64,000 nucleotides of DNA from Roseateles sp. XES5 (GTDB lineage Bacteria; Pseudomonadota; Alphaproteobacteria; Rhizobiales; Rhizobiaceae): assembly GCF_020535545.1 (NCBI RefSeq), contig NZ_CP084752.1, forward strand, positions 2,197,501-2,261,500, read 5' to 3'. Under the pieces are notes generated by a model. It was given only the letters and a program-made list of their open reading frames with translations. It searched no databases and was not told the origin of the DNA. The position numbers were made by a program, and so were the translations under genes. Position 1 is the first letter of the stretch, and every line of letters begins with the position of its first letter. Of the stretch, positions 1-64,000 are shown piece after piece.

Positions 1-415
1 CTGTTCTGCATACATTGTGAAGAGAAGATTGATCTGGAGGCTTCCAGGTGTTTTGGGTTCTGCCCGAGACGTCCGAGCCCTTTCCCAGTGAACCTTTTGA
101 TGGCCTAGCCGGCCGGAGATTGGTGAGGGATTGGAGGTAGGAAGGAAGCTTGTCGCTCTAGATCGTTCATTGTTGGCGGCCTTGTGTCGCCTCTGATGAG
201 TGATCGGATTACCGTTGTCTAACCGCACGGTACCGGATTTGATCTCGAGAAGCTGGTCTTAAAGACAGACTGCAAGCGAGCCGCTCGGCGTGGCTCCGAT
301 AAAGCGGTCTGTCGAACACGTCGATGGCATCATGAGTGGGTTGGGTTGTAAAAGGTAGCCCCACCCGCTGCATTCCTATGGGATGGAGCTAGTGATGAGC
401 ATAGACAATGAGAAC
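1..415 (+). other. rRNA operon internal spacer upstream of 23S
   Basis: This stretch precedes the 23S rRNA and has no coding signal. It fits the 3' part of a 16S-23S spacer. I looked for the tRNA-Ala or tRNA-Ile genes usual in rhizobial spacers and saw no T-arm or CCA end, so they would lie before position 1. Its last bases (GAACGATTAAG, 412-422) can pair with CTTGATCGTTC near 3219-3229, forming the processing stem that brackets the 23S. Confidence 0.7.
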
Positions 416-3226
<2,811 letters not shown>

Positions 3227-3344
3227 TTCTCATTGTTCATGCTCATCGGCCCCAAGCGGGCCATGATCCAGACGTGTTCACAAAAAAAGACAAACGAGGA
3301 AGGCTTCCTTCCTCTACCAGCTTCTCAATTGATTGCCCTTAGCC

Positions 3345-3462
3345 GACCTGGTGGTTATGGCGGGGTGGCTGCACCCGTTCCCATTCCGAACACGGCCGTG
3401 AAACGCCCCAGCGCCAATGGTACTTCGTCTTAAGACGCGGGAGAGTAGGTCGCTGCCAGGTC
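3345..3462 (+). rRNA. rrf: 5S ribosomal RNA
   Basis: A 118-nt stretch begins GACCTGGTGG and ends GCCAGGTC, which pair as 5S helix I. It contains the conserved block CCCATTCCGAACACGG. It lies about 120 nt after the 23S and before the initiator tRNA. Confidence 0.96.
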
Positions 3463-3534
3463 TGCTAAAGGCAATCAAGTCTTAAACAAAGACGCAAATC
3501 TTCTCGACACATCTTCGGCCCAAGCCGATCAAAG

Positions 3535-3557
3535 GGCCGCTTGCTAAGCGGCCTTTA
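3535..3557 (+). terminator. hairpin after 5S rRNA
   Basis: GGCCGCTT-GCT-AAGCGGCC is a perfect 8-bp stem with a 3-nt loop followed by TTTAT. It may terminate or process the rRNA transcript between 5S and tRNA-fMet. The T-run is short, so some read-through into the tRNA is likely. Confidence 0.5.
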
Positions 3558-3595
3558 TGCTTTAAGGACCTCCCAAACGAGGCTCTCGAAAACAA

Positions 3596-3686
3596 CGGTA
3601 TTTTGCCTCCGGCAAAATACCGGACCGGAATAACGGATTTTTGCCCAAGGGCAAAAACCGTGGGTATTTTGCCTAGGCAAAAACCC
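3596..3686. repeat. three tandem hairpins of one family between 5S and tRNA-fMet
   Basis: Three consecutive inverted repeats share the core TTTTGCC/GGCAAAA. The first (3596-3622) is a perfect 12-bp stem with loop TCC. The second (3634-3660) has arms CGG(A)TTTTTGCCC / GGGCAAAAACCG. The third (3662-3686) has arms GGGT(A)TTTTGCC / GGCAAAAACCC. Stems two and three each carry one unpaired A in the left arm. Nothing coding lies here. They may be processing sites of the rRNA-tRNA transcript or a small palindromic repeat family. Confidence 0.6.
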
Positions 3687-3691
3687 GGTGA

Positions 3692-3768
<77 letters not shown>

Positions 3769-3780
3769 AATCATACAAAA

Positions 3781-3812
3781 GCCCCCGTCGCAGAAATGCG
3801 CGGGGGCTTTTT
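3781..3812 (+). terminator. Rho-independent terminator of the rRNA operon
   Basis: GCCCCCG (3781-3787) and CGGGGGC (3801-3807) form a GC-rich stem followed at once by TTTTT. It lies 12 nt after the tRNA-fMet CCA and ends the rRNA-tRNA transcript. Confidence 0.85.
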
Positions 3813-3830
3813 GCGTTCCAGACTGAAAAC

Positions 3831-4187
3831 TCAGATCCCGCCCATGCAAAGGTACTTCATCTCAAGATAGTCCTCCAAGCCGTGACGCGAGCCCTCACGG
3901 CCCATCCCCGATTGCTTCACACCCCCAAACGGCGCTGCCTCCGAAGACATCCGACCCGTGTTGATCCCCACCATCCCGTATTCCAGAGCCTCCGCAACAC
4001 GCCACACACGGCTCAGGTTCGACGCGTAGAAATACGCAGCCAATCCGTAGATCGTGTCGTTCGCCTCTCGAACAACCGCATCAGAATCATCAAAGCGGAT
4101 GATCGGCGCCAAAGGACCAAATGTCTCCTCACGCGCGATCCGCATCTCTCGCCCTATCCCAACCAATACCGTCGGAGGAAGATGTAG
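3831..4187 (-). pseudogene. gabD: 3' remnant of a succinate-semialdehyde dehydrogenase gene
   Basis: About 115 C-terminal codons of an aldehyde dehydrogenase of the succinate-semialdehyde type survive, ending in a TGA at 3831-3833. Readable motifs are PTVL, REETFGPLAPI, ANDTIYGLAAYFYA, EYGMVGINTG and the C-terminal GGVKQSGMGREGS. A complete family member has about 480-490 residues, so the catalytic cysteine and NAD-binding parts are gone. Upstream codons on the same frame belong to the reductase gene that starts at 5251 and ends at 4190, out of register with it. The break therefore lies at about 4187, 2-3 bases past the reductase stop. It looks like the scar of a recombination that placed the betaine-catabolism block beside the rRNA operon. 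Confidence 0.8.
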
Positions 4188-4189
4188 AG

Positions 4190-5251
4190 TCAGGCCTCCA
4201 CGCTCACGCGACCAATGGGTTTCGAGCAGCAGGCGAGAATGTAGTTGTCCTCGATGTCCTCGTCCGTGATGCCGCCATTGTGAACCATATGAACCTGGCC
4301 GTCCGTCTTGCGGATCTTGCAGGTGCCGCAGATGCCCATGGAGCATCCCGAAGGGATGAACAAGCCGGCGGACTTCGCCGCCGCCAGGACCGTATCCGCC
4401 TCGCTGCATTTCGTCGTGACGCCGGAGACTGCAAACTCGATTTCGGCCTGGTTCTGTGCATCGGGAACGACGTCCTCGGGCACGTCCTCGGCATTTGCCG
4501 GCTCGGCCGAAAAGCTCTCCTGATGGTAGCGGCTCATGTCGTAGCCGAGAGCGGCAAGGGCCTCTCGAACGGCCCGCATGAAGGGCTCCGGGCCGCAGCA
4601 GAAGACTTCGCGGTCGAGATAGTCCTGTGCCATCAGGCCGAGCATGATCTGGTTGAACATGCCCCGATACCCTGTCCAGGGCCGGAAGGGATCGGCCTCC
4701 TCGACAACCCATTTCAGGTCGATGCCGACGATACGCGACGCCATCAGTTCCATGCGTTCCCGCAGGATGATTTCCGAGGGGCGGCGGGCGCAATTGATGA
4801 AGACGATGTCCGGTTCTCGCCCGGAATCGTACATCCACGTTGTCATCGCCACCATCGGCGTGATGCCGGAACCGGCGGAGATGAAGAGATATTTTTCGGC
4901 GGGGTGATGCGCGATCGAAAACTTGCCGGCCGGGCCGATTGCCCGGATGCGCATTCCCTTGTGCAGGTTGTCGAGCATCCAGCGTGTACCGAGCGAGGCG
5001 CGCTGGGCCTTGACGGTGATCGTCAGCGCCGTCGGTCGCGACGGCGAGGACGATATCGTATAGGTCCTGTAGAGCGGCCCCCCGGGGACGGGCAGTTCCA
5101 AGGTGACGAACTGCCCAGGATCGTGATTGAACAGCGCGCCGGAGGGGCTCTGGAAGCTGAAGGTTACGACGTCAGGTGCTTCCGGCGTGCGTGTCACGCA
5201 TTCGAGCATCTCCGCATCGGTCCAGAAGGCGAGGTTCTTGAAGACGCTCAT
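4190..5251 (-). CDS. Rieske demethylase reductase, GbcB-like (FAD, NAD(P), 2Fe-2S)
   Basis: A 353-residue one-protein electron-transfer chain that would pass electrons from NAD(P)H to the Rieske oxygenase encoded 5 bp upstream. Domains in order are the FAD-binding barrel with the RTYTISSS flavin motif, the nucleotide-binding fold with GSGITPM, and a C-terminal plant-type ferredoxin domain. Its cysteines C303, C308, C311 and C341 fit C-x4-C-x2-C-xn-C. Length and order match GbcB, the reductase of glycine betaine monooxygenase, and reductases paired with the stachydrine demethylase Stc2. The start (ATG, MSVFKNL) is preferred over an upstream in-frame ATG because that extension runs into the oxygenase gene. 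Which betaine is the substrate is not fixed by this gene. Confidence 0.88.
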   Translation of the reverse strand: MSVFKNLAFWTDAEMLECVTRTPEAPDVVTFSFQSPSGALFNHDPGQFVTLELPVPGGPLYRTYTISSSPSRPTALTITVKAQRASLGTRWMLDNLHKGMRIRAIGPAGKFSIAHHPAEKYLFISAGSGITPMVAMTTWMYDSGREPDIVFINCARRPSEIILRERMELMASRIVGIDLKWVVEEADPFRPWTGYRGMFNQIMLGLMAQDYLDREVFCCGPEPFMRAVREALAALGYDMSRYHQESFSAEPANAEDVPEDVVPDAQNQAEIEFAVSGVTTKCSEADTVLAAAKSAGLFIPSGCSMGICGTCKIRKTDGQVHMVHNGGITDEDIEDNYILACCSKPIGRVSVEA

Positions 5252-5256
5252 GGCGC

Positions 5257-6516
<1,260 letters not shown>

Positions 6517-6579
6517 TCAACTGGCCGGAATTGTCTTTGCGTCACGGCCAGTTGACAACGGCACTTTTTTTGATTTGAG

Positions 6580-6594
6580 ATTAGTTTATCTAAT
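6580..6594. promoter_or_regulatory. LysR-type operator in the demethylase/lysR divergent promoter
   Basis: ATTAG-TTTAT-CTAAT is a perfect 5-bp inverted repeat that contains the T-N11-A LysR box. It lies 25 bp before the lysR start codon and downstream of a TTGACA hexamer at 6552-6557. The CTAAT arms recall the recognition sequence described for GcvA, the LysR protein this regulator most resembles. Confidence 0.55.
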
Positions 6595-6618
6595 GTCAAG
6601 GCGGGGCCGGACGACACC

Positions 6619-7497
6619 ATGCGAAGACCATACGATCTTCCCTCCCTGACGGCTCTCGCCTGTTTCGAAGCCGCCGCCCGCAAGGCGAGTTTCAAGGATG
6701 CCGCGCAGGAGATGAACGTCACGCCGGCGGCGATCAGCCATCAGATCAAGGCGCTGGAGACGGACCTCGGCTGCAGCCTGTTCGTTCGCCGCAGCCGCGG
6801 CGTCGAGCTGACGGAGAAGGGGGCTTTCCTGTTTCTCTCGATCCGTCGCGGGTTCGAGGCGATATCCGATACCGTGGTGCAGATCCGCGACCGCCGCGAC
6901 ACCGTCGACGTAACGATCCGCACGACCACGGCGGTGAGTTCTCTCTGGCTCACGCCAAAGATTGCAGCCTTCTGGAAAATCTATCCGGCCGTGACGGTTT
7001 CCCAGATTATCAGCGATATTCCCGGCGTGAGCGGGCCCTGCGACCTCAGCATTCACTATGGCGATACGGATGAAAGCGGCCTCGAGCACCGCATCCTCTT
7101 TCAGGATCGCATCGTCGCGCTGGGAACGACGGCCTTCGCCGAGCAACATCGCATCGCCAGCGTCGAGGACCTGCTCAAGGTCCCGCTCATCCATATGAGC
7201 AACGAGGAAAACGGCTGGACGACCTGGACCGACTGGTTCCAGTCACTGGGGCATGCGGCCCCGAAAGGCCGCGGCTTCTTCGTCAACAATTACATGATCG
7301 CCCTCCAGGCGGCCCAGGACGATGTGGGGGCAGTGCTCGGCTGGGACGGGCTGGTGAAAAGCGTGCTGGCGGCCGGGCGGCTTATTCCCCTGGTGCCCGA
7401 CTCCGTTTCGTCCCCGGTGCCCTTCCATCTGAAAATCCACGCGAGGGCGACCGCTCAGTCTCGCCTGTTCGCCGACTGGCTGGTCAAGACCACATAG
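6619..7497 (+). CDS. LysR-family regulator, GcvA-like
   Basis: A 292-residue LysR regulator. The N-terminal winged helix-turn-helix covers about residues 8-65 (LPSLTALACFEAAARKASF, then TPAAISHQIKALE), followed by the periplasmic-binding-protein-like effector domain. The start MRRPYDLPSL is the usual beginning of GcvA-type proteins. Its gene is divergent from the demethylase-reductase pair and a palindromic LysR box lies between them, so it most likely controls that pair and itself in response to a betaine or a demethylated product. It is convergent with the remnant and oxidoreductase genes on its right. The effector cannot be told from sequence. Confidence 0.88.
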   Translation: MRRPYDLPSLTALACFEAAARKASFKDAAQEMNVTPAAISHQIKALETDLGCSLFVRRSRGVELTEKGAFLFLSIRRGFEAISDTVVQIRDRRDTVDVTIRTTTAVSSLWLTPKIAAFWKIYPAVTVSQIISDIPGVSGPCDLSIHYGDTDESGLEHRILFQDRIVALGTTAFAEQHRIASVEDLLKVPLIHMSNEENGWTTWTDWFQSLGHAAPKGRGFFVNNYMIALQAAQDDVGAVLGWDGLVKSVLAAGRLIPLVPDSVSSPVPFHLKIHARATAQSRLFADWLVKTT

Positions 7498-7518
7498 ATA
7501 AGAAGACTTCATCTCTCG

Positions 7519-7715
7519 GCGCAGGCTTCGAGACGAACATGGCGGGGAACGGCCGTGTCAGCGCCGGTACGGGGATGGGGCCCTCGCGAACGCTGTTCAG
7601 GTAATCCACCATAGGTGGAAAGCCGAGTGTCGTGGGGCCGAAGCGCGCGGCCGACAGCGTTGCGTCCACGAGGACTCGCGCGCTCGCTTCGCCGGCCCCG
7701 CGGCAAGCCTTGAAC
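7519..7715 (-). pseudogene. 5' remnant of an Ldh_2-family dehydrogenase
   Basis: About 65 codons on the minus strand read like the N-terminal part of the malate/L-lactate/ureidoglycolate dehydrogenase-2 family: SARVLVDATLSAARFG, then a GFPPMVDYLNSVREG segment and RPFPAMFV. There is no proper start, the reading frame ends within about 40 codons, and the remaining roughly 280 residues of the family are absent. It lies directly downstream of the 661-residue oxidoreductase and would have been the last gene of that operon. I recognise it by pattern only, so the family assignment is moderate. Confidence 0.45.
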
Positions 7716-7762
7716 GCGAGTTCTTGGCTTCCTTCTGCTCAAGTCCGATTTCACCTGTCCTG

Positions 7763-9748
7763 TCAGATCGCCAGTCCGGTCTTGCGGCCCTCGAAAAACG
7801 CGTACGGCGCCTGTCGTGGCGCGGCGCAATCGCCGATCTGGTGTGTCGTGATGCCTCTTTCCCGAAGCCCCGGCATCAGCCAGTCCATCGCCGCGTTCGT
7901 CGTCGCGGTGACAAGCGTGTCTGCCTCTACGAAGCGGCGCTCGCCGGTCGTGTGGTCGATGATGGTCGCGCCATTGCCGTGCCATTCGGTGACGCTGGCC
8001 TCGACGATCCAGTCGACGCCGAGCTTTCGCAACGCCTGACGCATCGGAACGTCCGCCCCGGTCCGTTGCAGTTCCTTGCCGACGAAGGGATCGGGCGTGA
8101 GGATCGTTACCCGATGGCCTTCCTCGGCGAGTTTCCAGGCCGTGCCGCCACCGCGCCAGCCGCCGCCCTCGTCGAGAAGCAGGACATGCCTGCCCGCCCG
8201 CGCCTGGCGCGCCATGATGGCCTCGACCGTGAAGACATTGCCTTTCTCGATGCCAGGCATGGTTTCGACGGTGGGCAACGCCTTCTGAAAGCCGGTCTCG
8301 GTCGAATAGGAGCCGGTCGCGGCAATCGCGATGTCGAATTCGGCGGGATTGATCTCCTCGGCCTCGACATAGCTGTTGAGGCGAACCTCGACGCCCAGCT
8401 TTTCGAGCTGGCGTTCATACCAGGCGATGAGATCGAGGATCTGTGCCCGTCGCGGCTGCTGGCCGGCCAGAAGGAAATTTCCGCCGAGGCGCGGTGCGGC
8501 TTCCGCAAGCGTCACCCGATGGCCACGCTCGGCGGCGACGCGGGCGGCCTCCAGTCCGGCTGGGCCGCCGCCGATCACCAGCACGCGTTTTGGCTCGCCG
8601 GTCTTGCGGAACCGGTCGCCGCCCCATTCGGCTTCGCGGCCGACGGACGGGTTGATCAGGCAACTGATCCAGTAATCGCGGGAGCGGCGCCCCCAGCACA
8701 TCTGGTTGCAGGAAATGCAGCCGCGGATATCGTCCGGTCGATCCTCACTAGCCTTGGCGGCGAGATGTGGGTCGGCGATCTGGCCGCGCACGATGGAGAC
8801 GAGATCCGCTGCCCCTTCGCCAAGCACCGTTTCGGCATTGCCCGGGGTGCGGATATGGCTCTCGGCGATGACGGCGGCATTCTTGACGACGCCCTTCAGC
8901 ACGCTAGCAAGGTCCGCGCCGAGCTTTTCAGGATAGAGGAAGGTCGGCATCAGCTTGTAGAAATCGAGATAGCCGCCCGAGCCGCAGGTGACGTAGTCGA
9001 CGAGACCGAGATCGTCATGCAGCTTGACGATCTCGGCGAGTTCGTCGCGCTGAAGGGCAACCTTCACATCCGGCTCGTCGGAGACGGCAAGGCCGATGAT
9101 GAAGTCGGGGCCGCAGACCGCGCGGATGCGCGACAGGATTTCGCGCGACATGCGCGTGCGGTTTTCCAGCGAGCCGCCCCATTCGTCCTCGCGCCGGTTG
9201 CACCAGGGCGTCCAGAACTGGTCGACCATGCCGAGATAGGCGGCCCAGACCTCGACCCCGTCGAAGCCGGCGTCGCGACATCGCCGCGCAGCCGCCACGA
9301 AACCGTCGATCGTCTCGTGGATTTCCGCCTCGCTCATCGGGTGCGAGCCGTCGCTGTCGTGATAACTCGGCCCGCCGGAGGGCGACCAGTGGGGATGGAA
9401 GGAATTGTCGGAGTCGCCATGGGCGCCGACATGATAGAGCTGCTGGATCGCGATGGCGCCGTGCCGCTTGATGGCTTCGACCACCCTCCGGAAATGCGGA
9501 ACCACGGCATCGTCGGAATGACGGAAATTACCCCGGGTCAGCACGGCGGCGGCGTGGACCGGCATGGGCTCGACGACGATCATCGCTGCACCGCCGATCG
9601 CGCGCTCCTCGTAATAGGCGGCATGGCGTTCGGTCGGCAGACCTTCGACGGCCATGTTGGCGGTATGCGCACCGAAGACGATGCGGTTTTTCAACGTGTG
9701 CGAGCGTAGTTTGAGCGGTGAAAAGAGGCGGGGGAAGGTTTTCGACAT
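7763..9748 (-). CDS. OYE/TMADH-like N-demethylating oxidoreductase (DgcA-like)
   Basis: A 661-residue iron-sulfur flavoprotein. Residues 1-335 form the Old Yellow Enzyme TIM barrel that holds FMN. A complete 4Fe-4S motif follows at C344, C347, C351 and C363. From about residue 387 there is an FAD/NAD(P) domain starting VLVIGGGPAGLEAA. Relatives (DgcA, trimethylamine dehydrogenase) remove N-methyl groups from secondary or tertiary amines and pass electrons to an electron-transfer flavoprotein, here perhaps EtfBA encoded 8 kb away. It is the last intact gene of the tetR-proC-proXWV transcription unit. The start MSKTFPRLFSP is chosen because it aligns with the barrel's first strand; longer upstream frames overlap no recognisable domain. 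The substrate is inferred as dimethylglycine, N-methylproline or similar. Confidence 0.82.
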   Translation of the reverse strand: MSKTFPRLFSPLKLRSHTLKNRIVFGAHTANMAVEGLPTERHAAYYEERAIGGAAMIVVEPMPVHAAAVLTRGNFRHSDDAVVPHFRRVVEAIKRHGAIAIQQLYHVGAHGDSDNSFHPHWSPSGGPSYHDSDGSHPMSEAEIHETIDGFVAAARRCRDAGFDGVEVWAAYLGMVDQFWTPWCNRREDEWGGSLENRTRMSREILSRIRAVCGPDFIIGLAVSDEPDVKVALQRDELAEIVKLHDDLGLVDYVTCGSGGYLDFYKLMPTFLYPEKLGADLASVLKGVVKNAAVIAESHIRTPGNAETVLGEGAADLVSIVRGQIADPHLAAKASEDRPDDIRGCISCNQMCWGRRSRDYWISCLINPSVGREAEWGGDRFRKTGEPKRVLVIGGGPAGLEAARVAAERGHRVTLAEAAPRLGGNFLLAGQQPRRAQILDLIAWYERQLEKLGVEVRLNSYVEAEEINPAEFDIAIAATGSYSTETGFQKALPTVETMPGIEKGNVFTVEAIMARQARAGRHVLLLDEGGGWRGGGTAWKLAEEGHRVTILTPDPFVGKELQRTGADVPMRQALRKLGVDWIVEASVTEWHGNGATIIDHTTGERRFVEADTLVTATTNAAMDWLMPGLRERGITTHQIGDCAAPRQAPYAFFEGRKTGLAI

Positions 9749-9818
9749 CGCGCAAGTCCAGGCGGGCAATGATCTACGAAGTTTTGGGCGAGGCCGGCGA
9801 TGACGCCGGCCTCGTTCG

Positions 9819-10880
9819 TCACGCCGCGGCGCGGTGGCCGGCGTCGTGGGAATTGACCATAGCGCTGGCCAGTTGGCGGAAGGTGACGGTGCCGATGGCC
9901 TTGCCTGAAGCATCGATGACGGTGATGTCGCCATCGGGCGCATTGGCGAGCAGGCGCACGGCATCCTCGATCGTGACGTCGGCGGCAATGGCGGGGCCGT
10001 CACTTGCAGCCGGAGCCGCGAGCGGGCGCATCACGGCGTCGACATGGACAACGCGGCCGCGGTTCACTTCCTTGACGAAGTTGGCGACATAGTCGTCGGC
10101 GGGGCGCAGCACGATGTCCTGGCTGGTGCCCTGCTGAATGACTTCGCCATCGCGCAGGATGGCGATCTGGTCGCCGAGGCGCAGCGCCTCGTCGAGATCG
10201 TGGGTGATGAAGACGATGGTCTTCCGGATCTCCTTCTGGAGGTCGAGCAGCACCGTCTGCATATCCGTGCGGATGAGGGGGTCGAGCGCGGAATAGGCTT
10301 CGTCCATAAGAAGCACCGGCGCGTCATTGGCAAGCGCGCGGGCAAGGCCGACGCGTTGCTGCATGCCGCCGGAGAGCTGGTTGGGATACTTTTCCTCGAA
10401 CCCCTTGAGCCCGACGCGCTCCAGCCAGCGCATGGCGGTATCGAGGCTCTCCTGTCGCGCGATGCCCTGGATTTCGAGACCGAAGATCGTGTTGTCGAGC
10501 ACGGTGCGATGGGGAAGCAGCGCGAACTTCTGGAACACCATCGCCGTCTGGTGGCGGCGGAATTCCCGGAGCTCCGCCTCCTGCATCTTCACCACATCGA
10601 CGCCGTCGACGAGAACCTCGCCGGCGGTCGGATCGATCAGCCGGTTGATGTGGCGGATCAGCGTCGACTTGCCCGAGCCGGACAGGCCCATGATGACCTG
10701 GATGGAGCCGGAGGGCATCTCGATGTTGATGTCGCTTAGGCCCAGCACATGGCCGTATCTGGCATTGAGCTCCGCCTTGGTGAGGCCGTTCTTGACGGCC
10801 TCGATGTGGCTGGCGGCATTCGGACCAAAGATCTTGTAGAGGTGACGGATTTGGATGCCGCCGAAGACGTGATCAGCCAT
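9819..10880 (-). CDS. betaine/proline ABC importer ATPase, ProV-like
   Basis: A 353-residue ATP-binding subunit of an osmoprotectant-type importer. Walker A is GLSGSGKST (residues 65-73), the signature is LSGGMQQR, and Walker B with its switch is VLLMDEAYSALD. A C-terminal extension of roughly 75 residues fits the CBS-type regulatory tail of ProV/OpuAA proteins. The start ATG at 10880 overlaps the permease stop by 8 bp, showing translational coupling. In this setting the importer more likely feeds betaines to the catabolic enzymes than serves osmotic stress alone. Confidence 0.9.
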   Translation of the reverse strand: MADHVFGGIQIRHLYKIFGPNAASHIEAVKNGLTKAELNARYGHVLGLSDINIEMPSGSIQVIMGLSGSGKSTLIRHINRLIDPTAGEVLVDGVDVVKMQEAELREFRRHQTAMVFQKFALLPHRTVLDNTIFGLEIQGIARQESLDTAMRWLERVGLKGFEEKYPNQLSGGMQQRVGLARALANDAPVLLMDEAYSALDPLIRTDMQTVLLDLQKEIRKTIVFITHDLDEALRLGDQIAILRDGEVIQQGTSQDIVLRPADDYVANFVKEVNRGRVVHVDAVMRPLAAPAASDGPAIAADVTIEDAVRLLANAPDGDITVIDASGKAIGTVTFRQLASAMVNSHDAGHRAAA

Positions 10881-11760
10881 GGACGATCTCCCGGTGTTTC
10901 TGGAGGCGCTTGCCATAGGCCTGGCTGACGCGGTCGAACATGATGGCGATGCCGACGATGGCGAGCCCGTTGAAGATGCCGAGGGTAAAGTACTGGTTGG
11001 CGATGGCCTTCAGAACCGGCTGACCGAGGCCCTGCACGCCGATCATCGAGGCGATGACCACCATGGCGAGCGCCATCATGATCGTCTGGTTGATGCCGGC
11101 CATGATGGTGGGCAGAGCGAGCGGAAGCTGCACCTTGAAGAGCTTCTGGCGGTTGTCGGCGCCGAAGGCGTCGGCTGCTTCCAGCACATCCTTGTCGACG
11201 AGGCGGATGCCGAGGTCGGTAAGGCGGATCATCGGCGGGATGGCGTAGATGACGACGGCGATCAGCCCCGGCACCTTGCCGATGCCGAGCAGCATGACGA
11301 CGGGGATGAGATAGACGAAGCTCGGCATGGTCTGCATCACGTCTAGGATCGGATTGACGAAGCGCTGCATGCGGTCGGAGCGGGCCATCAGGATGCCGAT
11401 CGGGATGCCGATGGCAATCGACAGCACGGTGCAGACGAAGATCATCGAGATCGTCCGCATGGTATCGTCCCACATGTCGAAATAGCCGATGATCATGAGG
11501 GTCGCGAGACAGCCGGCCACGATACGCAGGCTGCGGGTTGCGGCATAGGCGATGGCGAGGATGAGCAGGGTGATGATCGGCCAGGGTGTCTTCAGCATGA
11601 AGCGCTCGGAGGCGATCAGGAAATGCTGCAGGGGTGAGAAGAAGCCTTCGATGATATCGCCATAGCTGCGGGTGAAGCCGCGGAAGCCATCGTCGATGGC
11701 CTTCTTGAGATCGCGGAGCGAATTGTCGTCCATATGCGGGAATTTAAAAAACCAGTCCAT
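10873..11760 (-). CDS. betaine/proline ABC importer permease, ProW-like
   Basis: A 295-residue integral membrane protein with a short hydrophilic N-terminus (MDWFFKFPHMDD) and about six to seven hydrophobic segments, including VGIDVWIAAL-type permease helices and the cytoplasmic coupling region around EAADAFGADNRQKLF. This is the binding-protein-dependent permease fold of ProW/OpuAB. I take the ATG at 11760 because GGGGA lies seven bases upstream; an in-frame ATG four codons earlier lacks a good ribosome site. It is followed by proV with overlap and preceded by proX after a 133-bp gap holding a stem-loop. Confidence 0.88.
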   Translation of the reverse strand: MDWFFKFPHMDDNSLRDLKKAIDDGFRGFTRSYGDIIEGFFSPLQHFLIASERFMLKTPWPIITLLILAIAYAATRSLRIVAGCLATLMIIGYFDMWDDTMRTISMIFVCTVLSIAIGIPIGILMARSDRMQRFVNPILDVMQTMPSFVYLIPVVMLLGIGKVPGLIAVVIYAIPPMIRLTDLGIRLVDKDVLEAADAFGADNRQKLFKVQLPLALPTIMAGINQTIMMALAMVVIASMIGVQGLGQPVLKAIANQYFTLGIFNGLAIVGIAIMFDRVSQAYGKRLQKHREIVHG

Positions 11761-11823
11761 TCGGTTCCCCATCCGGAAAGAGGCCGCGCAACGTCTTCTT
11801 GTTCTTCATATGCCGGCAGGTGA

Positions 11824-11853
11824 GGTGCGATATGCGCAAGCACATACCGCACC
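11824..11853. promoter_or_regulatory. intercistronic stem-loop between proX-like and proW-like genes
   Basis: GGTGCG-a-TATG pairs with CATA-c-CGCACC around an 8-nt loop (one mismatch). Such hairpins behind a binding-protein gene often shield that mRNA end and allow more binding protein than permease to be made. There is no T-run, so it is not a simple terminator. Confidence 0.45.
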
Positions 11854-11893
11854 GGCTCTGTGAAGGCCGCCGGTCGCGGCCATCGCGCAAGGC

Positions 11894-12895
11894 TTAGAGC
11901 GCAGCCTCGATCTTGGCGGCGGCTTCCGGCGACACCCACTTCGTCCAGATGTCCTTGTTCTCCGCCAGGAAGTGCTTGGCGCCATCCTCGCCGCTGGCCT
12001 GATTGTCGGTCATCCAGGCCATCAGCTGGCCGAGCGTCTGGTTGCTCCAGGAGCGCTTCGCCAGATAGTCCATGACCTCGGGGCCGGCCTTTTCGGAGAA
12101 GGGCTTGGCGACAAGCGTCACGATCGTATCGACCGGCCAGGCGCTGGGCTTCGGATCCGTGCAGTCCGCGATGGTCACGCAACGCTTCCATTCGGCCTGA
12201 TCATAGGGAACGCCAGCTTCGAGCTGCACCATTTCGTACTTGCCGAGGAGGGCGGTCGGCGCCCAGTAGTAGCCGACCCAGCCTTCCTTGCGCTCGTAGG
12301 CCTTGGCGATCGAGCCGTCGAGACCGGCGGCAGAGCCCGTGTCGATCAGGCTCCAGCCCGCCTTCTCCGCTTCGAACGCCTTGTAGAGCTGCGCGGTGAC
12401 GACGGTGCCGCCCCAGCCCTGCGGACCGTTATAGATCGCGCCCTTGCTTGGATCTTCCGGGTCCTTGATGAGGTCGGGATGCTTCAGAAGGTCAGGGATC
12501 GTCTTGATGTCCGGGTGGGCGTCAGCGAAGTATTTGGGGATCCACCAGCCCTGCACGCCGCCATCCGGCAGCGGCGAGCCGACCTTGATGATGCGGCCTT
12601 CGTCGGTGCCCTTCTTGACGACGTCGGGCAAGAGATCGATCCAGGCTTCCGGCGCGATATCCGGCTCGCCCTTCTCGGCCATGGAGGTAATGGTCGGCAC
12701 GGTGTCACCGATGGTGATCTCGGCGTTGCAGCCATAGCCTTCGTTGAGGATGATCTTGTCGAGGTTGGAGATCACCTCGGCGCTTTGCCAGTTCATGCTG
12801 GCGATGGTGATGTCGCCGCACTCGGCGGCCTGGGCCATCGCAGAGCCGGCGACGGTTCCCAGAAAGAGGCAGGTCGATGCAAGCAGTTTCTTCAT
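11894..12895 (-). CDS. betaine-type substrate-binding protein, ProX-like
   Basis: A 333-residue periplasmic protein. A signal peptide is evident (MKKLLASTCLFLGTVAGSAM, cleavage near AQAAEC). The mature part reads CGDITIASMNWQSAEV and carries several conserved Trp/Tyr residues (GWWIPKYF, GWVGYYWAP). Those fit the aromatic-box fold that binds quaternary ammonium groups in ProX/OpuAC/ChoX proteins. The start is supported by AGAGGGAA nine bases upstream. It is the first transporter gene after the proC-like gene. Choline, glycine betaine and proline betaine are all possible ligands; context favours the betaines. Confidence 0.88.
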   Translation of the reverse strand: MKKLLASTCLFLGTVAGSAMAQAAECGDITIASMNWQSAEVISNLDKIILNEGYGCNAEITIGDTVPTITSMAEKGEPDIAPEAWIDLLPDVVKKGTDEGRIIKVGSPLPDGGVQGWWIPKYFADAHPDIKTIPDLLKHPDLIKDPEDPSKGAIYNGPQGWGGTVVTAQLYKAFEAEKAGWSLIDTGSAAGLDGSIAKAYERKEGWVGYYWAPTALLGKYEMVQLEAGVPYDQAEWKRCVTIADCTDPKPSAWPVDTIVTLVAKPFSEKAGPEVMDYLAKRSWSNQTLGQLMAWMTDNQASGEDGAKHFLAENKDIWTKWVSPEAAAKIEAAL

Positions 12896-12927
12896 TATCG
12901 TTCCCTCTGCATGCGGCTTGGTTTTTT

Positions 12928-12954
12928 GGAGCGGGGCGCCGCGAAACCCGCTCC
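12928..12954. promoter_or_regulatory. stem-loop between proC-like and proX-like genes
   Basis: GGAGCGGG (12928-12935) and CCCGCTCC (12947-12954) form a perfect 8-bp stem. On the coding (minus) strand it is followed by an A-run rather than a T-run, so it is probably an mRNA-processing or stability element between the two genes. Confidence 0.45.
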
Positions 12955-12962
12955 TGACGGCG

Positions 12963-13763
12963 CTAGGAGGCTTCCCCCATGCGGACCGATTTCCTGAAGG
13001 CGGCGGCAAGCCCGCGTGTCACGGCGCTGCCGAACCCCGCGGACAGCATCTCCTCGATCGCGGCAGCCGTCGTGCCGCGATAGTCGAGGAAGGTCTGGAC
13101 CGTTTCTGTGGGACAGTCGTCGCGCTGTTCCAGCAGGCGACCGGTGCCGATGAGCACCGTGTTGACGGCCCGTTGGGCGACCTGGCGGTCGAGGCCGTGG
13201 GCGAGGGCATCCGCCATCATGGCTTCGGCAAGCAGGGCCGGAAAGGCGGGGCCGGATCCGGTAAGGCCGGTCAGGTAGTCGATTTCCGCCTCGGTCCGAA
13301 CCTCGTCCTGCACGCCGCAGGCGTTGAAGATCGCCCGGACGATAGCGCGGTCGGCATCGCTGACATCGTTTGTGGCAATCCAGGGCGTATAGGACTTGCG
13401 GACTTCCGCAGCCGCATTCGGCAGCGTGCGCACGACCCGGCGGGTTCGATGCCGTTCGCCAAGCGCTGCCAGGCGGATGCCGGCCATGACGGAGATGACG
13501 AGCTTGCCCTCGGCTTCGACCTTGAGGTCGACCCAATCGGCCGGGCGGACGGAGAGAACGATGACGTCCGAGCGGTCGGCGAGGGCCTGGTTGTCCGATG
13601 TCCAGAATGCGTCGGGGAAACGATCCGGGCGCGTGCTGCGGTAGGAAAGGGCGAGATCCTGAGGTTTTGCGATGCCGGCGGCGAGAACCGCATCGGCAAT
13701 GGCGGAGCCAAGCCACCCGGCGCCGCCGATCACGCCGATCCTCACATCCTTGCCTGTTTCCAC
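12963..13763 (-). CDS. pyrroline-5-carboxylate reductase-family protein
   Basis: A 266-residue NAD(P)-dependent reductase. The N-terminal dinucleotide fold begins VRIGVIGGAGWLGSA (about residues 6-20), and the C-terminal helical dimerisation domain carries the family block LTGLTGSGPAF. ProC proteins reduce pyrroline-5-carboxylate to proline. A second, pathway-specific copy in a proline-betaine locus could act on pyrroline or N-methyl-pyrroline intermediates, which I infer from position only. It begins 7 bp after the TetR stop codon and precedes proX, so it belongs to the same transcript. The housekeeping proC is expected elsewhere in the genome. Confidence 0.8.
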   Translation of the reverse strand: METGKDVRIGVIGGAGWLGSAIADAVLAAGIAKPQDLALSYRSTRPDRFPDAFWTSDNQALADRSDVIVLSVRPADWVDLKVEAEGKLVISVMAGIRLAALGERHRTRRVVRTLPNAAAEVRKSYTPWIATNDVSDADRAIVRAIFNACGVQDEVRTEAEIDYLTGLTGSGPAFPALLAEAMMADALAHGLDRQVAQRAVNTVLIGTGRLLEQRDDCPTETVQTFLDYRGTTAAAIEEMLSAGFGSAVTRGLAAAFRKSVRMGEAS

Positions 13764-13770
13764 CTTCGGC

Positions 13771-14400
13771 TCACTCCGGTTTGTATTGGTGCCTTGCGAA
13801 GAAGCGGTCGAGTTCGCGTTGGTGCGGAACCTGGCCGGTATAGATGGCGATGTATTCCGGTATGCGTTTCATGCGCAGGGCGAGGTTCTCCTGCGCCTGC
13901 ATGGAGATGTATCCGATCTGGACCAGGTAGGTCGTTCTTGCGCGAACGTCTGCCGGACCCACCTCATAGCCGAACCGCATGAACATGCGGCTGATCGCCT
14001 CCATGCGCGTCTGGTCGGCCTTCTGCACCTCCGCCAGCGTTTCCGGCGATTGCAGGGCCCAACTGCGCACGGCGAACTCGAATTGCGAGTCGAACAGCTC
14101 CTTGTTCAGCCAGCAGTCGAAGACGTTCAGCATCGCTTCGGCGAGCGATTCCGCGTAGGCCTCGGACTGCTTGACCAGGTTGCCGGTGTTCTTCTCCCGC
14201 CACCGCGAGATCAGGGCATCGAGCAATTCCTCCCGATCCTTGAAGAACCAGTAGAAGCTGGTCCGGGAAAGATTGAGCCGTTTTGCGAGCGGCATGATCT
14301 TCACCGAATCCACGCCGGATTCGAGCAGCGAGTCGTAGGCGGCTTGCAGCCACCCCTCGTGGGAGCCGCGCCAGCCGCTGTCGCTCGTCGTCTGTTCCAT
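13771..14400 (-). CDS. TetR-family regulator of the stachydrine genes
   Basis: A 209-residue TetR repressor. The N-terminal helix-turn-helix spans about residues 20-65 and includes KIMPLAKRLNLSRTSFYWFF, followed by a helical ligand-binding domain with aromatic residues (FYWFF, CWLN, SWAL). The gene is divergent from stcD over 145 bp that contain two near-identical operators. It is also the first gene of the tetR-proC-proXWV-oxidoreductase unit. It probably represses both directions until a betaine-derived ligand appears. Ligand identity is unknown. Confidence 0.85.
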   Translation of the reverse strand: MEQTTSDSGWRGSHEGWLQAAYDSLLESGVDSVKIMPLAKRLNLSRTSFYWFFKDREELLDALISRWREKNTGNLVKQSEAYAESLAEAMLNVFDCWLNKELFDSQFEFAVRSWALQSPETLAEVQKADQTRMEAISRMFMRFGYEVGPADVRARTTYLVQIGYISMQAQENLALRMKRIPEYIAIYTGQVPHQRELDRFFARHQYKPE

Positions 14401-14440
14401 GAATGTCTCCTAACAAATCCCGCCTGCGGTCGCAAGCAAA

Positions 14441-14500
14441 ATGTACACATGTGTCTATCTTTTGGTCTCGCATGTTTTGATCATTGACACATATGTACAT
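14441..14500. promoter_or_regulatory. twin TetR operators in the tetR/stcD divergent promoter
   Basis: Site A is ATGTACACATGTGTC (14441-14455). Site B is GACACATATGTACAT (14486-14500), whose reverse complement matches site A at 14 of 15 positions. Each half is itself nearly palindromic. A TTGACA hexamer at 14484-14489 overlaps site B, so binding there would block stcD transcription. Confidence 0.7.
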
Positions 14501-14545
14501 TCCCGCGTAGCGTTGCCCCAAATCCCTTAAACCGGAGCCCGGCGC

Positions 14546-16582
14546 ATGTCGAACGATCCCCTGCTGCAGCCCTACCAACTCAAGCATCTGACGCTGCGCA
14601 ACCGCATCATCGTCACCTCGCACGAGCCGGCCTATCCGGAAGACGGCATGCCGAAGGGCCGCTACCGGGCCTACACGGTGGAGCGTGCCCGGGGCGGGGT
14701 GGCGATGACGATGACGGCGGGTTCCGCCGCCGTCTCCAAGGACAGCCCGCCGGTTTTCAACAACCTGCTCGCCTATAAGGACGAGATCGTTCCGTGGATC
14801 CGGGAAATGACCGACGCCGTGCACGAGGAGGGGGCGGCGATCATGATCCAGCTTACCCATCTCGGCCGCCGCACGCGCTGGGACAAGGGCGACTGGTTGC
14901 CGGTCGTCGCGCCGTCGCATCATCGCGAGGCCGCGCACCGCGCCTTTCCCAAGAAGCTGGAAGACTGGGATATCGAACGCATCATCAAGGATTTTGCCGA
15001 TGCGGCCGAGCGCATGAAGGCTGGTGGCATGGATGGCGTCGAACTGGAAGCCTATGGCCACCTCATCGACCAGTTCACCTCGCCGCTCACAAACGAGCTC
15101 GATGGCCCCTATGGCGGCTCCCTCGACAATCGCCTGCGCTTCTGTTTCGACGTGTTCAGGGCGATGCGCGAGCGCGTCGGCAACGACTTCATCCTCGGCG
15201 TGCGCTACACGGCCGATGAATGTCTTCCCGGCGGGACCGGAAAGGCCGAAGGCCTGGAAATCTCCCGCCGTCTCAAGGAAAGCGGCCTGATCGACTATCT
15301 GAACGTCATCCGTGGCCATATCGATACGGACCCTGGCCTGACCGACGTCATTCCGATCCAGGGCATGGCGAGCGCGCCGCATCTGGATTTTGCCGGCGAC
15401 GTTCGCGCCGCGACGAAATTCCCGACCTTCCATGCGGCGAAGATCCAGGATGTCGCCACCGCCCGTCATGCCATCGCGACCGGCAAGGTCGACATGATCG
15501 GCATGACCCGCGCGCACATGACCGACCCGCATATCCTGCGCAAGATCATCGAAAAGCGCGAGGACGACATCCGCCCATGCGTCGGCGCGAACTACTGTCT
15601 CGACCGCATCTACCAGGGCGGCCTTGCCTTCTGCATCCACAACGCGGCGACCGGCCGCGAAGAAACGATGCCGCATACGATTGCGAAGGCGGATGTGCGC
15701 AAGAAGGTCGTGGTCGTGGGCGCCGGCCCGGCGGGACTTGAGGCGGCGCGGGTGTCGGCCGAGCGTGGCCATGAGGTTGTCGTCTTCGAGGCCGCGAACA
15801 ATCCCGGCGGCCAGATCCGCCTGACGGCACAAAGCGAGCGCCGCCGCGAAATGATCGGCATCATCGACTGGCGCATGAGCCAGTGCGAGAAGCTGGGTGT
15901 CGCCTTCCATTTCAACACCTGGGCGGATTCCGAGACGATCGGGGCGCAAAACCCCGATGTGGTGATCATCGCGACGGGCGGGCTACCGCATACCGACGTG
16001 CTGACGAAGGGCAACGAGCTGGTCGTCTCCTCCTGGGACATCATCTCCGGCGACGTGAAGCCCGGCACCAACGTGCTTGTCTATGACGATGCCGGCGATC
16101 ATGCCGGCCTGCAGGCGGCCGAATTCATCGCCAAGGCCGGCGGCAAGGTGGAGATCATGACGCCGGACCGCGCCTTCGCGCCCGAGGTCATGGCCATGAA
16201 CCTCGTGCCCTACATGCGATCGCTGCAGAAACTCGACACGACCTTCACCGTCACCTACCGCCTGGAGGCGGCGGAAAGAAGCGGCAACCAGCTCATCGCC
16301 CATGTCGGCAGCGACTATGGTGGGGTCTCCAGGCAGCGGACCGTCGATCAGATCGTCGTCAACCACGGGACAATTCCGCTGGACGATCTCTATTTCGAGC
16401 TGAAGCCCGGCTCGAAGAACCTCGGCGCGGTTTCCTATGATGAACTGCTTTCCGGCGCGCCGCAGACTGTCGAGCGCAACCCTGATGGCGCGTACCAGCT
16501 CTTCAGGATCGGCGACGCGGTTGCGGCCCGCAACACGCATGCCGCCATCTATGATGCGCTGCGCCTTGCAAAGGATCTCTGA
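14546..16582 (+). CDS. stcD: N-methylproline demethylase StcD
   Basis: A 678-residue flavoprotein that I recognise as StcD, the stachydrine-utilisation protein of Sinorhizobium meliloti annotated as probable N-methylproline demethylase. Residues 1-340 form the OYE-type FMN barrel (AHxPAYPEDGMPK-like start, GRRTRWDKGDW, DGVELEAYGH). The iron-sulfur region shows C345, C351 and C363; the fourth canonical position is A348. From residue 387 an FAD/NAD(P) domain begins VVVVGAGPAGLEAA. It would convert N-methylproline to proline plus formaldehyde with electrons going to EtfBA, encoded in the same operon. It is the first gene of stcD-cupin-etfB-etfA-adhC and starts behind the twin TetR operators. Confidence 0.9.
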   Translation: MSNDPLLQPYQLKHLTLRNRIIVTSHEPAYPEDGMPKGRYRAYTVERARGGVAMTMTAGSAAVSKDSPPVFNNLLAYKDEIVPWIREMTDAVHEEGAAIMIQLTHLGRRTRWDKGDWLPVVAPSHHREAAHRAFPKKLEDWDIERIIKDFADAAERMKAGGMDGVELEAYGHLIDQFTSPLTNELDGPYGGSLDNRLRFCFDVFRAMRERVGNDFILGVRYTADECLPGGTGKAEGLEISRRLKESGLIDYLNVIRGHIDTDPGLTDVIPIQGMASAPHLDFAGDVRAATKFPTFHAAKIQDVATARHAIATGKVDMIGMTRAHMTDPHILRKIIEKREDDIRPCVGANYCLDRIYQGGLAFCIHNAATGREETMPHTIAKADVRKKVVVVGAGPAGLEAARVSAERGHEVVVFEAANNPGGQIRLTAQSERRREMIGIIDWRMSQCEKLGVAFHFNTWADSETIGAQNPDVVIIATGGLPHTDVLTKGNELVVSSWDIISGDVKPGTNVLVYDDAGDHAGLQAAEFIAKAGGKVEIMTPDRAFAPEVMAMNLVPYMRSLQKLDTTFTVTYRLEAAERSGNQLIAHVGSDYGGVSRQRTVDQIVVNHGTIPLDDLYFELKPGSKNLGAVSYDELLSGAPQTVERNPDGAYQLFRIGDAVAARNTHAAIYDALRLAKDL

Positions 16583-16584
16583 CG

Positions 16585-17190
16585 ATGGTGCGAAGCGATG
16601 CCCTGCAGGGCTTCCTCGATGCCGCCTTCGTGGCGTTCGACCAGTGCGCGCAGGATTTGCGCGCACGCGGATCGATCACGCAGATTTTCGCCAACCTGGA
16701 AGCGCCCCGGCCGGCGCGTCCGGATATCGGCAAGCGCCTTCCGGTTTGCGCGCGCTATCTCGACGAAGCGCTTGCCGTAGAGACCGGCAAGGACGTGCTC
16801 GATGTGCTGATCGAACGGTTCAAGGCGCTGGAGCCCTCTCTTGAATGGAAGTCGCGCCCGACCCACGACGATACCGCGAGTGACAACTTCCCGACGAGCC
16901 ATGCGAACACCATGATCGTCGGCCCGGGCGGGTGCGAAGATCGCCGGGATGTATGGTTCGGCGCAACCCTGATGGCGCCGAACGTGCGCTATCCGGATCA
17001 CGATCACGCGCCCGAGGAGACCTATCTCGTACTGTCGGACGGCGCGTTTCTGCACGGCGATTCCGGCTGGTTTTCGCCCGGTATCGGTGGTTCCTTCTAC
17101 AATCCACCCGGCGTTCGCCACGCCATGCGCGCCGGCGACAGACCGCTTTTCGCCTTCTGGGCCTTGCTGCCGGATCAGCCGGAACATTGA
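16585..17190 (+). CDS. DddQ-like cupin, dimethylsulfoniopropionate lyase family
   Basis: A 201-residue single cupin domain. The first cupin motif reads Y136-x2-H139-x-H141-x3-E145-x-Y147 and the second supplies H179 in NPPGVRHA. The spacing H141/E145/Y147/H179 is the same as that of the metal ligands and catalytic tyrosine reported for the DMSP lyase DddQ (H125/E129/Y131/H163). Length also fits. It starts 2 bp after stcD, so it is co-translated with the N-demethylase. It could cleave DMSP or another onium osmolyte, or act on an intermediate of betaine breakdown. The sequence supports the fold and active-site residues; lyase activity on DMSP is an inference. Confidence 0.72.
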
Positions 17191-17227
17191 TGAACAAAGG
17201 CCGGCAATGCCCGGCCGCGGGAGGAAA

Positions 17228-17989
17228 ATGACGATGAAGGTTTTGGTCCCTGTCAAACGCGTGGTCGACTACAACGTCAAGGTGCGCGTCAAGAGCGACG
17301 GCACCGGCGTGGACATCGCCAATGTGAAGATGTCGATGAACCCCTTTGACGAGATCGCCGTCGAAGAGGCCGTGCGCCTGAAGGAGAAGGGCGTGGTCAC
17401 CGAGGTGATCGCCGTGTCCTGCGGCGTGACCCAGTGCCAGGAAACCCTGCGCACCGCCATGGCCATCGGCGCCGACCGCGCCATCCTGGTGGAGACCCCC
17501 GCTGACCTCGAGCTGCAGCCCCTGGCCGTGGCCAAGCTGCTGAAGGCCCTGGTGGACAAGGAACAGCCCCAGCTGGTGATCCTGGGCAAGCAGGCCATCG
17601 ACGACGATTGCAACCAGACCGGCCAGATGCTGGCCGCCCTGGCCGGCCTGCCGCAAGGCACCTTCGCCTCCAAGGTCGAGATCGTGGACGGCAAGGCGAA
17701 CGTCACCCGCGAGGTGGACGGCGGCCTGGAAACCGTGGCCCTGAGCCTGCCGGCCGTGGTCACCACCGACCTGCGCCTGAACGAGCCGCGCTACGTCACC
17801 CTGCCCAACATCATGAAGGCCAAGAAGAAGCCGCTGGACAAGAAGGTGCCGGCCGATTTCGGCGTCGATACCGCCGCGCGCCTGAAGGTGCTGAAGACCG
17901 AGGAGCCGTCGGGCCGCAAGGCCGGCGTCAAGGTCAAGACGGTCGCCGAGCTGGTCGAAAAGCTCAAGACCGAAGCCGGCGTGCTTTGA
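17228..17989 (+). CDS. etfB: electron-transfer flavoprotein beta subunit (mosaic gene)
   Basis: A 253-residue EtfB that pairs with EtfA to carry electrons from dehydrogenases, here probably the N-demethylases, to the ubiquinone pool. The family landmarks [18 protein letters not shown] and the C-terminal signature region [20 protein letters not shown] are present. The gene is oddly built: up to about 17845 both the protein ([38 protein letters not shown]) and the codons look betaproteobacterial (20 of 22 leucines CTG by my count). The last 50 codons are rhizobial. The neighbouring etfA has only 9 CTG among 30 leucines. Start by GGAGG at about 17220-17224; ATG 17234 is an alternative. Confidence 0.9.
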
Positions 17990-18016
17990 TCCGGAAGATT
18001 TGAGGAGATTACGAAC

Positions 18017-18946
18017 ATGGCCATTCTTCTTCTGGCAGACCACGACAACGCTCACCTTTCCGACCAGACCGCCAAGGCGCTGACGGCAGCCAAGCAGATC
18101 GGCTCCGACGTGCATGTGCTCGTCGCCGGCGCGGGTGCGAAGGCCGCGGCCGAACAGGCCGCCAAGCTCTCGGGCGTCTCCAAGGTCCTGCTCGCCGACG
18201 ATGCAAGCCTTGCCAACAACCTCGCCGAACCGCTGGCGGCGCTCATCGTGTCGCTCGCCGGTTCCTATGACGCTATCGTCTCGGCTGCGACCTCGGTCGG
18301 CAAGAACGTTCTGCCGCGCGTTGCCGCGCTGCTCGACGTCGCGCAGGTCTCGGAGATCATCGAGGTCGTCTCGGCCGATACGTTCAAGCGTCCGATCTAT
18401 GCGGGCAATGCCATCCAGACGGTTCAGTCCACCGACGCCAAGAAGGTGATCACGGTGCGCACGGCGTCCTTCGCCGCAGCAGGCGAGGGCGGCAGCGCCC
18501 CGGTCGAGACCATCCCGGCTGCAGCGAACCCCGGCCTTTCCAGCCACGTCAAGGATGCACTCTCCTCGTCCGACCGTCCGGAACTGACGTCGGCGAAGAT
18601 CATCATCTCGGGCGGCCGCGCGCTCGGCTCTTCGGAAAAGTTCCAGGAAGTGATCCTTCCGGTCGCCGACAAGCTGGGTGCTGCCGTCGGCGCAAGCCGC
18701 GCCGCTGTCGATGCGGGTTATGCGCCGAACGACTGGCAGGTCGGCCAGACGGGCAAGGTGGTCGCACCGCAGCTCTACATCGCCTGCGGCATCTCGGGCG
18801 CGATCCAGCATCTTGCCGGCATGAAGGACAGCAAGGTCATCGTCGCCATCAACAAGGACGAGGAAGCCCCGATCTTCCAGGTCGCAGACTACGGCCTCGT
18901 CGGCGATCTCTTCGAGATCCTGCCGGAGCTCGAAAAGGCACTCTAG
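18017..18946 (+). CDS. etfA: electron-transfer flavoprotein alpha subunit
   Basis: A 309-residue EtfA. The N-terminal domain begins [10 protein letters not shown]. The C-terminal FAD-binding domain holds the family signature in [20 protein letters not shown] and [22 protein letters not shown]. It forms the FAD-containing heterodimer with EtfB and lies 27 bp after it with an AGGAG ribosome site. The codon pattern is the ordinary mixed rhizobial one throughout, unlike etfB. The stop codon TAG lies inside the edge of a RIME-type repeat that follows. In this operon it would re-oxidise StcD and possibly the other demethylase. Confidence 0.93.
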
Positions 18947-19027
18947 AGTTTGTCAGGGAAAAGTGGGAACCGGTTTTCCCGAAAAGACAAACGAAAACAA
19001 AAGAATCTAGAGCATGTCATGCTCTAG
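18942..19027 (+). repeat. RIME-type intergenic repeat, short copy
   Basis: This element (CTAGAGTTTGTCAGGGAAAA, then a GGGAACCGGTTTTCCC palindrome, GACAAACGAAAACAAAAGAA, and a closing AGAGCATGTCATGCTCT hairpin) matches the reverse complement of 32951-33055 almost base for base over its first 75 positions. It lacks about 20 bp of the terminal hairpin present there. Form and sequence fit the Rhizobium-specific intergenic mosaic element. It overlaps the etfA stop codon. Confidence 0.85.
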
Positions 19028-19052
19028 GTTCCTGAAAAATAAGGATTCGATC

Positions 19053-20180
<1,128 letters not shown>

Positions 20181-20361
20181 GCGCCCATTGAAGCGCGCCT
20201 GCATTGCCATCCAGTCGTTGCGCCGCTGCGTCATGACGTATTGGCGGCGCGATGGATGGATGGTGTGCGCGCGTTTGAGGGAGACCTCGGCCTGATGGGC
20301 GACATTGCCCCCTGGAGGGCAGAGAACCCTGCTCAGCGGTTCGGGTTCTTCCGGCCGCAAT

Positions 20362-21711
20362 TCACTCGACAAGTCTCTGGGGATTTGGCTCTCGGTAAGC
20401 GAAGGCTTTCGGTAGGGCCGGCGGTTGGCGGTGGCCCTCCACCCAGCCGGCGACATGGCTGCGCAGGGAGAAGGCCATGATCAGGAATGTGTAGATGCCA
20501 AGCGACGTCGAGCGCCCCAGTTCGTTTTCGACCAGGTTTCCGAACATGAACATGTTGAGCAGCGCGAAGGCGAGCATCGTGATACGCGTGCGGATGCTGC
20601 CGATGGAAATCAACACCAGCAGGTAGAGCCCGAGGAATCCGGCGACGAAGAGCGTGAAGCCGATCACACCGGTTTCGATGAAGAGGGTGATATAGCCGTT
20701 GTGGAAGTTGTCGAGCTCCCAGGTATAGATGTCCTGAAACGCCGTCAGCCGTTCCGGCGTCCAGAAGCTGTCCATGCCGAAGCCGGCAAGGAAGCGGCCG
20801 CGCATATGCTCGAAGCCGAATTGCCACAGCTTCATGCGGCTGTTGGTGTCGATGGTCAGCCCCAAGACGCTCAGCTTGTCCCCGTCGGCTGAAAACGAGG
20901 CCAGCACGAGGAAAACGAGGGGAATGCAGAGGGCCACGCCGATCAAAAGCGATGCCCGCTGTGCGGTGCGCGGCAGGCGGGCAATCATCAGCGAGCCAAG
21001 GCCGATGCCGATCAGCAGCAACCCGCCCCGCGAGCCGGATTTGTACAGCGCGACAAGGCAGAGGACGACGACGGCGATGCGCAGGCACAGCGCCGCGGTC
21101 TGGCGCAGCGGCGTCGAGCGCAGGGCGAGTGGCAGGCCCGTGCCGAGCACGCTGGCATAGGCCGCATAGGCGGCGAGCCCGTTCTTCTGGCCTGCAATAC
21201 CGCGCCACTTGCCGGCGTGCTCCCAGGATTGGTCGACGCCGACCGAGGGCCAGAGAAACACCACCGCGACACAAACCGCGATATAGGTGGCGAGCGCGTA
21301 GAAAAGGATCGCCAGCGACCGTTCCAGCGGCAGCATGTTGGCGATGCTGAGCGAGGTCACCAGCGCGGTCAGCACCAGCAGGCTCTTGATATAGCTGCCC
21401 GGCAGTTGAGACCCCCAAAGCGCCGACGCGGCATAGAACAGGAAGAACAGCGCAAGCAGCGTCGTTTCGATGCCGACGGGAATGCGCAGGCCCGCGCGGA
21501 TATAGGCAAGGAGAGCGATGGCGAAGGCCAGCGTGATGAAGGCGAGATAGCGGGCCGGTTCCACCCAGGCCGGAACCGCCAGTTCGCTGCTCGGCACCGC
21601 CATGGACAGGAAACCCAGGAAATACAGCGCGAGGCTTGTCACCCTTTGAAGCATGGTTGCGACCGTGAGGCTTTCTGTTCGGGCGGGAACGGATGGCGAA
21701 CCGCCTGACAT
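20362..21711 (-). CDS. O-antigen ligase/polymerase-like membrane protein (ExoQ/Wzy type)
   Basis: A 449-residue polytopic protein with roughly ten or more hydrophobic segments and a long periplasmic loop in the C-terminal half containing the sequence around GFGMDSFWTPERLTAFQDIY. That layout and the loop's FGxG...H/N features (DNFHNGYITLFIETGVIG) are typical of the Wzy_C / O-antigen ligase family, including ExoQ. It would polymerise or ligate lipid-linked oligosaccharide in the inner membrane. It is divergent from a Wzz/ExoP-like gene across about 100 bp, so the pair probably serves one exopolysaccharide. The sugar repeat cannot be told. Confidence 0.75.
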   Translation of the reverse strand: MSGGSPSVPARTESLTVATMLQRVTSLALYFLGFLSMAVPSSELAVPAWVEPARYLAFITLAFAIALLAYIRAGLRIPVGIETTLLALFFLFYAASALWGSQLPGSYIKSLLVLTALVTSLSIANMLPLERSLAILFYALATYIAVCVAVVFLWPSVGVDQSWEHAGKWRGIAGQKNGLAAYAAYASVLGTGLPLALRSTPLRQTAALCLRIAVVVLCLVALYKSGSRGGLLLIGIGLGSLMIARLPRTAQRASLLIGVALCIPLVFLVLASFSADGDKLSVLGLTIDTNSRMKLWQFGFEHMRGRFLAGFGMDSFWTPERLTAFQDIYTWELDNFHNGYITLFIETGVIGFTLFVAGFLGLYLLVLISIGSIRTRITMLAFALLNMFMFGNLVENELGRSTSLGIYTFLIMAFSLRSHVAGWVEGHRQPPALPKAFAYREPNPQRLVE

Positions 21712-21761
21712 GAACTCTTAAGCATGTGCGTTAAGATTTGATGGACAAGTCCGTCCTAACT

Positions 21762-21781
21762 AATCTTTAAGTTTAAAGATT
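21762..21781. promoter_or_regulatory. 20-bp palindrome in the polysaccharide divergent promoter
   Basis: AATCTTTAA-GT-TTAAAGATT has perfect 9-bp arms and lies midway between the two divergent polysaccharide genes. A related half-site TTAAGATT occurs at 21731-21738. It looks like an operator; no candidate regulator gene is adjacent. Confidence 0.5.
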
Positions 21782-21815
21782 CAAATAATACACGCATTGC
21801 AAGAGTGATTTGGCC

Positions 21816-23384
21816 ATGCAGAACGGACCCGATATGCGCAAATATGCCACCTACCGTGCGGAAACCCCGGCGGATCAGGGCCTCGCGAACTATCTGCAGA
21901 TCGACCTCAAGCGACTCGCCTATTGGCTGCGCATAAAATACAGCTGGATCATCATGGTTGCAATCGTCGGTTCGCTGATCGGTGCGGGCTACAGCCTGCT
22001 TGCGACCCGGAGCTATACCGTGACAAGCGAGATTCTGGTCGATCCCGCCGGCCTGCAGGTGGTTGACGACGATCTTTATCGGCGCAGCGAGGATCGCGAT
22101 ACGCAGCTTCTCAACGTTGACAGCAAGCTCCAGACGCTGTTGTCGCGCAATGTGCTCATGCGCGTGGTCGAGAAACTCGAGCTCACCCGCGACCGGGAAT
22201 TCGTGCCGAAATCCTGGACCAGCCTCTTCAGCTTCAATTTCAGCTTCGGCCTCGGATCCGAGGTCGTGACGCCACCCGAGGTGATTGCGCTGGATGCGCT
22301 GGACCGGCGTGTTTCCGCCCGCCGCGACGAGCGCTCCTTCGTCATCATTCTGACCGTCTGGTCGGATGAGGCGGAAAAAAGCGTGCGCATTTCGAAGGCC
22401 TTGATCGACGAGTTTCGAACCGAGTTGAGCGTCGCCGATTCCGATGGGGCGGGGCGGGCGACCTCCTCGCTCGTCGGCCGGCTGGTGGAATTGAAAGCCA
22501 GCGTGACCGAGGCCGAAGAGGCCGTCGAAACCTTTCGCCGGCAGAATGGCCTGCGCGTCAGCCAGGGGGAATTGTCGAGCAGCCGCTCGATGTCGCAGGT
22601 CGATACGCAGTTGCGCACGGCGCGCGAGCGGTTGATCGCGGCCGAATCCCGCTACAGGCAATTGATGGCGGGCAGCAGCGATTCGGCCGTCATGCAGTCG
22701 ACGACGCTCGCCTCGCTGCGCACCGAGTTCGCCTCCGCCAAGCAGCAGGCCGAGCAATATGCCGTCGTCTACGGCACGCTGCATCCACGCTACAGGGGCG
22801 TGCAGCTCAACGTGAAGACGCTGGAGCGCGAAATCCAGAACGAGACGGCGCGCCTGACGCGCGCTGCTGAAAATGAATACGCCCAGGCGAAGACCGTCGT
22901 GGCCGAGCTTCAGAAGGAAGCCTCCTCCGTCTCGGGCGACGTGTTTTCAGAGAACGAGGCCGAGGTGAAGTTGCGGGAGCTGACACGCGAGGCGGCGGCG
23001 CGGAGCGCCATCTACGAAGCCTTTCTGGCGCGGGCACGTCTAACCGCGGAGCGCGAACAACTTGACACGACCAATATCCGCGTCATCTCCGCCCCCATTG
23101 TGCCGCGCACCCGCGGCTGGCCGCCGAGCGTGCCGCAGGCGTCGATGTTCGGCCTGCTCGCCGGTCTCGCGCTCGGCATTGTCGGCGTGCTTGCATATGG
23201 CATCGTGTCCGATATCCACCATGCGCCGGCGCCCGCCGTAACGCGCACGGTACAGGAGGAGCGGCCCCGCCCGTCGCGCCGACGTCATCTCCGCGATGAG
23301 ATGACGTCCTTGCTCAATGCCGAATTCGCCGATGACGAGGACTATCTCCCCATGCCGCGGCGCCGCAAGACAGATTACGTGTAA
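21816..23384 (+). CDS. Wzz/GumC-like chain-length determinant protein
   Basis: A 522-residue polysaccharide co-polymerase. A cytoplasmic N-terminus is followed by a first transmembrane segment (WIIMVAIVGSLIGAGYSLLA, about residues 47-66). Then comes a long periplasmic region rich in coiled coil (roughly 200-400) and a second segment (FGLLAGLALGIVGVLAYGIV) after the PRTRGWPPSVP proline-rich motif. The C-terminal tail is short, basic and without Walker motifs, so the tyrosine-kinase half of ExoP/Wzc is absent. It would set chain length for the polymer made with the divergent Wzy-like protein. ATG 21816 is used; an in-frame TTG lies two codons upstream. Confidence 0.8.
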   Translation: MQNGPDMRKYATYRAETPADQGLANYLQIDLKRLAYWLRIKYSWIIMVAIVGSLIGAGYSLLATRSYTVTSEILVDPAGLQVVDDDLYRRSEDRDTQLLNVDSKLQTLLSRNVLMRVVEKLELTRDREFVPKSWTSLFSFNFSFGLGSEVVTPPEVIALDALDRRVSARRDERSFVIILTVWSDEAEKSVRISKALIDEFRTELSVADSDGAGRATSSLVGRLVELKASVTEAEEAVETFRRQNGLRVSQGELSSSRSMSQVDTQLRTARERLIAAESRYRQLMAGSSDSAVMQSTTLASLRTEFASAKQQAEQYAVVYGTLHPRYRGVQLNVKTLEREIQNETARLTRAAENEYAQAKTVVAELQKEASSVSGDVFSENEAEVKLRELTREAAARSAIYEAFLARARLTAEREQLDTTNIRVISAPIVPRTRGWPPSVPQASMFGLLAGLALGIVGVLAYGIVSDIHHAPAPAVTRTVQEERPRPSRRRHLRDEMTSLLNAEFADDEDYLPMPRRRKTDYV

Positions 23385-23481
23385 CACCCGCCGCGCGCCG
23401 GAAAATCCTCCATACTCGCGAGGCAGGCAATCGCCGTGGATCACAAGGCTTGCAATCCGACAGGGGCCCCGGTGCAAATCC

Positions 23482-24570
23482 ATGTTTGACGTTGCCGTCG
23501 AGAACGCTTTCGATTTTCGCTCAAGGGAATATGCCGATCTTTTCAGGGCATCGGCTGCGACTGCATTTCAGCATCCGGTCTGGCTTGCCCATCTCTATGG
23601 AACCTTGACGGGTGATGCCGCCATCGCGCGCCTCGTTCTCGTCGTGCGCCGGCGGGCGGATGGAGGGCTCGCCATGGTCCTGCCGCTGCTGCGGCGGCGC
23701 TATGCGCTCCTGCAGGTCGTTGAGTTTGCCGATCTGCATGTCTGCGACTACGCTTCGCCCATTGCCGCACGCGCGGTCTTCTCGCAGATCGCAACGGATG
23801 AGGCCGCGGTCGTCGCCATCAACCGGCACCTGATGCCCTACGACCTCCTGCGTGTCAGCAAACTCAGCGGTTCCGCGCTGCCGATCGAACTGCTGTTCCC
23901 GGCCAAAAGGCGCAAGCGCATGGATCTCAACGCCTATGCGAGCGCGCTGGAGCCGGCCTTCGGACGCTGGCGAGACAAGCATCTCAGCAGGACCTCCCGC
24001 AAGAAGCTGCAGAAGAAAACGCGGCAGCTCCATCGCAAGGGAGAGGTGCGCTTCACCTGCGCGCAGTCGCCTGCCGACATTTGCATGACGTTCGATGCCC
24101 TGAAACGTTTCCGGGGGCAGCGTTTCAGGGCAAGGGGCGGCCCCGTCGATCTCGTTCAACTGCCATCCTACTTCGCCTTCTATTCGTCGGTCGCCGTCGA
24201 AGGGCGGGACGGGTTTGCGCGCACCTATACGTTATGGCTGGACGACGAGCCGATAGCCGGTGCGTTCGGTCTCTCGCATCGCGGTTCCTTCCTTGTCGTC
24301 CTCGTCGGCTTCGATGCGGCGCGCCATGGCCGGCAATCGGTGGGCAGCCTGATGTTCGAGCAGATCGCCCGGGATTGCATCGAGCGCGGCGAGCAATCCC
24401 TCGATTTCACCATCGGCGATGAGCCCTACAAGCGCATGTTCGGGGCGGAGCCGTCGCCGATGTGGTCGTTCTCCCAGGCCAGCAACACGCTGGGCCTTGC
24501 CGCAAAGCTCGCCGTGGAGACGCTTCCCGTCGTCAAATCGCTGGCGCGGCGCTTCTGGCCGCCACAGTGA
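23482..24570 (+). CDS. GNAT-fold acyltransferase, CelD/FemAB-like
   Basis: A 362-residue protein with the bipartite GNAT/FemAB fold of the 'CelD-like' family (PF13480). Visible landmarks are FQHPVWLAHLYG near the N-terminus, the basic helix RTSRKKLQKKTRQLHRKG in the middle, and the C-terminal block SLDFTIGDEPYKRMFGA, which is characteristic of this family. Members are often encoded with polysaccharide genes and are thought to acylate a glycan or its precursor. It follows the Wzz-like gene by 97 bp on the same strand, which supports a role in the same surface polymer. The acyl donor and acceptor are unknown. Confidence 0.72.
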   Translation: MFDVAVENAFDFRSREYADLFRASAATAFQHPVWLAHLYGTLTGDAAIARLVLVVRRRADGGLAMVLPLLRRRYALLQVVEFADLHVCDYASPIAARAVFSQIATDEAAVVAINRHLMPYDLLRVSKLSGSALPIELLFPAKRRKRMDLNAYASALEPAFGRWRDKHLSRTSRKKLQKKTRQLHRKGEVRFTCAQSPADICMTFDALKRFRGQRFRARGGPVDLVQLPSYFAFYSSVAVEGRDGFARTYTLWLDDEPIAGAFGLSHRGSFLVVLVGFDAARHGRQSVGSLMFEQIARDCIERGEQSLDFTIGDEPYKRMFGAEPSPMWSFSQASNTLGLAAKLAVETLPVVKSLARRFWPPQ

Positions 24571-24576
24571 GAGGGT

Positions 24577-24600
24577 GCCGGCCGCTTCGCTTCGGCCGGC
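24577..24600. terminator. bidirectional hairpin between two convergent genes
   Basis: GCCGGCCG (24577-24584) and CGGCCGGC (24593-24600) form a perfect 8-bp stem around CTTCGCTT. It sits in the 36-bp gap between the stop codons of the acyltransferase and mutase genes. No T-run follows in either direction, so it may stop RNA only partly. Confidence 0.5.
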
Positions 24601-24606
24601 CCGAGG

Positions 24607-26732
24607 TCACTGGTTGCGGATACGTCCTTCCACCAGATCGAGCACCGTATTGGCGGCATCGAGCACGTTGGTGCCGGGGCCGAAGACGGCGGCGACGCCG
24701 TTTTCGAGAAGGAACTCGTAGTCCTGCCGCGGAATGACGCCGCCGACGACGACCACGATATTCTCCGCCCCGCGCTCCCGCAGGGCCGCCACCAGCGCCG
24801 GAGCCAGCGTCTTGTGCCCGGCGGCCAGGGAGGACATGCCGACGACCTGCACCTTCTCCGCGACGGCAAGGTCCGCGGCCTCCTCGGGCGTCTGGAAGAG
24901 CGGGCCGACCCGCACCTCGAAGCCAAGATCGCCGAAGGCGGAGGCGATGACCTTGGCGCCGCGGTCATGGCCGTCCTGGCCGAGTTTCGCCACCATGATC
25001 TTCGGCCTGGTGTCGCGCGCCGCGATGCGGCCGGCAAGGGTCCGGTATTCCGGATCGTCGCCATAGGCGGGGCCGTAGATATCGCCCACCACTTCTGGCG
25101 TTGCGGCATGGTCGCCGAAGGCGCGGCGCATGGCGTCGGAAATCTCGCCTACCGTGGCACGGGCCCGTGCGGCCGCGACAGCCGCTTCGAGGAGATTGCC
25201 CTCACCGGTCCTGGCGACCGTTTCGAGCGCGCCGAGCGTTTCGGCGACCTCGGTTGCGCTGCGCCGGCGACGGATATCCTCCAGCTGCTTGATCTGCGCG
25301 GCACGGACCGCGCTGTTGTCGATTTCGAGAATGTCGATCGGCTGCTCGTCCTCGAGGCGATAGCGGTTGACGCCGACGATCACCTCGTCGCCGCGGTCGA
25401 CGGCGGCCTGCCGGCGCGTGGCAGCCTCTTCGATCAGGCGCTTCGGCAGGCCCTCGATGACGGCCTGGGTCATGCCGCCCATGGCATCGACCTCCTCGAT
25501 GATGGACCAGGCCTTGTCCGCCATGTCCTGCGTCAGCTTCTCCATCATGTAGCTGCCGGCCCAGGGGTCCACCACATTGGTGATATGGGTCTCTTCCTGG
25601 ATGATGAGCTGGGTGTTGCGCGCGATGCGGGCGCTGAACTCGGTGGGCAGGGCGATGGCCTCGTCCAGCGAGTTGGTGTGCAGGCTCTGGGTGCCGCCAA
25701 AGACCGCGGCCATGGCCTCGATGGTGGTGCGCACCACATTGTTGTAGGGGTCCTGCTCGGTGAGCGACCAGCCCGAGGTCTGGCTGTGGGTGCGCAGCAT
25801 CAGGCTCTTGGGGTTCTTGGCATTGAAGCCCTTCATGATCCGGCACCAGAGCAGGCGCGCGGCCCGCATCTTGGCGATCTCCAGATAGAAGTTCATGCCC
25901 ACGGCCCAGAAGAAGGAAAGCCGGCCGGCGAAGTCGTCCACGTCCATGCCCTTGGCGATGGCCGTCTTCACATACTCCTTGCCATCGGCCAGGGTGAAGG
26001 CCAGCTCCAGGGCCTGGTTGGCGCCCGCCTCCTGCATGTGATAGCCCGAGATCGAGATCGAGTTGAACTTCGGCATGTTCTTCGCCGTGTACTCGATGAT
26101 GTCGCCGATGATCTTCATCGAGGGCTCGGGCGGGTAGATATAGGTGTTGCGGACCATGAACTCCTTGAGGATGTCGTTCTGGATGGTCCCGCTGAGCTTG
26201 TCCTGCGACACGCCCTGCTCTTCCGCCGCCACCACATAGCCGGCCAGCACCGGCAGCACCGCGCCGTTCATGGTCATGGAGACCGAGACCTTGTCCAGCG
26301 GAATGCCGTCGAACAGGATCTTCATGTCCTCCACCGAGTCGATGGCCACGCCGGCCTTGCCCACATCGCCGGTCACGCGGGGATGGTCGCTGTCATAGCC
26401 GCGGTGGGTGGCCAGGTCGAAGGCCACCGACACGCCCTGCCCGCCCGCGGCCAGGGCCTTGCGGTAGAAGGCATTGCTCTCCTCGGCGGTGGAGAAGCCG
26501 GCGTACTGGCGGATGGTCCAGGGCCGCACCGCGTACATGGTGGCCTGGGGGCCGCGCAGAAAGGGCTCGAAGCCCGGCAGCGTACCGAGATGGCTGGCCT
26601 CCGCAAGGTCGTCCGCCGTATAGACGGGTTTGACGGCGATGCCTTCGGGCGTGTTCCAGGTCAGCGTTTCCGGGGCGGCGCGCAGCTCCTTTTCAGCGAG
26701 TGCTGCCCAGTCCTCAAACGTCTTGTCGGCCA

Positions 26733-26736
<4 letters not shown>
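24607..26736 (-). CDS. scpA: methylmalonyl-CoA mutase (mosaic gene)
   Basis: A 709-residue adenosylcobalamin enzyme that interconverts methylmalonyl-CoA and succinyl-CoA (bhbA in S. meliloti). The N-terminal barrel contains [11 protein letters not shown] and [16 protein letters not shown]. The C-terminal B12 domain shows D-x-H-x2-G as DGHDRGAK, plus [11 protein letters not shown]. Its ATG overlaps the pccA stop as ATGA. From about 25480 to 26570 the protein ([60 protein letters not shown]) and codons look betaproteobacterial, while both ends are rhizobial. Function should be unaffected because the active site is shared, but the gene's origin is in doubt. Confidence 0.93.
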
Positions 26737-28736
<2,000 letters not shown>

Positions 28737-28761
28737 CAGGTGTCTTCCAGTCCCGGTCACT

Positions 28762-29052
28762 TCAATCTTTGTATTTCTTCTCATAGGGCATCAGCAGGAT
28801 GGCCGAGGCGGTGGCCGCCCCGCCGAACAGCGCGGCGAAGGGCACGACGAGCAGAAGCACGGGCATGACGGGGTTTTCCGCCCGGGCGATGCGCGTGCCG
28901 ATGCCGCCGATGTCGAGCACGATGAGGAGGGCGGCGGTCGCAGAGCCGATCAGCCCGCCGACCAGCGCATGCAGCATCATGTAGCGCAGCATGCGCCAGT
29001 GATCCTTGCGTGCCTCCTCCGGCGTCAGCGCCGGCTTTTCGTGCCTCCCCAT
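28762..29052 (-). CDS. small two-helix membrane protein in the pcc operon
   Basis: A 96-residue protein with a charged N-terminus (MGRHEKPALTPEEARKDHWR), two hydrophobic stretches of about 20-25 residues (around 26-47 and 63-88) and a short basic tail ending EKKYKD. I do not recognise a named family. It lies between pccB and pccA, 9 bp after pccB and 25 bp before pccA, so it is co-transcribed with the propionate genes. A conserved position of such an ORF in rhizobial pcc operons is my recollection rather than something seen here. A membrane anchor or transport accessory role is possible but unproven. Confidence 0.7.
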   Translation of the reverse strand: MGRHEKPALTPEEARKDHWRMLRYMMLHALVGGLIGSATAALLIVLDIGGIGTRIARAENPVMPVLLLVVPFAALFGGAATASAILLMPYEKKYKD

Positions 29053-29061
29053 GCGCCTGCC

Positions 29062-30594
<1,533 letters not shown>

Positions 30595-30711
30595 GGTGTC
30601 CGTCCGTTGCTGGCCAGCCGGGCCGCTTTCGCGCCCGGACATCGATCCTGCTTAGTGCCGATAGGCATGGAAATGAACACTTGATCGGGTGGACATGCAA
30701 GCGTTACACTT

Positions 30712-30740
30712 TTTGCAAATTCAATTTGCAAAGTTGCAAA
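30712..30740. promoter_or_regulatory. PccR operator: two TTTGCAAA sites and one GTTGCAAA
   Basis: TTTGCAAA (30712-30719), TTTGCAAA (30725-30732) and GTTGCAAA (30733-30740) lie in a row and end one base before the pccR start codon. PccR/ScfR-type regulators are reported to bind TTTGCAAA-N4-TTTGCAAA; here the first spacing is 5. Binding would control the divergent pccB operon and pccR itself. Confidence 0.75.
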
Positions 30741-30741
30741 C

Positions 30742-32169
30742 ATGGCTGCGGGAAAACTCTATATCGGCCGGAGGGTGCGGGAGCTGCGCCAGGCGAACCG
30801 CGCGACGCAGGCGCAGTTCGCCGAGCGTCTCGGCATCTCCGTCTCTTATCTCAACCAGATCGAGAACAACCAGCGCCCGGTTTCGGCCGGCGTTCTCCTG
30901 GCGCTGGCGGAGAAATTCCGCATCGATCTTGCCGATCTCTCGGGCGGAGAGGGCGACCGGCTGGTCTCGGCCCTGTCGGAAACGCTGACGGATTCGCTCT
31001 TCGACGGCTATACGCCGAGCCTTCAGGAGCTGAAGCTCGTCACGCAGAACGCGCCGGGTTTCGCCCATGCGCTGATCGCGGCGCACCGGGCCTACCGGCA
31101 CAATTCCGAGCAGCTCGCCAGCATCAACGACACGCTCGGGCGCAGCCTCGCCGCCATCGAGACGACGCCTTACGAGGAAGTGCGCGACTTCTTCCATTTC
31201 GTCGACAACTATATCGGCGATCTCGATCTCCTCGCCGAACGGCTGGCGGGCGAGATCGGCATCGGCGAGGCCGATCCGGGGCCGTTGCTGACGGGCTATC
31301 TGGAACGGCAGTATGGGGTGCGGATCGTGCGTGCGGCGCATGGCGACGATCTCGTGCGCGCTTACGATCCCGAAGCGCGCCTCCTGACGCTGAATTCCTA
31401 TCTGCCGGCTCCGACCCGGCACTTCCAGATCGCGTTGCAGATCGCCCAGCTCCATGCCGAGCCCATCGTCGAGAGCGTTGCCGCCGGTGCCGGGTTTCGG
31501 ACAGCGGAGGCTTACGAAATCTGCCGTATCGGCCTGCACAACTATTTTGCCGGCGCGCTGCTCCTGCCCTATCGCCGGTTCATGGAGGCGGCGCGGGAGG
31601 TGCGGCACGACCTCGACCTGCTCGCCGCGCGCTTCGGCGCGAGCCTCGAGCAGGTCTGTCATCGCCTCTCGACCCTGCAGCGGCCGGGCCAGAAGGGCGT
31701 GCCCATCTTCTTCGCGCGCATCGACCGGGCGGGCAACATCACCAAGCGCCATAGCGCGACACGCCTGCAGTTCGCCCGTTTCGGTGCGGCCTGTCCGTTG
31801 TGGAACGCGCACCAGGCCTTCGAGAATCCGGGCCGGATTTCCCGCCAGCTCGCCGAGACGCCCGATGGCGTGCGTTATCTCTGTCTTTCGATGCAGGTCT
31901 CGCGCGGCGGGCGGGGCTTCCGCCAGCCGCAGCAGCACTATGCGCTGGCGCTCGGCTGCGAGGTCTCCCACGCGGAGAGCTTCGTCTATGCCGACGATCT
32001 CGATCTCGGCAATGCGGGAGCTTACGACCCGATCGGCATCTCCTGCCGCATCTGCGAGCGCACCCAATGCGCCAGCCGCGCCGTCCCTCCGCTGAAGGGC
32101 CGGCTGGTGGTGGAGCACAATATACGCCGCACGATACCCTATTCGATCCGGGCGCTCGGGGAGACGTGA
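30742..32169 (+). CDS. pccR: short-chain acyl-CoA-responsive regulator, PccR-type
   Basis: A 475-residue regulator with an N-terminal XRE-type helix-turn-helix (RRVRELRQANRATQAQFAER, then GISVSYLNQIENNQRPVS). A long middle region follows of the DUF955/ScfR type, with a C-terminal cysteine cluster C-x2-C-x4-C (SCRICERTQC). The family senses propionyl-CoA or a related acyl-CoA and activates the propionyl-CoA to succinyl-CoA genes, as in Rhodobacter PccR. That matches its divergence from pccB across 147 bp with the expected operator. The start ATG directly abuts the third operator repeat. Confidence 0.88.
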   Translation: MAAGKLYIGRRVRELRQANRATQAQFAERLGISVSYLNQIENNQRPVSAGVLLALAEKFRIDLADLSGGEGDRLVSALSETLTDSLFDGYTPSLQELKLVTQNAPGFAHALIAAHRAYRHNSEQLASINDTLGRSLAAIETTPYEEVRDFFHFVDNYIGDLDLLAERLAGEIGIGEADPGPLLTGYLERQYGVRIVRAAHGDDLVRAYDPEARLLTLNSYLPAPTRHFQIALQIAQLHAEPIVESVAAGAGFRTAEAYEICRIGLHNYFAGALLLPYRRFMEAAREVRHDLDLLAARFGASLEQVCHRLSTLQRPGQKGVPIFFARIDRAGNITKRHSATRLQFARFGAACPLWNAHQAFENPGRISRQLAETPDGVRYLCLSMQVSRGGRGFRQPQQHYALALGCEVSHAESFVYADDLDLGNAGAYDPIGISCRICERTQCASRAVPPLKGRLVVEHNIRRTIPYSIRALGET

Positions 32170-32173
32170 CCCG

Positions 32174-32818
32174 TCAGGGCAGCTTCGGGGTAAACATCTC
32201 GAAGCGGTCGCGGATCGTCGAGCAGGTATCGCCGCCAAGGCGGGCGATGGCGTCGATGACGTTCGGGTCGACATGCAGCGCGCTGTCCACGGCGCCGGGC
32301 TGGTAGTGGGCGAAAAGGATCTCGCCCATGATGATCTGACGCGACTTGCCGAGTTCCAGCGTGACATGGCGGCGGCACTCGAAGGCCGCCGGCGCCTCCT
32401 TGATCCACGGCGCGGCGATCTTTTCGCCGGGCATGGCGGTCAGGCCCGCCTGTTTCAATTCGTCGACGCCGCGCGGATATTTCGTGCCGCAGACATGCAT
32501 CGCCTCGGCAATGGCGTGCGAGACGATGTTGACGGTGAAGACCTCCGTCATGCGGATATTGTGGCCGGTGTCCTTGAAGGACATGTCGGGATTGTTCTCG
32601 ACGCCGATGGCGAGGATCGGCGGGTCGGCGGAAAGGCAGTTGAAGAAGCTGAACGGTGCCGCGTTGAAGCTGCCGTTTTCATCGACCGTCGTCACGAGCG
32701 CGATCGGCCGCGGGATGATCGTGCCGATCATCAGCTTGTAGCGTTCGCGTGCATCGAGCTTGGTGAAGTCGAAGGCGGTTCTTGCGCCCTGTTCGATCGT
32801 CGTGCTGCGGGTGTCCAT
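32174..32818 (-). CDS. flavin reductase-like FMN-binding protein
   Basis: A 214-residue protein of the flavin-reductase-like split-barrel family. Landmarks are the conserved RYKLMIGTIIPRPIALVTTV and AAPFSFFNCLSADPPILAIG in the N-terminal half, and CGTKYPRGVDELKQAGLT in the middle. Such proteins bind FMN and act as flavin reductases or diflavin-linked oxidoreductases. The stop lies 4 bp from the pccR stop, convergent. Upstream is a TTGTATGC...GCATACA palindrome shared with the amidohydrolase/ABC promoter at 35.6-35.8 kb, which suggests membership of that regulon rather than of the propionate genes. The start MDTRSTT follows GAGAGG; a longer frame lacks a ribosome site. Confidence 0.8.
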   Translation of the reverse strand: MDTRSTTIEQGARTAFDFTKLDARERYKLMIGTIIPRPIALVTTVDENGSFNAAPFSFFNCLSADPPILAIGVENNPDMSFKDTGHNIRMTEVFTVNIVSHAIAEAMHVCGTKYPRGVDELKQAGLTAMPGEKIAAPWIKEAPAAFECRRHVTLELGKSRQIIMGEILFAHYQPGAVDSALHVDPNVIDAIARLGGDTCSTIRDRFEMFTPKLP

Positions 32819-32881
32819 GGGTTCCTCTCCGGCTTTGCGTGCCCGGCCCGGATGTGTTCCGGGTCGGCATGCGCTTCTTAT

Positions 32882-32905
32882 TTTGTATGCGATAATTGCA
32901 TACAT
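32882..32905. promoter_or_regulatory. palindromic operator TTGTATGC-N7-GCATACA
   Basis: TGTATGC (32884-32890) and GCATACA (32898-32904) are perfect 7-bp arms around GATAATT. Each arm matches TTGTATGCAA or its reverse complement with one mismatch. The same 10-mer recurs twice in the promoter region 35648-35747. The motif type suits a GntR/FCD regulator, but none is encoded in this window's neighbourhood. Confidence 0.55.
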
Positions 32906-32950
32906 TAAGCACGCATTTCGATTCGGTAAAGAGGCGTCCCTGGCGTTCCG

Positions 32951-33055
32951 CTAGAGCATGTCAGGTTCATATTGAACCAGACATGCTCTAAATTCTTTTG
33001 TTTTCGTTTGTCTGTTCGGGAAAACCGGTTCCCACTTTTCCCTGACAAACTCTAG
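32951..33055 (-). repeat. RIME-type intergenic repeat, full copy
   Basis: Read on the minus strand this is the same element as 18942-19027: CTAGAGTTTGTCAGGGAAAA, a GGGAACCGGTTTTCCC palindrome, then GACAAACGAAAACAAAAGAA. It ends with a longer hairpin, AGAGCATGTC...GACATGCTCT, enclosing GGTTCAATATGAACC. Two nested palindromes of this kind characterise RIME elements of Rhizobiaceae. It overlaps the stop codon of the adjacent amidohydrolase gene. Confidence 0.85.
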
Positions 33056-34248
33056 GCGATGGACGGCAGGTCCTCCGCAAGGGCGCCGTCGCGCACCAGC
33101 ACGCGGCCGCGACGGATGACGGTGCGCTTTGACGGCGTCAGGGCGACGGCTTCCGCAAGGGCGCGCGCCGGCACCAGCACGAGATCGCCGACATTCCCCT
33201 CGTCAAAGCCGTAGCCTTCAAGGCCCATGGCTTCCGCGCCACCGAAGGTGCAGATGCGGGTGGTCTCGGCAAGGTCGGCGTCGTTGGTCATTCCGTTGCG
33301 CTGCGCGAGGTATTTCGCCCGCTCCAGCATGTCGCCATTGCCCCAGGGTTCCCAGGTGTTCTGGATGCCGTCCGAGCCGGAAGCGACCGTCAGGCCGCAT
33401 TGCCGCATCAGGCGGAGGGGAAGGGCAGGCATTGCCGGGCTTCCGACCGTCAACACCGCGATGCGCTCGGCCGTGAGCGTCTCGATCAGTCCCTGTTGCC
33501 GTGCGGCATCCAGCATGCCCAGGCAATAGGCGTGGCTCACCATCACGCGGCCCTGCATCGAGAGCGTGCGGGTGCGCTCGATGATGAGCTCGAGGCAAAA
33601 GGCGCCGAGCTCGCCGAGCTCGTGCAGATGGATGTCGATCGGTTTTGAATGGCGGTCGGCAAGGGCGAAGATCGCGTCGATATGGCGGACGGGATCACGG
33701 TCGATGGTGGCGGGATCGATGCCGCCGACAATGTCGGCGCCGGCCCGCATCGCCGCGTCCATCAAGTCCAGGGTGCCCTCGCGCGGCAGCATGCCGCTTT
33801 GCGGAAAGGCAACGATCTGCACGTCCACGAGATCGCGCAACGCCTCGCGGGTTTCGAGTACACCCTCGATATTGGCGATGCCGATTTCCGTGTCCACGTC
33901 GACATGGCTGCGGATGGCGAGCACGCCGAAGGGCAGCGTCTGCAGGATCTGGCGCGCGGACTGGCGGCGCGCGTCGATGCCGAGCTCGCGCTTGGCCTGA
34001 CGGTCGGCAAGGATGCGGTGGTTGCGGGTCGGACCGACGCGGTTTTCGTACCAGTCCATGCCGATCAAGGTCTTGTCGAGATGGGTATGCGCCTCGACGA
34101 GACCGGGCAGGGCGATGTATCCTGTAGCGTCGATCTCTTCCTTTGGCAGGGCGCCGTCTCGCGTGTCGAAGCGGCCGTTGCGGATGACGAGGTCCACCGG
34201 GTCGCCGCCCATGGGACGGGCGTTGCGGATAAGAAGGTCTGCGGTCAT
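33052..34248 (-). CDS. cytosine deaminase-like amidohydrolase
   Basis: A 398-residue metal-dependent amidohydrolase. The N-terminal metal motif is LPGLVEAHTHLDKTL (H-x-H), followed by DIHLHE, VSHAYCLG and the catalytic aspartate in GSDGIQNTWEPWGNGDML. HTHLDK and the WEPWG-type segment are features of the CodA/AtzC group of deaminases. Members act on cytosine, isocytosine, 5-methylcytosine, triazines and similar rings, so the ring substrate here is open. Its TAG stop is contributed by the RIME repeat downstream. It lies 10 bp after the next amidohydrolase gene, forming a two-gene operon. Confidence 0.8.
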   Translation of the reverse strand: MTADLLIRNARPMGGDPVDLVIRNGRFDTRDGALPKEEIDATGYIALPGLVEAHTHLDKTLIGMDWYENRVGPTRNHRILADRQAKRELGIDARRQSARQILQTLPFGVLAIRSHVDVDTEIGIANIEGVLETREALRDLVDVQIVAFPQSGMLPREGTLDLMDAAMRAGADIVGGIDPATIDRDPVRHIDAIFALADRHSKPIDIHLHELGELGAFCLELIIERTRTLSMQGRVMVSHAYCLGMLDAARQQGLIETLTAERIAVLTVGSPAMPALPLRLMRQCGLTVASGSDGIQNTWEPWGNGDMLERAKYLAQRNGMTNDADLAETTRICTFGGAEAMGLEGYGFDEGNVGDLVLVPARALAEAVALTPSKRTVIRRGRVLVRDGALAEDLPSIA

Positions 34249-34258
34249 TTTCGTCTCC

Positions 34259-35626
34259 TCAGGCGAGCCCGGCACGCTGCATGGCGAGGCGGAAGGCCTT
34301 TTCGGCGCGGTCGAGGATGGCGTTCTCGTCCTGGGCGACGAGCCTGCGCCCACGCATCAGGATGCGGCCGTCGACGATGGTCGTGTCCACGTCCGCGCCG
34401 TTGGCAAAGCGTGCAAGGCGCTGCACCGGATCGACCGGCGGCCACAGATGCGGCTGGCGCATGTTGACGAGCAGGATATCGGCGCGCTTGCCGGTTTCGA
34501 GCGAGCCGATCTCGTCTTCCATGGAAAGCGCCCGCGCACCCTCGATCGTCGCCATTTCGAGAAGGTCGAGCGGCGGCAGCACGGCGTCGTCCTGGAAATG
34601 ACGGGCATGATAGCGGTGCGCCTGGAACATGTTGCGGAACATGTCGAAGGAGCGGTCGGGCGCGGCGGCATCGGTGCCGAGCGAGACGGTGATGCCTTCG
34701 CCACGCATTTCCGGCGCCGGGCAACGGGCGAAGACGGACATCAGCGCGCTCGGATTGTGCGCCACCTTGGCGCCGGTGCGCTTCAGCGCGGCAATGTCGG
34801 CCTCGGTGAGATCGACGCAATGGGCGAGCACCGAACGGCCGTCGAACAGTGCGAGTTTTTCGTCGTTGGCGGCAATCGACCCCTCGCGATGGCCATCCTG
34901 AACCAGCAGAACGTTCTTTTCCCGCGCCAATTGCCGTGCCTTGCGTGACAGATCGAGTACGGCGGCATCCTCCAGCTCCGCGACGTTGAAGACCGGGAGG
35001 GAGACGGCGACCTGCACCCGGTCGTTTCGGCCGGTCCAGGCGTCGATCAGTGCAGCGCTGACGGCGAGCTGCACTTGCGGCGAGACGGCGATCTCTTCAT
35101 GGGAACCGCCCTTGTAGGTGCGATAGACGCTCGCGGCCGCGGGGCGGTTGGGGCCGACGGCCAGCACTTCGCGCACGCCCATTTCGGCGATGGCGGCAAG
35201 ATGCGCTTCGGCGGCCTCAGGCGCTTCGGTGCGCATGATGTCCGGCCCCCCGCCGAAGAGCAGGGCGGCCGTTGTCGTGCCGCACTTGATCCGCTCGGCC
35301 GCCGAAAGCGCGGCCTCGGCCGCCCAGAATTCCGGGTCGGTGGCCTCGGCATAGATGCGGCCGGTGATCGTCATCCAGTCCTCGGAATCGCCGCCGAGGC
35401 CCTTGGTCAGCATATGGCCGGCATGGGCATGCGTGTCGATGAGGCCCGGCATCACGACCATGCCGCGCGCGTCGATGCGCTCGGCCTCGGCCGGGGCGTT
35501 GAAAACACCGTCGCCGATGGCGGTTATCCGGCCGTTTTCCACCAGTACATAGCCCGTGTCGAGGATGCGCCGATCGGCATCCATGGTGACGATCGTGCCA
35601 TTCTCGATCAGCAAGGTTTTCGTCAT
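34259..35626 (-). CDS. TRZ/ATZ-type amidohydrolase
   Basis: A 455-residue amidohydrolase. Metal ligands are visible in MPGLIDTHAHAGHML (H-x-H), QDGHREGS, VLAHCVDL and SLGTDAAAPDRSFDMF. The group includes chlorohydrolases, guanine and 8-oxoguanine deaminases and adenosine-type deaminases. It is about 40% alike by eye to the gene at 41110, with the unusual shared block G-[ST]-D-[AT]-x-A-P-D-R-S-x-D-M-F. It heads the minus-strand operon with the CodA-like gene, and is divergent from the dipeptide-type ABC operon across a promoter with two TTGTATGCAA-like sites. The substrate is not known. Confidence 0.8.
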   Translation of the reverse strand: MTKTLLIENGTIVTMDADRRILDTGYVLVENGRITAIGDGVFNAPAEAERIDARGMVVMPGLIDTHAHAGHMLTKGLGGDSEDWMTITGRIYAEATDPEFWAAEAALSAAERIKCGTTTAALLFGGGPDIMRTEAPEAAEAHLAAIAEMGVREVLAVGPNRPAAASVYRTYKGGSHEEIAVSPQVQLAVSAALIDAWTGRNDRVQVAVSLPVFNVAELEDAAVLDLSRKARQLAREKNVLLVQDGHREGSIAANDEKLALFDGRSVLAHCVDLTEADIAALKRTGAKVAHNPSALMSVFARCPAPEMRGEGITVSLGTDAAAPDRSFDMFRNMFQAHRYHARHFQDDAVLPPLDLLEMATIEGARALSMEDEIGSLETGKRADILLVNMRQPHLWPPVDPVQRLARFANGADVDTTIVDGRILMRGRRLVAQDENAILDRAEKAFRLAMQRAGLA

Positions 35627-35647
35627 CGATCGCGTCTCCCGTCATGA

Positions 35648-35747
35648 TTGCATACAATTTTCGCGACATATGTGCACGAAATCTAATTACCCTATCTTGA
35701 TCTTGTGCGCACATTATGTACAGTCATATTGAAATAATCGTATGCAA
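35648..35747. promoter_or_regulatory. two TTGTATGCAA-like sites in the amidohydrolase/ABC divergent promoter
   Basis: TTGCATACAA (35648-35657) is the exact reverse complement of TTGTATGCAA, and TCGTATGCAA (35738-35747) matches it at 9 of 10. They bracket the divergent start regions of the minus-strand amidohydrolases and the plus-strand importer. The same motif is upstream of the flavin-reductase-like gene at 32.8 kb. Confidence 0.55.
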
Positions 35748-35784
35748 AATTTCGGGAACACGCCACCAACTCGGGAGAATCCTT

Positions 35785-37359
35785 GTGAACACCTACATGA
35801 AGTCCCTTCTGGCGGGGCTTGCCATCCTGGCGCCGCTCTCTGCCCCGGCGCTTGCCGAAACGCTCCGGTGGTCCGCCTCCGGCGACGTCATTTCCTACGA
35901 CCCGAACGCCCAGGTCGACAGCTTCACGCAGAGCGTCCAGCACATGGTCTTCGACCCGCTGGTCCGCCGCAACAAGGATCTGAAACTCGAGCCGGCGCTT
36001 GCGACGTCCTGGGAGATCGTCGAGCCGACCCGCTGGCGCTTCAAGCTGCGCCAAGGCGTAACGTTCCATGAAGGCCAGCCTTTCAATGCCGACGACGTGG
36101 TGGCGACCATCCAGCGCCAGATCGATCCCGGCTCGCGCAACCGCGAAAACCTTTCCGCCGTCACCGGCGTCGAGAAGGTGGACGACTATACGGTCGACCT
36201 TATCCTGCGCGGCCCCTATCCGCTGCTCCTCAACGACCTTGCCGCCATCTACATCATGAGCAAGCCGTGGATGGCCGAGCACGATGCGCTGAAGCCGGGC
36301 AACACGGCGACCGGCGTTGTCACCTATGCCAGCAACCACGCCAACGGTACCGGCCCCTTCAAGCTGAAGAGCTACGAGCCGGATTCCCGCTCGGTCTTCG
36401 AGGTCAACAAGGACTGGTGGGACAAGCCGGAGCATAACCTGACGGAAGTCGAATTCCGCCCGATCGCCTCCGACGCCACGCGCGTCGCCGCGCTGCTGTC
36501 CGGCGAAGTCGATATGATCGCGCCCGTTCCGCTGCAGGACGTCGACCGCATCGCCTCCACCGATGGCCTGAAGGTCGTCGAGAACCCGTCGCTGCGCACC
36601 ATCACGCTGGCCCTCAACTTCAAGAAGGAGCTGCACGCGGCTCCCGGCGTCGCCAATCCGATGCTGAACGTGAAGGTGCGTCAGGCGCTCTGGCACGCCA
36701 TCGACCTCAACACGATCCAGAAGCGCCTGATGCGCGGCAAGTCGCGCGTCGCCGGCATGCTCGTCGCTCCGGCCGTCACCGGCTATGACGAGGCGATCGA
36801 CAAGCCGCTGGACTACGATGTCGACAAGGCGAAGGCCCTTCTGACCGAAGCCGGTTACCCGGATGGCTTCAAGACGGGGCTTGCCTGCTCGAACGACCGC
36901 TACATCGCCGACGAACAGATCTGCCTTGCGATCTCCTCCATGTGGGCGAAGATCGGCGTGCAGGTCGATCTCGGCGTCGAGAGCAAGACGACCTACTTCC
37001 CGCGCATGGACAATGGCGAACTCGACGTCTACCTGCTCGGCTGGGCGTCGCTTCCGGCGATGGACGGCTACAGCGTGCTTCAGGCGCTGCTCGCCACCAA
37101 TGACGGCACCTATGGCGGCTCCAACCCGAACGGCCTTTCCGATCCCCGTATCGACGCGCTCACCCGCTCGGCTTCGGTGGAACTGGACGAGACGAAGCGC
37201 GTGGACATGCTGAAGGAAGCCTTCCGCATCACCCATGACGAGGCGCTGTTCATTCCGCTGCACCAGCAGCCGGTCGCCTGGGCCATGAGCAACAAGGTCG
37301 ACATCCCGCAGTTCCCGGACGAATACGTTCGTCCGTGGTTCGCGAAGGTCAACAACTAA
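35785..37359 (+). CDS. ABC importer substrate-binding protein, dipeptide/oligopeptide (SBP_bac_5) family
   Basis: A 524-residue periplasmic binding protein. The signal peptide runs MNTYMKSLLAGLAILAPLSA to a cleavage near PALA-E. The mature protein shows the cluster-C landmarks LRWSASGDVISYDPN, WEIVEPTRWRFKLRQGVTFH, FNADDVVATIQRQID and VRQALWHAID. I chose the GTG at 35785 because GGGAG lies 7 bases upstream; ATG 35797 is a shorter alternative. The family carries peptides but also nickel, glutathione, opines and other cations. Four amidohydrolases nearby suggest a cyclic amide or N-heterocycle as ligand, an inference only. Confidence 0.88.
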   Translation: MNTYMKSLLAGLAILAPLSAPALAETLRWSASGDVISYDPNAQVDSFTQSVQHMVFDPLVRRNKDLKLEPALATSWEIVEPTRWRFKLRQGVTFHEGQPFNADDVVATIQRQIDPGSRNRENLSAVTGVEKVDDYTVDLILRGPYPLLLNDLAAIYIMSKPWMAEHDALKPGNTATGVVTYASNHANGTGPFKLKSYEPDSRSVFEVNKDWWDKPEHNLTEVEFRPIASDATRVAALLSGEVDMIAPVPLQDVDRIASTDGLKVVENPSLRTITLALNFKKELHAAPGVANPMLNVKVRQALWHAIDLNTIQKRLMRGKSRVAGMLVAPAVTGYDEAIDKPLDYDVDKAKALLTEAGYPDGFKTGLACSNDRYIADEQICLAISSMWAKIGVQVDLGVESKTTYFPRMDNGELDVYLLGWASLPAMDGYSVLQALLATNDGTYGGSNPNGLSDPRIDALTRSASVELDETKRVDMLKEAFRITHDEALFIPLHQQPVAWAMSNKVDIPQFPDEYVRPWFAKVNN

Positions 37360-37513
37360 CGGGTTTCTTCCCAAGATGCGGTCCCGGCAGGCGAAAGCAG
37401 GCCGGGACCGTTTGCAAACCGGCCCGATTCCTCGATGGGGAGGAGAATGCGGGAGCGTAACGGCCCGGTTTCCGCCCTTTGGGGCCCGCCGCTCCCACGC
37501 AAGGATTGTTCCG

Positions 37514-38479
37514 ATGCTCAGACTTTTCTCGGTGCGGCTCTTCCAGGCCATCCTCGTGATGATCGCCGTGACCGCCATTGCCTTCGTCATGTTCCGCTTC
37601 GTCGGCGATCCCGTCGCCTCCATGGTGCGCGAGGGCGCAACACAGGCGGAAAAGGATGCCCTGCGTGTCGCGCTCGGCCTCGACAAGCCGATCCTCGTTC
37701 AATTCTTCGACTTTCTCGGCCAGGTGCTGACGGGCGATCTCGGCACGAGCTTCCGTTACCAGCAGCCGGTCGTCAGCCTGCTCATGAGCCGCCTTCCGGC
37801 GACGCTCGAACTGGTGATCGTCGCGACCTTCCTGGCGTTGGCCATCGGCATTCCGCTCGGCGTGCTCTGCGCGCTGAAGCCCAATTCCGTGCTGTCGCGG
37901 CTCACGCAGTCGGCGACGCTGATCGGCATTTCCATGCCCACTTTCGTCACGGGTCTGCTGCTCATCCTGGTCTTCGCCGTCAATCTGCGCTGGCTGCCCT
38001 CGTCGGGCCGCGGTGACCTCGTCGATCTCGGCTTCTGGAAGACAGGCTTCCTGACGCTTTCGGGCCTCAAGTCGCTGATCCTGCCGGCCATCACGCTCTC
38101 GGTCTTCCAGCTCACCCTGATCATGCGCCTGGTGCGCGCCGAGATGCTGGAGGTGCTGCGCACCGACTACATCAAGTTCGCCCGTGCCCGCGGCCTGAGC
38201 AATCGCGCCGTCTACTTCGGCCATGCGCTCAAGAACACCCTGGTGCCGGTGATCACCATCACGGGTCTGCAGCTGGGTTCGCTGATCGCTTTTGCCATCA
38301 TCACCGAGACGGTGTTCCAGTGGCCGGGCATGGGCCTGCTCTTCACCAATGCGGTCGGCTATCCCGACGTGCCGGTGCTGGCCGCCTACCTGCTCTTCGT
38401 CGGCTTCCTGTTCGTCATGATCAACATGGTCGTCGACATTCTCTACACCTTCATCGATCCGCGCCTGAGGACCCGATAA
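37514..38479 (+). CDS. dipeptide-type ABC importer permease, DppB-like
   Basis: A 321-residue permease. The N-terminus RLFQAILVMIAVTAIAFVMF is the first of about six transmembrane helices, and the DppB hallmarks DLGTSFRYQQPVVSLL and EMLEVLRTDYIKFARARGLS (the EAA coupling loop) are present. It pairs with the next gene to form the channel for the binding protein encoded 154 bp upstream. The stretch 38125-38345 has a run of CTG/GTG codons resembling the foreign-looking tracts elsewhere, though the protein itself is unremarkable. It overlaps the next gene as TAATG. Confidence 0.88.
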   Translation: MLRLFSVRLFQAILVMIAVTAIAFVMFRFVGDPVASMVREGATQAEKDALRVALGLDKPILVQFFDFLGQVLTGDLGTSFRYQQPVVSLLMSRLPATLELVIVATFLALAIGIPLGVLCALKPNSVLSRLTQSATLIGISMPTFVTGLLLILVFAVNLRWLPSSGRGDLVDLGFWKTGFLTLSGLKSLILPAITLSVFQLTLIMRLVRAEMLEVLRTDYIKFARARGLSNRAVYFGHALKNTLVPVITITGLQLGSLIAFAIITETVFQWPGMGLLFTNAVGYPDVPVLAAYLLFVGFLFVMINMVVDILYTFIDPRLRTR

Positions 38480-39375
38480 TGGCCACGAAATCCCTGATGC
38501 GCCGGCTGCCGCCGGTTTCCGTCATGATCGCCGGCCTGGTGCTCGCCGTCATGCTCGTCCTCGTCGTCTTCGCGCCGCTGATCGCGCCGATGGACCCGCG
38601 CGACGTGTCGTCCTATTCGCTCATCGACATGGAAATTCCGCCGGCCTTCATGGATGGCGGCGATCCGCGCTTCCTGCTCGGCACCGACAACCAGGGCCGC
38701 GACCTCGTCTCGGTCATCCTGTTCGGGCTGCGCATCTCCGTCGTCATCGGCCTTGGCGCGGTGCTTTTCGCCGCCGCGCTCGGCGTCGTGCTCGGTCTTG
38801 TCGCCGGCTTCTTCGGCGGCATCGTCGATGGCATCGTCATGCGCATCGCCGATGTGCTGGTCAGCTTCCCGACCATTCTGGTGGCGCTCCTCATCAGCGG
38901 CATCGCCCGCGCGCAGCTCAGTGCCGATACGATGCTGACCTGGGCCCCGCTGGTGCTGATCTTCTCGATCGCCGTCAACGAATGGGTGCAATATGCCCGC
39001 ACGGTGCGTGCCTCGACCATGGTGGAGGTCGCGCGTGACTACGTGCGCGCCGCCAAGGTCATCGGCCTGCCCTCGGGCCGCATCATGGGCCGGCACATCC
39101 TGCCGAACGTCATGAGCTCGGTCATGGTCATCGCCACGATCAACCTTGCCGGCGCGATCCTGACGGAAGCGACGCTGTCCTTCCTCGGTGCCGGCATGCC
39201 GCCGACCTATCCCTCGCTCGGCACGCTCATCCGCATCGGCAACCAGTTCCTGTTCTCCGGCCTCTGGTGGATCGCCGTCATGCCGGCGGCGGTGCTCGTC
39301 ATCCTCGTGCTCGCCGTCAACGTGATCGGCGACTATTTGCGCGACCGCTTCAACCCGAAACTGATGGCCCGCTGA
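38479..39375 (+). CDS. dipeptide-type ABC importer permease, DppC-like
   Basis: A 298-residue permease with the DppC layout: an N-terminal helix (VSVMIAGLVLAVMLVLVVFA), the signature LLGTDNQGRDLVSVILFGLR, and the coupling loop EVARDYVRAAKVIGLPSGRI. About six transmembrane helices are expected. It starts on the last base of the dppB-like stop (TAATG) and is followed after 1 bp by the ATPase gene, so these are translationally coupled subunits of one importer. Confidence 0.9.
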   Translation: MATKSLMRRLPPVSVMIAGLVLAVMLVLVVFAPLIAPMDPRDVSSYSLIDMEIPPAFMDGGDPRFLLGTDNQGRDLVSVILFGLRISVVIGLGAVLFAAALGVVLGLVAGFFGGIVDGIVMRIADVLVSFPTILVALLISGIARAQLSADTMLTWAPLVLIFSIAVNEWVQYARTVRASTMVEVARDYVRAAKVIGLPSGRIMGRHILPNVMSSVMVIATINLAGAILTEATLSFLGAGMPPTYPSLGTLIRIGNQFLFSGLWWIAVMPAAVLVILVLAVNVIGDYLRDRFNPKLMAR

Positions 39376-39376
39376 G

Positions 39377-41095
39377 ATGACCGAAACAACGACCCCCGTT
39401 CTCGACATCCGCAAGCTGCGCGTCGAATATCCGCTGGCGAGCGGCGATACGCTCGTTGCCGTGAAGGACATCGATCTTCTCATCCGTCCCGGTGAAATCC
39501 ATGCGCTGGTCGGCGAATCCGGCGCCGGCAAGACCACGGTCGGCAATGCGCTGATGGGTCTGCTGCAAGCCCCCGGCAAGATCGTCTCCGGTTCCATCGA
39601 GATCGCCGGCAAGCCGATCGACCTGCGCACCGGGCGCACCGAGGGCATCGTGCCCGGCCGCGATGTCGGCGCGATCTTCCAGGATCCGATGACGAGCCTC
39701 ACCCCGCTCTTCACCGTGGAAAACCAGCTCTGCGAAGGCATGCTCGCCCATCTCAAGCTGTCCCGGTCGGATGCGAAGGCCCGCGCGCTGGAACTGATGA
39801 AGGCGGTCGGCATTCCCGAGCCGGAGCGCCGGCTCGGCAGCTATCCGCACCAGCTTTCCGGCGGCCAGCGCCAGCGCGTCGTCATCGCCACGGCACTTGC
39901 ATGCAGCCCGCAGCTCATCGTCTGCGACGAACCCACCTCGGCGCTGGATGTGTCGGTGCAGGCGCAGATCCTCAATCTGCTGCGCGAACTGCAGAGCGAG
40001 CGCGGCGTCGGTGTGCTGCTCGTCACGCACAATATGGGCGTCGTTGCCGAGATCGCCGATCGCGTCACCATCATGCAGAACGGCGCCGTGGTGGAAAGCG
40101 GCTCTGCCCGCGATGTGCTGACCAATCCGCAGGCTCCCTATGCCCGTACCCTGATCGCGGCCGTGCCGCCGATCGAACATCGCCTCGAGCGCCTGCCGGT
40201 GCCGAGCGAGGAAACTGCGGTGACGCTGGACGCCCGTGCGACCGTGCGCCGCAAGAGCACGAAAAGCGAGACGGGCAGCAAGGACGATATCGTGCTTTCC
40301 GTGCGCGATCTCGCCGTGGAATATGGCGGCCGCTCGTTGATCCCCGGCCGCAAGGCGTCCGTCTTCAAGGCGGTGAAGGGCGTTTCTTTCGATGTCCGCC
40401 GCGGCGAGATCTTCGGTCTCGTCGGCGAATCCGGCTGCGGCAAGACCACCGTCGCCAACACCATTGCCGGCCTCGTCACGCAAAGCTCCGGCAGCATCGA
40501 TTTCCAGGGCACGGCGCTCGGTGCAAGGCGCGAAAAGTCCGTTCGCCAGTCCTTGCAGATGGTGTTCCAGGATCCTTACTCCGCGCTCAACCCGCGCCTG
40601 CGCATCAATTCCGCCATTGCCGAGCCGATCCTATTCTACAGGCTCGCCTCGAATGCGGACGAGGCCCGGCAGGACGCGAAGACGCTGCTCGAAGCGGTCG
40701 GCCTGCCGGCCGATGCGGGCGCGCGCTTCTCGCACGCCTTCTCCGGCGGCCAGCGCCAGCGCATCTCCATCGCGCGCGCCCTGGCCACCCAGCCCGAGTT
40801 CCTGGTCTGCGACGAGCCGACTTCGGCCCTGGACGTGTCGGTGCAGGCCCAGGTGCTCAACATCATGAAGGACCTGCGTGACCTTGCCGGTCTCTCCATG
40901 CTGTTCATCAGCCACGATCTCGCGGTGATCCGCCAGATGTGCGACCGCATCGCGGTGATGAAGTCGGGCGAGATCGTCGAGCTCGCGGACACCGAAACGC
41001 TCTTCACCGCGCCCAAGCACAACTATACCAAGGAGCTTCTGCGCCTCGCGCCCTCGCTCGACCGTATCCTGTCGCGGCAGACCGCCGCGCAATAG
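39377..41095 (+). CDS. fused double ATPase of the dipeptide-type importer (DppD-DppF in one chain)
   Basis: A 572-residue protein with two complete nucleotide-binding domains. The first has Walker [10 protein letters not shown], signature LSGGQRQR and [10 protein letters not shown]. The second has [17 protein letters not shown] and a second [10 protein letters not shown]. Most Opp/Dpp systems encode the two as separate genes; this single-chain form is the GsiA/YejF arrangement. It would energise the permease pair just upstream. The second signature region (about 40770-40880) has a short run of CTG-only leucines. It is followed after 14 bp by an amidohydrolase gene in the same operon. Confidence 0.92.
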
Positions 41096-41109
41096 ACCGG
41101 AGACCCGTC

Positions 41110-42552
41110 ATGGCCGACATCCTCATCAAGAACGGCACCGTCATCGCCATCGATCCGGACCGCCGTATCATCGCCGATGGGGCGGTCGCCATCACGGACG
41201 ACCGCATCGTCGCAGTCGGCCCGTCGGCGGAGGTGGAAGCGGCCCATCCGGCCGGCGAGGTGATCGATGCGCGCGGCATGGCGATCATGCCCGGCTTCGT
41301 CGATGCGCATGCCCATGCCGGTTATGGCCTGATCAAGACGCTCGGCGGGGGCAAGAGCGATCCGTGGTATCAGGCCTGCCGCGGCGCCTATACGGTCGGC
41401 TCCACGCCGGAATTCTGGTTTGCCGAGGCGCAGCTGGCCGCGCTCGAGCGCCTGCGCTTCGGCGTCACCACCGGTGTCTCGCTGCTCGGCGGCGGGGATT
41501 CCGTCATGCGCACGGACGAACCGGTCTATGGCGATGCCCATATGGAGGGCGTGCTCGGTATCGGCACGCGCTCGGTGGTCGCCGTCGGCACGACGCGCCC
41601 GCCACACCCGCTGACCTATGCCCGCTGGAACGGCGAAACGCGCACCGACTATCCCGTTTCCTTCGAGCAGCAGTTCGCCACCTGCAAGACCCTCATCGAC
41701 CGGTGGCACGGCAGCCACGCCGGCCGCCTGCATGTCGCGTTGCTGACGCCGACGCTGCACCGTGGCTACCAGGACGCCGTCGGCGCCAAGGAGGCCGTCG
41801 CGCAGTCGCGCGCGGTCAAGCAGTTCGCGGATGAGCGCGGCCTCGTCTTCACCCAGGACGGCCACACGAAGGGCAGCGTCCGCATCGCGAAGGATGTCGG
41901 CATTCTCGGCCCGCGCACCCTGCTGTCCCATGCGACGGGGCTCGATGAGGAAGAGATAGCGATCTGCGCCGAGACGGGCACGACCATCGTGCACAATCCG
42001 AGCGCCGTCGCGGCCATTCTCGCGCGCTGCCCGGTGCCGGAGCTGATTGACGCCGGCGTCACCGTCGCCATCGGCTCGGATGCGACCGCGCCGGACCGCT
42101 CGGCGGACATGTTCCGCCACATGCAGCAATGCATGCACTATCACCGCACCCACTTCCACGATCCGAGCTGGTTGCCGCCCGGCAAGGCGCTGGAAATGTG
42201 CACCATCGACGCGGCCCGGGTGCTCGGCCTCGAAAACGAGGTCGGTTCGCTGGAACCGGGCAAGAAGGCGGATGTCATTCTCGTCGACCTGCGCCGGCCG
42301 CATCTCTATCCCGCGCATATGCCGGAGTTCCGCGTCACCTATTTCGCCAACGGCAACGATGTGCATACCGTGCTCGTCGGTGGCAAGGTGCTGCTGCGCG
42401 ACCGCCAGCCGGTGCATGTGAACCAGGATGCCGTGCTTGACGCTGCCCAGCGCGAGGCCGAGCTGATGATCGACCGGCTCGGCCTTCGGTATGCGCTGGA
42501 AACGCCGCGCATGTTCTGGCGGCACAGCCGCGACCTCGACGTCATCGAATAA
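41110..42552 (+). CDS. TRZ/ATZ-type amidohydrolase in the importer operon
   Basis: A 480-residue amidohydrolase resembling the one ending at 34259. Metal and catalytic motifs are MPGFVDAHAHAGYG, FTQDGHTKGS, LLSHATGLDEEE, IVHNPSA and AIGSDATAPDRSADMFRHM. The long shared core, including the R-C-P-[VA]-P-E and A-P-D-R-S blocks, marks both as one subgroup, so they may act on successive or related intermediates. It lies 14 bp after the importer ATPase and 33 bp before another amidohydrolase, so imported substrate and first hydrolysis are co-expressed. The substrate is unknown. Confidence 0.82.
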   Translation: MADILIKNGTVIAIDPDRRIIADGAVAITDDRIVAVGPSAEVEAAHPAGEVIDARGMAIMPGFVDAHAHAGYGLIKTLGGGKSDPWYQACRGAYTVGSTPEFWFAEAQLAALERLRFGVTTGVSLLGGGDSVMRTDEPVYGDAHMEGVLGIGTRSVVAVGTTRPPHPLTYARWNGETRTDYPVSFEQQFATCKTLIDRWHGSHAGRLHVALLTPTLHRGYQDAVGAKEAVAQSRAVKQFADERGLVFTQDGHTKGSVRIAKDVGILGPRTLLSHATGLDEEEIAICAETGTTIVHNPSAVAAILARCPVPELIDAGVTVAIGSDATAPDRSADMFRHMQQCMHYHRTHFHDPSWLPPGKALEMCTIDAARVLGLENEVGSLEPGKKADVILVDLRRPHLYPAHMPEFRVTYFANGNDVHTVLVGGKVLLRDRQPVHVNQDAVLDAAQREAELMIDRLGLRYALETPRMFWRHSRDLDVIE

Positions 42553-42585
42553 CCCGAAATTCCATTGCGAAGACTGGATACGATC

Positions 42586-44064
42586 ATGACCCTTTCCGAC
42601 CTTGCCCTCGGCCGCCGCCCGGAAGGCCGCACCGCTCTTTCCGCCCGCTGGATCGTCGCCCATGAAAACGGCCGCCATCGGCTTCTGACCGATGGCGAGA
42701 TCGTCATCGAGGGACAGGATGTCATCTATGTCGGTCCGCGTTTCCCCGGCGAAGTCGCCCGCCGCATCGATCTCGGCGACATGCTGATCTCGCCCGGCTT
42801 CGTCGATCTCGACGCGCTTTCCGACCTCGACACCACGGTGCTCACCATCGACTACGGTCCGGGCTGGGCGACGGGCCGTGTCTGGCCGCGCAGCTATGTC
42901 GATCGTGGCCCGTACGAGATGTACACGCCAGAGCAGCTCGTCTTCCAGAAGCGCTTCGCCTTCGCGCAATTGCTCCTGAACGGCATTACCTCGGCGCTGC
43001 CGATCGCCTCGCTGTTCTATCGCGAATGGGCGGAGACCGTCGCCGAGTTCGAGGGAGCGGCGGATGCCGCGGGCGATCTCGGCCTTCGCGTCTGGCTCGG
43101 CCCGGCCTACCGTTCGGGCGGCATGGTCTGTGAAGCGCCGGGCGAGCTTCAGCCGGTCTTCGACGAAGCGCGCGGCCTCAAGGGGCTCGAGGATGCCATC
43201 GCCTTTGCCGGCCGCATCGCCGGCCGGCACGAAGGCCTGGTCCAGGGCATGCTGGCGCCGGACCGGGTGGAAACCTCGACGCTGGCGCTGCTCCAGCGCA
43301 CCATGGCCGCCTCCGCCGAAATGAAGCTGCCGGTGCGCCTGCACATGGCGCAGGGCCAGATGGAACGCAAGACCGTCGCGCGCCTGCATGGCACGACGGC
43401 GCCGCAATGGATGGCCAGCCATGGCCTTCTCAATGAACGGCTGATCGCGCCGCATGCGGTACTGGCCGAGCCGGAGGACCTCGATCTCTACGCCCGGCAT
43501 GGCGTCACCATCGCCCATTGCCCGCTGGTCTATGCCCGCGGCGGCGAATATCTCGATTCCTTCCGCCGGTGCCGCGATCTCGGCATCCGCATCGGCATGG
43601 GCACGGACACGACCCCGCCGGACATGGTGCTGAACATGGCCGTCGCGCTGATGACGGGCCGCATCGCTTCGGGCGAGACGGGTCTTTCGACGGCGGAAGT
43701 CTTCGACGCGGCGACGCTCGGCGGCGCCGATGCGCTGGGCCGTACCGATATCGGCCGCCTGCAGGCAGGCTCGAAGGCCGACATCGCGATCTTCGATCTC
43801 TCCGACCCGCGTTTCGCACCGACGGTCGATCCGGTCCAGTCGCTGATCTTCGGCGCCAGCGGCCGGGTAACGCGTGCGGTCTTCGTCGACGGGCGGCTTT
43901 CCATGCGAGACGGCGAGGTCGCCGGCATCGATATCAAGGCGGCGCGGAAAGAGGCGCAGGCGCAGTTCGAGGGGCTTCTGGCGAAGTATCCCGAGCGGAC
44001 CTGGGGGCATCCCTCCATGGAAACGATGTTCCCGCCGACCTATCCGCGCCTCACGGCCGACTGA
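42586..44064 (+). CDS. amidohydrolase-family protein with D-x-D in place of the H-x-H metal motif
   Basis: A 492-residue amidohydrolase barrel. Later metal and catalytic motifs are intact: LHMAQG, IAPHAVL, TIAHCPLVYA and the aspartate in GMGTDTTPPDM. The first strand, however, reads SPGFVDLDALSDLDTTVL, with aspartates where the family normally has His-x-His. Either metal binding differs or this subgroup uses another site. It is the last gene of the importer operon. ATG 42586 is used; an in-frame TTG lies seven codons upstream. It may be a deaminase-like hydrolase of the same pathway or a non-hydrolytic paralogue. Confidence 0.78.
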   Translation: MTLSDLALGRRPEGRTALSARWIVAHENGRHRLLTDGEIVIEGQDVIYVGPRFPGEVARRIDLGDMLISPGFVDLDALSDLDTTVLTIDYGPGWATGRVWPRSYVDRGPYEMYTPEQLVFQKRFAFAQLLLNGITSALPIASLFYREWAETVAEFEGAADAAGDLGLRVWLGPAYRSGGMVCEAPGELQPVFDEARGLKGLEDAIAFAGRIAGRHEGLVQGMLAPDRVETSTLALLQRTMAASAEMKLPVRLHMAQGQMERKTVARLHGTTAPQWMASHGLLNERLIAPHAVLAEPEDLDLYARHGVTIAHCPLVYARGGEYLDSFRRCRDLGIRIGMGTDTTPPDMVLNMAVALMTGRIASGETGLSTAEVFDAATLGGADALGRTDIGRLQAGSKADIAIFDLSDPRFAPTVDPVQSLIFGASGRVTRAVFVDGRLSMRDGEVAGIDIKAARKEAQAQFEGLLAKYPERTWGHPSMETMFPPTYPRLTAD

Positions 44065-44082
44065 GGGTTTGCGAACGGACGG

Positions 44083-45372
44083 TCAGGCCAGCGTGAAATG
44101 ACGCTGCGCTCCCTGCGCCTGCCCCGCGGCAGGCGTGTTGTGGAGCAGGCCGCCATAGATGCGCAACAGGCCATCGACCCAGTCCGACTGGGTATTGGCG
44201 AGCTTCATGCCATTGGCGAAGGTCTTCTGGCTCATCCGGCGCATGTCCTCGACGGGCATGTCGGCCATGGCGCGCAGGGCCGCGGCAAATGCCGCGCTGT
44301 CCTGGGTGTTGCAGGCAAGGCCCATGCCGCGCGCGACGATCTCGTCCGCCAGGAAGGCCATCTCGGTGAGGATGATCGGCACGCCGCTGGCTGCGGCTTC
44401 CGCCGCCACGAGGCCGAAGGGTTCGGGCAGGCGCGAGGGGATGACCAGCCCGCGGGCATGGCGGATCAGGCCGCCGATCTCGCGCTGTTCGCGCCAGCCG
44501 TGGAAGGACATTTCCGGATACTGCGCCTGCAATTCGGCGCGCATCGGTCCGTCGCCGATGATTTCCAGCGGCACGCCGGCAAGCCGCGCGGCGGCAAGCG
44601 CATCCTGCGCGCCCTTTTCCTGTTCCAGCCGGCCGATGAAGAAGAAGCTCCGGTTGCGTTCGGCAGGAATGCGTTCGGCGATGAAGGGGAGGGCCGGGTT
44701 GCGAACGGCCTGCAGGAGCCCTGCGTCATAGCCGGCGCGCACGAAGCCTTCGATCATCTTTTCATGGATGAGGACGATCCTGCCCCAGGGCACATCCTGC
44801 CCCATCGCGGCCCGGAGCCGCACCTGACGGGCGACCCGCCAGAGCTTGTGCGCATAGGCGCGCCGGTCGCAATTCGTTGCAAGGCAACTGCCGCCGAGCG
44901 GAACGCGCGTGCAGCGCGCCTCGCGGCGATAGTCCATATAGGCGCCATTGGGACAGGCGTGGAAGAAATCATGCGCATGGATGGCCGTACGCTCGGCCAC
45001 CCGGCGCAGCGGCACAAAGATGGCGGGCGAGAGGATCTGCGACCAGACATGCACGTGATAGACGGTGCCGGGCGTATCGTTGCGCGCGATCCAGTCGGAA
45101 AGCAGGGCGCTGGCGGAGCGATTGTCGATGCCGTTGATCGCGGTCCTCAGCGGATTGCCGCCGAGCAGCGCCTTCTGCCCGAGCCGCACCAGGTCGACGC
45201 CCAGTTCATCGAAGATGGAATTGTCGTTGTCGTCGCCGACGATCATCGTGACGGGAATGTTGCGGGCGCGCAGCAGCCGCAGCAGCAGCAGGACAAGGGT
45301 CGTCGCACCGCCGCGTGCGATGGAAAAGTCGTTGATGAGAACGACACGGGATATCGGCGGCACGGCTTTCAT
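44083..45372 (-). CDS. glycosyltransferase family 4 protein
   Basis: A 429-residue GT-B fold protein. The N-terminal domain starts VVLINDFSIARGGATTLVL with the G-G-A/x acceptor-side loop. The C-terminal donor domain shows SFFFIGRLEQEKGAQDALAA, IIGDGPMRAEL and the family E-x7-E motif in SRLPEPFGLVAAEAAASGVP. A cysteine-bearing insert (HACPNGAYMDYRREARC, CLATNC) is typical of a GT4 subgroup. ATG 45372 is taken because GGAG precedes it by five bases. It stands alone between the amidohydrolase operon and the rpiR gene; its acceptor is unknown but a surface glycan is likely. Confidence 0.8.
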   Translation of the reverse strand: MKAVPPISRVVLINDFSIARGGATTLVLLLLRLLRARNIPVTMIVGDDNDNSIFDELGVDLVRLGQKALLGGNPLRTAINGIDNRSASALLSDWIARNDTPGTVYHVHVWSQILSPAIFVPLRRVAERTAIHAHDFFHACPNGAYMDYRREARCTRVPLGGSCLATNCDRRAYAHKLWRVARQVRLRAAMGQDVPWGRIVLIHEKMIEGFVRAGYDAGLLQAVRNPALPFIAERIPAERNRSFFFIGRLEQEKGAQDALAAARLAGVPLEIIGDGPMRAELQAQYPEMSFHGWREQREIGGLIRHARGLVIPSRLPEPFGLVAAEAAASGVPIILTEMAFLADEIVARGMGLACNTQDSAAFAAALRAMADMPVEDMRRMSQKTFANGMKLANTQSDWVDGLLRIYGGLLHNTPAAGQAQGAQRHFTLA

Positions 45373-45631
45373 CAATGCTCCAGCTGGGGAAGGCCGTTCA
45401 TGGCCTGCCATATCCAACAATAGCGCCCCTTGGTTGTTCAATGGTTTTTTTCATATCGTCAATAATGTCCGTCCGTCGCACGTGCCATGCCTGCTCGTTT
45501 CGTCGTAGCGACTGAACATTTACAGAATGAAAGCGCCGGCGCACATCACCTCATCAGGGTGAGACAGAATTGCATTTCTCTATTTTTCACCTGAAAAACT
45601 TTGGACAAACGGCGCGTTGCGCCGTTCGTCT

Positions 45632-46474
45632 CTAGAGTTCTTCCAGCGTATCGCCGAAGCGCTCGATGCCGCGCAGGCGGGTCCTCCCGTCCGCGCCGGC
45701 CCGTTCGATTGCCCGCGTCGCCAGCAGGTGGCAGACGGCCATCACGGAAACGTGATTGAAAAGCGGTCCCGGCGCGAGCGTGTGACAGCGGAAATGCCAG
45801 GTTGCAGAGGCCCGGTGCGTCACGCCTTCGTCCGTAAGGTAGAGCAGGCTGGCGCCGCTCTTCTCGATGGCGGTGAGAATGGCGTCCATCTGCGCCACGC
45901 GCCGGCGCAGGCCGAAGACGATCGCCACGTCCCTGTCCGTCACGCTCACCAGATGTTCGCCGAGCGTCTGGCCCGCGCCGGGGATGGCGACGATGTTCTC
46001 CACCACCTGGGTCATCTGCCATTGCAGGTAGTCGGCAAAGGGGTGGCTGCTGCGAAAGCCGATCACCCAGGTCTTGCGCGCGTTGAGGATGGCGTCGGCC
46101 ACCTCGTCCACCTGCGCATCGGTAATCGTCGAAAAGGTCCCTTCGAGATTGGCGACGCCCTGGGCGATGTGCGCCGTCACCGATTGGGCCGCGGCGGCAT
46201 CCGCCGATGTCGTGAGAAACAGGCGCGAGCCGGTCTGCCGCTCGTCGCGCGCATGGCGGCGCGCCTCCTCGTAGTTTTCATAGCCGAGGCGGCGGACGAA
46301 GCGGGTGACGGTGGCGTTGGAGACCTGGGCGAGCTTGGCAAGCTCGGAGGCGGAGTAGCTGGCAAGTTCCCCCGGGAAGTCGCAGACAAAATCGCCGAGC
46401 CGCCGTTCGGCCGGATGCAGGCCGTCGAGCGCATCGCGCACGCGGAACAGAAACGAACGATCCGTGGAACCCAT
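45632..46474 (-). CDS. RpiR-family (SIS-domain) regulator
   Basis: A 280-residue regulator with the N-terminal RpiR helix-turn-helix (SASELAKLAQVSNATVTRFV, about residues 40-60). A C-terminal SIS sugar-phosphate-binding domain (about 110-240) follows, starting VADAILNARKTWVIGFRSSH. RpiR proteins usually sense phosphosugars, but in many alphaproteobacteria they control amino-acid or hydantoin-type uptake. It is divergent from an MFS transporter and a racemase-family gene, with a TGAAAA-N4-TTTTCA palindrome between, and probably represses that pair. The start MGSTDRSF is preferred over two upstream in-frame ATGs, which lack a ribosome site. Confidence 0.85.
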   Translation of the reverse strand: MGSTDRSFLFRVRDALDGLHPAERRLGDFVCDFPGELASYSASELAKLAQVSNATVTRFVRRLGYENYEEARRHARDERQTGSRLFLTTSADAAAAQSVTAHIAQGVANLEGTFSTITDAQVDEVADAILNARKTWVIGFRSSHPFADYLQWQMTQVVENIVAIPGAGQTLGEHLVSVTDRDVAIVFGLRRRVAQMDAILTAIEKSGASLLYLTDEGVTHRASATWHFRCHTLAPGPLFNHVSVMAVCHLLATRAIERAGADGRTRLRGIERFGDTLEEL

Positions 46475-46594
46475 CTCGGCTACCTTTCCCATCACGAAAC
46501 CAGCTTGTAGCGGACTTGCCGGACTTCGCAAGAACGCCGCGCTTTCGGCCGGTCAACAAGCTTCTTGAAAAACAAATTTCTTAGATGTAGTGTA

Positions 46595-46610
46595 TGAAAA
46601 TTGATTTTCA
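46595..46610. promoter_or_regulatory. probable RpiR operator upstream of the MFS gene
   Basis: TGAAAA-TTGA-TTTTCA is a perfect 6-bp inverted repeat 26 bp before the MFS start codon. A looser copy, GAAA-AACAAA-TTTC, lies at 46567-46580. Both are in the divergent rpiR/MFS promoter. Confidence 0.5.
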
Positions 46611-46635
46611 CGCTGATGCCAAAGAGGAGGAGACT

Positions 46636-48093
46636 ATGGCAGCAGAAGGCATGGTACAGTCCGGCAAATCATCGCCGGTCATTCGCCAACTGGAGGGCGC
46701 GCTGACCCGCATCGGGGTCACGGGCGCACACAAGCAGATCATCGCGCTGGTTCTGATCGGTTGCCTGTTCGACAGTTTCGAGCAGAACACGATCGGCGTG
46801 TCCGGCCCGCTCCTGAAGGAGCACTGGGGCCTGACCGGTACGGATATCGGCTTCCTGAACACGATCACCTTCGGCAGCGCGGCCATCGGCCGTCTGCTGT
46901 CGGGCATTCTCGGCGACCGCTATGGCCGCCGCGTCATGCTCACCATCAATCTCTTGCTGTTCTCGCTGGGTTCGGCAGCCTGCGCGCTCGCACCGGATTT
47001 CATGTTCCTGTGCATCGCGCGCGCCATCGTCGGCTTCGGCGTCGGCGGCGAGATCTCGACGGCCGTCACCATGCTGTCGGAGTTCTGCTCGCCGAAATTC
47101 CGCGGCACGGCCGCGGGTCTCGTCAATGTGGGCGCGGGCGGCTTCGGCAACTTCCTTGCCCCCGTCTACGGCCTGATGATCTTCACCCTGTTCCCGGGCG
47201 AGGATAGCTGGCGCTGGCTCTTCGCCTCGCTCGCGCTTCCCGCCCTTCTCGTCGTCTTCTATCGCCGCTACGTGCCGGAGACACCGCGCTTCCTTGCTTC
47301 GCAAGGGCGGATCGACGAGGCGAACAAGGTGCTGTCGGTGCTGGAATCCGGCTCGCTGAAACCCCGCAATCTCGTGGTGCGTGAATACCTCTCCAAGGAT
47401 CAGGAGCAGGATGCACCGCGCGCCAAGGGCGCCTGGAAGGAACTCTTTCGCGCTCCGTTCCTCGGCCGCATCGTTCCGGTGTCGATCGCCATCCTGATGA
47501 GCTACGGCGCCCAGCTTTCCGTGCTCACGCTGATGCCGGTCATCTTCGTGTCCATGGGCCACACCCTGCAGGGCAGCCTGCTCTACAGCATGATCATCCA
47601 GAGCGGCAGCGTTCTCGGCGCCATCGCGGCCTCGATGTTCGGCTACTACTTCCCCCGCAAGCGGGTGCTGACGGTCGGCGCGATCTGCGCATGCCTTGCG
47701 GCGCTCTCCATCATGCAGTTCGGCACCACCATCTATCTGGTGCTGTTCTTCGGCGCACTGTTCCAGTTCTTCGTGCTCTTGCTCAACACCTCGATCTGGA
47801 TCTACGCGCCGGAACTCTTCCCGACCCGCATCCGCGCCTTCGGCGTCGCCTTCATCCTGGCGACGGGCTCGGCCGCCGGCTCGTTCGTTCCGACCATCTC
47901 GGGTGCCCTGTTCGATAGCTACGGCATGGCCGGCGTCTTCGGCCTCGCGGCCAGCATGTACGCCATCTTCGCCGTCTGCATCCGCCTCGGGCCGGAAACC
48001 TATGGCCGGTCGATGGAAGACCTGACGCAGCCGGCCGACGTCATCGGCACCTCCGAGGAGCCGGCGCTGCAACCCGCAAAAGCAGGAGCTTGA
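46636..48093 (+). CDS. MFS transporter (metabolite:proton symporter type)
   Basis: A 485-residue transporter with about twelve hydrophobic segments. The cytoplasmic A-motif GDRYGRRVML lies between helices 2 and 3. The central loop follows helix 6 (YVPETPRFLASQGRIDEAN), and the sixth-domain PELFPTRIRAFG marks the sugar/aromatic-acid porter branch. An AGGAGG five bases before ATG 46636 fixes the start. It is divergent from rpiR and followed after 7 bp by a racemase-family gene, so it probably imports that enzyme's substrate. The chemical class (hydantoin, dicarboxylate or aromatic acid) is not clear. Confidence 0.85.
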   Translation: MAAEGMVQSGKSSPVIRQLEGALTRIGVTGAHKQIIALVLIGCLFDSFEQNTIGVSGPLLKEHWGLTGTDIGFLNTITFGSAAIGRLLSGILGDRYGRRVMLTINLLLFSLGSAACALAPDFMFLCIARAIVGFGVGGEISTAVTMLSEFCSPKFRGTAAGLVNVGAGGFGNFLAPVYGLMIFTLFPGEDSWRWLFASLALPALLVVFYRRYVPETPRFLASQGRIDEANKVLSVLESGSLKPRNLVVREYLSKDQEQDAPRAKGAWKELFRAPFLGRIVPVSIAILMSYGAQLSVLTLMPVIFVSMGHTLQGSLLYSMIIQSGSVLGAIAASMFGYYFPRKRVLTVGAICACLAALSIMQFGTTIYLVLFFGALFQFFVLLLNTSIWIYAPELFPTRIRAFGVAFILATGSAAGSFVPTISGALFDSYGMAGVFGLAASMYAIFAVCIRLGPETYGRSMEDLTQPADVIGTSEEPALQPAKAGA

Positions 48094-48100
48094 ACCAGGC

Positions 48101-48778
48101 ATGACCCCGCACATCCTGTTGATCAATCCCAACAGTTCGCAGGCCACGAGCGACATGATGCACGCCATCGCCGTGCGCTCGGCAGTTGGCCGGCTGGCGG
48201 TGGAAACCGTCACCGCCAGCCGTAGCCCCGGCATGATCGTCACGCCCGAGCAACTGGTGGCCGCAGCGCCCCAGGTGGTCGAGCTCGGGGCGGCGCATCG
48301 CGGAACGTGTGCGGGGATCATCGTCAGTGCCTTCGGCGATCCCGGCCTTGCCGAACTCCGGCGCAAGGTCGCAATCCCGGTCGTCGGCATCTGCGAGGCT
48401 TCGATGATCGAAGCCTCGCAGGGCGGCCGCCGCTTCGCCGTCGCGACGTCCACGCCCGACCTGGTCGAGGCGATCGACCAGCGGGCGTACGATCTCGGTC
48501 TTGCCCATCTCTATGCGGGCATCCGCTGTACGCAAGGCGATCCGGTGGCGCTCGCTGCCGATCCGGCGCTTCTCATCGAGGCGCTGGCCGGTGCGGTGCG
48601 TCAATGCATCGAGCAGGACGGGGCCGAAGCGGTCATCATCGGCGGCGGTCCGCTCGGCGAAGCCGCCGAGCAACTGCGGCTGATCTTCGATACGCCCGTG
48701 CTGGGACCCATTCCCTGCGCGGTCGAGCGGATCATCGGGCTTATCGGGCAGGCCACCACGGTTTCTCAGGCCGTGTGA
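48101..48778 (+). CDS. Asp/Glu/hydantoin racemase-family protein
   Basis: A 225-residue protein of the Asp/Glu/hydantoin racemase family, recognised from HILLINPNSSQATSDMM at the N-terminus, FGDPGLAELR, and PVVGICEASM. In hydantoin and allantoin racemases two cysteines do the proton transfer; here the corresponding places appear to read SAFGDPG and IIGGGPLG, with Cys only at C70 and C98. So it may be a divergent racemase or a related decarboxylase/isomerase. It is co-transcribed with the MFS gene 7 bp upstream. Function is uncertain beyond family. Confidence 0.75.
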   Translation: MTPHILLINPNSSQATSDMMHAIAVRSAVGRLAVETVTASRSPGMIVTPEQLVAAAPQVVELGAAHRGTCAGIIVSAFGDPGLAELRRKVAIPVVGICEASMIEASQGGRRFAVATSTPDLVEAIDQRAYDLGLAHLYAGIRCTQGDPVALAADPALLIEALAGAVRQCIEQDGAEAVIIGGGPLGEAAEQLRLIFDTPVLGPIPCAVERIIGLIGQATTVSQAV

Positions 48779-48821
48779 TGTGATTTCCCGAACGCTTGCC
48801 GCGCTTCGGCGCGGCAAGCCT

Positions 48822-49883
48822 TTATATGGCGCCGAGATCGGCGTAGCTGTCATGCAGCGCCCGGTCGCCGGGGCTGAAACGGTCGCCGGCGAAATTGTGC
48901 TGGTGCCAATAGGGATAGATGTAGGGCGGGCGGCTGACCGTGTTCAGCCTGTCCAGTTCGTCCCCGGTGAGCTTGAGGTCGATCGCCGCGATGTTGTCGC
49001 GGAACTGCGCCTCGCTGAGACCACCGACCACGAGGCTCGATATTGCGGGGCGCGACAGCGTCCAGGCCAGCGAGACCTGCGCCACCGTGACGCCGCGTTC
49101 CCGGGCAATGGCCTCAAGCGCATCGACAATGGTCCACAGCCGCTCCTGGTCGCGGATCGGCGGTTCGCTCCAGCCGGCGGCCTGGCGAGACTCCGCCGGC
49201 GCCCTGTCGCGCCCGAACGCGCCCGACAGGAGGCCCGCGGCGAGCGGACTCCAGACCATGACGCCAAGCCCCTGATCGACGGAGATCGGCAGCAGCTCGT
49301 ATTCGGCTTCGCGCGCTTCGAGCGTGTAATGGATCTGCTGGGTCACGAAACGCGGCAGGTTCTTCGCCTCGGCGACGCCGAGCGCCTTCATGATGTGCCA
49401 GCCGGAATAATTGGAGCAGCCGACATAGCGGATCTTGCCCTGCTGGCGCAGCGTATCGAGCGCGCCGAGCATTTCCTCCACCGGCGTCACGCCATCCCAT
49501 TCGTGCATGAAGTAGATGTCGATATGGTCGGTCTTCAGCCGCTTGAGGCTCGCTTCGCATTCGCGGATGAGGTGATGGCGCGAGACGCCCTCGTCGTTCG
49601 GCCCGTCGCCGATGCGCATGCGGGCCTTCGAGGAGATCAGCACCTTCTCGCGCTTTGCCCCGAGCGCTTCGCCAAGGATCTCCTCCGAGCGGCCGAGCGA
49701 ATACATGTTGGCCGTGTCGAAGAGGTTGACGCCGCCGTCGATGCATCCGTCGATCAGGCGGCGGGCCTCGGCGGCACCCTGGTTTGCGACGCGCGAAAAG
49801 GCGCCGACGCCGCCGAAGGAGAAGGTGCCCATGGCGATGGCCGAAACTTTCAGGCCCGTGCGGCCGAGCGTCCTGTATTCCAT
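48822..49883 (-). CDS. aldo/keto reductase
   Basis: A 353-residue NADPH-dependent aldo/keto reductase barrel. The catalytic tetrad is visible: D56, Y61 (FDTANMY), K86 (LISSKARM) and H127 (IYFMHEW). Length and the N-terminal MEYRTLGRTGLKVSAIAMGT fit the AKR groups related to YajO and L-glyceraldehyde 3-phosphate reductase. It is encoded 17 bp after the LacI gene on the same strand. It would interconvert an aldehyde or ketose with a polyol, fitting the divergent importer and dihydroxyacetone-kinase-like genes. The natural substrate is unknown. Confidence 0.88.
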   Translation of the reverse strand: MEYRTLGRTGLKVSAIAMGTFSFGGVGAFSRVANQGAAEARRLIDGCIDGGVNLFDTANMYSLGRSEEILGEALGAKREKVLISSKARMRIGDGPNDEGVSRHHLIRECEASLKRLKTDHIDIYFMHEWDGVTPVEEMLGALDTLRQQGKIRYVGCSNYSGWHIMKALGVAEAKNLPRFVTQQIHYTLEAREAEYELLPISVDQGLGVMVWSPLAAGLLSGAFGRDRAPAESRQAAGWSEPPIRDQERLWTIVDALEAIARERGVTVAQVSLAWTLSRPAISSLVVGGLSEAQFRDNIAAIDLKLTGDELDRLNTVSRPPYIYPYWHQHNFAGDRFSPGDRALHDSYADLGAI

Positions 49884-49900
49884 GGTCTTTCTCCCTGAAG

Positions 49901-50983
49901 CTATTGCGCGGGTTGCCGCATCGTGCGGGGCGGGCGCTCGCGCGTGGTCTTCGATGTGCCGTGCTCGTGGCTGGCGCGCAGCACGAGGTCCGCGCCGACG
50001 AGGATCTTGACCGGCGGTTGCGGTTCGGCGGCGGCGATGAGGTCGTCGAGCACGGTGACGGCGAGATAGCCGATCTTGCGTTTCGACACGTCGATGGTCG
50101 TCAGGCCCGGTTCCATGGTCGCGCTCTGCGGCAGGTTGTCGAAGCCGATGATCGAGACGTCCTCGGGAATGGACACGCCATGCTCGCGCAGCGCCCGGAT
50201 GAAGCCGTAGGCGATGATGTCGTTGGTGCAGAAGTAGCATTCGGCAAGGTCGAGCCCGGTCGAAAGCAGCGCGCGCGTGTCGAGATAGGCGCCGTCATAG
50301 GTCGATTCCACCGACAGGATATCGGCCTCGTTCACCGGCAGGCCGAGCCGCGCCATGTTCTTGAAGAAGGCTTCGCGGCGCAGGCGGAAATTGGTCGTGT
50401 CGACATGGGAGGCGACGAAGCCGATGCGCTGGAAGCCCTGCATGCGGAAGCGCGAGAGCACCTTGTAGACGGCGTCCTCGTTGTTCATGTCGACGAAGTT
50501 GGCGTCGAGCACGTCGTAGAACGTGTCGATGAAGACCGTCGGCAGGCCGAGGCCCTGGATGAGGCGGATATCGGCCTCCGTCAGTTCGGTGCCGAGCGCG
50601 ATGACGCCCGAGATCGGCGCGCCGGCGAGCGACTCGGCCACCGTGCTGATCGGCTGGCCCTCGAAGCTCACCACTTCCAGCGTATAGTTGCGCCGCGTCG
50701 CTTCGGCCGACATGCCGTCGATGTAGTCGGAGATGAAGACGCTGTGGTCGCGGTTCACGGTATGGCCGTGCTTGGCGATCTTGAGGAAGCGCAGCGTCTC
50801 GCCGGGTTCCGTGCTGCGCGTCGCCCGCGGCACGTAGTTGAGGCTCGCCACCGCCTCCAGCACCCGCGCCCGCGTCACGCCGGAAATCTCCCCCTTGCCG
50901 TTCAGCACGAGCGAGACCGTGGCCGGCGATACGCCCGCCGCCTCGGCGATGTCCCTGATGGTCAGTTTTCCCGGTTTCTTCAT
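49901..50983 (-). CDS. LacI-family regulator
   Basis: A 360-residue LacI repressor. The DNA-binding headpiece is KLTIRDIAEAAGVSPATVSL with hinge helix residues RARVLEAVASLNYVP. The sugar-binding domain has the periplasmic-binding fold (VFISDYIDGM, GVIALGTELTE, IGFDNLPQSATMEPGLT). It is divergent from the ABC-dhaKL operon and upstream of the aldo/keto reductase. Two palindromes in the intergenic region are likely its operators. I use the ATG at MKKPGKL because the headpiece begins right after it; an in-frame ATG ten codons earlier has no ribosome site. Confidence 0.9.
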   Translation of the reverse strand: MKKPGKLTIRDIAEAAGVSPATVSLVLNGKGEISGVTRARVLEAVASLNYVPRATRSTEPGETLRFLKIAKHGHTVNRDHSVFISDYIDGMSAEATRRNYTLEVVSFEGQPISTVAESLAGAPISGVIALGTELTEADIRLIQGLGLPTVFIDTFYDVLDANFVDMNNEDAVYKVLSRFRMQGFQRIGFVASHVDTTNFRLRREAFFKNMARLGLPVNEADILSVESTYDGAYLDTRALLSTGLDLAECYFCTNDIIAYGFIRALREHGVSIPEDVSIIGFDNLPQSATMEPGLTTIDVSKRKIGYLAVTVLDDLIAAAEPQPPVKILVGADLVLRASHEHGTSKTTRERPPRTMRQPAQ

Positions 50984-51023
50984 GCGGCGGTCAGGGGCCT
51001 TTTTATGCTGCAACTGCGAACAA

Positions 51024-51034
51024 GTTTACTAAAC
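51024..51034. promoter_or_regulatory. LacI operator 1 (lacI-proximal)
   Basis: GTTTA-C-TAAAC is a perfect odd-centred palindrome 41 bp upstream of the lacI start. It shares the TTTA/TAAA core with operator 2 and could mediate autoregulation or looping. Confidence 0.55.
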
Positions 51035-51153
51035 GATTTAGGCAATCTTCGTGAGACCTAGGGCAATTTGACGCCTTTCGCAACCGATATGGCGCGCAAA
51101 ACGGGGCTTGTCAGCGCAAATTTCCTTTGCTAGCGTTTTAGTGAAGCTGGAAT

Positions 51154-51168
51154 TTGTTTAGTAAACAA
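51154..51168. promoter_or_regulatory. LacI operator 2 (transporter-proximal)
   Basis: TTGTTTA-G-TAAACAA is a perfect 7-bp inverted repeat with a one-base centre, directly before the GGGAGGAG ribosome site of the first permease gene. A repressor bound here would block transcription into the operon. The centres of the two operators are 132 bp apart. Confidence 0.7.
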
Positions 51169-51181
51169 GTGGGAGGAGATC

Positions 51182-52201
51182 ATGCAGAAAACCGGCGGAC
51201 AGCTGGCGATGCTGCTTGTCATAAACGGCCTTTTGCTTGTCGCGGGTGCTCTCATCTCCGGCACGTTCCTTTCCGTTTTCAATCTCCAGTCCATGGCGAG
51301 CCAGGTGCCGGAAATCGGTCTTCTGGCCATCGGCGTCATGCTGGCCATGTGCGCCGGCAACGGCGGCATCGACCTCTCGGGCATCGCGCTCGCCAATCTC
51401 TCGGGCGTGCTCTCCGCCGTCATCGTCTCGTCCTTCCTGTCGGCTGCCGACAGCGGGACGGCCTTCAGTCTCGCCTTCATCGCGGGCGCGCTCCTCGTCG
51501 GTCTTGCCGGTGGCGTCATCAACGGCCTCCTCATTTCGCGGCTGAACATCACGCCGATCCTCTGCACGCTCGGCACGCAGATGGCCTTCATGGGGCTCGC
51601 GGTCGTGGTCTCGGGCGGCAAGGCCGTGACGGTCGGCAGCCCGGCGCTGCTGTCCAGCATCGGCAACGACATGATCGCCGCCGTGCCGATCGGCTTCCTC
51701 GTCTTCGTGCTGGTCGCGGGCCTCATCGCCGCGCTGCTGAAGTTCACGCCCTATGGCCTGTGGCTGATGCTGATGGGCACCAATCCCAAGGCGGCCGTCT
51801 ATGCGGGCTTCCCGAAGAATGGCGTGATCGTCGCCACCTATGCGATCTCGGGCACGCTGTCGGGTCTCGTCGGCGTCATCATCGCCGCGCGCAATGTCAA
51901 CGTGAAGTTCGACTACGGCAGCTCCTACCTGCTGATCGCCATCCTCATCGCCGTGATGGCCGGCGTGAAGCCGGAGGGCGGCTACGGGCGCGTCGTCTGC
52001 GTCGTGCTCTCCGCCATCGCCCTGCAGCTCATGTCGAGCCTGCTCAATTTCGGCGGCCTTTCCAATTTCGTGCGCGATTTTGCCTGGGGCCTGCTGCTGC
52101 TCACATTCCTGGCCGTCGGCCGCTACGACATCGCTGGCTTCCTGTCGCCGGGTCGCCGCTCGCAAACCCCTTCGGTGCCTGTCCCTCAAACGCCGAAGTG
52201 A
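51182..52201 (+). CDS. sugar ABC importer permease, RbsC-like (first)
   Basis: A 339-residue permease of the ribose/xylose type with about eight to ten transmembrane helices. The family blocks GNGGIDLSGIALANLSGVLS, GGVINGLLISRLNITPILCT and YGSSYLLIAILIAVMAGVKP are clear. A GGAGGAG ribosome site lies just upstream and is overlapped by LacI operator 2. It forms a heterodimeric channel with the second permease encoded at 54882. The operon order permease-binding protein-ATPase-permease-dhaK-dhaL is all on one strand. Confidence 0.9.
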   Translation: MQKTGGQLAMLLVINGLLLVAGALISGTFLSVFNLQSMASQVPEIGLLAIGVMLAMCAGNGGIDLSGIALANLSGVLSAVIVSSFLSAADSGTAFSLAFIAGALLVGLAGGVINGLLISRLNITPILCTLGTQMAFMGLAVVVSGGKAVTVGSPALLSSIGNDMIAAVPIGFLVFVLVAGLIAALLKFTPYGLWLMLMGTNPKAAVYAGFPKNGVIVATYAISGTLSGLVGVIIAARNVNVKFDYGSSYLLIAILIAVMAGVKPEGGYGRVVCVVLSAIALQLMSSLLNFGGLSNFVRDFAWGLLLLTFLAVGRYDIAGFLSPGRRSQTPSVPVPQTPK

Positions 52202-52230
52202 AACAGGAGGGAAAATTCGTGGAGGAAAAC

Positions 52231-53241
52231 ATGAAGTCGTTTTCGAAGAAGGTACTGGCTGGAACCACGGTTGCAGCCGTCGCGCTCGCAGGCTCCATCG
52301 GCGTGCTCGCCGCCCAGGAAAAGCCTGTCATCGCCACCGTGGTCAAGATCAGTGGCATTCCGTGGTTCGACCGGATGAACACCGGCGTCGTCGCCTACCA
52401 GGAAGCCAATCCCGACGTCGTCGCCAGCCAGAGCGGCCCGGCCACGGCCGACTCGGCCCAGCAGCTCCAGATCGTCAACGACCTCGTCGCCAAGGGCGTC
52501 AATGCGCTTGCCGTCGTGCCGATGGACCCGGCCGTGCTCGAGGGCACCTTCCAGCGCGCCATGGAGCGCGGCATCGTGGTCGTCACCCACGAGGCGGACA
52601 ACCAGATGAACACCAATGCCGACGTCGAAGCCTTCGACAATGCCGATTACGGCGCGGCGCTGAACGAGCGTCTGGCCGAATGCATGGGCAAGGAAGGCAA
52701 GTGGACGACCTTCGTCGGTTCGCTCGGCAGCCGCACGCACATGCAGTGGGTCGGCGCGGGCGAGGAAAACGCCAAGAAATATGCCGGCATGGAACTCGTC
52801 GATCCGAACAACGAATCCTTCGACGACGCCAACGGCACCTATGAGAAGGCCAAGGAAATCCTGCGCAAGCACCCCGACATCAAGGGCTTCCAGACGTCCG
52901 CCGGCAACGACGTTCTCGGCGTCGGCCGCGCCATCGACGAGGCGGGCCTGAGCGGCAAGATCTGCCTCGTCGGCACCGGCCTGCCGAACCCGTCGGCGGA
53001 CCTCCTCGAATCCGGCGCCATCACGGCGATCGGCTTCTGGGACCCGCAGAAGGCCGGCATGGCGATGAACGCCGTCGCCAAGCTGCTGCTGGAGAAGAAG
53101 GAAGTCACCGACGGCATGGATCTCGGCGTCGAGGGCTACAACAAGGTCTCCGTCAAGCAGGGTCCCGGCAAGGGCCTGCTGATCCTCGGCAACGGCATGG
53201 TGCTGGCCGACAAGGCGACCTACAAGGAACACCTGTTCTAA
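52231..53241 (+). CDS. sugar ABC importer substrate-binding protein (RbsB-like)
   Basis: A 336-residue periplasmic protein. A signal peptide (SKKVLAGTTVAAVALAGSIG) precedes AAQEKPVIATVVKISGIPWF. The fold of the LuxP/RbsB cluster is recognisable in ALAVVPMDPAVLEGTFQRAM, VVTHEADNQ and the late YNKVSVKQGPGKGL. Its GGAGG ribosome site is 6 bases upstream of ATG 52231. The GIPWFDRM segment recalls the autoinducer-2/rhamnose/erythritol-binding branch. The ligand is unknown, but the linked kinase suggests a ketotriose, ketotetrose or polyol. Confidence 0.9.
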   Translation: MKSFSKKVLAGTTVAAVALAGSIGVLAAQEKPVIATVVKISGIPWFDRMNTGVVAYQEANPDVVASQSGPATADSAQQLQIVNDLVAKGVNALAVVPMDPAVLEGTFQRAMERGIVVVTHEADNQMNTNADVEAFDNADYGAALNERLAECMGKEGKWTTFVGSLGSRTHMQWVGAGEENAKKYAGMELVDPNNESFDDANGTYEKAKEILRKHPDIKGFQTSAGNDVLGVGRAIDEAGLSGKICLVGTGLPNPSADLLESGAITAIGFWDPQKAGMAMNAVAKLLLEKKEVTDGMDLGVEGYNKVSVKQGPGKGLLILGNGMVLADKATYKEHLF

Positions 53242-53316
53242 TCCGGCAAACCGTCAGCCGGCCGGGAGGATTTCCTTCCGGCCGGAACCGTCCGGCGTGG
53301 AAACGCGCCGGTCAGC

Positions 53317-54885
53317 ATGAGGACAATTTCCGTGGCGGCACAAGCACATACCGCGCAGCAATCGGCAGCGCTCCTTGAACTCAGGAACATCCAGAAATGG
53401 TTCGGCGGCGTCCACGCCCTGCGCGGCATCGACCTGACGCTCCAGCCGGGTGAGGCCTATCATCTCCTGGGAGAAAACGGCTGCGGCAAGAGCACCGTCA
53501 TCAAGATCATGTCGGGCGCGCATGCGCCGACCTCCGGCGAGATCGTGCTCGATGGCGAGACCTTCGCCTCGCTGACGCCGATCCAGTCGCTCGCCGCCGG
53601 GATCGAAACCGTCTACCAGGACCTTTCGCTGCTGCCCAATCTCACGGTCGCCGAGAATGTCGCGCTGAACGAGCAGCTCGTCAAAGCCAACGGCCGGCTC
53701 GCGCGCCTCTTCGATCGCAAGCGGCTGCGAGAAACGGCGGAACGGGCGCTGGCCGCCGCGGGTCTGCCGACCGACCGCGCCTTCCTCAACACCATCGTTT
53801 CCGATCTTCCGCTCGCCTCGCGCCAGCTCGTCGCCATCGCGCGCGCCATCGCCACCCGCGCCAAGCTCGTCATCATGGATGAGCCGACGACCTCGCTGAC
53901 GCGCCGCGAGGTGGACAATCTCATCCGCGTCGTCGAGCGCCTGCGCTCGGAAAACGTCGCCGTGCTCTTCGTCACGCACAAGCTGGACGAATGCTACCGC
54001 ATCGGCGGCCATGCCGTCGTCTTCCGCGACGGCCAATGCGTCGCGCAGGGACCCATCGCGAATTACAGCAAGAAGGAGCTGGCCGAGCTGATGACCGGCC
54101 GTTCCATCGACGCGCAGCGCTACCGCACGGCCAAGCCGGCCGACGCCGAGCTCCTCAAGGTGGACCGCCTCGTCGCCGATGGCGTGCGGGACATGAGCTT
54201 TTCTCTCCGGAAAGGGGAAATTCTCGGCATCACCGGCCTTGCCGATTCCGGCCGAAACGAACTCGCCATGGCCCTGACGGGCGTTTCGCCCGCCTCGGGC
54301 GGCGCGCTCACGCTCGACGGCAAGGCCGTCGTCGTGCGGTCTCCCGCCGAGGCCATCGAGCGCGGCATCGGCTACGTGCCGGAGGACCGGCTGGCCGAAG
54401 GCCTCTTCCTCGACAAGTCGATCTTCGAGAACGAGATCGCGCTCATCGTCTCGCGGCTCGCCAATTCGCTCGGCGTCGTCGACCGGGAGGAGGGGCGCAA
54501 GATCGCCGCCCGTCTTTCGGAGGAGATGCGCCTCAACACGAAGAATCTCGATCTGCCGGTCGGCGCGCTTTCGGGCGGCAACCAGCAGCGCGTGCTGATC
54601 GGCCGCTGGCTGAGCATCGCGCCGAAGCTTCTCGTGCTGCACGGGCCGACCGTCGGCGTCGACGTCGGCTCCAAGGACACGATCTACCGCGTCATCCAGG
54701 CGCTGGCAGAAGCGGGCATGGGCCTCGTCATCGTCAGCGACGACCTGCCGGAACTGCTGCAGAATGCCGACCGCATCCTCGTCATGAACAGTGGCCGGGT
54801 GGTCGCGGAAATGGATGCGGAAACGGCAACCGAAGACCAGCTCTACAAGGCGATGCTGGCGACCACGACGGAGACTGTGCAATGA
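53317..54885 (+). CDS. sugar ABC importer ATPase with two nucleotide-binding domains (RbsA-like)
   Basis: A 522-residue double ATPase. Domain 1 has Walker A GENGCGKST and Walker B VIMDEPTTSLT, but its signature is degenerate (DLPLASRQL instead of LSGGQ). Domain 2 has the usual RbsA-type degenerate Walker A (GLADSGRNELA) and an intact LSGGNQQR signature. This asymmetry is normal in family members except that domain 1 more often keeps LSxGxxQ. The stop overlaps the next permease start as ATGA, so translation is coupled. Confidence 0.9.
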   Translation: MRTISVAAQAHTAQQSAALLELRNIQKWFGGVHALRGIDLTLQPGEAYHLLGENGCGKSTVIKIMSGAHAPTSGEIVLDGETFASLTPIQSLAAGIETVYQDLSLLPNLTVAENVALNEQLVKANGRLARLFDRKRLRETAERALAAAGLPTDRAFLNTIVSDLPLASRQLVAIARAIATRAKLVIMDEPTTSLTRREVDNLIRVVERLRSENVAVLFVTHKLDECYRIGGHAVVFRDGQCVAQGPIANYSKKELAELMTGRSIDAQRYRTAKPADAELLKVDRLVADGVRDMSFSLRKGEILGITGLADSGRNELAMALTGVSPASGGALTLDGKAVVVRSPAEAIERGIGYVPEDRLAEGLFLDKSIFENEIALIVSRLANSLGVVDREEGRKIAARLSEEMRLNTKNLDLPVGALSGGNQQRVLIGRWLSIAPKLLVLHGPTVGVDVGSKDTIYRVIQALAEAGMGLVIVSDDLPELLQNADRILVMNSGRVVAEMDAETATEDQLYKAMLATTTETVQ

Positions 54886-55916
54886 GCGCTTCACGAACCG
54901 ATGAACTGCACGGCGCCGCCGGCCCGTCGCGTTCCTTCAGCTTCGGTGCGCTCGTTCGCCGTCGCCCGGAGACCATCACCTTCCTGCTGCTGGTGGCGAT
55001 CTGCGTCGCCGTGGCCATCGTCAATCCCGCCTTCCTGCAGCCCTCGACATTGATCGACATCGGCCGGGCCAGCGTGGTCATGGGGCTCTTCGCCCTCGGC
55101 GTCTTCATCATCCTGGCGGCCGGCGGCATCGACGTGTCCTTCACGGCGATCGCGGCCTTCACCATGTATTCGATGACGGTGCTGGTGCAGAGCTACCTGC
55201 CGAACCTGCCCATCGTCGTCGTGATCCTGATGGCGACGTTCGGCGGGGCGGCGCTCGGCATCATCAACGGCCTGCTCGTCCATCATCTGAAGGTGCCGTC
55301 GCTGATCGTCACCATCGGCACGCAGTATCTTTTCCGCGGCTTCCTGCTCTCCTTCATCGGCACGGTGTGGATCATGTCGCTGCCGCCGCAGATGGGGGCC
55401 TTCGGCCGCATGCCACTCGTGCAGTTCGAGGCCGCCAACGGCGCGCTGATCACGCTGCCGTTCTATTTCCTCGTTCTGCCGGTCGCGGCCTTCGTGACCT
55501 GGTGGATCCTCAACCGGACCCTGATGGGGCGCGCCATCTTCGCCGTCGGCGGCAATGCGGATATCGCCAGCCGCCTCGGCTACAGCCTGCGCACCGTGCA
55601 TGTCTTCCTGTTCGGCTATGCGGGCGCGCTGGCGGGTCTTGCCGGCATCATCCATGTCTGCGCCAACCGGCAGGCCAATCCCTTCGACCTCGTCGGCACC
55701 GAGATCAACGTCATCGCCGCCGTCGTGCTCGGCGGCGCGCGCATCACCGGCGGCACGGGCACGGTGCTCGGCACCATCCTCGGCGTGCTGCTGATCGTCG
55801 TGCTCAACAGCGTGCTCGTCATGGTCGGCATTCCCAGCACCTGGCAGCGGCTCGTCGTCGGCAGCTTCATCCTGCTCGCCGCCGCCTTCTTCGTCACGCG
55901 CCAGCGCAAGAAATAA
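54882..55916 (+). CDS. sugar ABC importer permease, RbsC-like (second)
   Basis: A 344-residue permease. A cytoplasmic N-terminus of about 30 residues is followed by helices beginning TITFLLLVAICVAVAIVNPA. Family blocks are AAGGIDVSFTAIAAFTMYSM, GLLVHHLKVPSLIVTIGTQY and VVLGGARITGGTGTVLGTIL. It overlaps the ATPase gene by 4 bp and lies 24 bp before dhaK, completing the two-permease importer. Confidence 0.92.
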   Translation: MSASRTDELHGAAGPSRSFSFGALVRRRPETITFLLLVAICVAVAIVNPAFLQPSTLIDIGRASVVMGLFALGVFIILAAGGIDVSFTAIAAFTMYSMTVLVQSYLPNLPIVVVILMATFGGAALGIINGLLVHHLKVPSLIVTIGTQYLFRGFLLSFIGTVWIMSLPPQMGAFGRMPLVQFEAANGALITLPFYFLVLPVAAFVTWWILNRTLMGRAIFAVGGNADIASRLGYSLRTVHVFLFGYAGALAGLAGIIHVCANRQANPFDLVGTEINVIAAVVLGGARITGGTGTVLGTILGVLLIVVLNSVLVMVGIPSTWQRLVVGSFILLAAAFFVTRQRKK

Positions 55917-55940
55917 CCCCCACTTTCGGAGGAAACCAAA

Positions 55941-56942
55941 ATGAAGAAGTTCCTGAACGACCCCGTCAACTTCGTCGACGAGATGCTGGAAGGCATCTAC
56001 AAGGCCCATCCGGCCGTCACCTATGCCGCCGATGACCTGCGCTGCCTCGTCACCGCGAAGACCAGGCCCGGCAAGGTCGGCATCGCCACCGGCGGCGGCT
56101 CCGGCCATTTGCCGACCTTCCTCGGCTTCGTCGGCGACGGCATGCTGGACGGCGCGGCGGTCGGCGGGGTCTTCCAGTCGCCCAGCGCCGAGCAGATGTA
56201 CCAGGTGACGAAGCACATCGACCAGGGCGCGGGCGTTCTCTACATCTACGGCAACTATACCGGCGACATCATCAATTTCGACATGGCGGCCGAGCTTGCC
56301 GATCTCGACGGCATTGCCGTCAAGCAGGTCGTCGGCAATGACGACGTCGCCTCCTCCATCGTCGGAGAGGAACACAAGCGCCGCGGCGTCGCCGGCATCT
56401 TCTTCCTCTACAAGGCGGCTGGCGCTGCCGCTGCCGAAGGTCTGTCGCTCGACGAGGTCACGCGCCTCGCCGACAAGGCGCGCCTTCGCACCCGCACCAT
56501 GGGCGTCGCGCTGTCGAGCTGCGTCGTACCGGAAATCGGCCACGCCACCTTCTCCATCGGCGCGGACGAGATGGAAATCGGCATGGGCATCCACGGCGAG
56601 CCCGGCATCAGCCGCAAGAAGCTCGCGCCGGCCGACGCCGTCGTCGACGAAATGATGGAGCGCATCTTCGCCGAGACCGACTACAAGCAGGGCGACACCG
56701 TCGCCGTGCTGGTGAACGGCCTCGGCGGCACGCCGCTGGAAGAACTCTATATCCTCTTCCGCCGCGTCTCGCAGCTTCTGGAAGCGCGCGGCGTCACCGC
56801 CAAGCATGTCTGGGTCGGCGAATTCGCGACATCGATGGAAATGGCCGGCGCCTCCATCTCGATCCTCCATCTCGACGAGGAGCTGGACCGCCTGATCGCC
56901 GCCCCGGCCAACACGCCCTTCTTCCAGCACATCGCGGGGTGA
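55941..56942 (+). CDS. dhaK: dihydroxyacetone kinase substrate-binding subunit, DhaK
   Basis: A 333-residue DhaK. The glycine-rich substrate site is GGGSGH (residues 51-56, H56). The catalytic histidine that covalently binds the ketone is H218 in MGIHGEPG, the same number as in the Escherichia coli enzyme. Together with the DhaL-like protein it would phosphorylate dihydroxyacetone or a related ketose such as erythrulose. It follows the importer permease by 24 bp with GGAGG before its ATG. Whether the phosphate comes from ATP or a phosphotransferase protein cannot be read from this gene. Confidence 0.92.
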   Translation: MKKFLNDPVNFVDEMLEGIYKAHPAVTYAADDLRCLVTAKTRPGKVGIATGGGSGHLPTFLGFVGDGMLDGAAVGGVFQSPSAEQMYQVTKHIDQGAGVLYIYGNYTGDIINFDMAAELADLDGIAVKQVVGNDDVASSIVGEEHKRRGVAGIFFLYKAAGAAAAEGLSLDEVTRLADKARLRTRTMGVALSSCVVPEIGHATFSIGADEMEIGMGIHGEPGISRKKLAPADAVVDEMMERIFAETDYKQGDTVAVLVNGLGGTPLEELYILFRRVSQLLEARGVTAKHVWVGEFATSMEMAGASISILHLDEELDRLIAAPANTPFFQHIAG

Positions 56943-56946
56943 GGCC

Positions 56947-57594
56947 ATGACCATGCAGACACTGACCGCCGCCGACCTCATCGACCTCTTCAAGAGCTGG
57001 AAGGACCTTTTCGCCGAGCAGCGCGAATTTCTCATCGCGCTCGACGGCAAGGTGGGTGACAGCGACCTCGGCATCACCATGAGCAAGTCCTTCGCCGCCG
57101 CCGCGGAGGCGCTGGAGGCCGAAGGCGCGGCGGCGGGCATTGCCAAGCTGCTGCGCACCGCCGGCGCGACCATGGCCCGCACCGCGCCCTCCACCATGGG
57201 CACGTTGACGGCGACCGGGTTCCTGCGCGCCAGCAAGGCCATCGAAGACAAGGACGCGCTCGACACCGCCGCCATGGCCGCCTTCTGGCGCGCCTATCGC
57301 GACGGCGTCGCCGAGCGCGGCAAGGCGAAGGTCGGCGACAAGACCCTGCTCGACGTGCTCGATCCCATCGCGCTGACACTGGAAGCCGAGGCTTCCGCCG
57401 GCGCATCGCTTTCCGATGCGCTGAACGTCACGGCGAATGCGGCGGAAGCGGCGCTGGAGGCCACCAAGTCCCTGCTCGCGCAGCACGGCAAGGCGGCTGC
57501 CTTCCAGGAAAAGACCATAGGCCTGCAGGATGCCGGCGCGACGGTCGGCGCTTTCCTGATCCGCCGCATGGCGGATTTCGCGGCAAGCCGGTAG
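56947..57594 (+). CDS. dhaL: dihydroxyacetone kinase nucleotide-binding subunit, DhaL-like
   Basis: A 215-residue all-helical DhaL-like protein. The metal/nucleotide site reads LDGKVGDSDLGITMSKSF near residues 30-47. It keeps the aspartates of the usual G-D-x-D-H-G motif but has Leu in place of the His. The C-terminal half has GASLSDALN, and the second nucleotide motif region ATMARTAPSTMGT matches the family's GTSGA-type loop loosely. It starts 4 bp after dhaK. No DhaM (phosphotransferase) gene follows, so ATP is the likely phosphoryl donor. ATG 56953 is an alternative start. Confidence 0.88.
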   Translation: MTMQTLTAADLIDLFKSWKDLFAEQREFLIALDGKVGDSDLGITMSKSFAAAAEALEAEGAAAGIAKLLRTAGATMARTAPSTMGTLTATGFLRASKAIEDKDALDTAAMAAFWRAYRDGVAERGKAKVGDKTLLDVLDPIALTLEAEASAGASLSDALNVTANAAEAALEATKSLLAQHGKAAAFQEKTIGLQDAGATVGAFLIRRMADFAASR

Positions 57595-58174
57595 GGCGTC
57601 GCCTGTCCAGAAGCGGGGCTTCATGACGCGGCCCCGGATCGCGCCTCCTGCAAAGCACGGGTGGCGCGGTCATGGACCCGTTGCTGTCTTCCCCTCGGTG
57701 CGGCCTTCGCTGCAAGCCGTCTGCGGCGCCTTCGCCGATGTCGCGGCCGCGACGGCTGCTCTCGCTTTTTGTTCTTACCGCATTGTCCGACGCCGAAGCG
57801 ATCCCGCTTCGGCTGGAAATGCTTGGGGATCGACGAACCGGCGGGCGGCGACAGGACCGCAAGGCATGAAAAACGCGTCCGCTCTTTCGAGAGCCTTGAG
57901 GCCAGCATGCGCGCCGCACAACAGTTTTGAGCAATCCACCTTCGTGTCGTTCCAAGCTGTTGATATTGCTCGCTTTGAAAGCAATGCACCATTTGCATAG
58001 CTGCACTGCACAATAAATGTTTTCCATCTGATCAAAAAACGACCATAGTGCACACAGCTGATGCACATGGCGGCTTTTTCCTCCCAGTGCCGCCGCACCA
58101 GCTGTTCCCCTCTGGAGGTTTTAGACCTTCACACCTTATGGGCCGCGGTTTTCGCCGGCCCATTTTTTTTGCCT
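57595..58174. other. 580-bp gap after dhaL, no recognisable gene
   Basis: Several short open frames exist on both strands but none has a family resemblance, a convincing ribosome site or rhizobial codon rhythm. The last 190 bp are AT-richer (TGCACAATAAATGTTTTCCA around 58007-58026) and contain pyrimidine-rich runs TTTTTCCTCCC and CCCCTC before a strong terminator. That could be a small RNA gene rather than protein-coding sequence. Confidence 0.5.
58138..58170 (+). terminator. strong Rho-independent terminator, plus strand
   Basis: ATGGGCCG (58138-58145) and CGGCCCAT (58156-58163) form an 8-bp stem followed by a run of T to 58170. It is 544 bp beyond the dhaL stop and points away from the minus-strand gene that begins to its right, so it may end a separate small transcript. 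Confidence 0.8.
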
Positions 58175-59212
58175 TCAGGTTTCCTCGTGCGGCTGCCGCC
58201 GATGCTCGGCAAGGCGCAAGGCGCCGCTTTCCTCAAGAAAACCGGCAAGGTGGGGCGCTAACCGGCTTTCGTTGCCGGCGGCCTGCCGGATCGAGACTTC
58301 CGCGTCCTCCGCAGCAGCAAGAGCATCGACGGCCGCGAGGAAGGCGTTCGTCCGGTGCTGGTCCGCAAGACCGATCTGTGCGCCGTCGATGGCGCGGCCG
58401 GCTTCGGCAAGCATCGCGCCTGCCGCCGCCAGCCGGGCGGAGAGGCGTCCGGCCGTACCGGGATGGCAGGCTGGATCGTCCCAAAGGGCGTGAAGCGCGT
58501 GGCGCGCGGTGCCGAGCCGGCAGGCGGCTTGCAGCAACAGGTCCAGCGCGCGCGGCACGGCATGGGCACCTGCTTCGCCGATGGGGTGCAGCAGGGCATC
58601 GCCATCGACAAGCACATCCTCGAACAGCACCTGGTTCTCGCCGGGGTAACGCAGCGCTTCGCCATGGGCGGGAAGCAGCAGGCCGGCCGTTTTCATGTCC
58701 TGCCGAACGGGCACGAGCAGCCAGTCGGCATGCCGGGCATGGGGCGTCGACAGCGCCGTGCCCGACAGACGCCAGCCAAGGCCGCTCGGCAGGAAGGCCA
58801 GAACGCTCGTCTCGCCGGCGAAGGCGCGCGCCAGTCGGGCGCCGGCAAGGATCGCGGAAAAGACGATGCTGCGCTGGCTGTCGCTGCCCTGGCTGCGGAC
58901 ATGCTCCACGCCGACGAAATGGCCGGCAAGAATGCGCCCGAGCGTTTCGGACTGCGCGGACGCGATGGCACAGACTTCGGCAAGAACGGTGTTGGAGACG
59001 TCGATCCCGCCCTGTTCCGTGGGAACGGAAATGCCGAAAAGGCCGGAGCGGGAGAGAAGGTCCAATCGTGTTTCGATGGCGTCTGCCGCCATCGCTGCGG
59101 GAAGGGCAAAGACGCCGGCAAGCGAACCGGCCACCGTGACGGCTTCATCCTCGGTCGCGATGAGGGCGGCCGTTCGTGTCGCGCGGCTCTGCGCGGTAGA
59201 AAGAGAACCCAT
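58175..59212 (-). CDS. acyl-CoA dehydrogenase-like flavoprotein (SfnB/DszC-type)
   Basis: A 345-residue protein of the acyl-CoA dehydrogenase fold in the branch that includes SfnB and flavin-dependent sulfur-compound monooxygenases. The N-terminal helical domain has LLSRSGLFGISVPTEQGGID, the middle contains GHFVGVEHVRSQG, and the C-terminal helices end EESGALRLAEHRRQPHEE. It is shorter than typical members (about 390-410), mainly in the middle beta domain. It is divergent from two FAD proteins and an Rrf2 regulator, next to a sulfate-binding protein, so a role in obtaining sulfur from organosulfur compounds is likely. The exact reaction is unknown. Confidence 0.7.
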   Translation of the reverse strand: MGSLSTAQSRATRTAALIATEDEAVTVAGSLAGVFALPAAMAADAIETRLDLLSRSGLFGISVPTEQGGIDVSNTVLAEVCAIASAQSETLGRILAGHFVGVEHVRSQGSDSQRSIVFSAILAGARLARAFAGETSVLAFLPSGLGWRLSGTALSTPHARHADWLLVPVRQDMKTAGLLLPAHGEALRYPGENQVLFEDVLVDGDALLHPIGEAGAHAVPRALDLLLQAACRLGTARHALHALWDDPACHPGTAGRLSARLAAAGAMLAEAGRAIDGAQIGLADQHRTNAFLAAVDALAAAEDAEVSIRQAAGNESRLAPHLAGFLEESGALRLAEHRRQPHEET

Positions 59213-59518
59213 GTCGTCTGCTCCTTGTGGAATGCGGTTCCAGGGCGCATAGGCATTGTCGGGCTAGAGAGATCACATTCTATAGAGATTGTATAGATTG
59301 CTTGGCAAATCCCGCCACGGCACGGGCGGGTGCAGCCCGGTTCATTCCCGGCGCTCGTCGGCCATTCTAGAGAAAGGCGCGGCCTGTGAAAAGAAGGATG
59401 CGGGAACTGCCGTCGACCCGACGGCGTTGAGGCGGCGGAGTGGCTAAAAATAGTCTATAGATTTTATGGATAACTAGGGCTAGGCTGCTCCATCGCATCC
59501 TCTCAGGGAGGGACTGGC
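59213..59518. promoter_or_regulatory. divergent promoter of the organosulfur block
   Basis: This 306-bp gap holds two similar AT-rich elements, TTCTATAGAGATTGTATAG (59278-59296) near the minus-strand gene and AGTCTATAGATTTTAT (59452-59467) near the plus-strand gene. A looser relative, TTCTCTAGGGTTTTA, lies upstream of sbp near 62904-62918. They are candidates for the linked Rrf2-type regulator. No coding signal is seen. Confidence 0.45.
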
Positions 59519-60868
59519 ATGACGATGCATGCGGATGTGGCCGTCATCGGCTCCGGCTTCTCGGCCGTCGCGCTTTCGCTTAACCTCCTCGACCTCATGC
59601 CTGCATCGGCGCAGGTGAGCCTTGTGGGGCCTGAGGCCGGGCTTGGAAGAGGCATTGCCTATTCGACCCGAAACGAGGCGCTGCTCCTCAACGTTCCCGC
59701 CGGCCGCATGGGGCTTTTCGCCGACCGCCCCGACCATTTCGTGGCATGGCTGAAGGAGAACGGCTTGCGCGCCGGGCCCGATGACTTCGTTCCCCGCCGG
59801 GTCTATGGCGATTACATTGCCGATTGCCTTCAGGCCGCGCGCCGGCGAACGGGCAACCGCCCGGCGCTGACCGTCGTCGACACGGTCGCCCTCGGTGCGG
59901 AGGCCACGCAGGACGGCGGCTTGCTCTTCCACCTGTCGAATGGCGAGCGCCTTTCGTCGCCTTTCGCGGCCCTGTGCACCGGCGCTGGAACACGGCGACT
60001 TCCACTCGAAACGGTGCCTGACGCGACCCGCCCCTTCGTTGTCGATGACCCCTGGGCGGAGGCCTGGTGGGAGCGTTTGCCGATGGAAGGCGACGTGCTC
60101 CTCGTCGGCACCGGCCTGACCATGGTCGACCAGTGTCTCGTTCTGGCGGAGCGGGGCTTCAAGGGGAGGATTCACGCCGTGTCGCGCCACGGCCTCCTGC
60201 CGCAGGCGCATCTCGACCGCCGCGCCGACCCGGTGCCGACCATGCTGGCGCCGGATGGCGGCGAGGTCAGCCAGATGCTTTTCGCCCTGCGCCGCGCCGC
60301 CGGGGGCGTGCCGGACTGGCGCGCCGTCATGGACGGGCTCCGGCCCGTCACGCAGGCGCTCTGGAAGGCCTGGAGCCCGGAGCGGCGCGCGCGGTTCCTC
60401 CGCCATGCCAGCGCTTACTGGAATGTCCATCGCCACCGCATGGCGCCCGCCGTTGCGAAACGGATCGCCGCGCTCCGCGACGGCGGCCGCCTGATCGTCC
60501 ATCGCGGGCGTCTCGGTGGTCTCAGGCTTGAGGGCGCCGGGCTGGCCGCCGATATCGTCGGCCGGGAGAAGACAAGCGTCGCGGCGGCCATGGTCGTCAA
60601 CTGCACGGGGTTCGACCGATGTACGGTGGAGGCCTCGCCGCTACTGTCGAGCCTTGCCGCGCAAGGCGTTCTGTGTGCCGACCCGCGGGGCCTCGGCATT
60701 GTGGTGGACGAGGGATCGGCCGTTCCCTCGGGTGCAGACCGGCCCCGGCTCTATGCATTGGGACCGCTGACGGCGGGACGGCATTTCGAGATCACCGCCG
60801 TTCCCGACATCCGTCAGCAGGCGCTTTCCGTCGCCAGGGCCATCAGCGCCGCGGTTGCCTGCGGATGA
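59519..60868 (+). CDS. FAD/NAD(P)-binding protein of the NAD_binding_9 type (first)
   Basis: A 449-residue flavoprotein. The N-terminal dinucleotide motif is DVAVIGSGFSAVALSLNLL. A second nucleotide-binding stretch is VLLVGTGLTMVDQCLVLAER (around residue 194), and the C-terminal FAD-closing segment is RLYALGPLTAGRHFEIT. It resembles YdhS-like FAD proteins of unknown reaction. Its stop overlaps the Rrf2 start as ATGA, and a paralogue follows two genes later. Position beside SfnB-like and sulfate-binding genes suggests a redox step in sulfonate or sulfone use; this is inference. Confidence 0.78.
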   Translation: MTMHADVAVIGSGFSAVALSLNLLDLMPASAQVSLVGPEAGLGRGIAYSTRNEALLLNVPAGRMGLFADRPDHFVAWLKENGLRAGPDDFVPRRVYGDYIADCLQAARRRTGNRPALTVVDTVALGAEATQDGGLLFHLSNGERLSSPFAALCTGAGTRRLPLETVPDATRPFVVDDPWAEAWWERLPMEGDVLLVGTGLTMVDQCLVLAERGFKGRIHAVSRHGLLPQAHLDRRADPVPTMLAPDGGEVSQMLFALRRAAGGVPDWRAVMDGLRPVTQALWKAWSPERRARFLRHASAYWNVHRHRMAPAVAKRIAALRDGGRLIVHRGRLGGLRLEGAGLAADIVGREKTSVAAAMVVNCTGFDRCTVEASPLLSSLAAQGVLCADPRGLGIVVDEGSAVPSGADRPRLYALGPLTAGRHFEITAVPDIRQQALSVARAISAAVACG

Positions 60869-61323
60869 GAAGCGCGCCGTCTGCCGGCATTCTGTCGCAG
60901 AAATCCAGATATGCCTTGCAGGCCCTTCTGGTGCTTGCCCGCGCTGGTCCGGGGCAGACCCTGCGGATCGGGGTCATTGCCGAAGGGGAGGCCATCCCCA
61001 AGAAGTTCCTCGAACAGATCCTGCTCGACCTGAAGCGCGCCGGCATCGTGGACAGCCGCCGCGGGCAAAAGGGCGGTTATCTGCTGTTGCGGCGCCCGCA
61101 GGCGGTTTCATTGGGCGACGTGCTGCGCGCGACGGATGGTACACCGCTGCCAGCCGCCAGCCGTGCCGGCGAGAATGCCGCTTCCCATGCATTGAGCCGG
61201 GTCTTCGCGCGCGTTGCGGCCGCGTCGGCGAAAATCCTCGACGGGACGACGCTGGCAGACGTGCTTTCGGAAGCGTCGGGGCAGGGGGATTCGCGCCCAT
61301 CGATTATTCTAGTAAAAAGGTAG
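60865..61323 (+). CDS. Rrf2-family regulator lacking cysteines
   Basis: A 152-residue Rrf2 protein. The winged helix is LSQKSRYALQALLVLARAG, then IPKKFLEQILLDLKRAGIVD and the wing SRRGQKGGYLL. Iron-sulfur-sensing members (IscR, NsrR, RirA) have three cysteines in the C-terminal half; this one has no cysteine at all, like the CymR/CysR type that senses sulfur status by protein partner or ligand. It overlaps the preceding FAD gene by 4 bp and precedes the second FAD gene by 67 bp. It is the natural regulator of this sulfur block. Confidence 0.85.
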   Translation: MRSAPSAGILSQKSRYALQALLVLARAGPGQTLRIGVIAEGEAIPKKFLEQILLDLKRAGIVDSRRGQKGGYLLLRRPQAVSLGDVLRATDGTPLPAASRAGENAASHALSRVFARVAAASAKILDGTTLADVLSEASGQGDSRPSIILVKR

Positions 61324-61390
61324 AAAATTATCCGGCGGTGCGCTATTCTCCCGCCGGTGTCTTCCTCCATCTTGCAGGAAAGGATGGGCC

Positions 61391-62722
61391 ATGGACCTTG
61401 AAGCTGCAAAAGGGGAAACGGCAAGAGGACCGGCAACCGCGCCGGGGTGCACGCTCCCGCCTGTCAGGATTGCGGTCGTCGGTGCGGGTCCTTCCGGCCT
61501 CGCCACCGTGATTGCCCTGATGCGGCGGTTCCATCGGCCCTTCGAGGCCTGGATGATCGATGCCGAGGACGCGCCCGGCGCCTTCGGCGACGGTCCTTCC
61601 GGCCGGGCGCTGACAAGCGAACCCGCCCGCGACCTTTCCCTCCTGCCCGACAGGCCCGACGATTTCACTCGCTGGCTGAAGGACAATTTCCTCTCGGGTG
61701 GAACCGTGACGGCCCTGCGCGGTCCGCAGGATCTGCATGCGCCGCGCGCCTTGTTTCGCGATTATGGCATGGCCCGTTTCGGCGAGGCGCTCGCCCTTCG
61801 CCGCGACGTGTGCATCCGCACCGTCAGCGCCACCGTCCGTCATATAGGCCTCGATGCCGGCGGGGTGCGCCTTGCCTTCCGTGCAGGGGAAAGCGCGCAT
61901 TTCGACCATGTCTTCGTGGCCACCGGCTTCGGCTTCGCCCAACGCGAGGCCGCATCCTGGCAGGAGGCGGCGGCGGTGGCGGAACGGCTGTCCCGGCAGG
62001 AAAACCCGCCGCCGCTGACCCTTGTCGGCAACGGGCCGCGCCTTGCCGCCATCCTGCTCGATCTCAGGGCGCGCGGCTTTGCGGGCGCCATTCACGTCGC
62101 GGCGGCGGCCGGCCGTCTGCCGCAGCCGCATGGGCGCGGCTTCGGCGGGATGGTCTTCGGTGAGCCGCCGACGAGCCGGTCGCTGCGCGATGCCTTCCAC
62201 TACGTCCGGCAGGAATGTAGCAGCGCGGAGGCGCGGGACGGTGGCCAGTGGCAAACCGTCGTCGATGCCGCCTCCGCACGGCTTTCTGTGGTCTGGCGCA
62301 ACCTGCCCCAGGCCGAGCGCAACCAGTATCGCCGCCATCTCCTGCGCCTGCACCGCCATTTCTCCATTCGCATCGCCGGCGACGTCCATCGCCGCCTTGC
62401 CGCGGAATTCGAGACCGGCCGCACCCGCTTCGTGCCGCCCTGCGATCCGAAGACGGCGGATGGAAATACCATCGACTGCCGGGAAGCCCCCGCCGCGCGT
62501 GCGCTTGCCGGTCTGCTCGGCTGCGATGTCGCCACGCTTTCCGTCGACGATTGCGGCCGTCTGCTCGGCCATGGCCGGATCGTCGATGGCCTTTCCGTCG
62601 TCGGGGCGGTCGCCTCGGGTCTCCGGCCCGGCCCCTTCACCTTCGCCGAGACGGTGCGTCAGACCTATCGCAGCGTGCTCTCTGCACCGCTGTCCGGTTC
62701 GGCGCGGCTCTCTCGCGGCTGA
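61391..62722 (+). CDS. FAD/NAD(P)-binding protein of the NAD_binding_9 type (second)
   Basis: A 443-residue paralogue of the protein encoded at 59519. The FAD motif is VRIAVVGAGPSGLATVIALM (residues 24-43). Shared features are SEPARDLSLLPDRPDDFTRW near the N-terminus (compare LLLNVPAGRMGLFADRPDHF in the first) and PLTLVGNGPRLAAILLDLRA as the second nucleotide site. AGGAAAGG precedes ATG 61391. Having two such proteins flank the regulator suggests they act together or on related substrates. The reaction is unknown. Confidence 0.78.
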   Translation: MDLEAAKGETARGPATAPGCTLPPVRIAVVGAGPSGLATVIALMRRFHRPFEAWMIDAEDAPGAFGDGPSGRALTSEPARDLSLLPDRPDDFTRWLKDNFLSGGTVTALRGPQDLHAPRALFRDYGMARFGEALALRRDVCIRTVSATVRHIGLDAGGVRLAFRAGESAHFDHVFVATGFGFAQREAASWQEAAAVAERLSRQENPPPLTLVGNGPRLAAILLDLRARGFAGAIHVAAAAGRLPQPHGRGFGGMVFGEPPTSRSLRDAFHYVRQECSSAEARDGGQWQTVVDAASARLSVVWRNLPQAERNQYRRHLLRLHRHFSIRIAGDVHRRLAAEFETGRTRFVPPCDPKTADGNTIDCREAPAARALAGLLGCDVATLSVDDCGRLLGHGRIVDGLSVVGAVASGLRPGPFTFAETVRQTYRSVLSAPLSGSARLSRG

Positions 62723-62947
62723 AAAAAGTTCATCGGGCCGGCGAAAAGAGGCGATTTTTCGCGGATGCATTTTGCGTTTCCGCATCCCTTTTCGAGATGA
62801 ACTGTGCGCTTTTTGCCGGGAGGGGCAGTGCGCGCATTGCGCCGATATCCCTCGTTTGGAACCGGTTTTGCGAACTTTCCGGCCATTGTTGACTAAGTCT
62901 ACTAATTCTCTAGGGTTTTAATCGAGGCAGTGACCAGGAGGTTGGAG

Positions 62948-63973
62948 ATGTCGACAATAGGAAAACGCATCGGGGCTTTGGCCCTCGGTTTGGGGCTGGT
63001 GTTCAGCGGGATTTCGGGGGCGATGGCGGAGACGACGCTGCTCAATGTCTCCTACGACCCGACGCGCGAGCTCTACCAGGACTACAACGCCGCCTTCATC
63101 AAGCACTGGAAGGCCAAGACCGGCGAGAGCCTCACGGTCAAGCAGTCGCACGGCGGCTCGGGCAAGCAGGCCCGCTCGGTGATCGACGGCCTGGAGGCCG
63201 ATGTGGTGACCCTGGCCCTGGCCTATGACATCGACGCCCTGCACGACACCGCCAAGCTGCTGCCGGTGGACTGGCAGAAGCGCCTGCCCCACAACGCCTC
63301 GCCCTACACCTCCACCATCGTCTTCCTGGTGCGCAAGGGCAATCCGAAGAAGATCACGAACTGGCCCGACCTGGCCCGCAGCGGCGTGGAGGTGATCACC
63401 CCCAATCCCAAGACCTCGGGCGGCGCGCGCTGGAACTATCTGGCGGCCTGGGCCTGGGCGAACCAGGAATTCGGCGGCGACCAGGACAAGATCAAGGCTT
63501 ACATCGCCGAGCTCTACAAGCGGGCGCCGGTGCTGGATACGGGCGCACGCGGCTCGCTGACCACCTTCGCCCAGCGCCAGATCGGCGACGTTCTACTCGC
63601 CTGGGAGAACGAAGCCTATCTCGCCGGTGCGGAATTCGGTGCCGACGCCTTCGATATCGTGGCTCCGCCGATTTCGATCCTTGCCGAACCGCCGGTCACG
63701 ATCGTCGACGGCAATGTCGATGCCAAGGGCACGCGCAAGCAGGCGGAAGCCTATCTCAACTACCTCTATTCGGAAGAAGGCCAGAACATCGCGGCCAAGC
63801 ACTTCTACCGTCCCTCCAAGCGCGAGGTGGTAAAGCCGGAGTTGCTGCAACAGCTTCCCGATATTAAGCTGGTGACGATCGACGACCCGATCTTCGGCGG
63901 CTGGGCAAAGGCACAGCCCGAGCATTTCGGTGACGGCGGCGTCTTCGACCAGATCTACAAGCCGGGGAACTGA
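62948..63973 (+). CDS. sbp: sulfate-binding protein (mosaic gene)
   Basis: A 341-residue periplasmic sulfate/thiosulfate-binding protein. A signal peptide ([20 protein letters not shown]) precedes [20 protein letters not shown]. Ligand-contact blocks [20 protein letters not shown] and [20 protein letters not shown] are intact. AGGAGG seven bases upstream fixes ATG 62948. The tract from about 63165 to 63470 has only CTG leucines (10 of 10 in the codons I counted to 63455), while the flanks use CTC, TTG and CTG. It would supply the membrane transporter whose first gene seems to start at 63979. Confidence 0.92.
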
Positions 63974-63978
63974 GCACC

Positions 63979-64000
63979 TTGACGACCTCTGCTGCCGCTT
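63979..64000 (+). CDS. start of next gene, probably sulfate permease subunit (partial)
   Basis: A TTG codon 5 bp after the sbp stop opens a frame reading (M)TTSAAA to the window edge. In rhizobial sulfate operons sbp is followed by cysT, so this is its expected place. Only seven codons are visible, so identity and start are guesses from position. Confidence 0.3.

What the first reader, a model, noticed from the sequence alone, without database searches (positions are those of the whole stretch)
17234..63470. Recurrent betaproteobacterial-looking tracts inside conserved genes of a rhizobial window
At least five genes spread over 46 kb (etfB, mutase, pccA, pccB, sbp; weaker signs in two importer genes) contain internal stretches of 0.3-1.1 kb with almost exclusively CTG leucines and GTG-rich valines. 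In etfB, the mutase, pccA and pccB the residues also look Burkholderiales-like; the flanks of all five genes and all other genes look rhizobial. The tracts sit where the two classes are most alike and keep the reading frame. That pattern fits a chimeric assembly or a consensus polished with reads of a co-cultured betaproteobacterium better than six independent gene conversions, but real homologous replacement is not excluded.
Basis: partly seen in the sequence, partly recalled or inferred. Interest (0 to 1): 0.82.

Follow-up and report, generated by a model that had tools for sequence, protein, structure and literature searches.

The report
Foreign reads polished into a genome
Conserved genes of this Shinella genome, its 23S ribosomal RNA included, carry patches matching a Roseateles-like bacterium of another class, and the pattern points to an error of sequence assembly or polishing rather than to real DNA of the organism.

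Summary
The window lies in a Shinella genome. Tracts in etfB, scpA (mutase), pccA, pccB, sbp and two oligopeptide-importer genes match Roseateles asaccharophilus DSM 25082 at 87.4-97.6% nucleotide identity and Shinella relatives at 73.4-88.1%; flanks are ordinary Shinella. Most of the 23S rRNA (670-3109) is Roseateles-type too, 99.4%. Elsewhere tuf, fusA and rpsL are patched.

Five facts favour a consensus artefact over gene conversion. (1) Replacement rises with local Shinella-Roseateles similarity. (2) In the 23S tract 13 of 15 short indels (1-14 nt) follow Roseateles and none follows Shinella, yet about 100 nt of extra Roseateles sequence is missing and the Shinella version stands. (3) The three rrn copies have different tract edges. 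(4) Only one of three etfBA copies is patched. (5) At 32 of 38 tract ends fewer than 20 nt separate the diagnostic bases. Polishing with mixed-species reads is a published cause of such damage in rRNA (PMC9600527).

Verdict: not a biological feature, but a warning about a genome rated 100% complete, 0.15% contaminated. Raw reads were not available.

The parts
670..1857 (+). 23S rRNA, first Roseateles-type block
   Evidence: 99.1% Roseateles, 77% Shinella; 23S identified by Rfam
1858..1949 (+). 23S rRNA, island that stayed Shinella-type where Roseateles has about 100 nt more
   Evidence: 94.6-100% Shinella, 56.5% Roseateles
1950..3109 (+). 23S rRNA, second Roseateles-type block
   Evidence: 99.8% Roseateles, about 80% Shinella
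17240..17836 (+). etfB tract (electron transfer flavoprotein beta subunit)
   Evidence: 96.6% Roseateles; 74% to the two other etfBA copies of the genome, which match the window copy 100% just downstream; Pfam ETF
25483..26583 (-). methylmalonyl-CoA mutase (scpA) tract; segments 25483-26373 and 26425-26583
   Evidence: 97.6 and 96.9% Roseateles; Pfam MM_CoA_mutase
27682..28260 (-). pccA tract; segments 27682-27748 and 27813-28260
   Evidence: 95.5 and 90.4% Roseateles DSM 25082; longer segment 91.9% to Mitsuaria sp. WAJ17
29170..29730 (-). pccB tract 1
   Evidence: 97.0% Roseateles
29766..29945 (-). Shinella-type island between the two pccB tracts
   Evidence: 92.1% to Shinella L190; diagnostic-base map
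29951..30544 (-). pccB tract 2
   Evidence: 96.6% Roseateles
38087..38300 (+). short tract in an importer permease gene
   Evidence: 93.0% Roseateles, 74.8% Shinella; Pfam BPD_transp_1
40766..40865 (+). short tract in an importer ATPase gene
   Evidence: 97.0% Roseateles, 80.0% Shinella; Pfam ABC_tran, oligo_HPY
63211..63409 (+). tract in a solute-binding protein gene
   Evidence: 87.4% Roseateles DSM 25082, 73.4% Shinella; Pfam SBP_bac_11

Best explanation
The sequence held is a consensus error. Reads of a Roseateles-like bacterium in the same sample or library aligned to conserved parts of the Shinella contigs, and a consensus or polishing step with permissive alignment replaced the Shinella bases there. 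Replacement took in substitutions and short indels, stopped where homology fell off or a long indel broke the alignment, and hit some copies of a repeat more than others. Shown here: donor group, tract limits, dependence on similarity, the indel rule in 23S, unequal repeat copies, occurrence in other sampled regions. Inferred: that reads caused it, which step did it, and that the donor was in the sample.
For: Sharp switches between Shinella-type and Roseateles-type bases. 23S rRNA patched in all three rrn copies. Indels of 1-14 nt follow Roseateles in 13 of 15 cases, the about 100 nt insertion does not. The C1:1705633 rrn copy is Shinella-type at 20 of 20 differing sites between 1773 and 1855, where the window copy is Roseateles-type at 19 of 20. 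One of three etfBA copies patched. Roseateles share rises from 0.05 to about 0.5 with local similarity in protein genes. tuf, fusA and rpsL patched. 17 codon segments of score >=10 in 58 sampled regions, none of score >=8 in 8 regions of other Shinella. Published precedent for rRNA (PMC9600527, passages).
Against: No reads were seen. A crude model of strict short-read mapping explains only 11-16% of the Roseateles-type bases; a permissive one explains 80% at specificity 0.85. About half of the protein-gene windows at 75-90% similarity are not patched, and 9 of 465 windows below 65% are. Native etfB is only 74% like Roseateles in the tract, low for read mapping. Identity to DSM 25082 varies from 87 to 99%, so the donor is not that strain and there may be more than one. 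The other-Shinella control is small: at this genome's rate about 4 segments of score >=8 would be expected there.
Confidence: 0.9

Rival explanations
1. Assembly-stage chimerism: Shinella and Roseateles reads were merged while the contig was built, so that the draft itself switches source at shared sequence, with no later polishing step to blame.
For: Gives collinear tracts in conserved genes as well; some ends do lie in longer shared stretches (6 of 38 ends with 20 nt or more).
Against: Most ends have fewer than 20 nt between diagnostic bases (32 of 38), too short for usual k-mer joins (k-mer lengths recalled). The retained long indel inside 23S fits base-wise correction better.
Confidence: 0.07
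2. Real interclass homologous replacement: a Shinella cell took up Roseateles DNA and recombined it into many conserved genes very recently.
For: Tracts are in frame and collinear and the hybrid proteins keep their Pfam domains.
Against: Donor and recipient are only 74% alike in etfB; ends lack long identical runs; rrn copies have different edges; the long donor insertion in 23S was not inherited; universal genes are hit in several separate pieces each.
Confidence: 0.015
3. Native sequence: codon preference of well-expressed genes and strong conservation only look betaproteobacterial.
For: Some tracts lie in genes that may be well expressed.
Against: Ribosomal protein genes of this genome do not prefer GTG; 96.7-98.7% identity to Roseateles over 300-nt slices and the rRNA tract cannot come from codon preference.
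Confidence: 0.005

Closest known systems
Polishing of long-read metagenomic genomes with mixed-species reads (Baker 2022, mSystems, PMC9600527; abstract, outline and passages seen)
   Same: Reads of other species map to conserved regions, rRNA above all, and the polisher (Medaka, Pilon there) writes their bases into the genome.
   Different: There the damage described is in rRNA operons, with about two dozen mismatches in 16S after Pilon; here whole tracts of 0.1-1.2 kb are replaced, also in protein genes, by one donor group.
Homologous recombination between related bacteria (general knowledge)
   Same: Collinear, in-frame tracts from a donor in conserved genes.
   Different: Donor of another class, mostly short shared runs at the ends, short indels taken but not the long one, rrn copies with different edges.

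Membership tests
Consensus artefact from cross-mapped foreign reads | Foreign bases confined to stretches similar between the two organisms | tested here: met
   Share rises with similarity, though about half of the similar protein-gene windows are unpatched
Consensus artefact from cross-mapped foreign reads | rRNA operons affected | tested here: met
   23S 99.4% Roseateles-type over 670-3109
Consensus artefact from cross-mapped foreign reads | Short indels replaced, long ones not | tested here: met
   23S only
Consensus artefact from cross-mapped foreign reads | Unequal patching of repeat copies | tested here: met
   rrn, etfBA
Consensus artefact from cross-mapped foreign reads | Tracts reproduced by a read-mapping model | tested here: inconclusive
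   Strict 11-16% covered, permissive 80%
Consensus artefact from cross-mapped foreign reads | Mixed alleles or clipped reads at tract edges; donor reads in the sample | not testable with these tools
   No raw reads
Homologous recombination tract | Long identical run at one end at least | tested here: not met
   Met by few tracts: 6 of 38 ends with 20 nt or more
Homologous recombination tract | Donor indel state inherited throughout | tested here: not met
   Long insertion of the donor absent in 23S
Homologous recombination tract | rrn copies homogenised | tested here: not met

The most novel reading that the evidence does not exclude
A living Shinella has undergone very recent, genome-wide replacement of conserved gene segments by Roseateles DNA, with chimeric 23S rRNA, EF-Tu, EF-G and S12, across only about 74-85% similarity.
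Probability: 0.015. Interest if true: 0.97.

Novelty: not a real feature. Interest (0 to 1): 0.25.

Why it matters
A genome listed here as 100% complete and 0.15% contaminated has foreign patches inside conserved genes, the genes used for phylogeny, 23S identification and horizontal-transfer scans. Those scores evidently did not show it. The signature (foreign tracts in conserved stretches, short indels replaced but a long one not, unequal repeat copies) could serve as a screen for other genomes. If the mosaic were real, it would overturn ideas on the similarity needed for recombination.

Tried and rejected
Native codon preference: rejected, since ribosomal protein genes do not prefer GTG and rRNA is affected.

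Simple end-to-end contig chimera: rejected, since the flanks continue and the scpA-pccA-pccB cassette is found as one alignment of about 6 kb at 78-83% in 7 of 20 same-genus genomes and in named Shinella plasmids.

Contaminated Roseateles reference: not indicated; the two halves of its mutase are 89.6 and 87.6% to the nearest other Burkholderiales held. Other genes of the reference were not checked.

Strict short-read mapping as the only mechanism: does not reproduce the tracts.

Not resolved: the codon segment L186:8527-9060 has no strong counterpart in DSM 25082, and L319:2210-8956 sits in a giant ORF and may be native; both are counted among the 17. Window 3701-13000 was not compared with Roseateles; the codon scan shows nothing of score >=6 there.

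Paper searches for a source study or a Shinella-Roseateles culture gave nothing usable; one search gave nothing relevant.

Full report
Setting. The window is G000:C1:2197501-2261500 of a 5.81 Mb genome in 6 contigs, completeness 100, contamination 0.15. By the propionate cassette its nearest named relatives are Shinella: S. zoogloeoides NZ_CP132313.1 (82.7%) and NZ_CP086612.1 (82.3%), Shinella sp. WSC3-e and others at 78%. Two same-genus genomes have contigs of the same length as those two plasmids, so the genus is taken as Shinella. No call gave the species of G000 itself.

Is the observation there? Yes. In 19 control regions CTG makes 43.4% of Leu and GTG 36.3% of Val; the five tracts are far above that. 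A scan for such segments gives 5 of score >=10 in the window and 4 in 20 control regions, against 0.03 per window from random redraws. In 58 regions of this genome (300,589 codons) there are 17; in 8 regions of other Shinella (44,916 codons) there is none of score >=8, where this genome's rate would give about 4; the Roseateles locus L078 has 13 of score >=10 in 5,127 codons. The window was chosen by a reader for this feature, and the 8 regions lie around conserved operons, so neither is a random sample.

Is it foreign? Yes. Slices of 300 nt through the cassette switch from Shinella-like (86.3-91.6%) to Roseateles asaccharophilus DSM 25082 (L078; 96.7-98.7% in five slices) and back. One sequence in that script's Shinella set, L011, is from another genus of the family. 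Diagnostic-base maps show sharp switches. Segmentation gives 11 tract segments in the parts of the window compared and 9 in three further regions. Identity to Roseateles: mutase 97.6 and 96.9%, pccB 97.0 and 96.6%, etfB 96.6%, pccA 95.5 and 90.4%, permease 93.0%, ATPase 97.0%, sbp 87.4%, 23S 99.4%. The longer pccA segment is slightly closer to Mitsuaria sp. WAJ17 (91.9%). So the donor is near, but not the same as, DSM 25082, or there is more than one donor. Gene order differs: in Roseateles mutase, pccB, pccA; in the window pccB, pccA, mutase in the direction of transcription, so one long replacement cannot explain the three genes.

23S rRNA. A search with window 1-3700 found Roseateles at 96-98% over 626-1857 and 1950-3223 and Shinella at 80-87% over various parts of the gene. 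The alignment gives: 416-669 93-95% Shinella; 670-1857 99.1% Roseateles; 1858-1949 94.6-100% Shinella; 1950-3109 99.8% Roseateles; 3110-3227 99-100% Shinella. Inside the tract and outside the island there are 15 gap blocks of 1-14 nt: 13 follow Roseateles, none follows Shinella, and two (5 nt at 804, 1 nt at 2534) match neither. Where Roseateles has 101 nt more, in four blocks at 1861-1949, the Shinella version stands. All three rrn copies are mosaic, but the copy at C1:1705633 is Shinella-type at 20 of 20 differing sites from 1773 to 1855, just before the long indel, where the window copy is Roseateles-type at 19 of 20. The 5-nt gap is in the window copy only, the 1-nt gap in two copies, and the third copy has 3 extra nt near 760. 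Real rrn copies are expected to be homogenised, and a recombination tract should carry the donor's insertion.

Universal genes. In the S10/str region (L170), 94% identical to other Shinella over 14-17 kb, tuf, fusA and rpsL carry Roseateles-type tracts, in tuf and fusA with native stretches between them.

Repeat copies. The genome holds two further etfBA copies. They are 99.8% identical to each other in the tract region and 74% to Roseateles there. The window copy is 100% identical to both in the last 150 nt of etfB and 94-95% in etfA, but 74% in the tract, where it is 96.7% Roseateles. One copy of three was patched.

What decides where. In 101-nt windows of protein genes the mean Roseateles share of diagnostic bases is 0.05 (below 65% Shinella-Roseateles identity), 0.15, 0.30, 0.48, 0.52 and 0.53 (85-90%, 22 windows). 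It does not reach 1 except in a single window above 90%, and 9 of 465 windows below 65% are patched, so similarity matters but does not decide alone; read depth is my guess for the rest. At 32 of 38 measurable ends fewer than 20 nt lie between the last native-type and the first Roseateles-type diagnostic base; I left out one end without a flank and one beside a long unaligned stretch. Some inner ends (mutase, pccA) may be donor differences rather than true ends. Crossovers or k-mer joins would prefer long identical runs.

Which step. A crude ungapped model of 150-nt donor reads with strict short-read scoring covers 11-16% of the Roseateles-type bases at specificity 0.98-0.99; a permissive scoring covers 80% at 0.85. 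The model uses relatives in place of the lost native sequence. I recall, from no call, that the permissive values resemble settings for mapping noisy long reads. So a consensus step with permissive mapping is a better guess than default short-read polishing.

Known precedent. Baker 2022 (PMC9600527; abstract, outline and passages seen) reports that metagenomic reads of other species map to conserved rRNA regions and that Medaka and Pilon polishing then wrote errors there. In the Polypolish paper (PMC8812927; passages seen) the passages concern repeats, not foreign reads. I saw no report of tracts on this scale in protein genes; the searches were in an open-access library, mostly seen as listings.

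Verdict. The remaining doubt is that raw reads were not seen.

Noticed in passing
18943-19019 and 32980-33055: A repeated element of about 76 nt, found at 31 or more other places in this genome (one of them the second coordinate) and in other Shinella at up to 99% identity; the first copy folds better than 200 of 200 shuffles, z -4.23.
   Followed up: partly
17234-18945 and 19041-20180: etfBA is present in three copies, and the gene after it in three copies at 92-94% identity, in the same genome.
   Followed up: partly
24607-30642: The scpA-pccA-pccB cassette is on the chromosome here but on plasmids in named Shinella and on large replicons of Sinorhizobium.
   Followed up: no
58056-58167: An ar15 alphaproteobacterial small RNA, above its Rfam threshold.
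   Followed up: no
L319:464-12535: A giant open reading frame of about 4,000 codons with a long GTG-rich stretch.
   Followed up: no
L321:17463-19767: The strongest codon tract of the sample (CTG 50/53, GTG 36/47, score 45.0) with a second one beside it, on the second contig; donor not checked.
   Followed up: no
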